DNA of 64,000 nucleotides from Cynocephalus volans (lineage: Eukaryota > Chordata > Mammalia > Dermoptera > Cynocephalidae). This document shows positions 1-64,000 of the stretch, piece after piece (within the stretch, counting starts at the first letter, position 1; the number at the start of each line of letters is the position of its first letter). Made by a program: the position numbers and the translations under genes. The stretch is taken from assembly GCF_027409185.1 (NCBI RefSeq), contig NC_084461.1:187586001-187650000 (forward strand), given 5' to 3'. Under the pieces are notes generated by a model that made no database searches, was not told where the DNA came from, and saw only the letters and a program-made list of their open reading frames with translations.

Positions 1-54
1 CCAGTCCCTTCTGTGCACTGAAATGTTTGGGATCTGTTGGGGAGAGCCTTGGTT

Positions 55-245
55 TCAAGACTTGAACACATGCACAGCTCGCACCACGTACTGCCGGCAG
101 ATGGGACACTCACTCATGCGCTTGCCGCACTTGGTACAGGTAACCATGTGCCCGCACTCGAGCAGGACACAGTCGATGACGGCGTCCATGCAGATGCGGC
201 ACAGGCTGTCATCTTCCTCATCCTGCAGCTGCAGCCGCTCACCAT
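55..245 (-). CDS. RNF34: RNF34 coding exon 6 (RING domain and stop)
   Basis: The acceptor is 'tgcctttcag' ending at 246. The exon completes a Tyr codon split t|at across the intron, then encodes [12 protein letters not shown], the full C3HC4 RING and the C-terminal FKS, with a TGA at 57-55. The RING is the E2-docking surface. No break is seen. Confidence 0.97.
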
Positions 246-3200
246 CTGAAAGGCAACAGAAGGCTGGGGCTGGGGGCATGGCTACCTGTCTGCCCAGCCC
301 AAAGCTGAGCAGCCATCTGCTGAGTGACCACTGTAGGCCCAATACACCCCAGAGTTGTAGAGGCAATAATCCCAACTTCTTTGCACTTTGATTCCCTTCA
401 CTGGAAATGGCAATAATAACAATGCCTACACCTCAGAGTTTTGTGGATAAGAAGAAATGCTTGGCTTAGGGCCAGGTAAGAAGTGCCCAACAAATGTTAG
501 CTACTTATTTCTGTTTTATATCTTTGTGTAATTTAAGGTGTTGGGCTGGCTGGTTAGCTCATTTGGTTAGAGTATGGTGCTAATAACACCAAGGCCAAGG
601 GTTCAGATCTCCTTACTAGCCAGCTGCCAAAACCAAAAAAAAAAAAAAAAGTTGTGATAAATACATATCTAGGTTGGCCTTTTATACCTGAGTCTGAAAG
701 TCAGGACACTGCTGGAATTTTAGCTCCATTGCCCTAGCTATGTGGCCTGGGAAAGTTGCAGTCTACAGAGACTCATCTCAGTAGGATGAGGAGCTTTATT
801 TCCACACTCACAGGAAAGTTAGGAATAATCCTACATCAAGTAGTGAAGGACATCCTTCCCACCAGTCTTAGAAGCATTTCAAGCCATCTAACTGTGTTCC
901 TGGCCACTCTGGCACTGGTGGAGTCTGTTTAACTCAGGGATGGGCCATCGTGGGTCTGTGGCCCAGATTTAGGTTCTGAGAAAATCCAGGCTCTGAGTAA
1001 GGAAGGCAATGGATGAGTTTTAAAAATTAACCTCAGCCAGAGATTTGGCTACATGGCTATGGACTTTGAGGCTTCCCTTTCTACAGGTCTTAGAGGGGAT
1101 CAATGGGAATCATGAACATGGTTAGAAAAACCAAGACAGAAATTCAAGCATGAGGGGCCAGTAGTCTCTGGATTTCAGAGAAATAAACATTTTACAGCCT
1201 CCCATGTCAAGAGACTACTGGTGTAGACCTGGGAGAAAAGATCTAATGGGATGAGATGGCAGATGAGCCAACGGAGAAGATGCTAGAGGATTTCTGAGAT
1301 TAAATCAGATTCTGGGGGCTGGCTGGTTAGCTCAGTTGGTTAGAGCACTGTCTTAATATCACCAAGGTCAAGGGTTCGGATCCCCAAACCGGCCAGCTGC
1401 CAAAAAATAAGATATTTTTAAAAAATGAATAAATGAATAAATAGAGTTTGGGCCTTGGTCTCCTCTCCTGCGTGGAAGGTTCTTTCCAACTCTTTCCAAT
1501 TTATGAGCATAAAGCAGAGTCTGCTAGGGCAACTGGGTAAGGCTTGCTAAGGTCGATCTTGGCATAAGGGGCTTGACACCAGCTAAGTTACGAAAGAATT
1601 CAGCTGTGCTCAAGACAAAATGCATTCCATCCAAGCTGGAGATTGAACCAGGGTTACGTTAGGCAGCGAGTTAACTGGGAAACACTTTGGAAACCATGCA
1701 TGTCGTGGCCTCCTACATCACAAACTCCATGAGGGTGGGCGTGGCTGTGCATTACCATCATGCGCTGTAGTGGACTGAATTATGTCCCCCCAAAACTCAT
1801 TGAAGCTTGAATTGTGTCCCCCAAGTTTTATGTATTAGAAACTTGGCCCACGCTGTGACTGTTAAGAGGGTGAGAAACCCTATTATGGTAATTGAAAGGT
1901 GGAGCCTTGAAGAGGTGATTAGATTGTAGGACCATGCCAATAGGAAATGAATTAAAAATGGTCACGGGTGTGGTTCTGAGGGCTTTAAAAAGAGAGTGAA
2001 TGAGGAGGTCAGTCTCTCTCTGCTCTGCCATTTTTCAATGTGATACCCTGCTGTCACGGTCACCACCACCAAAGGAGGCCTTCACTAGATGTGTTCCCTG
2101 GACTTTGGACTTCCTAGCCTCTGAACCTGTAAGCAATAAATTTCATTTTCTTTATAAAATTCCCAGTTCTGTGTATTTTGTTATAAGCAACAGAAATAGA
2201 CTAATACATGCATTGTACATTGTTATTTACATTTATGAAGTAAACGACTTCTCCCTTCACTGCCAGAATACCCTTTCCCAGCCAGCAGCCTAGGACCACT
2301 GAAGGCCCTGAGGATTAAGATTCCTGTATAGTTACCAGCAGCCCCCAAAAAAAAAGAAAAAAAAAAATTCCTATGTCTACCATTGTCTTAGAAGTAGCTG
2401 TGCCAAAATACTTTGTGCATATTCTGGGCATAAACCTGTTCATCAACAAATGCTGTATTATACTCCTATTTCTTTTTTATTTTCTGGCAGCGGGCCGGTA
2501 CAGGGATCAAACCCTGGACCTTGCTGTTATCAGCACTGCACTCTGACCAACTAAGCTAACTGGCCAGCCCTATAACCAGCTTTTAAAGAAAAAAACTCAA
2601 GATAATAAAAGATAGATGAGAGGTATGTTTAAGTCTAGATAAGAACATAAGATCTGTTAGTCTGAACACCACTGAATTTTTTTTTCCTTGCCCATAAATG
2701 CTGTGTCCCTTGGTCCTGTTACCAGCTAAGGAAGATTTCTGTACCATACTTCGTCAATAAATAGTTAAGAAGTTCTTAACCTCAGCTTCTTGTGACTTAA
2801 GAAGAAACCTATTAATACTTGATGATAAGAACTACTTAACACCTGGGCTGTAGGGAATTTTTTCCCCCACTGTTAGGGTTTAAAAACTTCAACTGAGACA
2901 ACCAAAGTAATGGCCTATCAGAGGGGTTAGTGAGAAAACAAGCATTTTTATAGAGACAAAGAATTTCATTAAGTTTCTAACAAATTATGCTAAGAAAAAC
3001 CAGACTTAATCTAACTCACTTGGCAATGGTGGTCTCAGAACCAACATCACATAATGATCATACTATAACAGGCTCATTTAGCTAAACTAATTCATACTCT
3101 GTAAAAAAGTACAGTTTTTTCAAAACTAAACTTGATGTAATCGTGACAGAAACAACCCAGTTTTTAAAAGCCTAAGAAAGAGTAGTGTAGAGAAAAAGAG

Positions 3201-3773
3201 GGAAAAAAAAAAAAAATTCAACCTACATGACTTTTGGTTTTCTTCATTCTCTTTGTATAATCGGTTTACTTTCTCTACCAGCTCCCATTTTTCACAACAA
3301 CCGGAATAACTGACAAAATTCCGAGCCAGTATTTCCTTCAGCTGGCGCACGCTCATCCCTTCCACCTCTTCAAGGCTTGACAGGTCGGACAGCGAAGCTC
3401 TCACTCTCTTCTTAGCGAGCCCAGGGGTCTAAAATCACAGCATCCATTACCTCTGTCCCCACAAGTCCAGACCCCCCTCACCCTTTAGTCATCACTTGCC
3501 CTGAATATTCTTCCCAGACTTCTCAGCAGTCCTGAAGTGTCTTAATATATTGTCCTACACTCACTCAGACCAGAAGAAACATCCCATGCTAATCCAGAGA
3601 AAGTCCACATAGGCATCTTCCCTTCCTGCCAGACTGACATGTCAGGAAAACCAAATTTTATGGGAGGTCTCACCTGCTCCTCCAAGTTTTCTTCTTCATC
3701 ATCATCGTCGTCATCCTCATCGTCGTCTTCTGTGTTTGCTGAAGCTATTTCACTTTGTACCTACACACACGCA

Positions 3774-3805
<32 letters not shown>

Positions 3806-6800
3806 CACACACACATGTCTAATTAGGTCAGGAATCATATATTCCTAACAGTAGCAACCCACATTTGTCACTACAGAAAACCCTTCCATAGATCCTTCCC
3901 CAAAATGACCCAAAAGTCTGGCATACTCATCTTTACATCCTGAATGCCGCTGCCCTTCCCAAGGAGTTGGGCCCTACATGATTGCCTAAAGAACTTACCT
4001 TCCATAAAGTCATCTCAAAACAATTCCTGTGTGTATTTGAATTTGTAAAATCTAACCAGGGTATTAACTCCCTGAGGAAGGTCCATATGGAATGCCAAAG
4101 CCATTAAGGATACGAGATGGCAATGCATCACATTATCAAAGGACCTGCAGATGGCTTGTTTCACTGGAGCCTCTAAGATGCAGACAGAAAAAGCTAAAGC
4201 TCTGACTAGGATTGGTCCAAGTGTCAGGGGCATCTGATTTGAAAGATCTCAATCCTACTACATTGTACTTAGACATTCTAACTCCAAAGAAGGCTTTCTG
4301 GACTTCTTCACTGATGGCTCATGCTAGTTCTAGATTTAAGAATTCCTCAGAGGCACTCTTTTCTTTAGGAAAAATAGAAATACCTTCGATTTGGGTTATT
4401 TACCTTCTTTCTCATCTTTTGACTATTTTGACCATAACTCTACAATAGTCTAGGTCAGTTCAAATATTCCCTCCCACTGATTCACAAGCAGCATATTATT
4501 ATGACCTACACCTCCCAAAGAGTGCTGTATCCCAAAAGCAGTACATGTCAGACGTGTCTTATGTTTGCATCATAATTATGCCAGTTGTCGTTTGGGAAAA
4601 CTAACTTGGACTTATCTAATTTATGACTATCTGGATGGCAACTAGACCAAATTTCCCTCTGCTTTTAATAACCCCTTTCTTCATGGAAGAAAAATGTGGA
4701 GAAAGTTGTTCAAAACAATCTTTTGGCATTTTAGAATCACTCATATACAAGTGAATATTAATTACAAGCCCTTGCATGTTATTCAGTTAGGATCCTCAAT
4801 GACCTCATTGGGACAATATTCTAATTACAATTAGTAAATAACTACATTTTTTCACTAATTCAGGTGTCTCGTTATCTAAATTAGAACAATCTCACTGTAG
4901 CAAGGCAACTGGGCATTAGGTTAACTTACGCTACTGATTGTTTTTATCGTCACTGACATTTGTACAAATAGTCCCGCAAATGTGTATATGCTATCCTTTT
5001 CACAGTCATTATTTCAACACTTAGTGTTTACATAAGATGGGGAAACTGAGGTAGGTCCTGACTACGGTCAACAGATTATGAGCTATTTTTGGACCCTTTG
5101 GACGACAGACTTTGGGGCCACCTAGCCCCTAAACACTGAAACTACACAACAGGAGAGCCTGCAAGAACAGAGTTCAGTTGGGTGTGGAACCTCTGCTCCG
5201 GCATGTGACTCCTAATTCATCTGAAGTCATCAAGCGCTAAAGGCCCCACCATATATGGCCAAGAGTAAGCATGCTAGGCCCTCAGTGTAATTAATTACAC
5301 CCTCATACCTGTGCCAGCACTCCAGATCTGGAGGTCTGATCTCCATCCATAAGCTCTCCCTGAAATGAAGACACAGTAGCAGAGGGGGCTGTATAGTCTG
5401 AAAAAAACGAATGAGTAAAAAAGCTGGAAGTCTGGGACCTCGAGGAATTCAGACTGCTTGTGTCCGTGTCATCCTCAGTGCCTAGTCCGTGATGACACAG
5501 TACTAGATCTACCAAATCTTCTTTCTCCCGACAAGTGTCTATCGGAATGTTTCTAAGAAGGAGATACTGCCGTAGATCTTTCACTTTCAGTCGCATTAAC
5601 TGAGGGCGCTGAAAAGCTGTCTCTTGTAATAAGTGACAAGTAGAACATCTACGGAGATTTTCTTGTAAGACTGAGCAAATGGAGCAAAAATCCTTCTTGC
5701 AGTCACTGCATACATGCTGAAAAAAACAGAAAAGAAGCATTTAATGATAGCAAGAGATAGGCCATTATGAAAACCCTAGTTTTTCGGCCAGCTGCCAAAA
5801 ACAAGAAAACACTAGTTTTCTTTTTGCCTTCTATTCGGCCAGCTGCCAAAAGCAAGAAAACACTAGTTTTCTTTTTGCCTTCTATTAAAATTTAATTTTA
5901 CTTATGAAGTCCACCATGGCACCATACTACTTTCATAGGAATTTTAGTGTTCTAAAAGCCATGTAAATCAAAATAGTCACTGCCGAGGCAGTTTGGATTC
6001 ACCAAAGTTCAAATATAGCACTTTAGGAAAAACATATACTCTCATGTTAATGAATTAAAACCTTTCCACCCCTTGGTGCAAACATGTAATTAGCAGAGCA
6101 GTGCTGACTTAAACCACGTGGAGCAGAAAGCAAAACCAGAAACTCTCTTCCTGGTCTTTTCCTACATGGAAAATTTCCCCTATTTAAAGAGGAAAAGAAA
6201 AAAAGCATAACACAGGGAGGGAAAGAGAAAAGCAACTGATGTCTCAAGGTCAATCTAAGAAACTAGGGAAAACCGCTAAGACAGTCATCTGTCAACTACA
6301 CAGCCTTAATCACAATGAAAGCCATTCCACTAGAGAAGCTTAAAGAGGACACTAAGATGTGGTCATTGCTGCTTGGTGCATTGTTCTCACAAGTTAGCAC
6401 TTTTTTTTTCAAAGAACTGAATTGATGAACAAAGACTGCAAGATGGCCTAGCAATATGATAATTCTCAGAAAGGCTTTCTGTCCTAGTGGGGGAAAAAAC
6501 TGTTTTAACCTAAGTATTTTATGCTAAATCTCTAACCAGTAGTTATCTTGTTATATTTATTTCTTCATTTGAGAGTTAAGAATATGGTTAGGGACAAATT
6601 TTTTGAAACCTGAGATCACAGTTACAGTAAATCATCTCTGAACAAAACTGCAGACCAATAAATCTCTTGCTTCAAAAAACGAAGCAGCATCAGGAAGAAT
6701 CAAATGGTACGAAGAATCAAATGGTACGTCAGAGTTCAGGAGAAAGGATGCCTGAACAACATGAGAAGTAACAATGTCTACTCAGAAAACTTGAGCCATA

Positions 6801-9800
6801 ATACAATCCCTTCAACTGAGTATTTTCATAAATAGGAAACGGTTAATGAGACTAAACTGTAGATATTTTTATAAAAAGAAATAAAGATTCATTAGCTACT
6901 TAAAATAACCTGTAATCAAGAATTCTGATAAATATGAAATGCTGTGACATTTCATACAACTCACCTTCTTTCTAAAGACTGAAAACGAAAGTCCACAGGC
7001 TTTGCAAACTATATTAGGCCCTTCTGTAGCTGCTGGTGGATAGGTAGAAAAATCAGGGTTTGGTGTAAATCTGAATGGACCTCCTGCAAATCCTGACTGC
7101 TGGCCCCTGACAGCTCCGGTTCCCATGACTTCATTCAGCAGCCCACAGCACGAAGCCCACATTGACGTGGCTCCTGCCTGAAAAGGAACACAAGTACCAG
7201 TTTAAAGCTAAGTGCAATCTGAATTCCCTGGGATCCTCAGGGAATGTCATTCTGAAAAGGTAAATTTACCCTAAATATCTTGGAGATTATTTCTTTGGGC
7301 ATCAAAATTTCAAGCTATTTGGAAAGAAATAATTTTCTGGAATTTCCGAAGAATATTTGGTGTTGGAGGTATTCATGATATCTTGTTAAACAAAAGGAAA
7401 AAAGATACATGATCCAAATTTTGTAAAATAAATAACAAAAAATATAACCACCCAAACACACAAAGATACATGTACACATGCATAGAAAAAAAAGACTGGC
7501 TTGAAATATGTCCTGTGAAATATTTGGGATATGCTTATACTAAAAAATTGCTCATTTTTTAAATCTGAAATTCAAATTTCCTGGCACCCTGTATTTTATC
7601 TGGCAACCTTAGACTCACTGTACTAGACACCACAGTTCTATAGGCTGAGGCAGATTTCCCCAGCTATTGTTTAGCAGAAAGAACATAAATTCAATTTACT
7701 TAATTTCACTAAAACTCTGTTCTCTCATTTGTAGTTGGATATAATATACTATGGTATATATAATTTTTTTAAATGACTGAGAAAACATCAAGATGCCAAC
7801 TGAAGCTCTCTCTAGATTTTAATGTATTATGTGTAATTTATTTTCTCCTTTGAGCTTTTCTCTACTTTCCAAATTCTTTATAAAGAATATATTAATTTTG
7901 GCTGGCAGGTATGGGGACCCAAACCCTTGCCTTGCTATTATAACACCACACTCTAACAATTAAGCTAACTGGCCAGCCCAAGGAAAGTACTTTTTAAACA
8001 GCAGTTATTCTACCTTTTTAATCTGAAAATACTAAACATTGTTTTCAATGATGATAATCATGACAACTTCCCAGGGTATAAGGGCTATTATCCACTCCAC
8101 TAAATGTCCCAGAACTAATGTATTGCTTTTCAGGGTCTTTTCTCATCTCTTCCCTCTCTGTGAGCCACCATCACTATACCTATCTGTAGCAACCTGTCTT
8201 CTTTTCATTGAGGTCTCAGAAACCTGATAACCAAGCTTGTTAGAAGTAAATATAAAAGAATACATTTTCAGAGAGGGCCAAGGGCATTTTCCCATGCTTT
8301 AAATATAAAAGTTACAGTGTTTGGAACCAACAGGTTTTTGCCCCTTGTCTTAATTCTTAAACATACTCTAGAATCTTGATAATGTTATAGATAATGGAAT
8401 TCCAGATAGCTGAGGTATTATTACAGGTTGAGTATCCCTTTCAGATTTTTTTGGATTTTGGAATATTTGCATTGTACTCACTGGCTGAGCCTCCCAAATC
8501 TGCAAATTCAAAATTCAGAATGCTCCAATGAGCATCTCCTTTAAGCATCATGTCAGTGCTCAAAAAATTTCAGATTTTGGAGCATTTTGGATTTTCAGAT
8601 TTGGGATGATCAACCTGTAGTTAAAATGGAAGCATCTAATAATATCACAGTCCCAGGCTGGCCCGTGGCTCACCTGGGGGAGTGTGGTGCTGATAACACC
8701 AAGGCCACGGGTTTGGATCCCTATATAGGGATGGCCGGTTAGCTCACTTGGGAGAGCGTGGTGCTGACAACACCAAGTCAGGATTAAGATCCCCTTACCA
8801 ATCATCTTTTAAAAAAAAAAAAATAATGATAAAAAAATAACACAGTCCCGTTTATTTTATTATCTGACTGTCAAACATTTACTGTTTATCCAACAAGCTC
8901 TTAAAAAAACAAACAAACAAACAAAAAATCCTTAAAAGGCAATTTGGAATGCTATAGAAGGATAATGTTATTCTTGTTACTACCCAGAAGTAATGTTATA
9001 CTAAGTACAGGGAAAGGAGAAGGTAAAGCAGTAAGAAACCACAATACAAGAAGGTTCAAACAGTCCTAAGTCTCAGGATCACTGGTGTTAAGTATTATAT
9101 GGCTTCATACCCTATAACTCTCAAGAAATAGTAATGCCTTTAAAAGTCAGGTAAAATTACAATTAACAGTTCATACTTTTAAGTGAATATACACACCTCA
9201 GACTCTCAAGCCAAGATTTGTTTAAATATAAAAGCATGAAATTCTATATTTACTAATGATTAATTTAAAGTGATTATTCTTTTAAGCAAAGGACTTATTT
9301 GCAGTCCTTTAAAGTGCGCTCTCTTAAATGAAAATATTGTTTTAAAAAAAATTTACACATAATTTGGGGGAGGGGATACCTCAACTGCAGAAAATACTAC
9401 TGGGGTCAACTTTTCTTCATTCTAGGAGTTAAAAAGTTTTAGAGAACTGATGATCTACCTACTAAACAATTAGACAGCTGGGGCTGGCCAGTTAGCTTAG
9501 TTGGTTAGAGCATGATGTTGATAACACCAAGGTCTGGGGTTCGATCCTTGTTACCAGCCAGCCACCAAAAAAATAAATAAAAAAGAAACTGTCAACTGGT
9601 TAGAGCGTGGTGTTGATAAACAGCTCTATTAGATTTTAGCTCCCTTCCAATTTACATGTGATGTTGTGTCCTCAATTGGAGTGAAAGTTCCTGTGGAGAG
9701 AAACTTCCTTCTCCCACAGCATCTATTTTCCATCATCATGACTGACAAGTAACCATGTAAAAGGTTTCTTATATTACCTCTTTACATGTAACATTATGTA

Positions 9801-12800
9801 AATTTCACATGATACTTGGAAAGCTCAAGTTGTGTTTCCTTGGTAAAGATTAAGGTAAAAGAAATTCTGACCTAGCAGGTCAAAGACCTCAAATGACACT
9901 CCCCTTTAAAAGCAGCACTGCCACACATTTGCCCTTTTTACCAGAGATAGTTTTACAATGAGTCAAGGAAGGATATAATTTTTCAAACCATGTTAATGAG
10001 TATGAGCATTAAAATTCTAGGCTGAAAATATTTTTTAAAACTACACAGCTCTGGTGAAGGGAATAGAAGGATTTATTTTTGGGAAAACAGGTTCAGTCTC
10101 TGTGTAGATATTAATATTGGAGGGTGACGATTTTGTCCCATTCCTAATGTTTCTATAAAAGGAACAGCATTTCCTTTTCATTCCCCAGAGGAAAATAATA
10201 AAAAGAACACTTCTATCTTCTTTCAGCCATCTCAATATTAAAAAAACAAACAAACAAGCCCAAGACAACCCCCAAAGCATCCCAGGCAAAAAATATGTTG
10301 CTATAACCCAATATTCAGTACAACTTAGATTCATATTACTGCTGTCAGCCAAAGACTATAGCAGAAGGAAAGAAGAAACGCTGAAAAATCCAGGTTGCAG
10401 CTTCATCAGGATCTGTGAACTTAAATTTGGACAAAATTTCCTAGTAAGAGAATAATCTCCCAATGAAAGAATACTCTTAGTATCATAGTGAGGGGTAAAT
10501 CCACCCATGCTTAGTTATCCTGAGAGTAGCACTTGCAACAATCCAGCCTTCTTGTTCAGCAATTTGAAACAGTGGAAGCCCTAGTCACTAGTTTTATTTG
10601 AAGTTCCTTTCTTTCCCATCTAGCATATTTGAAAAACTTAATTTCTCTTTCCCTTTTAAGCACCCCAGTGCTGAAATGAAGGTGGTTTCTTTAGTGATTC
10701 TACCTCTCCAACTTCTTTGGAACTAGTATTTTTAGTCCTGTACCTCAGTGGCTGGCTGTCACTGCCTCCTGCTAAGGAAGTCCCTGGCCTGTGAAACTGC
10801 CCTTAAGACAACAAGCGGTTTTCAACCTTGGCTGCATATTGGACTCAGCAGAGAAGCCTTAAAAAATACTGATACCTGGGTCCCAACCCCAGTGACTCTG
10901 ATCTCACTGGTCTTGGGTACAGCCTAGGTACCAGGATTTATTATTATTTTTTTAACTCTCAAGTGATTCTGATATACAGGCACAGTAAAAAGGTTAAGGT
11001 CTGCTCAGTCTAAGGGAAGACTTCTTCCTCCTGCCTACATTGTTTCAGCTAGAACATCACCCTCCACAGATTCCTGAACAGAAGGGGCTGTAGTTATTTC
11101 AGAAGCCTTTGCCTCCAGAGTTCTGGGGCTAACACCTCAACCTTGTGCTCTCCAAGACCTGTATACATTTTTTTCTGCAGGAGTGTAATATACTTCCGGT
11201 GTTTCCTTTCCCTCTATAGTTTCCCCCCATCTTTTCAGAAAGGCTCAGCTGAGTTTTTAGCAACTTAATCTGATTGTTAAGTTAGTTCCTTTCCTTTTTA
11301 CCACACTTTGGCCTGAAACTTTGGCCAAAATTTGGTGCCTTCCTTCGTTTCATTTGCTCTTTGCTTTTTGGCTCAAACTTTTATTTCTTAACATACTCTT
11401 CTCCATGTTTTCTTGTGTGAAATCACCAATACTGGGAAAAAGTCAGTGATTTCTGGATCTGTCAAAAGCAGCCATTGTTTAAACTATCTTTGTCCTTCTT
11501 CACTTCCAAGTTGAGGAATCCACCCAGAAGATAAATTCTCCCAGGCTTGTTATCTTGGCTCCCTTTTAATATGTTTCATCTATTCTTCCTGCACTTTCCC
11601 ATAAAATCCCAACTTCATAAATTTCTTCTGCATGTCCCCTAAGAGCAAAGGCATTTCTACCTACAATTGTCACCTAGATGCTCACCTAGTAATGAGTAAA
11701 GTGTCTTATACTGATCTTTCCCCCCTCAAATCTGTTTAAATTTTCTGTTACTTGACAGAACCTACAAAAGCAATTGGGGAACTATTTAAGAGACCATTTT
11801 CCCAATAGTTTACTGAATCTGGGCTCTTGGGGTAGGGGGGATATTTGCCAATTCATTCCCTGAGCTCTTGACTCTCTGCCCCTGTTATATTTCCTTGGAA
11901 CCCAGTTACGATAACTGATAGGGTAATAACCAAAAAGTGTCCTTCTTTTGCACCCTCCCTTTAAATGCTGTAGAGTCCTAAATTCATGTTCTTTCCTTTT
12001 CCATTTCTGTCTTCCCTATCCTGAGATCTTCCTTCAGTTTAATCAGCCTTTATTCCTTTATTTTTCTTTTATTCACTCACTGCTTCCATTTTCATAGTAA
12101 GATTGAATCATATTCTCCAAACCACTCCATTCCCGCCTAGATTTTCTGAGTAAACCCAATACCTAGAAAGACGATATACTTGGCACAGCCCTCAGGCTTC
12201 TGAATTTGCAGTAAATACACTGAGTTATTGCTCTGCCTCAATTCCAAGGAGGTATATTCCTCACATAAGGGTTGCCATCTATCTTTTGTTCCTTTAAAAA
12301 AAGTCTACTACTTTACTCTTCTGTGAGTGAAGTCAAAGTCACGATCTGTGAAAACTAAAGCCATGATATGGGCTTACATGACCTACTGGAGACCATAGTT
12401 GAGAGCAAGACTCCACAGGCTACATACATGAATCCAAGAGAATTAAGAAGAACAATAATCTGTAAAGATAGCTAAAGTTCCCATGACCACGAATGTAGTT
12501 CAAAACAACATAGAGAACAGGATAGGGCAACTATCTACCCATGCCTGGAACAAAACTAAAAACTCAAGAGAATTTAGCTGTGTTTGCAGTTTACTTTCTA
12601 GCCATCAATGCCTACTGAAAATAAATGACATTTTCTTGATTATCTAACCCTTTTCCTACCCACCCCCTTAAGCCAAAACTGTTCCTGACAAATCAGCCAT
12701 TGGACCATGGTCTGCCTAGCTTGTATCAGTTAGGAACCAAGTATCATATTATGGCCCATAGTAAGAAATTAAATTCTAAAACCTGCTTGTAGTGCCCCAG

Positions 12801-15800
12801 ACACCATTGTGCACCAAGATTTTAGGGGGCCCATAACAGTACCTTTTTCCCACTTAAAATTTGGAGCTAATTAAGAAATAAGACACACAGGCTGGCCAGT
12901 TAGTTCAGTTCGTTAGAGAGCAGTGTTAGAACAACCAAGGTCAAGGGTTCAGATCCCCCTCCTGGCCAGCTGCCAAAAAAAAAAAAAAGATGGACAAATG
13001 GAAACTAAATTTTTTACTGATTTGTTTGCTTTTCTACTGCTAATACCAGTTGGAGAACATGACTGTAGCTCTGCAGCCAACTAAACTGTTTGCTAATATG
13101 CCACCTAGCTACTGGCACAGCTGACCAAGGGCAGCTTACCATCTAGTTGGGTGGAGAACAGAATACCATCCTCCCTATATGAAGAAAGATCTGAGAAGGT
13201 CCCAGCAAGTACTGAGTCAAGCATGTTTAGTTCCTTCACTAAAACTCACCAACATGAAAAGTCCCTCTTTTTCCTCTGGTGGCAAAAAGGCTGAAAGTGT
13301 TTTTTATACCGTTCCCTCTGTGAGAATGAATCAGAAATCCCCTCCACCCTGTAGGACCACCAATATTATAAGCACTCTCTCAGGTTCCTCTGTCAGATTC
13401 TAACAGTATAAGCTCATTCTGCATCATCATTTCAGTCAACAGAAGCAAGATGAAATGTGTTTCTTTGCAAGAGCAGTAGCCCAGCCCTCTTTCTGGCAGA
13501 GTGCCAGTTTTCAAATGGCCTCAAGGTTCAGCTGTCTTTGATTGTGTGTGTATGTGAGCTAATGTGGGGGAAATACTTCGAAATGCTAAATTTAAAGAAT
13601 TAACGAAAAGTATACTACAAAGTTTGAATCCTATTATAAACTACATCAGGATGGGATCCCTTTTAATGAATCCATCAAATTAATACTAGCCAGCCAGAAT
13701 GAATAATAATAAGTAGTTTCAATGAATAGTAAATGACAGCCAGAAAGAGAAAGAGACACAGAGGGAAGGAGAAAGCAAGAGAAAAGAAAGTTGATGGGTA
13801 GGAAAACAACAGAAAACTAAATGATCTAAGCCTAAGTCATTTCCTTTGGATTAAACTAGGTAAACAGCAGTAATAATGCCACCTCCTTTGTTTGCCCCAG
13901 CTCTACATTATATATGGTAATATTTTACACAGTAATTTTAAGGATGAACCTAGAAGTTTCAAATTCAAGAATATTAATTTTCTCAGATGTTGTAAGAAGC
14001 TACAAGGACCAGACCAGGATTCTTCCACCAATGAAAGCTTCCTCAGAGAACTCACCCACTATTGGTTTTGTTTTACACTCTGGACAATCTTTAGCTTGCT
14101 AAAACTCAATGTCCTTGTGTTAAACGACAGAAAAAGATGTTTCAAATCTTAGCACCAGTGATATAAAAGAATAAAATTTACAGTTTCCTAAATTTCAGTT
14201 AGGTTAAACTTTCCTACAGAACTTAAAGCAAAGCAGAAGAAACAGCTGCAACAATAAACAAAGCCTTTACCCTATTTAGAGCCACTTGAGAAACTCCTTA
14301 GAGTGTGAAAGGATTTCTTATTGAAATTTCTGCTTCAAATGAAGTACAACATGCAGGGAACTCTGCTTTCTTAATGACCAGATGCCACACAGGAAGAAAT
14401 TCTATCCTAAATTCTTTCTCTCATACCATTTAGATATTAAGCAGGTTGCAAAAAGAGATGTTGACCTTTAAATTTTAGACAAGACATTGGCCAAATTGAC
14501 AGATTTTACAATAATGTGTGCTATAGATCATAAATGTTACCTCCTCACGTTTGGGTTTTTGTTTTCTTTTTCTTTGGACAGTATACTTGATCCTTAGCAC
14601 AACTCCCCCACCTTTCAGAGAAGGAAAAAAGGAAACTATATTCAGATTGCTTTCTACTTGATATCTCATTTTGAGCTTGAAAGAATAAACATGATTAGCA
14701 CAATTAAAAGAGACAGCAATATAAATATGGAAAAACAGGAAGGAGGATTAAATCAAATTAACACAGAACACCAATTTGGATCTTTTTAAAAATCCCTTAT
14801 GGGGAGTTAATTAGATGTTACTCCAAGGTTAAACAGTTACTTGAGCCTGAGAAATAAAATCTATTTCAAACATCAGTTTCTAAACAATAACAAAAAATTA
14901 AAGGAGAAAGTAAAGAAAATACCCATCCCACACATACTAAAATCAGCTGCTCCTGGGTTTGAGTGAAAATGTACTTATCTAATTGCTTAGCCTTTAAAGT
15001 AATTTCAATTACACTAAAAGACGTACTTGCTTACATGAATATTCACAAGTTAAAATTCCAAGACATCAGGAATCACTAACCCTGCTCAGAAATCTACAGA
15101 TGCACATATCCACAATTAAACAATTTCAATAACAATCAACGTAAGTTAAATAATAAACAATTAAACAGCCCAAATCCTAAATTTTGTGAATCCAGTTTCA
15201 TAAAAACATAAATGAAAGCAGCAGTCATAGCTGTCATCTTGCACAGACTGATGTCTATTGAGGTCTGCATTTTGCTTCAGAAAATATATCTTTTCTACAT
15301 TTTTCAACTGCCACCAAACTTTGTTTTTAAAATTTCAACTTAGAAAGCAGTATGTTTCACTTAAATTCAAAAACACTTCTGTTTTCAAAGAACTCATTTA
15401 AAAATTTCAACACTAGACCTATCTCTAATTCTCTCCTTCCATGTCTAGTTCCTTGATGGGGTACAAATATGAAATTAATAAAGATACTGACATTCTTTGA
15501 GGAAGTATATATAAAGATCCCTGCTATGTTTTCAGATCTTAACACAGCAAGATGATAGTTTTCAGGAAATAAAGCTACTTCTAGATATTTTAATAGGTAT
15601 TCTAAGTTGAAATAATATTTTATAACTAAACTGGAAAGTTAAAAATAAGCTCTTAAAATATCCCATAGTTCAAGGCACAGTTCAACAGTTACCTATTCCA
15701 AAAATTTTCCTTGCTTCCTGAAGCCAGAATTATCCTTTCTTGCTCCTGAGGGTTTTTGCACTTTTTGTTACCTTATATCATTCTGCCTTGTAATGTGATT

Positions 15801-16910
15801 ACCTGCAAATGTCTCTTCTCTTTTGATTGGCAAACTCCTTCCTAAACGGTGGGATTATATTTTGAATTACTGTCCTTCTACTCATCATGTCTCCCTCTTG
15901 GCTAACGCGTAAGAAATGTTAAACAAAATATTTGTGGAATTTCTCTAGCCACTTAACACTCCCTTTCAATCTTCCATAGCAAATCTTTGAGGCTTTGTGA
16001 TGTTAGAGTTAATCCAGCAGCTCACTGATATTTTCCTTACCCACATCAAGCACACCTCTTCATTGAGATTAGTGAAATCGTGTAGGTCTGAAAGAGTATC
16101 TTCCTTTCTGACTGATCCGACTTGGTTTAAGTTAGGCAAATGAATCAATACCTGCACTGACAGCTGTACACAGAGCTCATTAGAACTCTCAAGTTGCGAG
16201 AATCATCTCACAAAAGCAGGCTAGATCTCCCCCTTTCAACCCTTTTCTTAAACTTCTCATCAGTAATGCTCCCACGCTCACTCCCACCTTGGAGAACTCA
16301 AGCTGCCAAATTACTTGCTGCGTACCTAGTGGCGATGGAGACATCTAGTTTGCTAGAGCTCTAGGTCACGGCCCCAGCATTATGCCTGCGAAGAACCCCT
16401 TGAAGGTGGGATTCCCGCCCCGAACCGTTTCTACCTGTTAGCCTGGCTCCAGGCTCACCACTCCTTTTCCCTTCAGTCCGTAATGTTCCTGACATTTGGG
16501 CTAGTCCAAGGACTCGGAGCGGGAAAGGGCACGCCGTGGGCAAAGGCACGGAGGGAAAAGGCGAGCACCAGTGGCTCTGCCCCAGGCCCCCGAACAAGCG
16601 CACAGGGCCCGGCGCAGAGAGGGGCCCACCAGGGGACGGGGTACGCCCGGCCTCTCTTCCCTCCTCGGGCACGCTGACGGTAGGTGCTGTGGGAGCTAGA
16701 GAGGCTCCGGGAACCCAGTCTCTCCGCCCTGGGTCGGTCAGGGCCTCAGATGCCGGCCGTTCCTCAGTTCCGCGACCCCCCTAAGCGGAACTCCCAGAGG
16801 TGCCGGCTGGGTAAACGCTAAGGCGGAAAGAAAGGAGGCGCTTCGGATGCCCGGGCCGGATAGGAGAGGCGAGGAGGGTCTGCCCGGCTCCACTGGCCCC
16901 TCACCTTCAT
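55..16910 (-). CDS. RNF34: RNF34, E3 ubiquitin-protein ligase (complete CDS, six coding exons)
   Basis: Coding exons run 16905-16910, 6965-7177, 5309-5716, 3674-3760, 3227-3428 and 55-245, all with GT-AG junctions and consistent phase, giving 368 codons (human protein recalled as 372; the difference is mostly in the acidic tract). Seen in the protein: an N-terminal FYVE-like zinc finger (about 55-110, starting C60-x2-C63), a SAP-like helix pair (about 115-134), a Ser-rich linker (157-205), an acidic run (219-234), a second SAP-like helix (about 258-290), and a C-terminal C3HC4 RING (C321, C324, C336, H338, C342, C345, C352, C355) with all eight zinc ligands. Known of the family: membrane/endosome-associated E3 ligase acting on caspase-8/-10, p53 and PGC-1alpha. 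The paralogue RFFL is less likely because the RING reads [11 protein letters not shown] and the tail ends VHVFKS. Divergent ANAPC5 supports synteny with human 12q24.31. Only 54 bases of the 3' UTR lie in the window. Confidence 0.96.
543..650 (+). mobile_element. tRNA-Ile-derived SINE (CYN-like), monomer
   Basis: It starts 'gggctggctggttagctc', has an A-box-like segment and a B-box-like 'gggttcagatct', carries the tail motif 'agccagctgcc' and ends in an A-tract. This cloverleaf-derived unit matches tRNA-Ile better than other tRNAs. It lies in RNF34 intron 5, antisense to the gene. Confidence 0.85.
1315..1410 (+). mobile_element. tRNA-Ile-derived SINE (CYN-like), monomer
   Basis: Same family as 543-650: 'ggctggctggttagctcag' at the head, B-box 'gggttcggatcc', tail 'ccggccagctgcc' and A-rich end. 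The closing A-tract is short and interrupted, so this looks like an older copy. Confidence 0.85.
1769..2213 (+). mobile_element. ERVL-MaLR-type solitary LTR (MLT1-like)
   Basis: It begins 'tgtagtggactgaattatgtc' and continues with the typical body (gtg-gag-cctt, 'aggtgattaga'). A polyadenylation 'aataaa' lies at about 2137 and it closes 'gcaacagaaatagactaatac'. These landmarks are those I recall for MLT1/MST LTRs; no internal region is attached. The subfamily name is uncertain. Confidence 0.7.
2471..2570 (-). mobile_element. tRNA-Ile-derived SINE (CYN-like), monomer
   Basis: Reverse-complement copy: T-rich start, 'ggcagcgggccggtacaggg', inverted B-box 'gatcaaaccct' and an end at 'aactggccagccc'. 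It lies in RNF34 intron 5, in the sense orientation of the gene. Confidence 0.85.
3227..3428 (-). CDS. RNF34: RNF34 coding exon 5 (second SAP-like region)
   Basis: The exon encodes residues 239-305, beginning [16 protein letters not shown] and ending NEENQKS, plus the first base of Tyr306. The acceptor 'gattttag' and donor GTAGGT are clear. The KKRVR cluster looks like a basic patch just after the acidic tract, and [14 protein letters not shown] is an amphipathic helix of SAP type. The phase joins cleanly to both neighbouring exons. Confidence 0.96.
3674..3760 (-). CDS. RNF34: RNF34 coding exon 4 (acidic tract)
   Basis: This 87-bp exon encodes 29 residues (210-238), phase 0 at both ends: [20 protein letters not shown], then EEENLEEQ. 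The Asp/Glu run is a GAN trinucleotide tract, so its length can change by replication slippage; this accounts for most of the length difference from the human protein. The donor is GTGAGA. The acceptor AG is fed directly by a GT/GC dinucleotide repeat (3761-3814), not a normal polypyrimidine tract. Confidence 0.93.
3761..3814 (-). repeat. (GT)n/(GC-GT)n microsatellite forming the exon 4 splice acceptor tract
   Basis: On the plus strand this is a mixed CACA/CGCA tract of about 54 bp. On the gene strand it reads as alternating TG/CG up to the terminal TAG of the intron. UG-rich RNA is bound by TDP-43 and CELF proteins, so tract length could affect exon 4 inclusion. That effect is inferred, by analogy with the CFTR exon 9 acceptor. 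Confidence 0.9.
3761..5308 (-). other. RNF34 intron 3
   Basis: This 1.55 kb intron contains the microsatellite at its 3' end and a weak MIR-like stretch around 4990-5080 ('ataagatggggaaactgagg'). The rest (3830-4980) is AT-rich sequence I do not recognise. No exon-like open segment with conserved sites is visible. Confidence 0.8.
5309..5716 (-). CDS. RNF34: RNF34 coding exon 3 (second half of FYVE-like finger, SAP-like region, Ser-rich linker)
   Basis: This 408-bp exon, phase 0 at both ends, encodes residues 74-209. It begins [15 protein letters not shown], which supplies further Cys ligands of the FYVE-like finger, followed by [11 protein letters not shown]. The stretch [21 protein letters not shown] is the first SAP-like helix pair. 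The linker [19 protein letters not shown] is Ser-rich. The acceptor is 'tttttttcag'; the donor is GTATGA. Confidence 0.96.
5785..5886 (+). repeat. Two tandem copies of a 51-bp unit starting with a SINE tail motif
   Basis: Units at 5785-5835 and 5836-5886 differ at one base. Each opens with 'cggccagctgccaaaa', the 3' end of the tRNA-Ile SINE, followed by a pyrimidine-rich stretch. The SINE body is missing, so a truncated SINE end was duplicated together with its flank. Confidence 0.9.
6694..6727. repeat. 17-bp direct tandem duplication
   Basis: The unit 'gaagaatcaaatggtac' occurs twice without a gap inside RNF34 intron 2. It is a small replication-slippage duplication. Confidence 0.9.
6965..7177 (-). 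CDS. RNF34: RNF34 coding exon 2 (N-terminus and start of FYVE-like finger)
   Basis: The 213-bp exon encodes residues 3-73: [20 protein letters not shown] to [15 protein letters not shown]60 and C63 are the first Cys pair of the zinc finger, and the Cys pair at residues 12-13 near the N-terminus is a plausible lipidation site, as reported for this family. The acceptor 'ccttttcag' and donor GTGAGT are strong. Phase 0 on both sides. Confidence 0.97.
7899..7980 (-). mobile_element. tRNA-Ile-derived SINE, 5'-region copy
   Basis: In reverse orientation: 'ggctggcaggtatggggacc', inverted B-box, 'ctaactggccagccc' at the right end. There is no A-tail of note, so it is an old copy. Confidence 0.75.
8424..8617. 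mobile_element. Tc1/mariner-type non-autonomous DNA element with TA duplication
   Basis: The ends are inverted repeats: 'caggttgagtatccc' on the left and 'gggatgatcaacctg' on the right. Both sides are flanked by TA (8422-8423 and 8618-8619). The interior ('ttcagattttggagcatttt') matches a common mammalian Tigger/MER-class fossil; the exact family name is not certain. Confidence 0.75.
8655..8822 (+). mobile_element. Dimeric tRNA-derived SINE
   Basis: The first unit starts 'ggctggcccgtggctcacc' and holds the B-box 'gggtttggatcc'. After the joint 'ctatatagggatggccggtt' comes a second tRNA-like unit ending 'agatccccttaccaatcatc' with an A-tail. Copies of the same two-part design occur at 50048, 53631 and 62763. 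Confidence 0.85.
9481..9575 (+). mobile_element. tRNA-Ile-derived SINE (CYN-like)
   Basis: 'gggctggccagttagcttag' head, B-box 'ggttcgatcc', tail 'ccagccagccacc' and A-rich end. A second fragment 'aactggttagagcgtggtg' at about 9595-9622 looks like a remnant of another copy. Confidence 0.85.
10803..11010 (+). mobile_element. hAT-type fossil (MER5A-like)
   Basis: Recognisable landmarks in order: 'ggttttcaaccttggctgca', 'tacctgggtcccaacccc', 'ctcaagtgattctgatatac', then 'ggttaaggtctgc'. This is the order in MER5A as I recall it. Terminal repeats are eroded. Confidence 0.6.
12890..12989 (+). mobile_element. tRNA-Ile-derived SINE (CYN-like)
   Basis: 'ggctggccagttagttcag' head, 'gggttcagatcc' B-box, 'ctggccagctgcc' tail and a 14-A tract. 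Confidence 0.85.
15690..15935 (+). mobile_element. L2 LINE 3' fragment
   Basis: Low-identity match to the 3' part of L2 as I recall it: 'ttccttgcttcctgaagcc', 'ttggcaaactccttcc', then a degenerate end. It is an ancient copy with no coding capacity. Confidence 0.45.
16905..16910 (-). CDS. RNF34: RNF34 coding exon 1 (start codon plus one Lys)
   Basis: Only ATG AAG is coding before donor GTGAGG. The ATG sits in a good context (gcggccATGa) and joins in phase 0 to AGATSMW in exon 2. The in-frame open region upstream contains no ATG (the nearest start-like codon is a GTG at 17051), which fixes this start. The 5' UTR boundary is not determined. Confidence 0.93.
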
Positions 16911-16960
16911 GGCCGCGACCGCCTCGGCTCTGCCGGCTCTGCCAGAGAACTCAGTACCAT
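16907..16960 (-). promoter_or_regulatory. Putative 17-codon uORF whose stop overlaps the RNF34 start codon
   Basis: An ATG at 16960-16958, with G at -3 and G at +4, opens a short frame ([17 protein letters not shown]) that ends at TGA 16909-16907. That TGA overlaps the RNF34 ATG as ATGA. If transcription starts upstream of 16960, ribosomes would stop exactly on the main start codon, an arrangement compatible with termination-reinitiation. Translation is not shown. Confidence 0.6.
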
Positions 16961-17117
16961 ACCAGCAGCTCGCACAGCCGACCTCCTTCTTGGGGGCGAT
17001 TACGGCGCCTCCCGAGGCGACCCAGCGTCCGGACGCAAGGGGCGTGGCCACGCTCGCCGCGCTCCTGGGGAAGAGCGCCGAGCGGCGTCCGAGCCGGCCA
17101 ATCGGGAGCCGACGCTC

Positions 17118-17163
17118 GGGGGGGGGGGGGGGGGGGGGGGGGGGGTGGGGTGGGGGTGGGGGG
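17118..17163 (+). repeat. Poly-G tract with G-quadruplex potential upstream of RNF34
   Basis: An unbroken G run of roughly 28 is followed by four further G runs of 4-6 split by T. On the RNF34 strand this is poly-C. It lies about 210 bp upstream of the RNF34 start codon inside the CpG island. Exact length is likely to be polymorphic or misassembled. Confidence 0.9.
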
Positions 17164-17480
17164 TGTCGGTCACCAGAGCCTATTAGGAGGCGGGAGTAGG
17201 GCGGGGCCCCATGGGCGGGGCCTGACTCCGTTCCGCCCCGAGAGGAGATGGGCGGGCCTGGGCGTGGCGGGAGGCGCTCTCCGGAGCAGCTTTCCTGGTT
17301 GGGTGGCTGAAATGGGAGTCCGCGTCTCCCGAGGGACCTGCTGCGGCAGAGATTGGGCTTACTGAGGTGGGAGGCGAGTTCCCGGGGCGGGGAGGGCGGG
17401 AAGGGCCACGGTAAATGAAGACGCCGGTTGGCTTGAAGGCTTTTGTTGTAACCGTCAGAGCAGGGCCTCCTGTGACGTTC

Positions 17481-17900
17481 ACGCCGCTTTATACTCGGGG
17501 ATGACCTGGCCTCCCCAATCCAGGGTCCGGTGAGGAGCGGCAGCTACACACGCTAGGACGCAGCCTTTGAAAACAAGGTTTATTGAAAACACTTGGAGAA
17601 CCACGTGCTCTTTTAAAGCGAAGTTCAAAATAACCAAAATCCTAGCACAGTGAAAGAATTCGCGTGATCCCTTGTAATTGACATTTTCGGACAGAGAAAG
17701 TGAGGTTGTAAATTAAGGTATCGAAATCTTCAACTGGACTGGATGACCCTCATTTGGTTTTCCTACACTTCTTTCTCTTACCTCTAACTCAACCAGGATT
17801 TAAGCATTTAAATGAACATGAAGATGTCACTTCGCTCTCCATGTGAGCCTAAGACTGTTCTATGCCTTAATAGATTTGCTTGTATGTACTATGTCAGATT

Positions 17901-17961
<61 letters not shown>

Positions 17962-18059
17962 CCAGGCCACTGCCTTATACTGAAATAATACGTCAGCTTA
18001 TTTTTCTTGCTTTAAGTGTTGCTCAGATAATGTAACTTCTTACACAGGAAAAACGCACA
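17481..18059. other. Intergenic stretch with long (AC)n microsatellite
   Basis: No gene is seen. The interval contains an uninterrupted (AC)n tract at 17903-17960 (about 29 units), flanked by AT-rich sequence without recognised repeats. Confidence 0.8.
17903..17960. repeat. (AC)n microsatellite
   Basis: About 29 perfect dinucleotide units. Long and pure, so probably length-variable in the population. Confidence 0.95.
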
Positions 18060-18755
18060 AAAGGCCACTGTGGCGCTCTGCGGTGATGCCTGGAATCCTA
18101 CTCACAGTGCCAATTGTGGAGCTAATAATCCTATTCGTGAGGCCAATTGTCTAGCTCCACGACCCCGCCAGTTGTGGGGCTCTTTTACCTACCGGTAATC
18201 CTGCCGACTGGGCCAATTGTTGATCTAGGGCTGTGGGTCTGGAGCTCCCAGACCACTCAAGCCCGTTCACGGACTGGGTCACAAACCCATCACACGCTAG
18301 GCTGGGTCACCAGACCCCACACACACCAGGCTGGGTCACCAGACCCCTTCACGCAGGTCTATGAGCTAGGTAACCAGCCAAAAGGTCCTTGGTAGCTGTA
18401 GTTTGGAAAGCATGGCTGCGCTGTGCAGACTCCGGAGGCAGATGCCCGCCCACTTGCTTCACTAAAATTCTATCTCTGCCCCCGCCCCCAAGAACACAAG
18501 AATAGCAACAAAACTAAAAAGATACATTGGTGCACATGCGCACCAACTCCACACACAAATTTGCGTACAATGGACGTGCTGAACCACACCCAACTGGACC
18601 CGAAGCGAGGGCCCTGACCAAACTATTCTATTTTCCCAACAGCCATTCATTCACCATACCTGGGCATCAGCTGAGCTTCATCGGAAGCGAAAGTATTCAT
18701 TAGTTCTTCTAATGGTCTAGGCACAAAGAAACAATAAAAACTTGCTGGTGGTACA
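18060..18755 (+). mobile_element. Unclassified LTR-like segment
   Basis: This GC-richer, CpG-containing block stands out from its AT-rich surroundings. It has three 'ccaattg' boxes in its first third, a short tandem repeat of about 30 bp ('gctgggtcaccagacccc', 18269-18350), and an 'aataaa' polyadenylation signal at about 18731. This U3-R-like order suggests a solitary LTR of an ERV family I cannot name. No convincing TG...CA ends with matching duplications were found, so both limits and nature are tentative. Confidence 0.35.
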
Positions 18756-18810
18756 AAGCCATAGTTCTCCCACTTTAGAAAGGACCTGGCAGGTCAACCT
18801 CAAGAGTTAA

Positions 18811-19605
18811 TGAATGAGCACATGAAAAGTTGCTCAACATCATTAGCCAACAGAGAAATGCAAATCAAAACCACAGATACCACCACACACCTACTAGGAT
18901 GGCAAAAATAAAAAAGACAGATGAATGTTGGTGAGGATGTGGGGAATTTGGAATCCTTGTACATTAACGGTGGGAATGCAAAATGGAATTAATGCTTTAG
19001 AAAAGTCTGGCAATTCTCCAAAAATGTTAAACAGAGTTACTATATGACCCAGCAATTTCACTCCTAAGTATTCTCAAGAGAAATAAAAATGTATGTCCAC
19101 AAAAAAAGCTTAAACACTAATGTTCATAGCAGCTTTATTCATAATTGCCAAAAAGTGGAAAAAACCCAAATGTTCATTATCTGATGAATGAATAAATAAA
19201 ATATAGTATGTCCATACAATGGAATATTATCTGGCTGGAAAAAAAAAGGGAAGTACTGATACATGCTACAACATGGATAAACCTTGAAAACATCATACTA
19301 AGTGAAAGAAGCCAGACACAAAAGATCACATATTGTATGATTCCATTTACATGAAATGTCCAGAATAGGCAAATCCAGAGACAGAAAGTAGAGTAGTGGT
19401 TGCACAAGGTCGAGGGAGCTAGGAAGAAATAGAGTGATTGTTACTGGGCACAGGGTTTCTTTTTTGAGTAATGAAAATGTTCTAAAATTGACTGTGGGGA
19501 AGGCTGCACAACTCTGAATATACTAAAAACTATTGGATTGTACAATTTAAATGGGTGAATTGTATGGTATGTGAATTATATCTCAATAAAGCTGTTATAA
19601 TAATA
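18811..19605 (+). mobile_element. Old L1 3' fragment
   Basis: The ORF2 C-terminal region and 3' UTR of an ancient L1: 'aaatgcaaatcaaaaccaca', 'gacccagcaatttcactcct', 'atacaatggaatattat', then a 3' UTR ending at 'tctcaataaagctgtt'. Reading frames are broken; 5' truncated. Confidence 0.8.
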
Positions 19606-19689
19606 ATGGTAAAAATATTGAGAAACAACACACACAAAAATGAGTTAATGCAGCTGGAGAGTGGCCACAGAAGGGTAATTAAAACAAGA

Positions 19690-19800
19690 GGTGCTGGCCA
19701 GTTATCTCAGGTGGTTAGAACTAAGTGTTATAACACCAAGGTCAGGGTCAAGGGTTCTGATCTCCGCACTGGCCAGCCACCCGCAAAATAAAATAAAACA
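19690..19800 (+). mobile_element. tRNA-Ile-derived SINE (CYN-like)
   Basis: 'gtgctggccagttatctcag' head, a small internal duplication ('aggtcagggtcaagggttc') at the B-box, tail 'actggccagccaccc' with an interrupted A-tract. Confidence 0.8.
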
Positions 19801-19864
19801 GCTAAGAGTAGGCAGAGATTTAAGTATTGGGAACATTTTAAAACAGTGCAATTCTTGGGAAGAC

Positions 19865-19940
19865 TCGTCTTATTTTGTCCCCTGCACACAGATCTGTGCC
19901 TAGCATAAAGCAAGCTTCCAATAAATGTTTGAATGAATTC
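19865..19940 (+). mobile_element. L2 LINE 3' end fragment
   Basis: 'tgcctagcataaagcaagc' followed by 'caataaatgtttgaatgaa', the typical L2 3' terminus. Confidence 0.55.
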
Positions 19941-21969
19941 AAGGAATATGATATTTAAAGAAAAAAATCGTAAGGGAGTCTACAGAGTACTCATGAGTTC
20001 ATAATCCCTAACTACTTGAAGTTGGGACCTGCTGAAGCTTGAGAGACATTTGTGCTTACACATCATACTTTTTCAATAAAAGAGATGTATTATATGATCA
20101 AAATTTTTTCTTTGTTTCAAACTTCATATAATAACAACCTCTCTCCATTGTGTACTAATTGTATCAATTGTCAGTCGGGAAAATTTGGTCTGTTTGCTAA
20201 CTTAAAATCATAAAAACCTAATACTTTGTATTTCAGAGACAAAAAGTAGGATTGCCAAGAAACATGGGATAATTTATTGCAGCTCAACTAGTTGCTTAGG
20301 ATGTAGTAAGGCTGTTCTCTGAGGTTTTGTTTGTTTGTTTTGCCTCAAAAAATTTTTACTGAATTCACAATCTGCTAAAAAGTCAATGAAATAATTCCAA
20401 AACCTCTCTCAAGTTCAAGAAGAAGCCAAAGTTTCATTATCCAAATTTTTAAAAGTTACTGAATAATCTTTTTCTTTCAACGTTATGTGTGTTCATAAGA
20501 CAATAAGGTAAAGACTAGCTATTATTATTCTGCCAGTGGAATCTCTCAAAGTAGTAAGTCATGGGAGGAAGACAATATGAGCCTTTTGCAAAGTTGGTTA
20601 GCAACTTTAAGTGCTAAACCATTTCTTATTTTGGAAAATTTCAAACATATATGAAGTAAATAGAATAGTATAATGAACTGCCATGTACCCATTACCCAGT
20701 TTTAACAATTCTCTGCATTCTGCCATTCTTGTCTCATCTCCAGCACTTTATCTGTCTTCCCACTCCCCACCCACACTGAGTTAAATTACATCATTAGGTT
20801 AGTGTCTGACTCTGGTTGCCTAAATATGAGAGAGATGAAAGTATTGTGTTTGAGAATCAGATTTGGTTTGCTATGTTTTATTATACTTGGTCACTTTCAC
20901 AAATATAACTATTTTAGCTAGTCAAGGTAATCCATCTTCTTTATAGCCACTGCTTAACTTTCATGATTTAAAGATCAAAGGGACTCTCTATCTTTGTTTA
21001 ACTGGAGTTTGCAAATGCCAAAGTTGTAGATAGGTCATAAAATCTATTCACTGGTAGAATGAAAAAGTATTCCTTCATTTGAATGCTTAAACCAGGTTCC
21101 ATGTGAATCCCCAGTGTCTGATTGACTTCCGCTACAGTAAAAATGGTTTCAACAGTACTTACTGCATTTTAGAGAACCATCTCTGCAGCCGGAGACCAGA
21201 TGGCTCCACAGAATCATTTTGTTTTGTACTCATAGAATCTTTTGGGGATTCAGCTGGCAAATTACTTTTTCAACTTGAACATGTAATCCTCTTCTGCCTT
21301 AAGTTTCTCCATCTCTAAAATAGAGATAATAATTATTAACTGGCAGCTTATGTCTTAAACTTTGCTGGATGGTTGAGGAATCCTGAAAGTGAAACAGAAA
21401 TAGAACTTTAAAGTGGTTTCCAGAGAGTAAAGTAAATAATGTAGGGCCAATTGATATTTCTCTGAAGCTGTAGCGTTTATGGGATATCCCTCCCCCTCTC
21501 CCTCCATGATCCTTCTTCGTAGGCAGAAAGGGGACCAGGTTTTTCTTCTTTCCGTGGCTTGGGAAATGGGGCCACAGAAGTGAACTCTCTAAGGCTCACT
21601 AAGCCTGAGGCCTAGTGAGGTAGCAATGAAAGTTAGAACAGCTGCCAACTCTCTTATCCCCAATCCAGTATTATGCTCACCTGTATTACAATTCTTCTAA
21701 TAAAGAGACAGATCTTGCAAAACAAGTTCATTCTTGTACAGTAAATCTGCATTCACATACAACCTCTATGGCTATTGTAAACATTATACAGTATTGGGAA
21801 ATAATTCACCTACCACTGAAATACAGGGTCAGTACAATTTCTTCCTGGAATTCATGTCTCATATCATTTGATACATATTGAGCACTCACTATGTGCCAAG
21901 CGGTGAAGAAAGGGACACAGTCCCTCTCCTTATGGAACTTAAAGTACCATGATAAAAGAAAAATACCAC
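19941..21969. other. Intergenic stretch, no gene recognised
   Basis: AT-rich DNA. A weak ancient LINE-like segment lies near 20640-20760 ('catgtacccattacccag') and an L2-like trace near 21870-21950 ('gagcactcactatgtgccaa'). Nothing else was recognised on either strand. Confidence 0.6.
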
Positions 21970-22072
21970 CCTTTTTTTTTTTTGGTGGCTGGCCTGTGCA
22001 AGGATCTGAATCTGTGACCTTGGCATTATAAGGTTGATACTCTAACCAACTGAGCTAACCTGCCAAACCCTG
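21970..22072 (-). mobile_element. tRNA-Ile-derived SINE (CYN-like)
   Basis: T-tract, 'ggtggctggcctgtgcaagg', inverted B-box and A-box ('accaactgagctaacc'), ending 'tgccaaaccc'. Confidence 0.8.
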
Positions 22073-22086
22073 AAATATCAGAAGTG

Positions 22087-22505
22087 GTGTATTGGTTTCC
22101 TAGGGCTGCTGTACCAGCTTACAACAAACTTAGTGGCTTTGAAGTAACAGAAATTTATTCTCTCACAGCTTTGGAGGCCAGAAGTCCAAAATTAAAGTGT
22201 TGGCAGAGCTGCACTCCATCTGAAGACTCTAGAAGAGAATCCTTCCTTGCTGTTTCCAGCTTCTGGTAGCTCCGTGGCTTGTGCCTACATCACACCAATC
22301 TCCACTTCTGTCCTCACATGACTTTCTCTGTATCTTTTCCTCACATAAGGACACTCATCATTGGGGTTTGGGACCACCTGTATAATCCAGGATGGATCTC
22401 ATCTTGAGATCCTTAACTTAATTACATCTCCAAAGACACTTTTTCCTGATAGGGTCACAGTCACAAGTTCTAGGTAGACATATCTTTTGGAGGCCAGCAC
22501 TCAAC
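22087..22505 (-). mobile_element. MaLR-type LTR (MLT1-like), reverse orientation
   Basis: It starts on the plus strand 'gtattggtttcctagggctg' and passes 'aacagaaatttattctctca'. The far end at 22440-22505 contains 'ccagcactcaactcactaca'. The reverse complement has the usual order with a poly(A) signal near 22160. The family name is from memory. Confidence 0.6.
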
Positions 22506-23980
22506 TCACTACAAGTGGCAGGACTGCTAAAGTGAGAGAAATACATTGTGTTCTACGTTCACATTCTCTAATTTAGGACAAAATTCTATACAACTCGAGT
22601 AATTCTGTTCACCATGTCTGTGTTAAAATATACTAGTGTATTTGTCTTCTGTAGTCAAAAAACACAAAAACGTAAAAAACATAAAAGTTTCTCCACCTCT
22701 ATACTTTGAAATGTTTGAGCTCCTCAAACATCCTTATTCTCCTAATCATAAGTGACCTAAAGAACTTGTTTTCTTTAACTCATAAACTTGTTTTCTTTAA
22801 CTCATAAAGTAAATTCTGACCTCCCTCATCATGTGTGACAAAGAAAAGATGTTATTCTTTAGAATATAAAATATCTGTTTTTGTTCTCTGGCTGAGGAAA
22901 TCAGAGCCAATGCTTATAGTCAACATTCTGTGGGCAAAAGCCCAAGGATCAACACTTAAGGAGGGAGGAACAGAGAGGGGTAAACAGATTGGATTTGGAT
23001 GGAAACAGTGCTTGGTGGTGATCCAGCTGAATATGGCCATGTTCCTGTCACTGTTATCAGATGGTGACAGTCACTTTGAGGCCTTCAGCAATGGGGGCAC
23101 ATGAGATACTAAGTCATGTGAAATGGTAGGATTGAGCATGAAAATAAACACAATCACTCATGAAAAGAAGGAGGTAAGAAGATAAGCACTGTCCGGCTCA
23201 GAATGTTAGGACGTGACTTTCCCTCACACTGTGAAACTTGTCTCATTTCGAGTGTTCTTTCTGATTGTTGATTTCTTGGCCTTTTTGTCTAAGTTGTAAG
23301 AGAAGTCTTTTGGTTTGCTTACTTGTAGCAAGCACCGTACTAAATGCACTAACTATGAACGCCTGTCAAGAGAAAATACCATGCTAATCAGAGCTTTAAA
23401 AAACTTGCTTAAATTAGCCAGTTCCTCATTTGGTTACTAGTTATCTCGTGGCGTGGTATAGTTTGAACAGAGTCTTAACCATGACCTAGATATTCTGGAC
23501 TTAATAATGAGTCCTTCAATGTTTGCTATAGAATTGTTGAGTTAGAAGGGCTCTTCAAGGTCACCTTGTGCATTTTCTCATTTTACAGTTAAAGAAGCTA
23601 CCTCCCAGGAGAATCAAATGTGCTCAGATCACAAATCTACCTACAGGCAAAGATGGGACCGGAAGCCATGTCCCTAGTCATTCTAGCTCATGCTTCTTAC
23701 TGGCAACTTTGGAAAAAATTTGACCATTCTTTACGCTAAATTCAAAGATGACCCAGGCTTCAAAGGCTGAAACTGTCTGATGACTCTGTATGATGAGGAC
23801 TTTGGGAATTGTGCCTGGACAAATCTAATACCCCAAACTATAATAAATTCTACACCAAAGAATTAAACTCTTTTTTTTTTTAATAAGAGAAAGCATATCA
23901 TATTTATTTCAGGTATAACATGAAAGAAGTTTAGGATTAGTAAAAATGTAGAAGCTATCAGAGGCAAGATCTCTGGACAC
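22506..23980. other. Intergenic stretch, no gene recognised
   Basis: It contains a perfect 22-bp tandem duplication at 22763-22806 and a weak old-repeat trace near 23530-23660. The remaining sequence has no recognised family and no convincing coding segment. Confidence 0.6.
22763..22806. repeat. 22-bp tandem duplication
   Basis: The unit begins 'aacttgttttctttaactca' and is repeated directly with no gap. Confidence 0.85.
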
Positions 23981-24063
23981 AGGAGCTGTCCAGTTAGCTC
24001 AATTGGTTAGAGCATGATGTTAATAACACCAAGGTCTGGGGTTTGACCCCTGTACCAGCCAGC

Positions 24064-24095
<32 letters not shown>
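23981..24095 (+). mobile_element. tRNA-Ile-derived SINE with (AC)n tail
   Basis: 'ggagctgtccagttagctc' head, A-box, B-box 'ggtttgacccc', end 'accagccagcc'. The A-tail position is occupied by a (CA)n run (24063-24091), showing a microsatellite grown out of the SINE tail. Confidence 0.85.
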
Positions 24096-24096
<1 letters not shown>

Positions 24097-24337
24097 ACAA
24101 AAGAAAGTGCATGCATACAAGTATAAAAACACATGTAAGATCTTTAAACCAAGATTTTAATAAATTAATAGAAATATGAACTGAGAGAATAGAGAAATAT
24201 ATGAGGTGAGTATTGATGATAACTATCAAAACATATAAATATATAAGGTAAATGTTCATATACTACTCAATAATTGATTAAAACAGATGAACTGATAATT
24301 GATACAGAAGGAAATACAGACTATTGATGAAAGAAGA

Positions 24338-24550
24338 CAGTGTTGTGGTTAAGAGTCCAGAATCTGAAACCAAAATGCTTGGATTTGAATTACAGCTTCA
24401 CCCCTGAGGAGGTGTGTGACCTTAGGTAAGTTACTTAAATTCTGTTTTCTCATAGGCAAAATAGGCACAATAGTAGTACCAACTTCATAAGGTTGCGAAG
24501 ATATATATACAATGTGCTTAGGACAGTGCCTCACACATAGTAAATGGTAT
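24338..24550 (+). mobile_element. MIR SINE
   Basis: The sequence runs through classic MIR landmarks: 'gtggttaagagtccagaatc', 'tgtgtgaccttaggtaagtt', 'acttaaattctgttttctca' and 'gcctcacacatagtaaatgg'. Near full length. Confidence 0.9.
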
Positions 24551-24984
24551 ATGTATTTACTTTTAAAAGTGCTTTAAACAGTACCTAGCACATTTTACAT
24601 TGTTAGCTACTATAATACATGAAAATATGTTTCTGAAATAATTCTACACATAGTATTATATTAAGTAGGAAAAATATGAACATTTATTTTTTTTTATTTT
24701 TATTATTATTTTTTTTATCGGCCACAGTATTTTTTTTTTCATTTTTTTTAATTTTATTTTTATTTTATTTTTTTAATTTTATTTTGTCGATATACATTGT
24801 AGCTGATTAATGCTCCCCATCACCAAAACCTCCCTCCCTTCTCCCTCCCCCCCTCCCCCCCAACAATGTCCTTTCTGTTTGTTTGTTGTATCAACTTCAA
24901 ATAATTGTGGTTGTTATATCTTCTTCCCCCCCCCGTTTGTGTGTGTGTGTGTGTATGTGTGTGTGTGAATTTATATATTAATTT

Positions 24985-27900
24985 TTAGCTCCCTCCAATA
25001 AGTGAGAACATGTGGTATTTCTCTTTCTGTGCCTGACTTGTTTCACTTAATATAATTCTCTCAAGGTCCATCCATGTTGTTGCAAATGGCAGTATTTCAT
25101 TCGTTTTTATAGCTGAGTAGTATTCCATTGTGTAGATGTACCACATTTTCCGTATCCACTCATCTGATGATGGGCATTTGGGCTGGTTCCAACTCTTGGC
25201 TATTGTAAAGAGTGCTGCGATGAACATTGGGGAACAGGTATACCTTCGACTTGATGATTTCCATTCCTCTGGGTATATTCCCAACAGTGGGATGGCTGGG
25301 TCGTATGGTAGATCTATTTGCAATTGTTTAAGGAACCTCCATACCATTTTCCATAGAGGCTGCACCATTTTGCAGTCCCACCAACAATGTATGAGAGTTC
25401 CTTTTTCTCCGCAGCCTCGCCAGCATTTATCGTTCATAGTCTTTTGGATTTTAGCCATCCTAACTGGGGTTAGATGGTATCTCAATGTGGTTTTGATTTG
25501 CATTTCCCGGATGCTGAGTGATGTTGAGCATTTTTTCATATGTCTGTTGGCCATTTGGATATCTTCCTTAGAGAAATGCCTACTTAGCTCTTTTGCCCAT
25601 TTTTTAATTGGGTTGCTTGTTTTCTTCTTGTAAAGTTGTTTGAGTTCCTTATATATTCTGGATATTAATCCTTTGTCAGATGTATATTTTGCAAATATTT
25701 TCTCCCACTCTGTTGGTTGTCTTTTAACTCTTTTAATTGTTTCTTTTGCTGTGCAGAAGCTTTTTAGTTTGATATAATCCCATTTGTTTATTTTTCCTTT
25801 GGTTGCCCGTGCTTTTGGGGTCGTATTCATGAAGTCTGTGCCCAGTCCTATTTCCTGAAGTGTTTCCCCTATGTTTTCTTTAAGAAGTTTTATTGTCTCA
25901 GGGTGTATATTTAAATCCTTAATCCATTTTGAGTTGATTTTAGTATACGGTGAGAGGTATGGATCTAGTTTCATTCTCCTGCATATCGATATCCAGTTAT
26001 CCCAGCACCACTTGCTGAAGAGGCAGTCCCTTCCCCAGTGAATAGGCTTGGTGCCTTTGTCAAAGATCAGATGGCAGTAAGTGTGTGGGTTGATTTCTGG
26101 ATTCTCTATTCTATTCCATTGGTCAGTGTGTCTGTTTTTATGCCAGTACCATACTGTTTTGGTTATTATAGCTTTGTAGTATAGCTTAAAGTCAGGTAGT
26201 GTTATGCCTCCAGCTTTATTTTTTTTGCTCAGCATTGCTTTGGCTATTTGTGGTCTTTTATTGTTCCATATAAATGTCTGAATAGTTTTTTCCATTTCTG
26301 AGAAAAATGTCTTTGGAATTTTGATGGGGATTGCATTGAATTTGTATATCACTTTGGGTAGTATGGACATTTTCACTATGTTGATTCTTCCAATCCAAGA
26401 GCATGGAATATCTTTCCATCTTCTTGTATCCTCTCTAATTTCTCTCAGCAGTGGTTTGTAGTTCTCATTATAGAGATTTTTCACATCCTTGGTTAACTCA
26501 ATTCCTAAGTATTTTATTTTTTTGGTGGCTATTGTAAATGGGCAGGCTTTCTTGATTTCTCCTTCTGCATGTTCACTATTGGAGAAAAGAAATGCTACTG
26601 ATTTTTGTGTGTTGATTTTGTATCCTGCTACTGTGCTGAAATCATTTATCAATTCCAACAGTTTTTTTGTAGAGGTTTTAGGCTGTTCGATATATAGGAT
26701 CATGTCACTGCAAACAGGGACAGTTTGACTTCATCTTTTCCAATCTGGATGCCCTTTATTTCCTTCTCTTCTCTGATTGCTCTGGCTAGTACTTCCAACA
26801 CTATGTTGAATAGGAGTGGTGAGAGTGGGCATCCTTGTCTAGTGCCTGTTCTTAAAGGAAAAGCTTTCAGCTTTTCCCCATTCAGGATGATATTGGCAGT
26901 GGGTTTGTCATATATGGCTTTAATTATGTTGAGATACTTTCCCTCTATACCTAACTTATAGAGGGTCTTTGTCATGAATGAGTGCTGAACTTTATCAAAT
27001 GCTTTTTCAGCATCTATAGAGATGATCATATGGTCATTGTGTTTGACTTTATTAATATGGTGTATCACATTTATTGATTTGCGTATGTTGAACCAACCTT
27101 GCATCCCTGGGATGAATCCCACTTGATCGTGATGAATAATTTTTCGTATGTGTTGCTGTATTCTGTTTGCTAGTATTTTAGTGAGGATTTTTGCATCTAT
27201 ATTCATCAAGGATATCGGCCTGTAGTTTTCTTTTTTGGTTATATCTTTACCTGGTTTTGGTATCAGGATGATGTTTGCTTCATAGAATGAGTTTGGGAGA
27301 TTTGCGTCCGTTTCAATCTTTTGGAATAGTTTGTAAAGAATCGGTGTCAATTCCTCTTTGAATGTTTGGTAAAATTCTGCTGTGAATCCATCTGGTCCTG
27401 GGCTTTTCTTTGTTGGGAGCCTTCTGATAACAGCTTCAATCTCCTTTATTGTTATTGGTCTGTTCAAATTTTCTACGTCTTCACGGTTCAGTTTTGGGAG
27501 CTTGTGTGTGTCCAGAAATTTATCCATTTCCTCCAGATTTTCAAATTTGTTGGCGTATAGTTGTTTATAGTAGTCTCGAATGATTCCTTGTATTTCAGAT
27601 GAATCAGTTGTAATATCGCCTTTTTCATTTCTAATTTTTGTTATTTGAGTCTTCTCTCTTCTTTTTCTTGTTAGCCATGCTAATGGTTTGTCAATTTTAT
27701 TTATCTTTTCAAAAAACCAACTTTTTGATTCGTTGATCTTTTGAATTGTTTTTTGGTTTTCAATTTCATTCAGTTCTGCTCTGATCTTAATGATTTCTTT
27801 CCGTCTGCTAACTTTAGGATTGGATTGTTCTTGTTTTTCTAGTTCTTTAAGGTGAAGTGTTAGGTTGTTCACTTGCCATCTTTCCATTCTTCTGAAGTGA

Positions 27901-28811
27901 GCATTTAACGCAATAAATTTTCCCCTCAATACTGCTTTTGCAGTATCCCACAGGTTTTGGTATGATGTATCATTGTTTTCATTAGTTTCAATAAACTTTT
28001 TGATTTCCTGCTTGATTTCTTCTTGGACCCATATGTCATTAAGTAGAATGCTGTTTAATTTCCATGTGTTTGTATAGTTTCCAGAGTTTTGTTTGTTATT
28101 AATTTCTAGTTTTAATCCATTGTGGTCTGAGAAGATACATGGGATAATTCCAATTTTTTTGAATTTATTGAGACTTGATTTGTGACCTAATATGTGATCT
28201 ATCCTGGAGAATGATCCATGTGCTGATGAGAAGAATGAATATTCTGAGGTTGTTGGGTGGAATGTTCTGTAGATATCTGCCAATTCCAACTGGTCTAGAG
28301 TCTTGTTTAGATCTTGTGTTTCTCTACTGATTCTTTGCCTAGATGATCTGTCTAATATTGACAGTGGAGTGTTCAGGTCCCCTGCTATTATGGTATTAGT
28401 GTCTATTTCCTTCTTTAGGTCTAATAGAGTTTGTTTTATAAATCTGGCTGCTCCAACATTGGGTGCGTACATATTTATGATTGTTATGTCTTCTTGATGG
28501 ATCCATCCTTTTATCATTAAGTAGTGTCCCTCATTGTCTCTTTTTATGGTTTTTAGTTTAAAGTCTATTTTGTCAGATATAAGAATAGCCACTCCAGCTC
28601 GTTTTTCTTTTCTGTTTGCATGGTAAATCTTTTTCCATCCTTTCACTCTTAGTCTGTGTGAATCTTTATGGGTGAGGTGGGTCTCTTGTAGGCAGCATAT
28701 AGTTGGGTCCTGCTTTTTGATCCAGTCAGCCAGTCTGTGTCTTTTAATTGGGGAATTTAAGCCTTTAACATTAAGAGTTGTTATTGAAAGGTGTTGATTT
28801 ATTCCTAGCAT
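24985..28811 (-). pseudogene. L1 ORF2 (endonuclease/reverse transcriptase) with a 1-nt deletion
   Basis: The first frame (28811-26700) holds the apurinic-type endonuclease, with the catalytic-site segments [28 protein letters not shown] and SDHNG. It continues into reverse-transcriptase blocks [21 protein letters not shown] and TRQGCPLSP. At 26708/26707 one base is missing from the first Asp codon of the catalytic Phe-Ala-Asp-Asp box, giving a stop three codons later. The second frame (26703-24985) carries the rest of RT and the C-terminal Cys-rich segment ([18 protein letters not shown]). About 1275 codons in all, the usual ORF2 size. No other stop or shift was noticed. Confidence 0.93.
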
Positions 28812-28998
28812 TTTATTGGTTGTTTGGTTGTCTTAGGTGTCTTTTGTTCCTTGCTTTCTGATTTACTGTTTGGTTTCTTTGTTTGTTGGTTCCTTAGGTT
28901 GTAGATAGTGTTTTTGTTAGCTTGTTTTCTCTTCACGAATGCCATTTTTATTGTACTAGCGGGTTTAGATTTTTCTTAGGTTTTTATGGCAGTGGTAG

Positions 28999-29997
28999 TT
29001 ATTTTTCAGGAACCAAACCCAGTACTCCCTTGAGGATTTCTTGTAAGGGTGGTCTTGTGGTAGTGAACTCCCGCAGTTTTTGTTTGTCTGAGAAATATAC
29101 TATTTGCCCCTCATTTCGGAAGGATAGCCTTGCAGGGTAGAGTATTCTTGGCTGGCAATCTTTGTCTTTTAGTATTTTGAAAATATCATCCCATTCCTTT
29201 CTAGCTTTTAGGGTTTGTGATGAAAAGTCTGATGTTAGCCTGATTGGGGCTCCCTTATAGGTGATTTGACGCTTCTCTCTTGCAGCTTTTAAGATTCTCT
29301 CTTTGTCTCTGAGTTTTGCCAATTTGACTATGACATGTCTTGGAGAAGGCCTTTTTGGGTTGAATACGTTTGGAGATCGTTGAGCTTCCTGGATCTGAAG
29401 ATCTGTGATTTTTCCTATACCTGGGAAGTTTTCTGCCACTATTTTGTTGAATATGTTTTCAATGGAATCTCCATTTTCCTCCCCTTCTGGAATACCCATG
29501 ACTCGGATATTTGAGCGCTTGAGGTTGTCTGATATCTCTCTCAGATTTTCTTCCATGTCCTTGATTCTTTTTTCTTTCTTTTTGTCTGCTTGTGTTATTT
29601 CAAACAGCCCATCTTCAAGCTCAGAGGTTCTCTCTTCAACTTCGACAAGCCTGCTGGTTAAACTCTCCATTGTGTTTTTTATTTCGCTGAATAACTTCTT
29701 CAGTTCAGCAAGTTCTGCTACATTTTTTTTCAGGACATTGATTTCCTTGTATATTTCCTCTTTCAGATCCTGTATACTTTTCCTCATTTCATCATGATGT
29801 CTAGCTGAGTTTTCTTGTATCTCATTCAGTTTCCTTAGAATTATCACTCGAAATTCCTTGTCAGTTATTTCAAGGGCTTCTTGTTCTATAGGATCTAGAG
29901 TATGAGATTTATTAACTTTTGGTGGTGTACTTTCTTGATTTTTTGTATTTCTGGTGTCTTTTTTTTGGTGCTTATTCATTGTGGCAGGGGGTTTCAC
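28999..29997 (-). CDS. L1 ORF1 protein (RNA-binding chaperone), open
   Basis: 332 codons, uninterrupted. The first ATG gives MKPPATMNKHQKK; the internal MNKHQ start is also possible. Residues about 50-155 form a long coiled coil (ELKKLFSEIKNTMESL and similar heptads). An RRM-like domain follows (NIRVMGIPEGEENGDSIENI), then the basic C-terminal domain (SPRHVIVKLAKLRDKERILK). Family role: a trimeric RNA chaperone that coats L1 RNA in the L1 ribonucleoprotein. Length is typical of mammalian L1 ORF1p. Confidence 0.93.
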   Translation of the reverse strand: MKPPATMNKHQKKDTRNTKNQESTPPKVNKSHTLDPIEQEALEITDKEFRVIILRKLNEIQENSARHHDEMRKSIQDLKEEIYKEINVLKKNVAELAELKKLFSEIKNTMESLTSRLVEVEERTSELEDGLFEITQADKKKEKRIKDMEENLREISDNLKRSNIRVMGIPEGEENGDSIENIFNKIVAENFPGIGKITDLQIQEAQRSPNVFNPKRPSPRHVIVKLAKLRDKERILKAAREKRQITYKGAPIRLTSDFSSQTLKARKEWDDIFKILKDKDCQPRILYPARLSFRNEGQIVYFSDKQKLREFTTTRPPLQEILKGVLGLVPEK

Positions 29998-31515
29998 AGT
30001 CCACCGGTTTGAGACTAATGACTAACTAGGATGTTGCTGTGGTTGCCAATTTGGTATGGCTCCCGCCGTGACTGCTCAGTTGGCCTCTAGTGTCTTGTGT
30101 GTGTGGTTGCCTCGGGTCTTGGGCTTCTCCGGGGATCCACCTATCTGGTCAGCTTGTACTCTGCTGGGCTGGTGGATCACGTACCACAGGGTGTGTGATC
30201 TCTGTTGAGCTTTCACTTTCTGTACAGGACTTCTCCCCGTTCCGTGTGCTCTGGCCCAGGCTGTTAGATTGTGCAGTGGCGACCCCACCGGGTGTGTGGT
30301 TTCTGTCGAGTCTCCGCCTCCCTGGCCGCACGTCTCCCCCCTCTGTGCACAGTGTGCTGGGCTGGGGCGTGTCTTCTGCACCCCTCGTCTATCAGCTGGG
30401 CCTTCAAGACCCTGCTCAGCACCGCCTCGCCCAGGAAGTCTACCAGGTTTCTGCTAGGCACAGACGACCGGTCTCTCTGGGTGCCTTTGTAGCACTGTGT
30501 AGCTCTTTCTCGGGTCTTGTTCACCTTTGTATCCCCCCGGTATAAACCGAGTCTAGTGCCCGCCTGCAGCCTGCTCTCCGGCAGGTTCAAGCGGACCTGG
30601 GAACTCTCCTACCACACTATTCCCAACCAGAAATTCGTTAGGCTTTTTTCCAAACTGGTGGTCGCAGAGATGGAATCTGCCTCCCAGTAACAGGAAGTTT
30701 ACCGGGGCCGGAGTCCAGGGTGTGGTGGAGTGACAGTCAGCCCGCCCGTACTTCCTAGCCCTCCCAACACTGGTCGGGACGCCCCACACCCCCAGCCCCG
30801 CCAGAGAACCGCGGAGGGAGTGGGAGAGGAGGCCGGCCCGCAGGGTCCGGAAAGCCCCGCGCCAGGCCAAGCAAATGGGCTCAGTGATGGCCGAGCAGGG
30901 CGGAGCTGCCCGCACCTGGGAAAATGGAGGCAGCACCGGGGCAGTGAGTGGCCTGGTGGTGCAGGCGGGAGCCGCGTGGGCATACATCCCCCGAACAGAG
31001 CTGTGCCAAGGATCACTCACAGTGCTGTGCCAGGTCGGGCGCTCGCTCTGTCTCTGGTTTGTTGCCTTCCGTGTTCTCGGCGCTGCCGCCTCGGGCTGTT
31101 CAGTCGCGGCGCCGCTCGGGCGCTCCCAGGAATCTTCTTTAATGCCGGCCTGAAACCTCGAATCCTGAATAGGGCAGCTGGCCGCCTTCAGTGCGGCCCC
31201 AGCCTCCGGGATCCTGGCTGCATCCACAGCAGCCCTGGCGCCGTGTTCCCTGTTTCAAGACTCGCTTTTGCAGCTAAGAATCAGTTCTTTTCCTGCTCCA
31301 CACTTCAAAGCTGTTGCCTGTAAATGAGGCAGCCTCTCCTGCCGGGGGCAAAGTGGCGTTGAGCCCCCACGACCGGCCAGCAGCAGCAGTCCTCCCTTAA
31401 GAGATGGCCAGAGGAAGGTCCACAAGTTTCCCGGCTGCCTGAGGCCCAGTGGCCACCTTTTCCACCTCAGCTACTCCGCGCCAGCTGCTGCAGCCGCCGC
31501 CATCTTGAAAACTCC
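29998..31515 (-). promoter_or_regulatory. L1 5' UTR (internal promoter)
   Basis: 1.5 kb of GC- and CpG-rich sequence upstream of ORF1, beginning with 'ggagttttcaagatggcgg'. Mammalian L1 5' UTRs act as internal Pol II promoters, often with an antisense activity. The leading AAGATGGCGGC motif fits YY1 binding, which positions L1 starts in human. Several long antisense open frames here reflect base composition, not evident genes. Confidence 0.8.
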
Positions 31516-31535
31516 AAAAATATGAACATTTAAAC

Positions 31536-31752
31536 CAGGGTTTCTCAATCTCAGCACTATTGGTATTTTAGACCAGATAATTCTTTGTTGGAGGGGCAGG
31601 GGCTATCCTGTACATTATAGGATATTAAGCAGCATCCCTGGCCTCTAACAATTAGATGCCAGTAGCATTCCACAATTGTGACAATCAAAAATGACTGCAG
31701 ACATTGCCAAATGTCTTCTGGGAGGCAAAATTGCCCCTGTTGAGAATCACTG
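31536..31752. mobile_element. hAT-type non-autonomous DNA element with 8-bp duplication
   Basis: Left end 'cagggtttctcaatctcag' and right end 'cctgttgagaatcactg' are imperfect inverted repeats. Flanking octamers 'atttaaac' (31528-31535) and 'atgtaaac' (31753-31760) differ at one base, as expected for an old hAT insertion. The family (Charlie/MER class) is not named with certainty. Confidence 0.75.
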
Positions 31753-31771
31753 ATGTAAACAATCACATGAG

Positions 31772-32190
31772 TATGATGGAGTTTGGATGTGTTGTCCCCT
31801 CCAAAACTCATGTGGAAATATGATCCCCAATGTGTCAGTGTTGGAAACTGATTGAGTCATGGGGGTGGATCCCTCATGAATAGGTTAATGCTCTCCCTGG
31901 GGGCGGGGGGCCTGAGTGAGTTCTCACTCTATTAGTTCCCGTGAGAGCTTGTTGTTTAAAAGACCTTGGCACCTCCCCTCTCGCTCTTGCTTCTCTCTCT
32001 TGCTTCCTCTCACCATGTGATGTGCTTGTACCCACCGGCTGCCTGCCACTTTCTGCCATAAGTAGAAGCAGCCTGAGGCCCATGCCAGATGCAGCTGTCC
32101 CAGAATCATAAGCCAAATAAACCTCTTTTCCTTATGAATTACACAGTCTCAGGTATTTCTGTTATAGCAACACAAAACGGACTAATACAG
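31772..32190 (+). mobile_element. MaLR-type LTR (MST/MLT1A-like)
   Basis: 'atgatggagtttggatgtgt', 'cccctccaaaactcatgtgg', 'gattgagtcatgggggtgga', 'ctctcaccatgtgatgtgct', the polyadenylation 'aataaa' at about 32116 and the end 'acacaaaacggactaataca' follow the MST/MLT1A order as I recall it. Confidence 0.75.
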
Positions 32191-32433
32191 TGTATGAACA
32201 ATGACACTCTACCTTGGATTTTTTATCACCCACTCTCTTGGTTTCTCTCCTCTGAGCAGTTTCTTCTCAGCCTCCTCTGCACACCCTTCAAGTTTGGTGT
32301 TCGTAAAAGTACTGTGGGTCTCTTCACTTCTCACTCTACATATTCTCCCTGGATGACCTCATAATCATTTCCAGGAATTTCACATCTGGATCTGTAATTG
32401 GATCTCCTGAGCTCCAGACCATCCACATCTTTT

Positions 32434-32547
32434 TCTTTTTTCTTTTCCCCCCTACTTTTGGCAGCTGGCCTGTATGGGGATCCCAACCCCTGACCTTGGT
32501 GTTATCAGGACCACACTCTAACCAAGTGAACCAACCAGCCAGCCTTA
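32434..32547 (-). mobile_element. tRNA-Ile-derived SINE (CYN-like)
   Basis: T/C-rich tail complement, 'ggcagctggcctgtatgggg', inverted B-box 'gatcccaacccct', end 'accaaccagccagcct'. Confidence 0.85.
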
Positions 32548-32876
32548 GCCACATCTTCATCTGTCAGATTGGTCCATTCATTTCCCACTTCCCTCCCACC
32601 CCTGCTCCTCTTTCTGGGTCCCCTATCTTGGTATATGGTACCATTCCAGAGACCTGGGAGTCATCCTTGACTTTGCCTTCTCCCTAAATCCTAGGCAATC
32701 ATCTCCTACATACCACTCACATCCATCCACTCCTTCATCACCCCAGGCCACACCTTCTCTTGTTTCCTTGCAGCAGCTTTTAACTACCTCCCTACCATTC
32801 TCTACCCTGAAGACAAATCGCCTTTCTACACTGTAAGTTTGACCTTGTCTTTTCCTGTTTAAAATCCTTTGGGATA

Positions 32877-33009
32877 GGGCTGAGCCCGTGGCGCACTCGG
32901 TAGCGTGCTGCGCTAGCAGCGCAGCGACGCTCCCGCCGCGGGTTCGGATCCTATATAGGAATGACCGGTGCACTCCCTGGCTGAGCGCCGGTCACGAAAA
33001 AAAAAAAAA
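32877..33009 (+). mobile_element. tRNA-derived SINE of a second, GC-rich family (young copy)
   Basis: Head 'gggctgagcccgtggcgcac', a tRNA-like region with 'ctgcgctagcagcgcag', B-box 'gggttcggatcc', then 'tatataggaatgaccggtg' and a non-tRNA tail 'gcgccggtcacg' with poly(A). A perfect 16-bp duplication 'aaaatcctttgggata' flanks it (32861-32876, 33010-33025). A near-identical relative lies at 47463-47610. Confidence 0.9.
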
Positions 33010-33025
33010 AAAATCCTTTGGGATA

Positions 33026-33085
33026 ACACCAAGCTCAAAGGTTCAGATCCCCTTACTGGCCAGCTGCCAAAAAAATAAAATAAAA
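33026..33085 (+). mobile_element. 5'-truncated tRNA-Ile SINE remnant
   Basis: It starts inside the tRNA region ('acaccaagctcaaaggttc') and ends 'actggccagctgcc' plus an A-rich tract. The first bases overlap the duplicated target of the younger SINE just upstream. Confidence 0.75.
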
Positions 33086-33482
33086 AATAAAACCCGTTGG
33101 AGTTTCCCAATGGCCTCAGGATAAAATCCAAATTTGTTACAATAGCTTTACAGGGCCCTTCACGTTCTGTTCCCTGCTCCTCCCTCTAGCCCTATCTCCC
33201 ACCAACCTTACCTCACAACCTCCATTCTGACCATCCTGAACTTCTTGCAGTACCCCAAATGGGTCATACTCTCTCCTGCCTCTGGGCCTTTGCACATGCA
33301 ATTCCTCTACTGAAGAGAGCTCTTCACTGGCTTCTTCGCTTGGCTACCTCTAATCAACCTTTAGCTACCAGCTCTACCCACTTTCTCTGGGTGAGTCAGG
33401 CACCCTGATACATGTACACATCCCAACCTATACTCACTGTCACACTGTGTTATAACTGCTATTTTTTTTGTGTGTGTGGCTG

Positions 33483-33690
33483 ATTTTTAAAAATTGAGTT
33501 GCAATTCATATGTAGTAAAATGCATGGATCTTACGTGTTCTGAACTGAGTTTTGATGACTGGACATACTCATGTAATCATCACCCAAAACAAGATAAAGA
33601 ACATTTCCATCATCCCAGAAAGTTCCCTTGTGTTCCTCTGTAGTCAACACCCCCTACTACCCCACAGAGGCAGCCCACTGTGTAACTGTT
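33483..33690 (-). mobile_element. Old L1 3' UTR fragment
   Basis: 'ttaaaaattgagttgcaatt', 'gttttgatgactggacatac', 'atcacccaaaacaagataaa' are landmarks of an ancient L1 3' UTR in reverse orientation. Confidence 0.55.
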
Positions 33691-33907
33691 TTCTTGGCTG
33701 GGTAGATGGTAAGCTCCATGAAGGCAGTTACCATGTCTATCTTCTTTATACATTTCAAAACCTAGCACATAAAAATAAATAAATAAAAATAAATTAACTA
33801 AAAGAAACCAAAACACAAAACATAGCACAAAACAGGCACTCAATAAATACAGGTGTATAAATGAATGCATGGAATATTGAGAGAATGGATAAAAAATTGC
33901 AGTGGGG

Positions 33908-36253
33908 GAGATCCAATCAAGATGGTGGAATAGCTGGTCCGCAGCGTCACTCTCTCCCACAAATCAACCAAATTTACAACTATAAAAATGTAACATCAGC
34001 CAAGCCGGGGCTGCTGGAGCTCAGGGGAAGAAGAAGAGAGACCTATGGAGTTCATGAAGGTGGGAGAAACTGCGATGAAAGAAAGAAAAAACTGCTCTGA
34101 GCATTTTGGGCCACGGCTGCTTTAAGGCTTGAGCTGCTGAGCGCATGGGGCAGGAGCTGGAAGAAGCTACAGCTGTGCCCTTCAGATGGAGTTACTTGGG
34201 GGCTACAGGGGAGAAGAGGGCCTTGGAGGCCCCCAGGACAGCAAGACCACTAATAGGGTTCCTGTGGACCCATGCAGTAGGGAGGAGCCAGAACAGCTGT
34301 GAAAGGGGAGCCATTCAGAGACCAGTGAGTCATCACAAGGTACCAGCACAGGGACCGTCCCATAGGAAGTGTTTGCAGCACGGGCGCTGGGGGCAATGTG
34401 CCCACCAGGGGAACACTGGCGCACAGCGAGGACAGCCGACCTGCCCCCTAGCCAGCACAGGACCACTCAGAGGAGACTGGTCAGGAACGCAGAATTGCAT
34501 GGGGTGCAGTTTGATGAAAAACTCAGGCCCAGATCAGAGATTCTACAGAACACAGGTCCATTGGGTCTCTGGAGAGCCGGAAGTACCTATAAGGTCAACC
34601 ATTAAACCCTGAGCTGCACAAAAAGTCTTCCCTAGGGAAACAGCAGCAAAGTAGCAATTTAAACAACCACACAACTCAAGTACTGGTTCCCACAGGAAGT
34701 TCCCCAATGTTAGAAGCAAAGGACAAAAAATTAGCTCTGGCCCAGGCACACCACCAGCACCTTGGGGCCTGCCTGGGAACTGGAGGCTTGGATCTGGGGA
34801 CCAGACCCCATTCCCACTTCCCAGCAAACTGTGCCAGTGCCTCAGGGCCAGCATGGGGACACAAGGCATAGAGAAGGGGACTGGACCCGCCTCCCACAAC
34901 CAGGCACACCATGCCAGCACCTTGGGGCCTGCCCGGGGACCCGAGGCAAGAAGAAGGGGAATGGACCTCTCTCCCACAACCAGGCACACTGAGCCAGCAT
35001 CTTGGGACCCGCCCAGGGACCCAGGGCATGGAGGAGACCGGGCCTCTCTCCCACAACCAGGCACACTGAGCCAGTGCCTTGGGGCCCACCCAGGGACCCA
35101 GGGTATGAAGTTGGGGACTGGACCACCCTCCCACAACCAGGTACAACATGCCAGCACCTCGGAGCCTGCCCAGGGACCCGGGGCATGGAGAAGGGGACTG
35201 GACCTTTCTCCCACAACCAGGCATACTGCACCAGTGCCTCAGGGCCTGCCTGGGTACCTGAGGCATGGAGGAGACTGGACCTCTCTCCCACAACCAGGCA
35301 CACCAAGCCAGTGCCTTGGGTCCCACCCAGTGACCCAAGGCATGGAGCCTGGAACCAGACCCTCCACCCACAACAAGGCACACCATGCCAGTACCTCAGA
35401 GCCCACCCAGGAACCTGAGGCAAGGAGAAGGGGACTGGACCTCTCTCCCACAACCAGGAACACCGAGCCGGCACCTTGGGTTCCACCCAGCCCAGAGACA
35501 TGCAGAAGGGGACTGGATCCTCCTCCCACACCAGGCACAAAATGCCAGCACCTCGGGGCCCACCTGGGTACCTGAGGCATGAAGAAGGGGACCGGACCCT
35601 CTTCCCACAACCAGGCACACTGTGCCAGTACCTTGGGGCCTGCCCAGGGACCCGGGGACATGGAGAAGGGGACTGGACCCCTCTCCCACAACTAGGCACA
35701 TGGTGCCAGTGCCTTGGGCCTGCCCATGGACCAGAGGTATGGAGAAGGGGACCAAACACACCCCACAATCAGGCATACCGCCAGTGCCAAGGAGCATGCC
35801 AAAAACAGCACCTCCAACCATGCAGATGGTCCGCCAACCACTGGAGTGCATTCACACAAGAGGAGTCACCAGCAGAGACAAAGAAAAGAAGAAGATGTCT
35901 CTTTCCACAAAACCCATTTCAGAGTGACAGAAGAAGCATCTGCTCTATGATAATATTGGGGGACCCAATCACACCTCTTAGCATTGGACAGATCATCTAG
36001 GCAACAAGTTAACAGAGTAACCATCATTCTTTCAGAAGAAGAGAAGAAATCTAGGGCAGTTAGAGGGGGGAGGGGGAGGGAATGGGGGAAGAGGAGAGGT
36101 TGGACAAGGGGCATAAAGAATAATTACGATTTGTAACAATATATATGCTAGTAATATTGATTTAATCAACATATCTCAATGTTCAACCCCAAAAATATGT
36201 ATAATCAATTTTGATTCAATAAATAGAACAAATTTTTAAAAATAAATTAAAAA
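33908..36253 (+). mobile_element. Composite VNTR retroelement, copy A (SVA-like, L1-derived)
   Basis: Modules in order: a 5' module (33908-34743) opening with an L1-type start 'aagatggtggaatagctgg'; a GC-rich VNTR (34744-35788) of about 13 units of 77-81 bp; a 3' part (35789-36253) that includes a fragment matching the L1 ORF2 endonuclease region (shares 'gacagatcatctaggcaa' with the full-length L1 here), a G-rich run and an AATAAA plus A-tail. A perfect 17-bp duplication 'aaaaaattgcagtgggg' flanks it (33891-33907, 36254-36270), showing L1-machinery insertion as one unit. It carries no coding capacity that I can support. The 5' module recurs in two other copies (49993 downward and 54907 upward). 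Confidence 0.88.
34744..35788 (+). repeat. VNTR of copy A: about 13 tandem units of 77-81 bp
   Basis: Unit boundaries marked by 'ccacaaccaggcaca' recur at spacings of 80, 77, 80, 80, 77, 80, 80, 77, 80 and 81 bp. Units share 'gccagcaccttggggcctg' and 'aaggggactggacc'. A 3-bp indel class (77 versus 80) alternates in a pattern of roughly every third unit, suggesting a higher-order repeat of about 237 bp. All frames stay open for long stretches because the unit composition lacks stops; this is not evidence of a protein. Confidence 0.93.
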
Positions 36254-36266
36254 AAAAAATTGCAGT

Positions 36267-36385
36267 GGGGCTGGCCAGTTAGCTAAGTTGTTTAGCTGGT
36301 CAGAGCACAGCCTTATACACAACACCAAAGTCATGGGTTCAGATTCCCGTACTGGCCAGCCAACCAAAAAAAAGAAAAAAAAGAT
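36267..36385 (+). mobile_element. tRNA-Ile-derived SINE split from its target copy by composite element A
   Basis: 'ggggctggccagttagctaa' head, small internal insertion, B-box 'gggttcagattcc', tail 'actggccagccaacc'. Its own duplication 'ttgcagtg'/'atgcagtg' (33896-33903 and about 36390) now spans copy A, which inserted at the SINE 5' end later. Confidence 0.75.
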
Positions 36386-37660
36386 GCAGTGATTATATTA
36401 ATTTATTTGGATATTTTGATGGTTAACATTGCTAACTTTAATAATAATCATTACAGAAGAGAACCCTGTCTCCCTGAAACTTTGTCCAGGTTTACTCCTG
36501 TGGTAATGAGAATCTTCTGTTTAAGTTAAAATTCAAGGGCTAAGCATCCCATCCCCAATAAAAGTTGGTAAAAGTCAAAATAAAGCTTTGTAATTCTCCA
36601 TCTATTTGAAAGTCACCACTTTGAAGTCTGCAAAATTTGAATTTCACACTGAAGTAAAAATTTAAAACATACTTATTTCAAGTCAAGTTTCCAAGTATAT
36701 GTAATAATATCACATCAAACATCTGCAGTAATGTGAAAACAACATTTCAGACATTCACCAATAGATATCACTGACAGAATCATATTTAGCATAAGCTTCC
36801 TGGCTCACAATGTAATAAATGTAGATTAAGTCAACTTTCCCCACCCTCTTTAAAAGTGCTGGCAGGATCAAGAAGACAATAAATAGGACTTAGCCTCATC
36901 CCCAAGATCGTAATCAACAAACACATTTATTAAAACCCTAATGGTGTGTGGTGCTATGCCATGCTAAATGATTCACAGAGAGAATTAGCTATATCTTGCC
37001 TCCCTCTCTAAAGTTTACAATCCAAGGCAGACAGGCTGACGCTCATACACATTTATGGCCAAACTGGACAGACACAATGAAATATGAACATTAAGTCAAC
37101 TGATAAATGAGCAAGGTAAACATTCAGAGATAGAGATATTCAGATGGCTGTGATAAGGAAAGTTGCCTTGAAAATTCCAATTTCAGGCTATGCAAGGTGA
37201 AGAAAAAATTAGTATTCTCCACCACCTCACTCATCTACAATCATATAAAAATACATGCGTCATAATTGTTCCCTAAAATGTCAACCTTTTGTCCATCTTC
37301 ATTCTAAAACTTTTATACCTTCTAAGTCACAATAATTGTAGTAATTTTTTTGTAGACCATGATTTTGAATGATACTCCCTAATACACATCTGACTGTGTC
37401 TTTGCTAAAATAAAATAGCCTTTTCTTTTGAGCACTGTTGCCAAAATTTTCAAAACAGCTCTTTTGACCTTGCGTTGAAATTTTTTTTTTGTTTCAACTG
37501 ACTCAACTCTATTTAATTCTTATCTCTTCCAATGCAAATTAACTCTTTAAAATGGCCTCTTTTATTTGAATAGCTAATTATTTCATCATTTGGCACTTGA
37601 AAAAAATACTTTCTAGTAAAGTAGGAAAAATCCTAGATTAGGTTTTTGGCCTTTCTTTGG
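36386..37660. other. Intergenic stretch, no gene recognised
   Basis: AT-rich DNA with a weak L2-like trace near 36945-37025. Nothing else was recognised. Confidence 0.6.
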
Positions 37661-37661
37661 G

Positions 37662-37745
37662 GGCTGGCCAGTACAGGGATGGAACCCTGGACCTTGGTAT
37701 TACTAGCACCATGCTTTAACCAGCTGAGCTAGCTGGCCAGCCCCC
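37662..37745 (-). mobile_element. tRNA-Ile-derived SINE (CYN-like)
   Basis: 'gggctggccagtacaggga', inverted B-box, 'accagctgagctagctggcc' at the far end. Confidence 0.85.
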
Positions 37746-39280
37746 CAGGTTAAATTTAAAACAGGGCAGAAGGATAGCCTTAAGAAAGGAACGTTATAGT
37801 ATTTGAGATACAGCATCTTGTTCAATAAGCCACAATTGGAGAAACATGTGCATGACCAATGCAGGAAACAGTTGCATTTGATCTTAAATTACTTATGAAT
37901 CTACTGTACTTTTAATTAATTATGATTAAGATATCGGCTATTTTGGCTTTTACATTCTTTTTTCCTGTATCAGTGGGGGCCATTTAGTTGCAAGTTACTG
38001 ACCCAAATATGCTTGAGTCAAAAAATAAAGGATGGAAAGTATTGACTCGACTGAACAGGCCAAGCTAGCAAAAATCCCTTAGGCCAAGCTTAATCTAGTG
38101 CTCTCACACTGGGACAGGGACATGATTTATTTTTCAGTTTCTCAGTTCCACGTTCTTCATATCGGTTACATTTTCAAGCAGCTTTCCCACTGAAATCTCT
38201 AGATGGCGGCCAGCAGCTGCAAGGTCACATCCTTTCTCATTCTTGTTCAGTGGGAAACAATTTAGACAAAAATCCAGGAAGCAGATCTGATTGCTCCTGG
38301 TTAGTCTAACTTGGGTCATGTGCCTACCTCTGGCCAGGGAATAAGAGATGAGCCACTGGCTGAAAATGGAGCCAATCCCACCCACTAACCACAGGACTGG
38401 GAAATTTGGGAATTCCCACCACATCTAAAGATTCTTTGATGGAGGAATCCATCCCTCAAGTTTTAGTGAGTTTTCTCTTCAACTGTTTATTTTGAAGTGA
38501 CACCCAAGGAACTTAGCATTTGTTCTTGACACTTTTATCTCTGGGTATAAATTTAAAGTCCCAAGGCCAAAAGCCAGAAATTCCAATACGTAGATTCAGA
38601 AAAACCCACGTTTCAAATCACTCTGAAAATTATCTTTGAAATGGTCTCAAATGCCCGGCTGAGTAATGTGGAGTTACTAAAATAGGCAAAGGGGTGCCAT
38701 CGAAAGTGTTAGTAGGTGAATTACATAATCCAAGTTTCTTATTTTTGTTTTTCTGTAAATGAATGACCCAACATTGCATTTTTCAGTTCATGGTACATTA
38801 AAGGGGGGGGAAATGTCCAGCTCTGCTGTAATCCCTGGTTTTCCAAAATTCTTGCCCAGCCTCTGAAGCACTTCTTTTCAAATCTTATTTCATATCTAAG
38901 AATAGAAATATCTTGAAGGGCTGATCTAATAGAAGGATTTTTTAGTTGTTTGATAGTGCTGTTCACCTCTACTCTTTACAGAACAGAGGGTAGCAAAAAT
39001 TAGGATGTCTTTCCAAATATATTAAACCTTTATTCACTATGGAATCACTCTCCCAGAGAAGTGAAAATTCTCTTTATGGCTATAAAGATGGTCACAGAGA
39101 CCAAAGTCTTAGTCTTCATGTTTTTTAATATTTTCTTTTTTTGTTATAAAAAATAAAAAATACATTAATACAAAATGAAAATACATTAATTGTGTAAAAT
39201 ATGGAAAAGCATAAAAAAGGAAATTAAAATCACCCACAATTCCATGGCTTAAAAATAACTATTGCTAGCATGTTGATGTA
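37746..39280. other. Intergenic stretch with an unnamed old repeat
   Basis: 38090-38430 ('agatggcggccagcagctgc', 'gggtcatgtgcctacctctg') resembles a widespread mammalian repeat that I cannot name with confidence. The rest is unremarkable and no gene is seen. Confidence 0.5.
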
Positions 39281-39283
39281 TAG

Positions 39284-39385
39284 CTTTTTTTTTTTTTGGC
39301 AGCTGTAGGTGATGGGGATCCTAATGCTTGACTTTGGTGTTATCAGTACCACCCTCTAAACAAGTGAGCTAACAGGGCAGCCCTG
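39284..39385 (-). mobile_element. tRNA-Ile-derived SINE (CYN-like)
   Basis: T-tract, 'ggcagctgtaggtgatgggg', inverted B-box 'gatcctaatgctt', end 'gctaacagggcagccc'. A diverged copy. Confidence 0.8.
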
Positions 39386-39404
39386 ATGTACAGCTTTTGA
39401 CAAC

Positions 39405-39560
39405 TACAATAGCAATAATTAACATTTACTGAGTCCTTTAAATATGCTAAGCACTATGCTAAGCATTAGAACATGGATGTTCTCATTCTATTTTATTTTT
39501 CTAATCACTCCATGACGTGCATGCTATTATTACATGCATTTTATAGAGAAAGAAAAATGA
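39405..39560 (-). mobile_element. MIR-like SINE
   Basis: 'acatttactgagtcctttaa', 'gctaagcactatgctaagca' and 'tattattacatgcattttat' in the order of a reversed MIR. Confidence 0.55.
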
Positions 39561-39599
39561 TTTTTTTCTATGCATGTTGATCCATTTGTTAAAATTTGG

Positions 39600-40085
39600 T
39601 ATTGTGGTGTACATATTATTTTCTGTTTAAAAATATATCATGAACTCCAAGTTATTAAATATTTTCTGTAAAATAATGTGGCTGCACCTGTAATCCTTTT
39701 TATAAATGAACCATAATTTATGTCACTTAGTCACTATTGATGGACTTTAGATAGCTTTCAATTTTTTGTTTTAAAGAATACTTCAATTAACATTGTATTC
39801 ATAAATCATCATGAATATTCATGATTATTTTATTAGATTAAATCTGAGAAAGAGGATAATGGAGTCAAAGATATTAGCATTTTTTATGGCTTTGATGAGC
39901 ATTACCAAATTTGTCCAGGAAAAGGTTGTATCAACCTGCATTGCTATCAGTTTTGTAAAGAAAGGACCTGATTCTCTGCACCCTGATTAGCACTTACTTA
40001 TCAATTTATTTAAACCTTGCCTAATATTATATCTAAACTATGGCATTTTCCTCGTAGTGATTTTCATTTCTTTTATTTTTGGTAG
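39600..40085 (-). mobile_element. Old L1/HAL1-like fragment
   Basis: 'aatgtggctgcacctgtaat', 'gtgattttcatttcttttat' and similar landmarks suggest an ancient L1-class 3' region in reverse orientation. Identity is low. Confidence 0.45.
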
Positions 40086-40123
40086 AGTTGAACATTTTTT
40101 TCTTTTTCGTTTTCCGCCCATCT

Positions 40124-40615
40124 TTATTAAGATATAATTGACAAATAAAACTCATGTATTTTCAAGGTGTATACCATGATGTTTTGATACACGTGTACAT
40201 GGTGAAATGATCAAGCTAATTAACATATCCATCACCTCATATAATTACCAGTTGGTTTTGTTTTTGCTTTTTTTTTTTGCTTTTTTTGGAGTGGGGATCC
40301 TAACCCTTTACCTTGGTGTTGTAAGGCCATGCTGTAACCAACTGAGCTAACTGGCCAGTCCCATAATTATCATTTGTGTGTGTGGTGGAGGGAGAACACT
40401 TAAGATCTACTTTCTTAGCAAATTTCAAGTATGCAATACGTTATTATTAATTAGAGTTACCACACTGTATTTTTGATCTCTAGAACATATTCATCTTATA
40501 ACTGAAACTTTCCTTTGGCCAAAATCCCCCATTTTTCCCTCCCTCTGGCCCCTGTTGATTAACTTTCTACTCTCTGTTTCTATGAATTTGACTTGTTTAG
40601 ATTCCACATATCCAT
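40124..40615 (-). mobile_element. Old L1 3' UTR, split by a SINE
   Basis: 'ttattaagatataattgaca' to 'aattaccagttgg', then, after the SINE at 40258-40362, 'cataattatcatttgtgtgt' to 'tgtttagattccacatatcc'. This order is that of an L1MA/MB-class 3' UTR in reverse. Confidence 0.7.
40258..40362 (-). mobile_element. tRNA-Ile-derived SINE inserted in an old L1
   Basis: T-rich start, 'gagtggggatcctaaccctt', end 'gagctaactggccagtccc'. A short flanking repeat 'ataattaccag'/'cataattatca' brackets it. Confidence 0.8.
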
Positions 40616-40741
40616 AGTATTTGTCTTGAGCTGAACATTTTTTCTTCAAGCCGAATGTTTTAGTGTCTTCATATATTTTAGGGACAAATGAGACCTGTAA
40701 TGGATAAATATGCCTTGAAAATTGACTAGTTTGGACCTGTT

Positions 40742-40836
40742 TCTTTTTTGTTTTGTTTTGGCAGGGGGCGGGTATGGAGATCCAAACCTTTGGCTTTGAT
40801 GTCAGCGCTAACCAGCTGAGCTAACCAGCCAGCCCT
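40742..40836 (-). mobile_element. tRNA-Ile-derived SINE (CYN-like)
   Basis: 'ggcagggggcgggtatggag', inverted B-box, 'gagctaaccagccagccct' end. An internal deletion lies in the anticodon-arm region. Confidence 0.8.
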
Positions 40837-41129
40837 GAACTGACTGTTGAATATGAAAAGGTAGCTCTTATAATGTCAAATCTTAAATAAGTATATTTTC
40901 AAATATCTTTTCAAATATATTGTATGCAGATCTCTTAAGAACTCTTTTTTTCTTTTTCCTTGTTTTTTTTTTTTTTGAACGATCTGATGAATATATCAGA
41001 CCCTAGTTCTTGATATGTAAAATTCCTCTATCCTGCTAATGGAATTTGCTTTTCCAAGAAAATAGGTACCTTCAACAAGCAGCTCAGGGCTGGGCTATGC
41101 TAAACTCTAAGGGCAGCAGGAAGAGTTTA

Positions 41130-41680
41130 AAGAATTAGTAATTCCACTCCTGGGAATATACCAAAAAGAAATGACAACAGGTACTCAAACAAATATCTGT
41201 ACATGAAAGTTCATAGCAGCATTATAAACAATAGCCACAAGACAGATTTAATGCAAATGTCCATCAACTGATGAATGGATTAAAAAATTGTGGTATATAC
41301 ACAGAATGGAATATTATTCAGCCATAAGAAAAAATAAAGTACTGATACATGTTGTAACATAAATTAACCTAGAAAACATTATGCTAAGTCAAAGAAGCCA
41401 GACACAAAAAGTCACACATTGACATATAAGTCCATTTATATGAAATGTCCAGAATAGGTAAATCCATAGATACAGAACAAATTGGTGTTTTCCAGGGGAT
41501 GGGGGGGGGTGGGGGTGGCGAATGCAGAATAATTGCTTAATGGGTATGAGGTTTTCTTTTTCTTTGGGGGTAATGAAAATGTTTTGGAACAAGGTAGAGG
41601 TTCTGTTTACACAGCATGGTAAATATGCTAAATGTTACTGAATTGTTCACTTTAAAATGGTTAAGTTCATGTTATGTGAA
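41130..41680 (+). mobile_element. Old L1 3' fragment
   Basis: 'attccactcctgggaatata', 'gttcatagcagcattataaa', 'gaatggaatattattcagcc', then a 3' UTR with a G-rich run (41500-41515) and 'ttcactttaaaatggttaag'. 5' truncated and frames broken. Confidence 0.8.
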
Positions 41681-41682
41681 TG

Positions 41683-42118
41683 TATTAGTCTGTTTCTGTT
41701 GCTTATAACAGAATACCTGAAACTGGGTTATTTATGAAAAAGTGAGATTTATTTCTTAAAGTTTTGGAGGCTGGGCAGTCCAAAGTCCAGGTAACATATT
41801 TGGCAAAGGCTTTCTTGTTGGGAACTCTCTACGGGGTCCGGTGGCAACGAGGGTATCGCATGGTGAGAATGGGCTGAGCAGGAGACAGCCAAACTTCTTA
41901 CTTTCTCCTTATAAAGCCATCAGAAGCACACCCAGAATCACCCATTAAACCACCAATGGATTAATCTATTCAGAAGGGTACAGTCCTTGAAATCTAATCA
42001 CGTCTTAAAAGCCTAACTTTTCAATTACCATAATAGGATTCTCCACTCTCTTAACACTGTTACAATGGAAATTAATTTTCAAACACATGAAATTTTGGGG
42101 GACACATTTAACCCATAG
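41683..42118 (-). mobile_element. MaLR-type LTR, reverse orientation
   Basis: It begins 'gtattagtctgtttctgttg', includes 'gaatacctgaaactgggtta', and the far end reads 'tttgggggacacatttaacc'. Same class as 44934-45350. Confidence 0.65.
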
Positions 42119-43374
42119 CAGTGAATTTCATCTCAATTTTTAAAAAGCTAAAAAACTAAAATAAAAAATTAGCATTTTCTTTCATTTTGGTCTTGTGAAG
42201 TTTGACAAGCTCTTCAAAATAGTGGAGACAAAAATAACATTCAAATTATGTTCTGTTCCCTAGCATGCTCCTACTTTCAATGCATATTTAATCATTAGTA
42301 ATTACATGTGATCAGTAATTATTGGTATAATGCTTTCTGACTTAATTTCCTCCTGAATGCTTTCTCTGAAAAAAAAAAAAAAGTAAATCATGCAGTTTAT
42401 GTTCTTAAGATAATTTATGCTTAGAAAGGAAGAATCAGATCCAGAAGTTTACCATCTTTTTCCTATTACTCTAGAGTCACTATAGAGGAGTTAAGAGATT
42501 AGCTGAAAATTTACATTCCAAAATGGATTCATTATCAACAGGGGGAAAAATGAAATGTTCAATCATCTCTGCAAGATTGGTGCTTGGCATCTGTTTGCCA
42601 AATGCATTTTTCTATCTTCATATTTGTACCGAGTTTTTTGTTTTGTTTTTTTTCCATGAGGCAGGAATATTTATCATTTGTGCAAGAGATATTGAGAATC
42701 TGGTATATAATTTTGAAGGTTTCCAAATCTGTTGGGGAAAGCCCCTGGGTTTGGGTATTAATCTCCACCCCCTCTTTATCCTCCACACTGTCTGCCCATT
42801 TCTCAAATCTGGTCTACTATCTGCCCACCCTGAGTGATACTGAAAAAGGATGTTCAGAAAATACTTTGGAATGAATGAATAAATGATCATAGATGTGCCA
42901 ATGAGTGGCAAGGACTGATGCACCATTCATTCCAAGGAAGAAGAAATCATTCCAGCTGGGGTGGTCAGAAAAGGTTTCAGCCCAAGTAAGTCTAGGCTTC
43001 TGGAGGAGATCCTGAGATAACCTGTCCCATTGAGTGTCTCCAGCCTTGTTTTTACAGTTGTCCTAACGGCTTCTCCTGCAGACACTTGAGACCTAATCAC
43101 ACTTCAGGTAAAAACAAAGAAACTCATTGCCTTATCCTTCAAATTGGCACTGTCTCCCTCAGGAGACTTGTATATCACAGCTGGTGAAAGGGCTCCCTTA
43201 CCCCTAGGCTTGAATTTGGGGTGTAATTTCATGTTCTTCTTGATCGTCACTTACCCCTTTGTAGTATCTGTCTTCAAAATATCTCTATGAGTGCCCGCTT
43301 TCCTTCCATTTTGGTCTTTTAAAAACATTCACTTTATAAAAGTAATGCATATTCTTGTAGAAGCTTGGAAAATG

Positions 43375-43375
<1 letters not shown>
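42119..43375. other. Intergenic stretch, no gene recognised
   Basis: Short open frames around 42520-42930 occur on both strands without start context, splice sites or similarity I recognise. No repeats were identified with confidence. Confidence 0.6.

Positions 43376-43377
<2 letters not shown>

Positions 43378-43407
<30 letters not shown>
43378..43407. repeat. (AT)n microsatellite
   Basis: About 14 units of TA, directly abutting the palindromic element that follows. Confidence 0.9.
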
Positions 43408-43410
<3 letters not shown>

Positions 43411-43487
43411 GGTGCTTCAAAAAGTTTGTGGAAAAATAGAATTAAAAGATAATATGAATATTTCCATAAACATCGTGAAGTACCCTC
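43408..43487. mobile_element. Palindromic mariner-like MITE, about 80 bp
   Basis: 'gagggtgcttcaaaaagttt' at the left matches the inverse of 'tttccataaacatcgtgaag...accctc' at the right, so the element folds into a near-complete hairpin. It sits at the end of an (AT)n run, consistent with TA-target mariner-type insertion. No family name is assigned. Confidence 0.65.
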
Positions 43488-43502
43488 TTATGTGTGTGTT
43501 AT

Positions 43503-43887
43503 GTGCTATGGACTACATGTGCTGTGGACTGAATTGTGTCCCCTCCCTTCCTGCCAAATTCATATATTGAAGCGCTAACTGTATTTGAAGATAGGGCTTT
43601 GAGGAGATTATTAAGGTCAGATAAGGTCACAGGGGTAGGGTCCAGATCCAAAGGATTGGTGGCCTTCTAAGAGGAAGAGGAGAAAGTGATCTTTCTCCCC
43701 ACCATGTAAGGACACAGGGAGAAGGTGGTCATCTGCAAGCCAGGAAGAGAGTCCTCACCAGAAACTGAATAGACCAGCAACTTGACCTTGGACTTTCCAG
43801 CCTCTAGAACTGTGAGAAAATAAATTTTTATTGTTTAAACTACCCAGCCTATGGTATTTTGTCATGGCAGCCCAAGCTGACTAATAC
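43503..43887 (+). mobile_element. MaLR-type LTR (MLT1-like)
   Basis: 'atgtgctgtggactgaattg', 'gataaggtcacaggggtagg', 'caccatgtaaggacacaggg', 'cctctagaactgtgagaaaa' with a poly(A) signal, end 'agcccaagctgactaataca'. Confidence 0.75.
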
Positions 43888-44560
43888 AATATGTAAGAAG
43901 AAAATGGATATTATTCCAAAATCTTTAAACTCAGAAGATAACTGCTGTTTATATCACTTCCTTCCAGATTTGCCTTTAGTTTTTTGTACAACAACTATCT
44001 TTCTAGTCCTAGCTCCTTCTTCCCAAATTACAGCTCTTTTACTTAAAATGTTTTCCCTGATCAAATTCACCCTAGTCTGCCTACTTTTTAGGCCTTTTCT
44101 TGGTCTGGATTCCTTAAGCATAAGGTAGGAAGAAACTTTACAAATCTTTTTGTTCAAATCCCTGCAAGAGCTTGAATCCACACTAGTATCTTTTGATATA
44201 AAATAAAATATCAACAGTTTGTGTTGATTGGGAAAATGTCTCTCTGAATTGGTGAAAAGTCTGAATTATGATAATTTTGAAAGAGATGTGATTTTAGCAC
44301 ATTCAAGTATGTGCAATAATTCTGAATAGGCCAAATAAAGTTTAGAAAACTTGAAATTTTTAGAAACTTGCTTTTATGAGTAGATAAGTATAATTTGCCC
44401 TTCATTCAATAACAAGTTTATGTTTGTATAGTGCCTCATAGTTTTTTTTAATGTATTTTGAAGTAGGGAAAGCAAGTGTTATACTTTCCATTTCAGAGGT
44501 AATAAGAAAGATAGTGACAGACTTGGAATGAGCCAAAATCACATAGCTTATCAGTTTTTT
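43888..44560. other. Intergenic stretch, no gene recognised
   Basis: AT-rich DNA with no recognised repeats or coding segments on either strand. Confidence 0.6.
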
Positions 44561-44564
44561 TAAA

Positions 44565-44800
44565 TGCAATAATAATAACAGCTAACATTTATTGTGGTTT
44601 ACTAAGTCTCAGGCACTATTCTAAGCATTCTACATGTATTTCTCATTAATGCTCATAGTAGCCCTTGAAATTCATACTATTTTTATTCCTGTTTTACAGA
44701 TGAGAAAACCAAGGTACAGAGGATTAAGTAATTGTCCAGAGGCCTATGATAGTAAGTGGTGGGGCCATGTTCAAACTCAGTCAGTCTGATTACATGGCCC
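44565..44800 (-). mobile_element. MIR SINE, reverse orientation
   Basis: 'agctaacatttattgtggtt', 'ctcaggcactattctaagca', 'cctgttttacagatgagaaa', then 'gtaagtggtggggccatgtt' follow the reversed MIR order. Confidence 0.8.
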
Positions 44801-44933
44801 ACACTTCTAATTATAATATTAGGAGAAGGAGGCTCGCTAAAGATTTCAGAAGAACAGAGGCACTGTATTTCAAGTAAGTTAAGAGGGTCCTATTATGGCC
44901 TGGTTTGTATGGTTCATTTACTTAGAATGTCTT

Positions 44934-45350
44934 CTGTATTCATTCATTTCTGTTGCTTATAACATAAATACCTGAAACTGGGTGATTATAAGAAAAAGAA
45001 ATTTATTGCTTACAGTTTCAGAGGCTGGCAAGTCCAAAGTCCAGGGAACACAGTTGGTGAGGGTCTTCTTTGGTGGTGGCTTTACAGCAACACAGGTGCC
45101 CCATATGGCAGAAGATGGCAGAGCAGAGAGAGAGATATCTCTTCACGCACTCCCCTTTTAAAGTCCCCAGAACCACGCCCCTGACCACCATTATTAATCC
45201 ATTCACTATGGCAGCCTCCTACAATCTAATCACCTCTTCAAGGCTCCACCTTCCAATTACCATAATAGGATTTCCCACCCTCAACAGTTACAGTGGGGAT
45301 TTAAGCTTTAGTGAGGTTGGGGGCATCCAGTCTACAGCAGCTTCCCATGC
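44934..45350 (-). mobile_element. MaLR-type LTR, reverse orientation
   Basis: 'atttctgttgcttataacat', 'acctgaaactgggtgattat', 'cagaggctggcaagtccaaa' and 'ttccaattaccataatagga'. This is the reverse-complement arrangement of the LTR at 1769-2213. Confidence 0.65.
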
Positions 45351-45754
45351 AACAAGAGAAGAATGCTCAGAGTCAACTGTCCAAATCATTGTAAACGTAT
45401 GATTCATGGACTATGTTAATGATCTTTATCTGTGTTCAATTTGTGCATATTATTCTGCATTTGCTGATGAGTCACTTGCTCTCATGTGATGACTTTGTTT
45501 CCCCAATTAGATTTCTCCTCAGGACAGGTCTTGATCTCTGGTTTCTTTGCCATCCAGTATAGTGCTGTGTCAGAAATTGGGTATTGCTCTGTTGGCTGAG
45601 AACATTCAAGGTTGGGATCAGGAAATAAGGAGTCTGGTCCCTGTTCTGCCACCAAATAGTTGAGTGACCTTGAGCCTTAGTTTCCTTATCCTATAGGTCT
45701 CAAATTATTTTTGAGAAGATCACTTGCAAGTAGCTTTTGTTAGAAAATGCAGAT
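45351..45754. other. Intergenic stretch with MIR remnant
   Basis: A short MIR piece lies at about 45610-45700 ('gttgagtgaccttgagcctt'). Nothing else is recognised. Confidence 0.55.
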
Positions 45755-45957
45755 GTCCATACTTTTTTATTGAGATAAAATTCACATCACATAAAATTCA
45801 CCATTGTAAACATTTTATTTTTATTTTTTTCTCTTTTTCCTTTCCTTATAAAACCAAAACATTGTAAATATTTTAAAGTGTACAATTCAGTAGCATGTAG
45901 TACCTTCCCAGTGTTGTGCAACCATTACCACTATCTATTTCCAGAACATTTTCAGCT
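45755..45957 (-). mobile_element. Old L1 3' end, reverse orientation
   Basis: 'tttattgagataaaattcac', 'aaagtgtacaattcagtagc' and 'caaccattaccactatctat' are the reversed 3' end of an old L1. Confidence 0.65.
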
Positions 45958-46215
45958 AGATATGAAATATCCAGAATAGGTAAACCCATTGAGACAGGAA
46001 GCAGATTGGTGGTTGCCAGGGACTGGAGAGAGCGAGGAATGGACAGCAACTACTTAATAGGTACAGGGTTTCCTTTTGGGGTCATGAAAATATTTTGGAA
46101 CTAGATAGAGGTGATGATTACCTAATGTTGTAAATGCACTAAATGCCACTAAATTGTTCACTTTAAAATGGTTAATTTCATGTTATGTGAATTTCACCTC
46201 AATTTAAACAGAGAG
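45958..46215 (+). mobile_element. Old L1 3' UTR
   Basis: 'aaatatccagaataggtaaa', 'agattggtggttgccaggga', 'ttcactttaaaatggttaat' match the plus-strand old L1 3' UTR also seen at 41430-41680. It abuts the opposite-strand fragment head to head. Confidence 0.75.
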
Positions 46216-46444
46216 AGAGAAATTAATGTAGTTTTGTCTATTCATTAGCAAAGGACTTCAAATGTGGACAATGATAATTTAGATCAGATCATGGGATAAC
46301 TCAATATGAGACCCAGTCTTATCCCCCAACTGCCCACCGTGCCCCCCCCCACCCGCGGTCCCATCTATAGCATTGTACCCTGGATTTTAATAGCGGAGAA
46401 CATTTGGGCTGTTCATCAGCTTTGTGTAATGGGACCTTACTTTT

Positions 46445-46592
46445 CAAGGTATGGTCAGATGCCAGCAGCCTCAATATCACCTGGGAGCTTGTATTCACAA
46501 TCCCAGGCTGCCTCAGACCAACTGATTCAGAATCTGTACTTTAACGGGATTTCCAGGTCTTTTATTTGCACTTTAAAGTTTGAAAATCACAG
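46445..46592 (+). mobile_element. hAT-type fossil (MER5A-like)
   Basis: 'aaggtatggtcagatgccag', 'cctcaatatcacctgggagc', 'accaactgattcagaatctg', 'aaagtttgaaaatcac' follow the MER5A order as I recall it. Confidence 0.7.
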
Positions 46593-46718
46593 TTATCGGA
46601 ACACCGAAGTAGTACAATCTTATCCCACTCTAGGCAACCCACTATATAAATGCCATAATTTCTGTTTTCTACAGAAAATGCATTACAGCATGAACACTTG
46701 TTAACAAGTTCCCATTGG

Positions 46719-46816
46719 CCTTTTTTTTTTTTTGCAACTGGCCAGTAAGGGTATCTGAAACCTTGACCTTGGTGTTATAACACCATACTCTAACCAATGA
46801 GCTAACTGGCCAGCCC
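46719..46816 (-). mobile_element. tRNA-Ile-derived SINE (CYN-like)
   Basis: T-tract, 'gcaactggccagtaagggta', inverted B-box, 'ctaactggccagccct' end. Confidence 0.85.
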
Positions 46817-47449
46817 TAGTCTTTAATTTGCAATCTCCCTTAAGGCATTGGAAAATGTATCCACTATCAAAAGATTTGCTCATTATTTTTGAGGAACTCC
46901 GCTTTTGGCTAGAATAGGAGTATTGATCCAAATCATTCACCAGAGGCCAGAAAAAGTTAATATAGCTTCCAAATAAGCAAGGGAGATTGCCTTCTTATGT
47001 GAGATGTGGCAAGCATATTCAAGAAACTACATGTTGTAGAGTACCACTTCTGAATAGAATTCTAAATGCATGATTTTAAAGAGGCTGTTCCCTCTGGAGT
47101 ACTCCACCTCTTCTCTGTGTTTTGGGTCTGTCTGTGGTACTTCCTCAGTACCCCAAAGTTGAAAATCAAACCATACCCATATTCTAACTAATTTTGTGGT
47201 AAAATTTGCTTGGCTTAACTTTCTCTCAACAAAGATCCAATAACTAATATATTTACCAAATATTTATTGTGTGCCAATTACATGCTAGATGTCACTATAT
47301 GTGTGCAGATTCAGCAGTGACCAAAGGTAAAGGAAATATATCAAAATGACATAGAATTTATCTCTGGGTTGTGGAATGATAGTCAATTTTGCTATTTCTG
47401 CTTTATCTTTTCCTCCTTTCCTATATTTTTCAAGTTTTCTACAATAAAC
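46817..47449. other. Intergenic stretch, no gene recognised
   Basis: AT-rich DNA. A possible poor L2 or L1 trace near 47240-47330 ('tatttattgtgtgccaatta') is too weak to name. Confidence 0.55.
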
Positions 47450-47462
47450 ATGTATTACTTTT

Positions 47463-47610
47463 GGGCCGAGCCCGTGGCGCACTTGGTAGAGTGCTGCGCT
47501 GGGAGCGCGGCGACGCTCCCGCCGCGGGTTCGGATCCTATATAGGACTGACCGGTGCACTCACTGGCTGAGTGCCGGTCACGAAAAAACGACCAAAAAAA
47601 AAAAAAAAAA
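47463..47610 (+). mobile_element. GC-rich tRNA-derived SINE of the second family (young copy)
   Basis: Head 'gggccgagcccgtggcgcac', 'ctgcgctgggagcgcggcg', B-box 'gggttcggatcc', 'tatataggactgaccggtg', tail 'gtgccggtcacg', then an A-tract. A perfect 13-bp duplication 'atgtattactttt' (47450-47462, 47611-47623) flanks it. The tRNA part is closer to tRNA-Ala or another GC-rich tRNA than to tRNA-Ile. Confidence 0.9.
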
Positions 47611-47683
47611 ATGTATTACTTTTATAATATGAAAATTATATATAATTATTTAAACCTTTCTTTTAATAAATTCAGTGCATGTC

Positions 47684-47783
47684 AGTGGGTTTTTTTGGCA
47701 GCTGGCTGGTACCGGGATCCAAACTGTGACTTATGTGTTAATAAGGCTGTGCTCTAACCAACTGAGCCAAATGGCCAGCCCCA
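47684..47783 (-). mobile_element. tRNA-Ile-derived SINE (CYN-like)
   Basis: 'ggcagctggctggtaccggg', inverted B-box, 'aaatggccagcccc' end. Confidence 0.85.
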
Positions 47784-48120
47784 ATGCTCACTATCAGTCT
47801 TATCTGAAAGTGAGATAGTGATTTTTAAAACTGTTAAACTATTATGCTTACTGTACAGTTTTTCTACTGCAAAAACTACGTAAGTATATTTCAATCAAAA
47901 TATAAAAGGTAAATATTAAAATGTACCTGGTAAAACCAGTTAAAAAGTGTAAGTTGACCTTATGGCTTTTCCTTGTGTGTGCAAGAAGGAACTAAAGAGA
48001 CAGATTTTTTTTGCGTGTGCCTTGTTAATTTGCAATAACACTACACGTGTGCAAATACACATATATGCAGTCATAATTATTGCAAGCTGAAATAGAATAT
48101 ACTCCTGAAAATTTTAACTT

Positions 48121-48217
48121 TCTTTTTTTTGGCAGCTGTCCTGTACAGGGATCTGAACTCTTGACCTTGGTGTTATTAGCACCATGCCCTAACCAAATGA
48201 ACTAATCAGCAAGCCTG
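48121..48217 (-). mobile_element. tRNA-Ile-derived SINE (CYN-like)
   Basis: T-tract, 'ggcagctgtcctgtacaggg', inverted B-box, 'actaatcagcaagcct' end. Flanks 'gaaaattttaactt' and 'gaaaaatttaactt' are its imperfect target duplication. Confidence 0.85.
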
Positions 48218-48463
48218 AAAAATTTAACTTCTAAGTGTTTTTTTTTTTTTTAATTTAGCTATTTTTTTTAAGTAGTGTTTTTTATTTTGTAGGAAATCTT
48301 TTTGTTTTTATGATTCCCCAGCAAAGTTTCTAGTGGTTGTTAGCTATGAGGGTGATGCGCTTTCCCCCCAGGCATGGACTGGAATGGCTGGTCTCTTCTG
48401 AGCCAGGTCATAGTGGTCATACCTCCTTTGGCAGATGGGGAAGCCTCTTTGAAATGCCCTTGG

Positions 48464-48603
48464 CCCTTGTGGCTCACTCGGGGAGTGCGGCGCTGGGAGC
48501 GCAGCGGCACTCCGGCCGCGGGTTCGCTCACTGGCTGGGCGCGATGCACGCGACACCAAGCCAAGGGTTGCGATCCCCTTACCGGCCACAAAAAAGAAAA
48601 AAA
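48464..48603 (+). mobile_element. Chimeric tRNA-derived SINE
   Basis: The left part ('cttgtggctcactcgggga', 'ctgggagcgcagcggc', 'ggccgcgggttcg') resembles the GC-rich family. The right part ('acaccaagccaagggttg', 'gatccccttaccggccac') is of tRNA-Ile type. Flanks 'aaatgcccttgg' and 'aaatgctcttgg' form a near-perfect duplication, so the chimera moved as one unit. Confidence 0.8.
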
Positions 48604-48649
48604 AAATGCTCTTGGGTGCTGGGCTGGGATGCTCAGCTGCATTTTTTTA

Positions 48650-49993
48650 AAAAATTAATCAATCAAATTTTTTCTTTACATTCTAAGATGTTGCAGATCC
48701 GTTGGGGGGAGGGAGAAGGGGGAGGGGGAGGGGAATAGGGTGGGAGGAAGAGGAATGAGGGGGGGCATGGTCGAAGCCTGTGGCACCCCCCTCATTCTGG
48801 CAGGGGATCCCAGGGGGCTTGCGGCGATGGCTTGGCTGGATAGTGTCTTGTCTGGATGGGTACTTTAGGGGGCTGTGTGACTGAGGTCCTCAGCCCCCCT
48901 CAACCCAGGAGCCCAGGACACTTCTGGTGGTGACCTGGTGGCTGTCTGCTGGATGCCGACATCAGGGAGGTGTGTCTGAGGCCCTCAGTCCCCATCCGCC
49001 CCAACTTAGGAGCCCAAGGGGCTTCCGGTCCTAGGCTTTATAAGTGTTCTTTGGTGGTGTTAGACCTTTACTGGTTAATATTAGAATTTTGTCTCTGATC
49101 TGTGGTTTTTTTATTTTTTCTTTCAGTTCTGTGTTGGATTATTTGCTATTCCCACCACTTAAGCTCTGCACTGGAATTAATTTGTTGTCCTTTGGTTACT
49201 TCTAAAATGGGGGAACTTCCTGTGGGAACCAGCATTTGAGCCCTATGGTTGAGCTAAACTGCTGCTTTGCTGCTGATTCTCTAGGGAAGGCTTTTTGTGT
49301 AGCTCAGGTTTTAATTGTTGACCTTATATGTACTTCCAGGTCTTGTTAGATCTGATACCCCTGGGTTGTGTGGAAACTCTGGTCTGGGTCTGTGTCTTTT
49401 CAGCAAACTGCACCCCCTGCAGTTCTATATTCCTGACCAGACTCCTCTGAGTGGTCTTGCACTGATTGGGGGCGATCGGCTGTCTGTGCTGTGCCCCCGT
49501 GGTCCCCCAGTGGCCTGTGTCCCCCACTGCTCACACTCCAAATACTTCCCATCAGACAGGCCATGCACCAGTCCCTTGCAGTAACTCACTGGCTTCTGAG
49601 TGGCTCTTTTTTTCAGTTGTCTGTGTCTCTTCATTCCTCTGTGGGTCCACAGGAACTCTGTTAGTGGTCTTGTTGGCCTGGGGGCCACCAAGGCTCTCTT
49701 CTCCCTTGCAGCCTCCAAGCAATTTCATATGAAGGACACAGCTATGGCTTTTGCCAGCTCTTGCTCCGTGTGCTCACCAGGCCAGCCTTGAAATGGCCAG
49801 GGCTCAAAATGGTCAGAGTGGTCGTTTCTTTCATTGTGACTTCTCCTGCCTTCATGAACTAAGTCTCTCTTCCTCTTCCCCTGAGCTCTCGCAGCCCCAG
49901 CTTGGCAGTTCATTGCTTTTTACTGGTTGTAAATCGGTTGGTTGTGGGAGAGGGTGACACTGGGTACCATCTATTCTGCCATCTTCATTGGAA
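48650..49993 (-). mobile_element. Composite VNTR retroelement, copy B
   Basis: On the minus strand it starts near 49993 ('aagatggcagaatagatggt') and runs through the same 5' module as copies A and C to about 49215. It continues with a bridge that includes 'gtaaaggtctaacaccacca', two to three GC-rich units of about 100 bp (49040-48775), a pyrimidine-rich run, and 'gcaacatcttagaatgtaaa' followed by an A-rich end. The bridge, VNTR and 3' end match copy C, not A. No clear target duplication is seen at these limits; the true 3' end may lie further left (about 48237). Confidence 0.8.
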
Positions 49994-50047
49994 GTCCAAA
50001 AAGTTTAGCTTTTAAAAGTATAACTTACAATAAAGTGTACAAATCTT

Positions 50048-50208
50048 TTTTTTTTTTTTGACCAGTAAGGGGATTGCAACCCTCAGCATGGTGTCATTCG
50101 CACCACACTCAGCCAGTGAGCGCACCAGCCATCCCTATATAGGATCTGAACCCACAGTCTCAGCACTACCAGAGCTGCACTCTCCCAAGTGAGCCATGGG
50201 GCCAGCCC
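50048..50208 (-). mobile_element. Dimeric tRNA-derived SINE
   Basis: Reversed two-unit structure: 'gaccagtaaggggattgcaa', joint 'ccatccctatataggatctg', end 'gagccatggggccagccc'. A perfect 17-bp duplication 'taaagtgtacaaatctt' flanks it (50031-50047, 50209-50225). Confidence 0.9.
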
Positions 50209-50225
50209 TAAAGTGTACAAATCTT

Positions 50226-50980
50226 AAGTATACAACTCAATCTAATTTTTAAAAATTGAGATAAAATTCACATAACATAAATTCACCATTTTAAAGTGTA
50301 CAATTCACTGGCATTTGGCATATTTATAATAAGGTGCAACCATCACCTCTGTCTGACTCCCAGAACATTCTCATCAACCCAAAAGGAAAACCTGTACCCA
50401 TTAAACAGTCACTTCCTAGTCCTCCTTCTTCTATCCCTTGGAAACCACCAATCTGCTTTCTGGCTCCATGGATTTGCCTGATCTGGACATTTCATATAAT
50501 GGAATCATACAATATGTGGCCTTTTGTGTTGACTTGTTTTGTTTCTGAGGTGTTCCATGTTGTAGCATGTGTCAGAATATCTTATTCCTGAATAATATTC
50601 CATTGTATGGATATTCCACATATTGTTTTTCCTTTCATTGGTGATAAACATTTGAGTTGTTTCCACTTTTTGGCTATTATAAATAATGCTGCTATGAACA
50701 TTTGTGTAAAATATTTGTGTACACATATCTTTTAATTCTCTTGGTTGTATACCTAGGAGTGGAATTGCTGTGTCAATTTTATGTTTGGAATCTAAATTCT
50801 ATGTTTAGCTTTTTGAGGAGCTAACAAACTTTTCTGTAGCACTGCACCACTTTACATTCCCACCAGCAATGTATGAAGGTTCCAATTTCTCCACATACTT
50901 GGCAACACTTGTTATTGTCCATCATTTTTATTTTAGCCATCCTAGCAGATGTTAAGTGGTATCTCATTGTGGTTGTGTCT
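50226..50980 (-). mobile_element. Old L1 3' end, reverse orientation
   Basis: 'ttgagataaaattcacataa', 'ggacatttcatataatggaa', 'aataatattccattgtatgg', 'attcccaccagcaatgtatg', 'taagtggtatctcattgtgg' follow the reversed ORF2-tail/3' UTR order. Frames are broken. Confidence 0.8.
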
Positions 50981-50984
50981 GTTT

Positions 50985-51140
50985 ATGATCTCTCCATGTC
51001 TAAAATAGACTGTGACTTTAGTGAGAGCCTGAGCGGAATTTATTACCACTATTTTACCAGTGTCTAGCTAAGTGCCTAGTACATACTAGGTGATAACAAA
51101 AGATTTGGTGAACAAAAGAATTGACAACCACTGTTATTTT
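50985..51140 (+). mobile_element. L2 LINE 3' end fragment
   Basis: 'taaaatagactgtgacttta', 'gtgcctagtacatactaggt' and 'aagatttggtgaacaaaag' match the L2 terminus in order but with many changes. Confidence 0.5.
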
Positions 51141-53615
51141 TTGTGTAAACCCCCCAGACATCTTCTTTTTCACACATAACTTTTGCCAGGTGTGGTCAGA
51201 AATACCTTTAAACATAAAGCAGTTGATAAAAGGAATCAACTTTGGCATTGAAGTTGATGAATCCTGTTTTTATTTCATAAATTCCTCATGTAATTATAAT
51301 ATTAGTTATAAAAAAAAACTCTAAAATTTCTTCTGATGAATGTTTCAAGGGGTGGACAGTGTATAGCCAGGCCAGAAATATATAAAAAAGGCGAAAGATT
51401 TATACGTTTTGAAGAGAAACAAAGAGTAGGCCAGAAATATATAGAAAATATATTCGTCCAACTTTAATGTACTCTTAACAAATGAATCTTTTCTCTGGGA
51501 TAATGAGTTCCTTCTCTGAAAGTTTTCTCCCTTCTTAAAAAATGTCTGTTCTTTCATTCATTCATTGACACAAATTAAGACCCTGAAGAAGAGTTTCCTT
51601 CCTTTCTTCTCTACACACAATGAATAAAATACCCCTTTGAAGAACTTAAAATGAGCAGAATATTAGAGAAGTTATGTGGCAACTTAATTGCTTTTGTGGT
51701 TCAAGGCCATTAAGAACCTGAAAATAAAGAAAGAATCATCCTATTTTTATGATTGAATAAATAATGCTCAGAAGTTCCTGAACCTTATGGGAAATATGAC
51801 TTCAAATGCTTTGGCTAGGAAACATGAAGCCACTTTGAATTTTTCAATAAATCTTGATGAGGACTGGTTAATCATTTATTCAAAATCCAGTTGGGCTTTA
51901 GATCGAGTATATATTATATCCCTGAGCTCTAGTAGAAATGGGGTGTTTTTAAAGTCTGAATAAGAAATGCTACGGATATGTTTTCAATTTGTTCTGATCC
52001 ATCTCTGAGACTTTGCAAAGTTAAGTTTTACTTTGATTTCTAATATGAGGAAGTTTTATTCACATCTGGTCCCAATAAGATGAGAGATATATCTCTCACA
52101 GGAAAGAATTCAGGAAGAATGAGGATATGAATCTAAAATGATGAAAGTTAGCCCATAAATCTATTTATGTAATTGTGAGATTGAAAACACAAAAATCAGT
52201 CATATCTATTCCTCTTAGATCCAATCCTTCTCTTTGCCTAAGGAAGCTGAGGTTAAAGAATGGACTGCAAGGGGATGAGAAGGGACTGCATGGAGTAGGC
52301 TGGCTGCACTTTTGGCAATTCTTCATCTTTCCCTGTATTCAGGCTTTTCGTCATGTGAATTTGCAGACACTTTTCCTAAAGAGGCAGAGTCTATTCCCGA
52401 CCCTTGAATCTGGGCTGGTCTTATGCTTTAGCCAATAGAATGTGGCAGAAGTATTGTGGTAAGCTCACCTCTGAGCTTAGGACCCAACAGATCTAGGTGC
52501 TTCCATTTATTTTCCTGCACCTCTGCCTTCACCACATGAGCATTATCAGAGGTAGACCGCTAGAGGAAGAGAGACACACTGAGAGGGCCACCCACCCTGT
52601 CCCATCATATCCATTCCTGATCAGCCAGTCAGCCAGCCCTCAGACCTGTGATCCAGCCCCTGACAAGATCAGCAGGGCTCCATAGCCAACCATGCTAGAT
52701 GTATGAGCAGTCATGCTTATTGTTATAGTGCTGAGGTTTTGTGGTTGTTACACAGCATTATTGTGACAGTACAGAACTGATGCATTGCTACTATTTAGCA
52801 CTACATGTTCATCAGACATTACAGGTCCAGAAACTTTCAAACTGAAATGTATGCAACTTCTACAAACCAAGGATTTAACATCTTGCAAAGAAGGAAATGA
52901 GCAAATATAGTTTCGACTTTTACTACTGAAAGTTGCCACCTCTACCAGAAACTACTAGTAAATATTGAGGGTAAGTCAAGGTGTCCACAAAGAAATAAAA
53001 AAGGCAAGTGTAAAATGCATTCATACACTTGTGAAAATTATGTAATGTATGTTATCTTTCACTGATTAGCACTAGGAGATATGGTAAACGGGTTCAACCA
53101 AGCAAATGATGAGAGTTGACAATAGAAATGTAAACTCAACCCCAATTAATGAATTTGTCCATTGATCCTTTCAGCTGCAGATGGTGAGGTCTATTTTGGA
53201 TAAAGCAGGAGGCCCAGAGACAACAACGAGAGTTCTTTTCCCCCAGGAGCGAGGTCAATTTAGTTCGTGCACTTTGAGAAGATGGAATGTTACCTTGGGT
53301 CTGGAAATACTTTGTGATGTTTGTCACGCTAGTGATCAAGTTTCTCCAGCAGCTCAGTTTAAAGTTACCCAGAACTTTCTGTATCGACTGAGTCAGAAGA
53401 CTCTGCATGACTCTCTCAAAGTCATGGCTCATTTTACTCAGTAGAAGATTTTTTTTCCCCTCTTCGCTGGATTTTCTTGTGTTATCAAAAGAGAGCGTTT
53501 ATACATGCACACAGAAGTGGCTCACACATTGCATTTCCCTTGTTCAGAGGAATCAGAGCAATTATCCATTCCCTCTAACATGATGTCTTAGAATTGCACA
53601 ACGAACATGGTTAAG
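51141..53615. other. Intergenic stretch, no gene recognised
   Basis: 52320-52770 ('tctgggctggtcttatgctt', 'gaggttttgtggttgttaca') resembles an old mammalian MER/LTR-class repeat that I cannot name. The rest (51150-52300, 52780-53615) shows no repeat or gene that I recognise. Confidence 0.5.
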
Positions 53616-53630
53616 GTTTGTCATTTTCAG

Positions 53631-53776
53631 TTTTTTTTTTTTTTTCCCCTTGACTTGGTGTTGTCAGCACCATGCTCAGCCAGTGAGCAAACCGGCTATC
53701 CCTATATAGGGACCTGAACCTGTGGCCCTGGTGTTATCAGCACCACACTCTCCTGAGTGAGCCACGGGCCGGCCCC
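53631..53776 (-). mobile_element. Dimeric tRNA-derived SINE
   Basis: 'cttgacttggtgttgtcagc', joint 'ctatccctatatagggacct', end 'gagccacgggccggcccc'. Flanked by 'cattttcag' on both sides. Confidence 0.85.
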
Positions 53777-54109
53777 ATTTTCAGACATTTTAGATCTGAT
53801 TAGCAGCAGGTGAAGCATGCATTCTTTGATGCTGCTGGTTTTCCCCTCTGTGGTGGGAGCTGCAGATGATGGGTTAGCACTTAGCTGCTGGTGAGCAACT
53901 GTCTAATGAGCAATGGGGAAAATTGGCTGTCCTTGGCACAATTGTACTTGGGGCATATGGTGTTTAGAGATACATAAAATCACAAATATATTCATGCATT
54001 GCTCAGAATAACTAAAAATTTGATAATAAGTATTCAGTTCTTTCATAATCATGACATTGCTGAATATGATTCACGATTAAATAGCAAGCTAGATTCCTGA
54101 TCCTCATTA

Positions 54110-54650
54110 AAATGTAGAGTCCACCTCATTCACTGCTGCTGGGAATGTGAAATGGTGCAGCCACTTGGGAAAGTCTGGCAGTTCCTCAAAAAAGTTAAAT
54201 AGAATTACCATATGACCCAGAAATTCCACCCCTAGGTATATAACCAAGAGAACTGAAAATATATGTTCACCCAAAAACATGTATACAGCTGTTCACAGCA
54301 GCACCATTCATAATAGCCCAAAGGTGGGAACAACCCTTATGCCCATCAACAGATAAATGGATAAACAAAATGTGATATATCCATAAGATGGAATCATAGG
54401 CATAAAAAGGAATGAAGTACATGTTCCAACATGGATGAAACTCAGAAATATTATGCTAAATGAAAGAATCCAGATTAAAAAAGACCACATATTGTGAAAC
54501 CCCCTCTAAATGAAATATCCAGAATAGGCAAATCTGTGAAGACAGAAAGCAGATAGGGGTAGAGAAAATGGGGAGTGGCTGCCAATAGGTATGGGGTTCA
54601 TTTTGAGGATGATGAAAGTGTTCTGGGATTAGATAGCAGTGATGGTTGTG
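54110..54650 (+). mobile_element. Old L1 3' fragment
   Basis: 'gctgctgggaatgtgaaatg', 'attaccatatgacccagaaa', 'aacatggatgaaactcagaa', 'aaatatccagaataggcaaa'. Same region as the other old L1 ends here. 5' truncated. Confidence 0.8.
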
Positions 54651-54906
54651 GCTTGTTTTCTCTGGCTCCTGAGTCAGCTGGCTGGGTTGAACTAACAGGA
54701 GACTCCAGAGGGAAACCGGAAGGTGTGAGAAAGGGAGAAGCTTTGGTATTTCTTGCCCTTTCTCTCTGCCTGGAGCAACATTCTCCAGAAGTACCTTCCT
54801 CTGCAGCTCTAGCTCCCACCCAGTGACTCTAGCTTGCACCCACCTCTTTTCTTTGTTCATTCCCTCCTGGGAGTGGCAGCATCTTCTCGTTAAAATAGCT
54901 AGTCTC

Positions 54907-56472
54907 AACTTCCGGTCACGATGGTGGAATAGACGACCCCCAGCATCACTCTCTCCCACAAACCAACCAATTTACAACTACAAAAAAGCAAGAACAGTCA
55001 AGCTGGGGCCGCTAGAGCTCAGGGGAAGAGGAGGAGAGACCTATGGAGTGCATGAAGGCGGGAGAAGCCACAATGAGAGAAAAAAGGTCGCTCTGACCAT
55101 TTTGAGCCCTGGCCCCTTCCAGGCTGGAGCTGCTGAGTGCACAGAGCAGGAGCTGGCAAAAGCTGCAGCTGTGCCCTTTGAATGGAGTTGCTTGGAGGCG
55201 ACAGGGGAGAAGAGGGCCTTGGTGGCCCCCAGGCCAGCGGGACCACTAATAGGGTTCCTGTGGACCCACATAGGAACAAGGGGCCACAACAACTGAAAAA
55301 AAGGAGCCACTCAAGAGGCTGGTTGAGTCATTGCAAGGGACTGGTGCATGGCCCATCCAATGGGAGGTGTTTGCAGCATGGGCAGTAGGGGAGATGGGCC
55401 CATGAGAGAACACTGGGGCACAGCAAGGACAGCTGATCTGCCCCCCAGTCAGCATAGGACCACTCAGAGGAGACTGGTCAGAATATAGAATTGCATGGGG
55501 TGCAATTTGATGAAAAGACTCAGGCCCAGACCAGAGTTTCTAAACAACCCAGGTGCACCAGATTTCACTAGACCTGGAAGTACCTATAAAGTCAGCCATT
55601 AAAACCTGAGTCGCACAAAAAACCTTCCCTAGGGAATCAGCAGCAAAACAGCAATTTATCTCAACCATACATCTCAAGTACTGGTTCCACAGGAAGTTCC
55701 CCCATTTTAGAAGTAAGCAAAGGACAACAAATTAGTTCCAGCTCAGAGTTTAAGGGGTGGGAACAGCAAATAATCCAACACAGAACTGAAAGAAGAACAA
55801 AAAACCACAGAGAAGAGAAAAAATTCTGTTATTAGCCGGTAAAGGTCTAACACCACCAAAGAACACCTATAACACTTAGAAGGACCAGAAGTCCCCTGGG
55901 CTACCAAGCCAGAAAAGGGGGAGGGCCCAGGCCTCAGCAGTGCCCCTGGGCACCTGCAACCAGTCCTGAGGGCTGGGGACTAGGGCCTGGGCCACAGCCC
56001 CCTGACCTGCACAACCACCCCAGCGATGACCACTGAGATGCTGCAGCAAGTGCCCTGGGCTCTCCTGAGCCAGGGCGGTGGGGGACTAAGGGCCTCGGAC
56101 ATGCCCCCCCCAACACGGGCAACCAACCCAGTGACAACCACCAAGCCTCAGCAAGAAGGGCCCCAGATTCCCAAGCTGGGGGTGTGGGGGGTGAGGGCTT
56201 TTGCCACACTCCCCTGACATCTGCACCCAACCCAGCAATGACCAAGCTGCAGCTGGAAGCCCCCTGGTCTCCCCTGTGGAAATGAGGGGAGTGCCACAGG
56301 CCTCAATTCCGCCCCTCCTCCTTCCTCCTTCTTCCATCCCATTTCCTTCCCCTTTCTCCTCTCCCCCTCCCTCCCAACTGCTCCACAGCAACATCCTAGA
56401 ATGTAAAAAAATAATAAATTACATTTTCTTTTAAAAAATAAATAAGAAATATAGAAATAAAATGAAATAAAA
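54907..56472 (+). mobile_element. Composite VNTR retroelement, copy C
   Basis: The 5' module (54907-55740) starts 'aacttccggtcacgatggtg' and aligns with copy A throughout ('tctctcccacaaaccaacca', 'agaagagggccttggtggcc', 'gcatggggtgcaatttgatg'). Then come a bridge (55741-55915), about 3-4 GC-rich units of about 100 bp (55916-56290), a pyrimidine-rich run (56305-56375), 'gcaacatcctagaatgtaaa' and an A-rich tail. A perfect 16-bp duplication 'taaaatagctagtctc' (54891-54906, 56473-56488) shows a single L1-type insertion. No open frame is conserved with the other copies. Confidence 0.88.
55916..56290 (+). repeat. VNTR of copy C, about 100-bp units
   Basis: Repeated landmarks 'cacctgcaacc', 'ccccagcgatgaccac'/'cccagcaatgacca' and 'ggggactagggcc'/'ggggactaagggcc' recur every 95-105 bp. 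This unit differs from the 77-81 bp unit of copy A but shares GC-rich words with it. Confidence 0.75.
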
Positions 56473-56697
56473 TAAAATAGCTAGTCTCTATCCTCTGTTT
56501 GGCATCTTAGACCTTCCATTACCCATGGAACCAATTCTCTGTATTAATTTTTCTGTTTGAAACATCCTGAGTGGCTTCTATTTCCTGCCTGGACCCTAAG
56601 GATAAACCCTTCTAAGAGCTACACAATTTACATTCTGCCTGGTAGTGTGTGAAACTGCCAGTTTCCTTCAAACCTTACTAATACTGTATATTATCAT

Positions 56698-57168
56698 TGT
56701 TATGGGAATTGTGTCTCCCCTCCCCCGCATTCATATATTGAAGTCCTAACCCCCAGTACCTCAGAATGTGACCTTATTTGCAAATAGGGTCCTTGAAGAT
56801 GTAATTAGTTAAAAGATTGTGTCATAATGCATTAGGGTGGGCCCCTAATTCAGTATGACTGGTGTCCTTATAAAAGGGGGAAATTTGGGTTTTTTTTCTT
56901 ATGATTTATCTTCTTATTTTTATAAAAGGGGGAAACCTGAACACAGACATACACGCAAGCAGTACACCATGTGAACATGAAGATGGCTGTCTACAAGCCG
57001 AGGAGAGAGACCTGGAGCAGACCCCTCACACCACTCAGAAGGAATCAACCCTGTCAACACCTTGATCTTGGACTTCCAGCCTCCAGAACTTTGAGACAAT
57101 ACATTTCTGTTGGTTAAGCCACCCAGTTTGTGGTACTTTGTTATGGAAGCTCTGGCAAATGAATACAA
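56698..57168 (+). mobile_element. MaLR-type or related LTR
   Basis: 'gttatgggaattgtgtctcc', 'aagtcctaacccccagtacc', 'gaccttatttgcaaataggg', 'ggtgtccttataaaaggggg', 'cttggacttccagcctccag', then an end with 'gtggtactttgttatggaag'. It contains a local duplication of 'ataaaagggggaaa' (about 56870-56936). Class from memory. Confidence 0.65.
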
Positions 57169-57595
57169 TTACTAAAACATGTATTTTTTGGAAAGGCATT
57201 TTAAAAAACACGCACATGAAAGAACTCATGTTTCATGATGGGGGCATTTATTTTTCTAGTAGACAATGTGGATCAAGGAAAGAATTAAGAGGGGATACAG
57301 GTGCTGGAGTCTGTTGGGAAGGAAGCAGAAAAGAGGACTCAGGTGGTTGGGTGTGTTCAACAAAGTGGAAAAGGTATAGGTGAGCAAATAAAATAAAAAT
57401 CAGGCTGCAGCAGAGTGTCCTTCCATTCAATGAACATGTAGTAATTGTCTAATATGTACCAGGAAGAGGGTGATCTGAGTGGTATTTGGAGTCCCCTGCC
57501 TGAGCTTGCTGAAATTCAGCCGTTCAAATGTTATTTTTTGCTAAGCACTTCTTCCTTCTGTGGCTCTTTGAGAAGATTAAATACTCTTGAAATTT
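57169..57595. other. Intergenic stretch, no gene recognised
   Basis: No repeat or coding segment was identified between the LTR and the old L1 piece. Confidence 0.55.
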
Positions 57596-57597
57596 GT

Positions 57598-57975
57598 AGA
57601 CACATGTTCATAGCAGCATTATTCACAATAACCCAAAGTTGGGAACAACCAAAATGTCCATCACTGGATGTATGGATAAACAAACTGTGGTCTATCCATA
57701 CAATGGAATATAATTCAGCCACTAAAAGGAATGAAGCACAGACACACACTATGACATGCATGAACCTTGAAAACATTATGCTGAGAGAAAGAAGCCACAT
57801 TCAAAAGGCCACATATTACATGATTCTATTTACAGTAGATATTACAATAGGCAAATCCAAAGAGACAAAAAAGCAGCTTAGTGGTTACCAGGGGCTGAGG
57901 AGAGGGGAGGAAGGGGAGTTACTGTCTAATATGTATGTGTTTTCTTGGGGTGATGAAAAAGTTCTGGAGATGGAG
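57598..57975 (+). mobile_element. Old L1 3' fragment
   Basis: 'gttcatagcagcattattca', 'acaatggaatataattcagc', 'catgaaccttgaaaacatta', 'tggttaccaggggctgagga'. 5' truncated and frames broken. Confidence 0.8.
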
Positions 57976-58027
57976 GCTGACTCATCAAGAGGACTTATGG
58001 CTAGTATCCTATGACAATTTTTTTTTC

Positions 58028-58330
58028 CTCTATGAGGTCAAGTATCTAGTTTGTATATTCACTGCTATATCCCTAGGACTTACCACAATGTCTGGACCAT
58101 ATTAGGTACTCAAAAATATTTGTTGAGTAAATGTTAAGGATTTGCAATACAGTTGGTTCAAAGGAATCCTGGCAATAATTGAGTTAATATTAGACACCAA
58201 GCACTGTGCCAGAAACTGAGGATGCAAAGTTTGAAAAATACAAAAGAAAACCTGGTCCCTGCCCTTGAGGTACTCACAGTACATCAGTGGAGGTAGTTAC
58301 TTACATAAGTCATTATATAAAATCATGCAT
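58028..58330 (+). mobile_element. L2-like LINE fragments
   Basis: 58060-58135 reads 'actgctatatccctaggact' to 'tttgttgagtaaatgtta', as in the L2 3' end. 58185-58290 ('accaagcactgtgccagaaa', 'tggtccctgcccttgaggta') is a second L2-type trace. Confidence 0.5.
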
Positions 58331-58587
58331 ATAATAAATGAAGCTTGAGCAAAATGCTATGAAAATGGTCATGTGATCTCTAAGGAGATGATGGAGTAAA
58401 TCCCCCATTTAGAGAATTAAAATGTTTCAGGGTGTTTATAATATTTAGCATGTTTTTAAAATCAAATGTATAAACAGAAAAGTCTGAAACGGGAGTTACC
58501 AACTCAAATGCTGACTGGAGAACATGGGTCAGTGGGTAAAGCAGGGTAAATACGTAAAGCAAGCTGCCTCTTAAGAAACAATAATGT

Positions 58588-58690
58588 GGGGCTGGTCAGT
58601 TAACTCACTCAGTAGAGTGTGGTGCTGATAACGCCAAGGTCATGGGTTCAAATCCCCATATGGCCAGCTGCCAAAACAAAAAAAAAGAAA
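58588..58690 (+). mobile_element. tRNA-Ile-derived SINE (CYN-like), young-looking
   Basis: 'ggggctggtcagttaactca' head, 'gctgataacgccaaggtcat', B-box 'gggttcaaatcc', 'atggccagctgcc', A-rich tail. A 14-bp duplication 'aagaaacaataatg' flanks it on both sides. Confidence 0.9.
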
Positions 58691-58699
58691 AGAAACAAT

Positions 58700-59875
58700 A
58701 ATGAATGGTGAGGGTTGTAGTGACTTGGGGATGCATACCCTGAATAAAGGTGCCCTTTGCTGCTCATATCCAGTCACATTGCCAAATTTTCTAATTTTTA
58801 AACTGAAACTGGAAATACAGATTTTGGGGGGCTGAAATTTGTCAATTTTTTAAATGTTGGCAATCGCTATGCAAGGCAAATAAAACACACCTAATGGGCC
58901 ACATTTAGTTCAGGGATCACCTTGTTGCAACCTCTGGCCTTGTGATCCGCAGCACATAGGACAGAGTCTTGAATATAGCTCAGCACATATTAATTGAATA
59001 AAGGAATGAATGACCTCAAAATCTTAGTAATTTACAGTAAAACTGTTATTTAGGATTTTGTAAAATTAGTTCTCTTTATGTTAGGAAGTATTCCTATTAA
59101 GGATTTTAAGATTGAATAGAAGTTTATACCACACTCTTTGTTATCCTTTATTTTATGTTATACCCAATATGCAAAAAGATCCTGAGAGAGCTTTTAAGAT
59201 TTTAAGTATGTTTTTTCATAAAGAAAAGGGGAGAGGTGATATAAAAATAAACTGAGGCAAAGAAAGAATTTTGCTTAAGTATTAAATTCCCTGCAAAAGC
59301 CAGCTTCCCTTTTTACAAGTAAAAGTTACACAATAATTGTGTATGGTAACTAAAATGCAGAGTTCTCAAGATGTGGAAGTTCACTCCTATTCCAGGCTAT
59401 CAGTGGCTTCTTTTCCTATATGTATCTGCCTCCTTTTGTTTTTGTTAATACCACATATTCATTCATTATTCATTAAATAGCGATTGAGACAGCAAAAACC
59501 AGGTACTAGGCACAGTGTGTGCACATGTGTAGCCAAAGTTGAATGGTATGTGGCTCTTTCAAGAGACAAAAAGACTAATAGGGATGGCAAATCACTAGTA
59601 ACAATAATGCAGGCTATAAAGAACTAAGTATCTTTGGAGAGGTACAGATAAATGGAGGGAGAATTGTGAAAAACCAGACTGAAAATATTGGCTGGGGATT
59701 GATCCAGGGCTCTGAACACCAGACTATGGATCTTGTAGGTAATGAGGTGGGAAAAAGACTCACCACAGGGAGATGATCGTGTTTATCTTCTATCTCACGT
59801 ATGGATAGATGGCCACTTGCAACCTGACCTGGATGTATGCAAATGGCATTTGTCTTTAAAAAGACAAAGAATTAG
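58700..59875. other. Intergenic stretch, no gene recognised
   Basis: AT-rich DNA with no recognised repeat and no supported gene. Confidence 0.6.
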
Positions 59876-59876
59876 G

Positions 59877-59978
59877 TCTGCCCGGTTAGCTCACTTGGGA
59901 GAGCTGGTGCTGGAAACACCCAGGTTACGGGTTCGGATTCCCTGTAGTGGCCAACTGACAAAAAGAAAAAGAAAAAGG
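59877..59978 (+). mobile_element. tRNA-Ile-derived SINE
   Basis: 'tctgcccggttagctcactt' head, 'gggttcggattcc' B-box, 'tagtggccaactgac' tail and A-rich end. Confidence 0.8.
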
Positions 59979-60389
59979 TGAAACTCCCAAACTTCTAGTT
60001 TAAAAATTGTTAACCCAATGAATTGAATACATAATTTAAAGATGCAAATTTAATTTCGTTGGTTTTAGGCATAATTATTTAAACATTCAATTTTAATTAT
60101 TTTCAAATTAAATGAACAAATGGACTGCCCCGCAGCCCGGTCAGCCCCAGGGCCCCAAGCATCGACTCTCCTTTTCTTTTCACTCAGTCCCTGTCCACAT
60201 AGCCCGGGAACCTGCTGTTCTTCAGCAAGAGTTTCTGTAGGGAACCAGTGTTTTGGTGCACTATCTTTGCTCCACTACTCACAGCACTCTTACGCGTTCT
60301 TATTGGCTGGAGTCCTCTCATGTGCTCTGACGGGCTGGTCTGGTTGGCCGGCCGCATGCTACAAGCACAAGGATGCCCGTTTCTTGGGA

Positions 60390-60497
60390 TATGATTCCGG
60401 TGGGCGGAGGCGTAGGATCGGTTACTGTGCGCCGGAAGGTGGAAGCGCGGCGCGGCGGGGCGCTGGGCCTGGCCCCGAGACTTTGTCTCGGGCCGTC
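60390..60497 (+). promoter_or_regulatory. ANAPC5 promoter and 5' UTR
   Basis: TATA-less, GC-rich DNA immediately upstream of the ANAPC5 ATG. It contains a GC box ('ggtgggcggagg', 60399-60410) and an ETS-type core ('gcgccggaaggtgg', about 60430-60443), both usual in housekeeping promoters. No upstream ATG is seen between 60445 and 60497. The start site is inferred, not read. Confidence 0.7.
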
Positions 60498-60704
60498 ATG
60501 GCCAGTGTCCACGAGAGCCTCTATTTCAATCCCATGATGACCAATGGGGTGGTGCACGCGAACGTGTTCGGCATCAAGGACTGGGTGACGCCATATAAGA
60601 TCGCGGTGTTGGTGCTGCTGAACGAGATGGGCCGCACGGGCGAGGGCGCCGTCAGCCTCCTGGAGCGGCGGAGGCTCAACCAGCTGCTCCTGCCGCTGCT
60701 GCAG
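60498..60704 (+). CDS. ANAPC5: ANAPC5 coding exon 1
   Basis: 69 codons, phase 0 at the end (LLLPLLQ), donor GTGAGG. It lies in CpG-rich sequence. The open frame seems to start earlier (60120), but the ATG at 60498 matches the known protein start. Confidence 0.95.
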
Positions 60705-63532
60705 GTGAGGGGTGCCAGCCGGCTTCCGTTCATTCAGCAAACTTCTGCTGAGCACCTTGCTTTGTGCCGGACACCGCCCAGGGCCTGGGGACACGGGATT
60801 CATCACATACCCTCAGTAAAGATCGCTAATATTTACTGAGCGCTAGTACGTTTACGTGCACTTTTTTTTTTTTTTTTTTTTTTTGCTGTTGCAGTCCTGG
60901 CTCAAATATTTATTAGTTGAGTGACTGGGGGAGAATTATATTCTCAAATCCTCTATCTTCTGTGAAATGGGACTACACATTTTACGTCCTGTGCGTCGGA
61001 GACATAGATGAATCATACAGGTTTCCTACTCTAGAGGACCGTAATAAATAGTAATAATGACATAAAACTAACAACGCGCATTGATTGAATACTTACTGTG
61101 TACTAAGCACTTTACGTGTCGTATTTCATTTTGCAGACTCAGGTCGTAGCTCCACTACTTACTAGCTGCCACTTGGCAAGTTCCTTAACCTATTTGGATC
61201 TCAGATTTGTCTCTGTAAAATGGGAGCAATAAAAGAAACTATATCATTAGCATATAGTAAATGCTCAACCGGTGTTAACTGATGTTTTCAATATAGTAAA
61301 TGTTCAATCAATGTTCACTGATATTTTCATTTTAATGTGTTCTCATAGGGCATGTACCTTCCCCTATATCAGGTGTGACTTTTCCATTTATTTGTGTGAC
61401 TATGTGATTGGTCTGTCTCTCTCCCCTAGGCTGTAACCACCCTGAGGGCAGTACTTTGTCCTGTTTTGTACTAGCCCCCAAAAGCCTAGTACAGTGCCTG
61501 GGTAGTTATTGTGGAATGAGTGAAATGTGATATACCCTCCTAGAGGTGGACAGGTGTACACAGGTGAATGGGGAGGACTTCGTAGAAAAAAGTGGAGTGT
61601 TAAGTTGGGCCTTGAAGGATAGCAGCTGTCTTTTGAGGAACAGTGGTAGCAGAAACAGAGATCTGGGGTCCTGGGCCCCATGGGGTCTTAAGAAGTAAAA
61701 CGAATAAAATTAGGACTCAAAGTTGCATTTCTGCCACTCAATATAGTTTATAAAGGGTTTGTTTAAAAAAAAAGTCATCACATGTATTTTTGGGGGAGGG
61801 GAATGGGAGGAGAGGGGAACTGAGGACATAGTGGTTAAGTGGCTTGCCCAGTTAAATAAAAGAGGTGACATCTCTATAATGTATAGCTCCCAGTTCTATC
61901 CACATCATTTCCCCCCATTATTCAAATAAAGGTCATAACACTAAAAATTTGATAAATAGAGAAAGGAAAACATAATCCTGGTGTCTTAACTCTCACCTTC
62001 CTGCCTTTTGTTCATGCTGTTTTTTGCTGTCTGGGGTTCTCCTTTTTGGTTTTTTGCCTGGGTAGCTACTATATAGTTTTAATCAAAGTGTATATAGATT
62101 TCATCTAGTAACATTCCAACCAGACCTCAACTCCTTTACTTTTTGTTTGTTTGACTTTTAAAATTAGTTAATTTGTAACCATTCAGCTAATACACAAAAA
62201 GTTCATTGTTAAAAACTTCAAATAATATAAAAATTGATGGAGTGAAACGTTATAGTTCTTCTGCATGCCCTCCAGTACTATTTATTCCCTCTCAGAGATT
62301 ATCATTATTAACATTAATTCATTCAGCTATTTATTGAATGCCATTTTGGAACGGATCCAACTGCAGTTTTATATATATGTGTATGCTTCTAATTGCTTTT
62401 TTTTACATACATGCTACTTCTATAGCTTGGTCCTTTCACTTCACAAGTCTTGGAGATCTTTCCATGTACATTTGAATATTCTTTTTAATGGCTGCATTAT
62501 ATTTCACAGTAAGAAAAGCAACATAATTTAACTCTTTATTATACATGATAAATTCAGTGTTTATTGGCCTATAGGTTCTTTTCAGTTTTTCTTTATTTTA
62601 AATAATGCATGTCAAACATAACTTCCCCAGAAGTGGAATTGCTGGGTTTTCCATATCTAAAGCTAGCATATATACTATCAATTTACTCTCTAAAAAAGAT
62701 TCAATCTTTAGTTTGAAACCTCAGCTACATTGTAATCTTCTTGTCCCTGGTAGTACTTTTTTTTTTTTTTTTTTAAAGATGACCGGTAAGGGGATCTTAA
62801 CCCTTGACTTGGTGTTGTCAGCACCACGCTCAGCCAGTGAGCAAACCGGCCATCCGTATATGGGATCCGAACCCGGGGCCTTGGTGTTATCAGCACCGCA
62901 CTCTCCCGAGTGAGCCACGGGCTGGCCCCCTGGTAGTACTTTTTAATGGACTTTAGCACGTAGTATGTCCCTACCTTACAAGGTTTGGGGAAGGATCAAA
63001 TGAAATTACCTTTGTAAGAAATAGAACACCTACATTTGTATAGTATTTTCCAGTTTACAAAGTACTTTGTGTTATTTTAATCTTTGCCACAAACAAGGGA
63101 GATGCTTATTATTATCTCCGTTTTACTGATGAAGGAAACTAGGGCTCAGAGAGGTTCCAATTTTGATATGATTACAAAGCTAAGAAGGAAAGAAGGGTGG
63201 ATACTTGAATTATAAACCCTATGCTTTTTTTTTTTTTCTATTTTAGATCATTTCACTGACTAAACAAAAATGGTATTCAGATGTGAAGTATTACTCTAGC
63301 ATTTTAGGTAGTTAGAAAAACCTTGATTTGAGATTACGTGTTTGGAATGATTATTCAAGCAAAGAAGTTGTTAAGTGAATTTATGTTTGTAGTTCTCCAT
63401 TAATCTTCAGCTCCTTAAAATTTGTCTGTAACTCTCTCTTTCCTTTACGCAGGGTCCAGATATTACACTATCAAAACTATACAAGTTAATTGAAGAATCT
63501 TGTCCTCAGCTGGCCAATTCAGTACAGATCAG
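60498..63532 (+). CDS. ANAPC5: ANAPC5, anaphase-promoting complex subunit 5 (first two coding exons; gene continues beyond the window)
   Basis: Exons 60498-60704 and 63453-63532 encode the first 95 residues plus two bases of the next codon. The protein starts MASVHESLYFNPMMTNGVVH and continues KDWVTPYKIAVLVLLNEM, then GPDITLSKLYKLIEESCPQL. This is the N-terminal helical domain of APC5, a TPR-type scaffold in the platform of the anaphase-promoting complex/cyclosome, the ubiquitin ligase that drives mitotic exit. The full protein is about 755 residues in human (from memory), so roughly one eighth is here. The ATG sits in a good context (cgtcATGg). The gene is divergent from RNF34, as in human. 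Confidence 0.96.
61130..61290 (+). mobile_element. MIR SINE
   Basis: 'tagctccactacttactagc', 'gcaagttccttaacctattt', 'ctgtaaaatgggagcaataa' and 'catatagtaaatgctcaacc' follow the MIR order. Confidence 0.75.
61330..61530 (+). mobile_element. L2 LINE 3' fragment
   Basis: 'tctctcccctaggctgtaac', 'ccctgagggcagtactttgt', 'cctagtacagtgcctgggta' are L2 3' landmarks in order. Confidence 0.6.
62190..62690 (-). mobile_element. Old L1/HAL1-class fragment
   Basis: 'ttggagatctttccatgtac', 'tttttaatggctgcattata', 'cagaagtggaattgctgggt' are landmarks of an ancient L1-class 3' region in reverse. Confidence 0.55.
62763..62928 (-). mobile_element. Dimeric tRNA-derived SINE, young copy
   Basis: Reversed two-unit structure: T-tract, 'gatgaccggtaaggggatct', joint 'ccatccgtatatgggatccg', end 'gagccacgggctggccc'. 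Flanked by the duplication 'cctggtagtactttt' (62746-62760 and from 62929). Confidence 0.9.
63035..63190 (-). mobile_element. MIR SINE, reverse orientation
   Basis: 'agtttacaaagtactttgtg', 'atgcttattattatctccgt', 'aactagggctcagagaggtt' follow the reversed MIR order. Confidence 0.7.
63453..63532 (+). CDS. ANAPC5: ANAPC5 coding exon 2
   Basis: 80 bp encoding GPDITLSKLYKLIEESCPQL then ANSVQI, and the first two bases of an Arg codon (AG). Donor GTAAAC. The next exon is outside the window; 63533-64000 is intron sequence with nothing recognised. Confidence 0.95.
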
Positions 63533-64000
63533 GTAAACTTCATTTTCTTCTGTATATATATGAAAAAGGTGTCAAGATAGATGAAAATCACAAAAGGGTA
63601 TGTGGTAATTAATTCTTTAAAAGAGATACATTTATTATTCTAGGTTGTTTTTCTTAGTACCTTTACTTAATTTAATTTTAAATGGATAACATTAAACATA
63701 CTATTTTGCAGCTTTTCCCCCCAAATTTATTATTCTATGTGGTTCTACCTCATTCTTTTTAGTTGTTGTGGAGAATTCCATTTTTGCTGGCTGATATATT
63801 GACAAATTTATGATCAAGAAAACAGCAATGATACTTTGCAGAAGTATGGGAGTAACATTTGGATTATGAAATTTGTTTTATGTGCCACCATTTTATACTA
63901 ATCACTGAATTGCCTTTAAAATAGATTTATTTTAGATAATTGAGGAATATGAAATGTGAGAAGATGTTCAAAGGGCCTTCCTAAAATATACACCTCAATT

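What the first reader, a model, noticed from the sequence alone, without database searches (positions are those of the whole stretch)
33908..56472. A composite L1-5'UTR / VNTR / variable-3'-end retroelement family, three copies in 22.6 kb
Copies A (33908-36253, +), B (about 48650-49993, -) and C (54907-56472, +) share a 5' module of about 830 bp that opens with the L1-type 'aagatgg...gaatag' start. A GC-rich VNTR follows, then an A-tailed 3' module. A and C have perfect 17- and 16-bp target duplications, so each moved as one unit through L1 machinery. The architecture parallels hominoid SVA and gibbon LAVA, but the modules differ, and this genome appears to be neither. It may be an independent, non-autonomous VNTR retroposon in this lineage.
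Basis: partly seen in the sequence, partly recalled or inferred. Interest (0 to 1): 0.88.

Follow-up and report, generated by a model that had tools for sequence, protein, structure and literature searches.

The report
Independent SVA-like VNTR retroposon families
Jumping DNA elements built from a shared head, a variable block of short repeats and one of two different tails occur at many places in this mammal's genome, resembling the SVA elements of apes but apparently assembled independently.

Summary
A (33908-36253) and C (54907-56472) have perfect 17- and 16-bp target duplications; A, B and C share an ~830-bp head, 76-82% identical. The genome shows two families, not one. A-type: 20 of 20 fetched copies have head, GC-rich 80-bp VNTR (about 3-23 units) and one tail, with no L1 ORF1/ORF2 match between; both internal tail junctions occur in 21 of 21. 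The tail is a fixed L1 mosaic: end of a 5' UTR, scrap of ORF2, 3' UTR. B/C-type: same head, another extension, ~105-bp repeats and a pyrimidine-rich, A-tailed end without detectable L1 sequence; it looks older. Hallmarks fit L1 mobilisation in trans. It is built like SVA/LAVA; sequence comparison with them was not possible. Open: whether the head is an L1 5' UTR; none of 58 sampled L1 places showed it, nor the window's own L1. Samples are the copies nearest to A, B and C; copy number is unmeasured (7962, 6474 and 10485 unscored candidates). Host probably a colugo (recalled SINE type). Dfam and Repbase could not be searched.

The parts
33891..33907 (+). left target-site duplication of A
   Evidence: exact 17-bp repeat
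33908..34741 (+). A: shared head module (opens GAGATCCAATCAAGATGGTGGAATAG)
   Evidence: a probe of its first 793 bases matched 40 of 40 scored genome places, 39 of them at 89-91%
34742..35752 (+). A: VNTR, 80-bp GC-rich unit, 12.8 copies
   Evidence: lengths vary among copies
35753..35948 (+). A tail, part 1: similar to the end of an L1 5' UTR just upstream of ORF1 (limits approximate); A lacks 67 bp here that 18 of the other 20 copies keep in full
35950..36021 (+). A tail, part 2: scrap of L1 ORF2 (endonuclease part), similar to 28391-28318 on the minus strand
36022..36253 (+). A tail, part 3: L1 3' UTR-like, G-rich purine tract, AATAAA and A-rich tail (start approximate)
   Evidence: L014, L042
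36254..36270 (+). right target-site duplication of A
49173..49995 (-). B: shared head module
   Evidence: probe 49180-49995 matched 40 of 40 scored places, 39 of them at 82-86%
48641..49172 (-). B: extension, about two ~95-bp repeats, pyrimidine-rich tail, A-rich end; no target duplication found
54891..54906 (+). left target-site duplication of C
   Evidence: exact 16-bp repeat
54907..55741 (+). C: shared head module
55742..56255 (+). C: extension plus ~105-bp repeats (2.9 copies by TRF)
56256..56472 (+). C: pyrimidine-rich 3' module and A-rich tail
56473..56488 (+). right target-site duplication of C
24731..31500 (-). near full-length L1 (ORF1 frame 28999-30021; ORF2 in two frames 26700-28832 and 24985-26730), the kind of element that could act as helper; no match of its 5' UTR to the A/B/C head was found
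   Evidence: ends approximate, named as L1 from the frames and tblastn matches

Best explanation
A, B and C are members of two related retroposon families that lack the L1 genes and are copied in trans by L1 proteins. Both start with the same ~830-bp head, followed by a GC-rich tandem array. The older-looking B/C-type ends in a pyrimidine-rich, A-tailed 3' module. The younger A-type ends in a fixed L1 mosaic (end of a 5' UTR, scrap of ORF2, 3' UTR). Shown: common structure and junctions in many dispersed copies, target duplications above a cross-pairing control, A-rich ends, arrays of variable length in A-type and B-like copies. Inferred: transcription from the head, polyadenylation at the tail, target-primed reverse transcription by an L1, array change by slippage or unequal exchange, and birth of A-type by joining a B/C-type head to an internally deleted L1.
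For: A-type: a probe of 793 of the 834 head bases matched 40 of 40 scored places over nearly its full length. 20 of 20 fetched loci keep head, VNTR and tail in that order with no ORF1/ORF2 match between them (tblastn with the window L1's proteins). TRF arrays run from 3.0 to 22.8 units in 21 copies. Both internal tail junctions are in 21 of 21 and the head-VNTR junction in 20 of 21 (up to 5 or 4 edits allowed). 15 of 21 have an exact direct repeat of 8-18 bp ending within 4 bp of the 5' end; control: 17 of 420 cross-pairings of flanks from different copies pass the same rule, and at 12 bp or more it is 8 of 21 against 1 of 420. Tail pieces match L1 just upstream of ORF1, inside ORF2 and after ORF2. 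B/C-type: 40 of 40 scored places for the C tail and for the B head; 20 of 20 sampled B-like heads are followed by the C-type extension; of 8 sampled 3' regions six reach the common tail by profile, a seventh (L120) shows its last bases by eye, the eighth (L118) does not; head-to-tail distance 390-601 bp in those seven. C has its 16-bp duplication, and 4 of 7 fetched C copies have an exact repeat of 8 bp or more within 4 bp of the 5' end (no control run for these).
Against: The head and the B/C 3' module have no identified source. The fusion order is inferred only from rough age and the shared head. An A-type-like tail with the first junction, about 33% diverged by a rough alignment (L026:5471-5901), shows that the deletion mosaic is older than the sampled A copies; whether that old copy had the head is not known. 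6 of 21 A-type copies show no clear target duplication by the rule used. The C copies fetched have nearly the same array length (about 505-524 bp from extension start to tail start), but the probe spanned the array, so this sample cannot show variation. Long stop-free frames run through A's array (306 and 193 aa on the plus strand, 308 aa on the minus strand); I take them as a by-product of a GC-rich repeat and did not test them. Samples are the copies nearest to A, B or C. No expression or mobility data.
Confidence: 0.86

Rival explanations
1. Head plus VNTR is the native 5' UTR of an L1 lineage. A-type is that L1 with ORF1 and most of ORF2 deleted (a derivative in the manner of HAL1), and B/C-type is a 5' UTR-only transcript that was polyadenylated early. 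There was then no fusion of foreign modules.
For: The order VNTR, 5' UTR end, ORF2 scrap, 3' UTR is the L1 order. L1s of the closest lineages have GC-rich sequence at the same place, directly upstream of the 5' UTR end; TRF calls arrays in 5 of 18 read (L040, L041, L045, L050, L055). The A array profile matches one of them weakly (L055, E 7e-4). The head opens with an L1-like AAGATGG..GAATAG motif (resemblance recalled). A 17-bp match joins C's end to the window L1 just before ORF1 (1 of 300 shuffles reached it; several tests were made).
Against: 0 of 58 L1 places sampled upstream of their 5' UTR end show the head or the A array by profile at that distance (18 read continuously, 40 by one 111-bp stretch about 500-610 bp upstream, 37 of these 40 below 50% G+C), apart from the weak array match in L055 named above. 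The 58 include two near-identical pairs (L040/L041, L058/L071). No head relative at E below 1 in 229,531 bases of other DNA with the elements masked. No match of the window L1's 5' UTR to the head. A array unit versus an L1 unit is not significant (71 of 500 shuffles as good). Limits: a much diverged head, or one further upstream behind a long array, would have been missed.
Confidence: 0.35
2. The elements are unrelated L1 fragments with chance repeats, or local segmental duplications.
For: A is in part L1-derived, and L1 debris is common here.
Against: Same modules and junctions on many contigs with different flanks and own target duplications.
Confidence: 0.02

Closest known systems
SVA (SINE-R-VNTR-Alu), hominoid primates
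   Same: Non-autonomous, multi-module, central GC-rich VNTR of variable length, target duplications, A-tail (recalled for SVA), L1 mobilisation (inferred here).
   Different: SVA opens with CT hexamers and an Alu-like part, has 30-50-bp repeats and a 3' part derived from an endogenous retrovirus (PMC4432496, part 1 read). Here: an 830-bp head, 80- or ~105-bp repeats and an L1-derived or pyrimidine-rich tail. No SVA sequence was compared.
LAVA / PVA / FVA, gibbons
   Same: Shared 5' part with different 3' ends across families; LAVA has an L1 fragment in its 3' part (PMC4432496).
   Different: Those families share one VNTR; here the two types share the head but not, as far as tests show, the VNTR. 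No sequence of theirs was compared.
HAL1 and other gene-losing L1 derivatives (recalled)
   Same: A-type's tail is an internally deleted L1, amplified as a family.
   Different: HAL1 (as recalled) keeps ORF1; A-type keeps neither ORF1 nor ORF2, only about 75-90 bp of ORF2.
L1 5' UTR tandem monomers, mouse type (recalled)
   Same: Tandem GC-rich units in the 5' part of L1; some related L1s here also have such units.
   Different: In A-type the array lies downstream of a long head; units are 67-101 bp in the related L1s where TRF calls them.

Membership tests
VNTR composite retroposon (SVA/LAVA/PVA/FVA) | central VNTR of variable copy number | tested here: met
   3.0-22.8 units by TRF in 21 A-type copies; B-like head-to-tail distance 390-601 bp in 7 of 8; fetched C copies nearly constant, probe-biased
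VNTR composite retroposon (SVA/LAVA/PVA/FVA) | 5' CT-hexamer repeat | tested here: not met
   5' ends of 21 A-type copies read, of C copies: none starts with CT hexamers
VNTR composite retroposon (SVA/LAVA/PVA/FVA) | Alu-like region | tested here: inconclusive
   Rfam scan of the window at gathering scores gave only three tRNA hits; no direct Alu comparison was possible
VNTR composite retroposon (SVA/LAVA/PVA/FVA) | target duplication and A-tail (L1-type insertion) | tested here: met
   control
VNTR composite retroposon (SVA/LAVA/PVA/FVA) | mobilised by L1 in trans in a cell assay | not testable with these tools
   bench assay
L1 (autonomous) | ORF1 and ORF2 | tested here: not met
   no ORF1/ORF2 match between head and tail in 20 of 20 A-type loci
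L1 deletion derivative | L1 pieces in L1 order with ORFs removed | tested here: met
   A-type tail only; the junctions are in 21 of 21 copies
L1 deletion derivative | head identical to the 5' UTR of an ORF-bearing L1 | tested here: inconclusive
   0 of 58 sampled L1 places; full-length L1s were not sampled exhaustively
Dfam/Repbase entry | an existing entry for this element | not testable with these tools
   neither library is on hand

The most novel reading that the evidence does not exclude
An SVA-like VNTR retroposon kind arose independently outside hominoids, in the colugo lineage. A non-L1 head acts as a transferable launch module: it founded one family (B/C) and was later joined to an L1 that had lost its genes but kept its own 5' UTR array, giving a second, younger family (A). 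The modular logic of SVA, LAVA, PVA and FVA would then be a repeatable outcome of L1 biology.
Probability: 0.45. Interest if true: 0.78.

Novelty: new variant of a known kind. Interest (0 to 1): 0.66.

Why it matters
VNTR composites have been described as specific to hominoid primates (PMC4432496, abstract and background read), with the ancestral SVA2 also studied in macaque (same paper). An independent family would make two questions testable by comparison: why an L1-mobilised RNA should profit from a GC-rich VNTR, and whether a shared head with swapped tails is a general route to new retroposons. If the host is a colugo, a close relative of primates, it also gives insertion markers and a natural contrast for SVA-targeting repressors.

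Tried and rejected
Random internal deletions of ordinary L1s: rejected, the same junctions are in 21 of 21. One family for A, B and C: rejected, B/C and A differ after the head. Homology of repeat units: not significant (A-C 235 of 500 shuffles as good, A-L1 71 of 500, C-L1 461 of 500). C tail as the end of an L1 5' UTR: only a 17-bp match in C itself; the C profile found nothing in the L1 5' UTRs. The A array profile gave no hit on the L1 5' UTRs with default filters and weak hits with filters off. Search for an ORF-bearing L1 with the head: none in 58 places. Copy number by an exact pattern, and a search with the A tail as probe: not completed. Literature: in the listings (0 papers; 20 of 68 shown; 7; 20 of 73; 11; 1; 20 of 4,204; 15 of 49; 7 of 9) I saw no title or abstract start describing this element; these are partial listings of open-licence papers. 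The colugo genome paper of 2016 (recalled) is not held.
Full report
What was checked. The window is G000:C2:187586001-187650000 of a 2.81-Gb assembly in 130 contigs. tRNA-Ile-like SINEs, seen by eye, and an ARAGORN tRNA-Ile hit suggest a colugo (Dermoptera). That link between SINE type and order is recalled; no call tests it.

The three copies. A and C have perfect 17- and 16-bp target duplications at the element ends. The shared head is 81% (A-C), 76% (A-B) and 82% (B-C) identical in the head alignment. For B no convincing duplication was found. B and C continue together past the head through an extension, repeats of about 95-105 bp and a pyrimidine-rich end; A does not.

A-type in the genome. 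A probe of 793 of the 834 head bases has 7962 first-look candidates, of which the tool scored 40; all 40 match over nearly the whole probe, the 39 other than A at 89-91%. I fetched 20 of those 39 with 9.5 kb each. In 20 of 20 the head is followed by the A array and the A tail, with no match to the window L1's ORF1 or ORF2 proteins between. Stop-free frames of up to 306 (plus) and 308 (minus) codons do run through A's array; I did not test them and take them as a by-product of a GC-rich repeat. TRF arrays run from 3.0 to 22.8 units at 63-65% G+C in 21 copies (TRF covers only part of some arrays). The two internal tail junctions are found in 21 of 21 and the head-VNTR junction in 20 of 21 (L024 missing), allowing up to 5 and 4 edits. 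15 of 21 have an exact repeat of 8-18 bp ending within 4 bp of the 5' end; L013, L014, L015, L021, L024 and L028 do not, and L017's 9-bp case is doubtful. Control, pairing 5' and 3' flanks of different copies: 17 of 420 at 8 bp or more, 4 of 420 at 10 (own: 13 of 21), 1 of 420 at 12 (own: 8 of 21). A itself lacks 67 bp of the tail; 18 of the other 20 copies keep all 67, one keeps 66 and one 57.

Origin of the A tail. A profile of the tail matches three separate parts of L1s in this genome, in L1 order: positions about 7-263 match the stretch directly upstream of ORF1 (L039-L043, 66-82 bits; an ORF1 match follows in all five), positions 245-335 match inside ORF2 (L014, L018, L022 and the window's own L1, 26-35 bits), and 337-553 match the sequence after ORF2 (L014 59 bits, L042 47 bits). 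So the A tail is an L1 from which ORF1 and nearly all of ORF2 are gone, with the same breakpoints in every copy examined.

VNTR and L1. In the L1 copies whose 5' UTR end resembles the A tail, the DNA just upstream looks G+C-rich and repeat-like by eye; TRF calls arrays of 67-101 bp in 5 of 18 read continuously (L040, L041, L045, L050, L055). The A array profile matches L055 weakly (E 3.7e-5 in a small search; 7.2e-4, where no reversed control matched) and L051 marginally (0.15). Unit-to-unit comparison with L045 is not significant. So the position is shared; common descent of the array is plausible but weakly supported.

The head. Not found next to an L1: 0 of 58 L1 places, of which 5 plus 5 plus 8 were read continuously upstream and 40 were sampled by one 111-bp stretch about 500-610 bp upstream of the match. 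Of those 40 stretches, 37 are below 50% G+C, so the array does not seem to go on there; L061, L070 and L073 (50-57%) are less clear. The 58 are all 40 places and 18 further places; two pairs are near-identical duplicates (L040/L041, L058/L071). No head relative at E below 1 in 229,531 bases of other DNA with the elements masked. No match of the window L1's 5' UTR to the head. That the L1 copies stop in or near the G+C-rich stretch may mean that the array stops reverse transcription, or that the natural L1 start lies in the array. I cannot tell.

B/C-type in the genome. The C tail has 6474 first-look candidates, 40 scored, 40 matching, 39 of them at 81-84%; the B head has 10485, 40 scored, 40 matching, 39 at 82-86%. 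The seven other C copies that came as loci have the same layout, with nearly constant array length (the probe spanned the array); L031 lacks the first 61 bases of the head and follows directly on an A-type element with about one repeat unit. Of 20 sampled B-like heads 20 are followed by the C-type extension. Of 8 sampled 3' regions, six reach the common tail by profile (L117, L119, L121, L122, L123, L124), L120 shows its last bases by eye, and L118 matches only the array. Head-to-tail distance varies from 390 to 601 bp in the seven measured, so this array varies too.

Age. Mean K2P distance to the sample majority is 5.8% at all sites and 3.5% off CpG for 21 A heads, and 9.4% and 8.2% for 8 C-type copies. 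With 2.2-4.5 x 10^-9 substitutions per site per year (range used in PMC4198772, passage seen) this is about 8-27 and 18-43 million years. The samples are the copies nearest to A and C, so these are rough. A 5'-incomplete A-type-like copy in L026, 33% diverged by a rough alignment, shows the first tail junction, so the deletion mosaic has an older history.

How it most likely works. Shown: repeated insertion as one unit with target duplications and A-rich ends. Inferred: Pol II transcription from the head, polyadenylation after the AATAAA near the 3' end, and target-primed reverse transcription by L1 proteins supplied in trans. A young L1 family exists here: the window L1 and the L1 in L018 encode 98.8-99.6% identical ORF segments.

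Relation to known kinds. PMC4432496 (part 1 of the text and passages read) describes SVA, LAVA, PVA and FVA as sharing a CT-hexamer/Alu-like 5' region and a central VNTR (30-50-bp units in SVA), and calls them specific to hominoids, with SVA2, their stated ancestor, studied in macaque and gibbon. The elements here are built like them but fail the 5' hexamer test and differ in unit length and tails; no SVA or LAVA sequence was on hand to compare. In the listings I saw nothing that describes them; these were term searches of open-licence papers, listings partly capped, and beyond them I saw passages of PMC4432496, PMC5857283, PMC9141288, PMC4198772 and PMC2653535.

Verdict. Real, repeated many times, SVA-like in build and apparently independent: a new variant of a known kind. 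The main open point is whether the head is a lost L1 5' UTR or a separate module.

Noticed in passing
window 24731-31500 (-); L018: Near full-length young L1 with an ORF1 frame of 340 aa and ORF2 in two overlapping frames; the L1 in L018 encodes 98.8-99.6% identical ORF segments, which suggests recent L1 activity.
   Followed up: partly
L031:1-2200: An A-type element with about one repeat unit is followed directly by a C-type element lacking its first 61 bases; a nested, tandem or template-switch product.
   Followed up: no
L040 and L041 (C3, about 8.83 and 8.77 Mb): Two near-identical duplicated loci; only L041 matches the young L1 5' UTR in its flank (93% over about 453 bp), so the L1 may have inserted in one duplicate.
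   Followed up: no
L039-L096: None of 58 sampled places of L1 lineages with this 5' UTR end showed the head further upstream; those read continuously seem to end in or near a G+C-rich repeat-like stretch.
   Followed up: partly
L026:5382-5901: A much older A-type-like copy (array plus tail with the first junction, about 33% diverged by a rough alignment), so the L1 mosaic seems to have had more than one wave.
   Followed up: partly
window 34655-35575 (+), 34842-35768 (-): Stop-free frames of 306 and 308 codons run through A's tandem array.
   Followed up: no
window 547-624, 37665-37738, 58594-58666, 62778-62852: tRNA-like hits (Ile, Thr and Val by ARAGORN; three of the four places by Rfam), probably tRNA-derived SINEs.
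   Followed up: no
window 5783-5886: 51-bp tandem duplication, 2.0 copies, 98% match.
   Followed up: no
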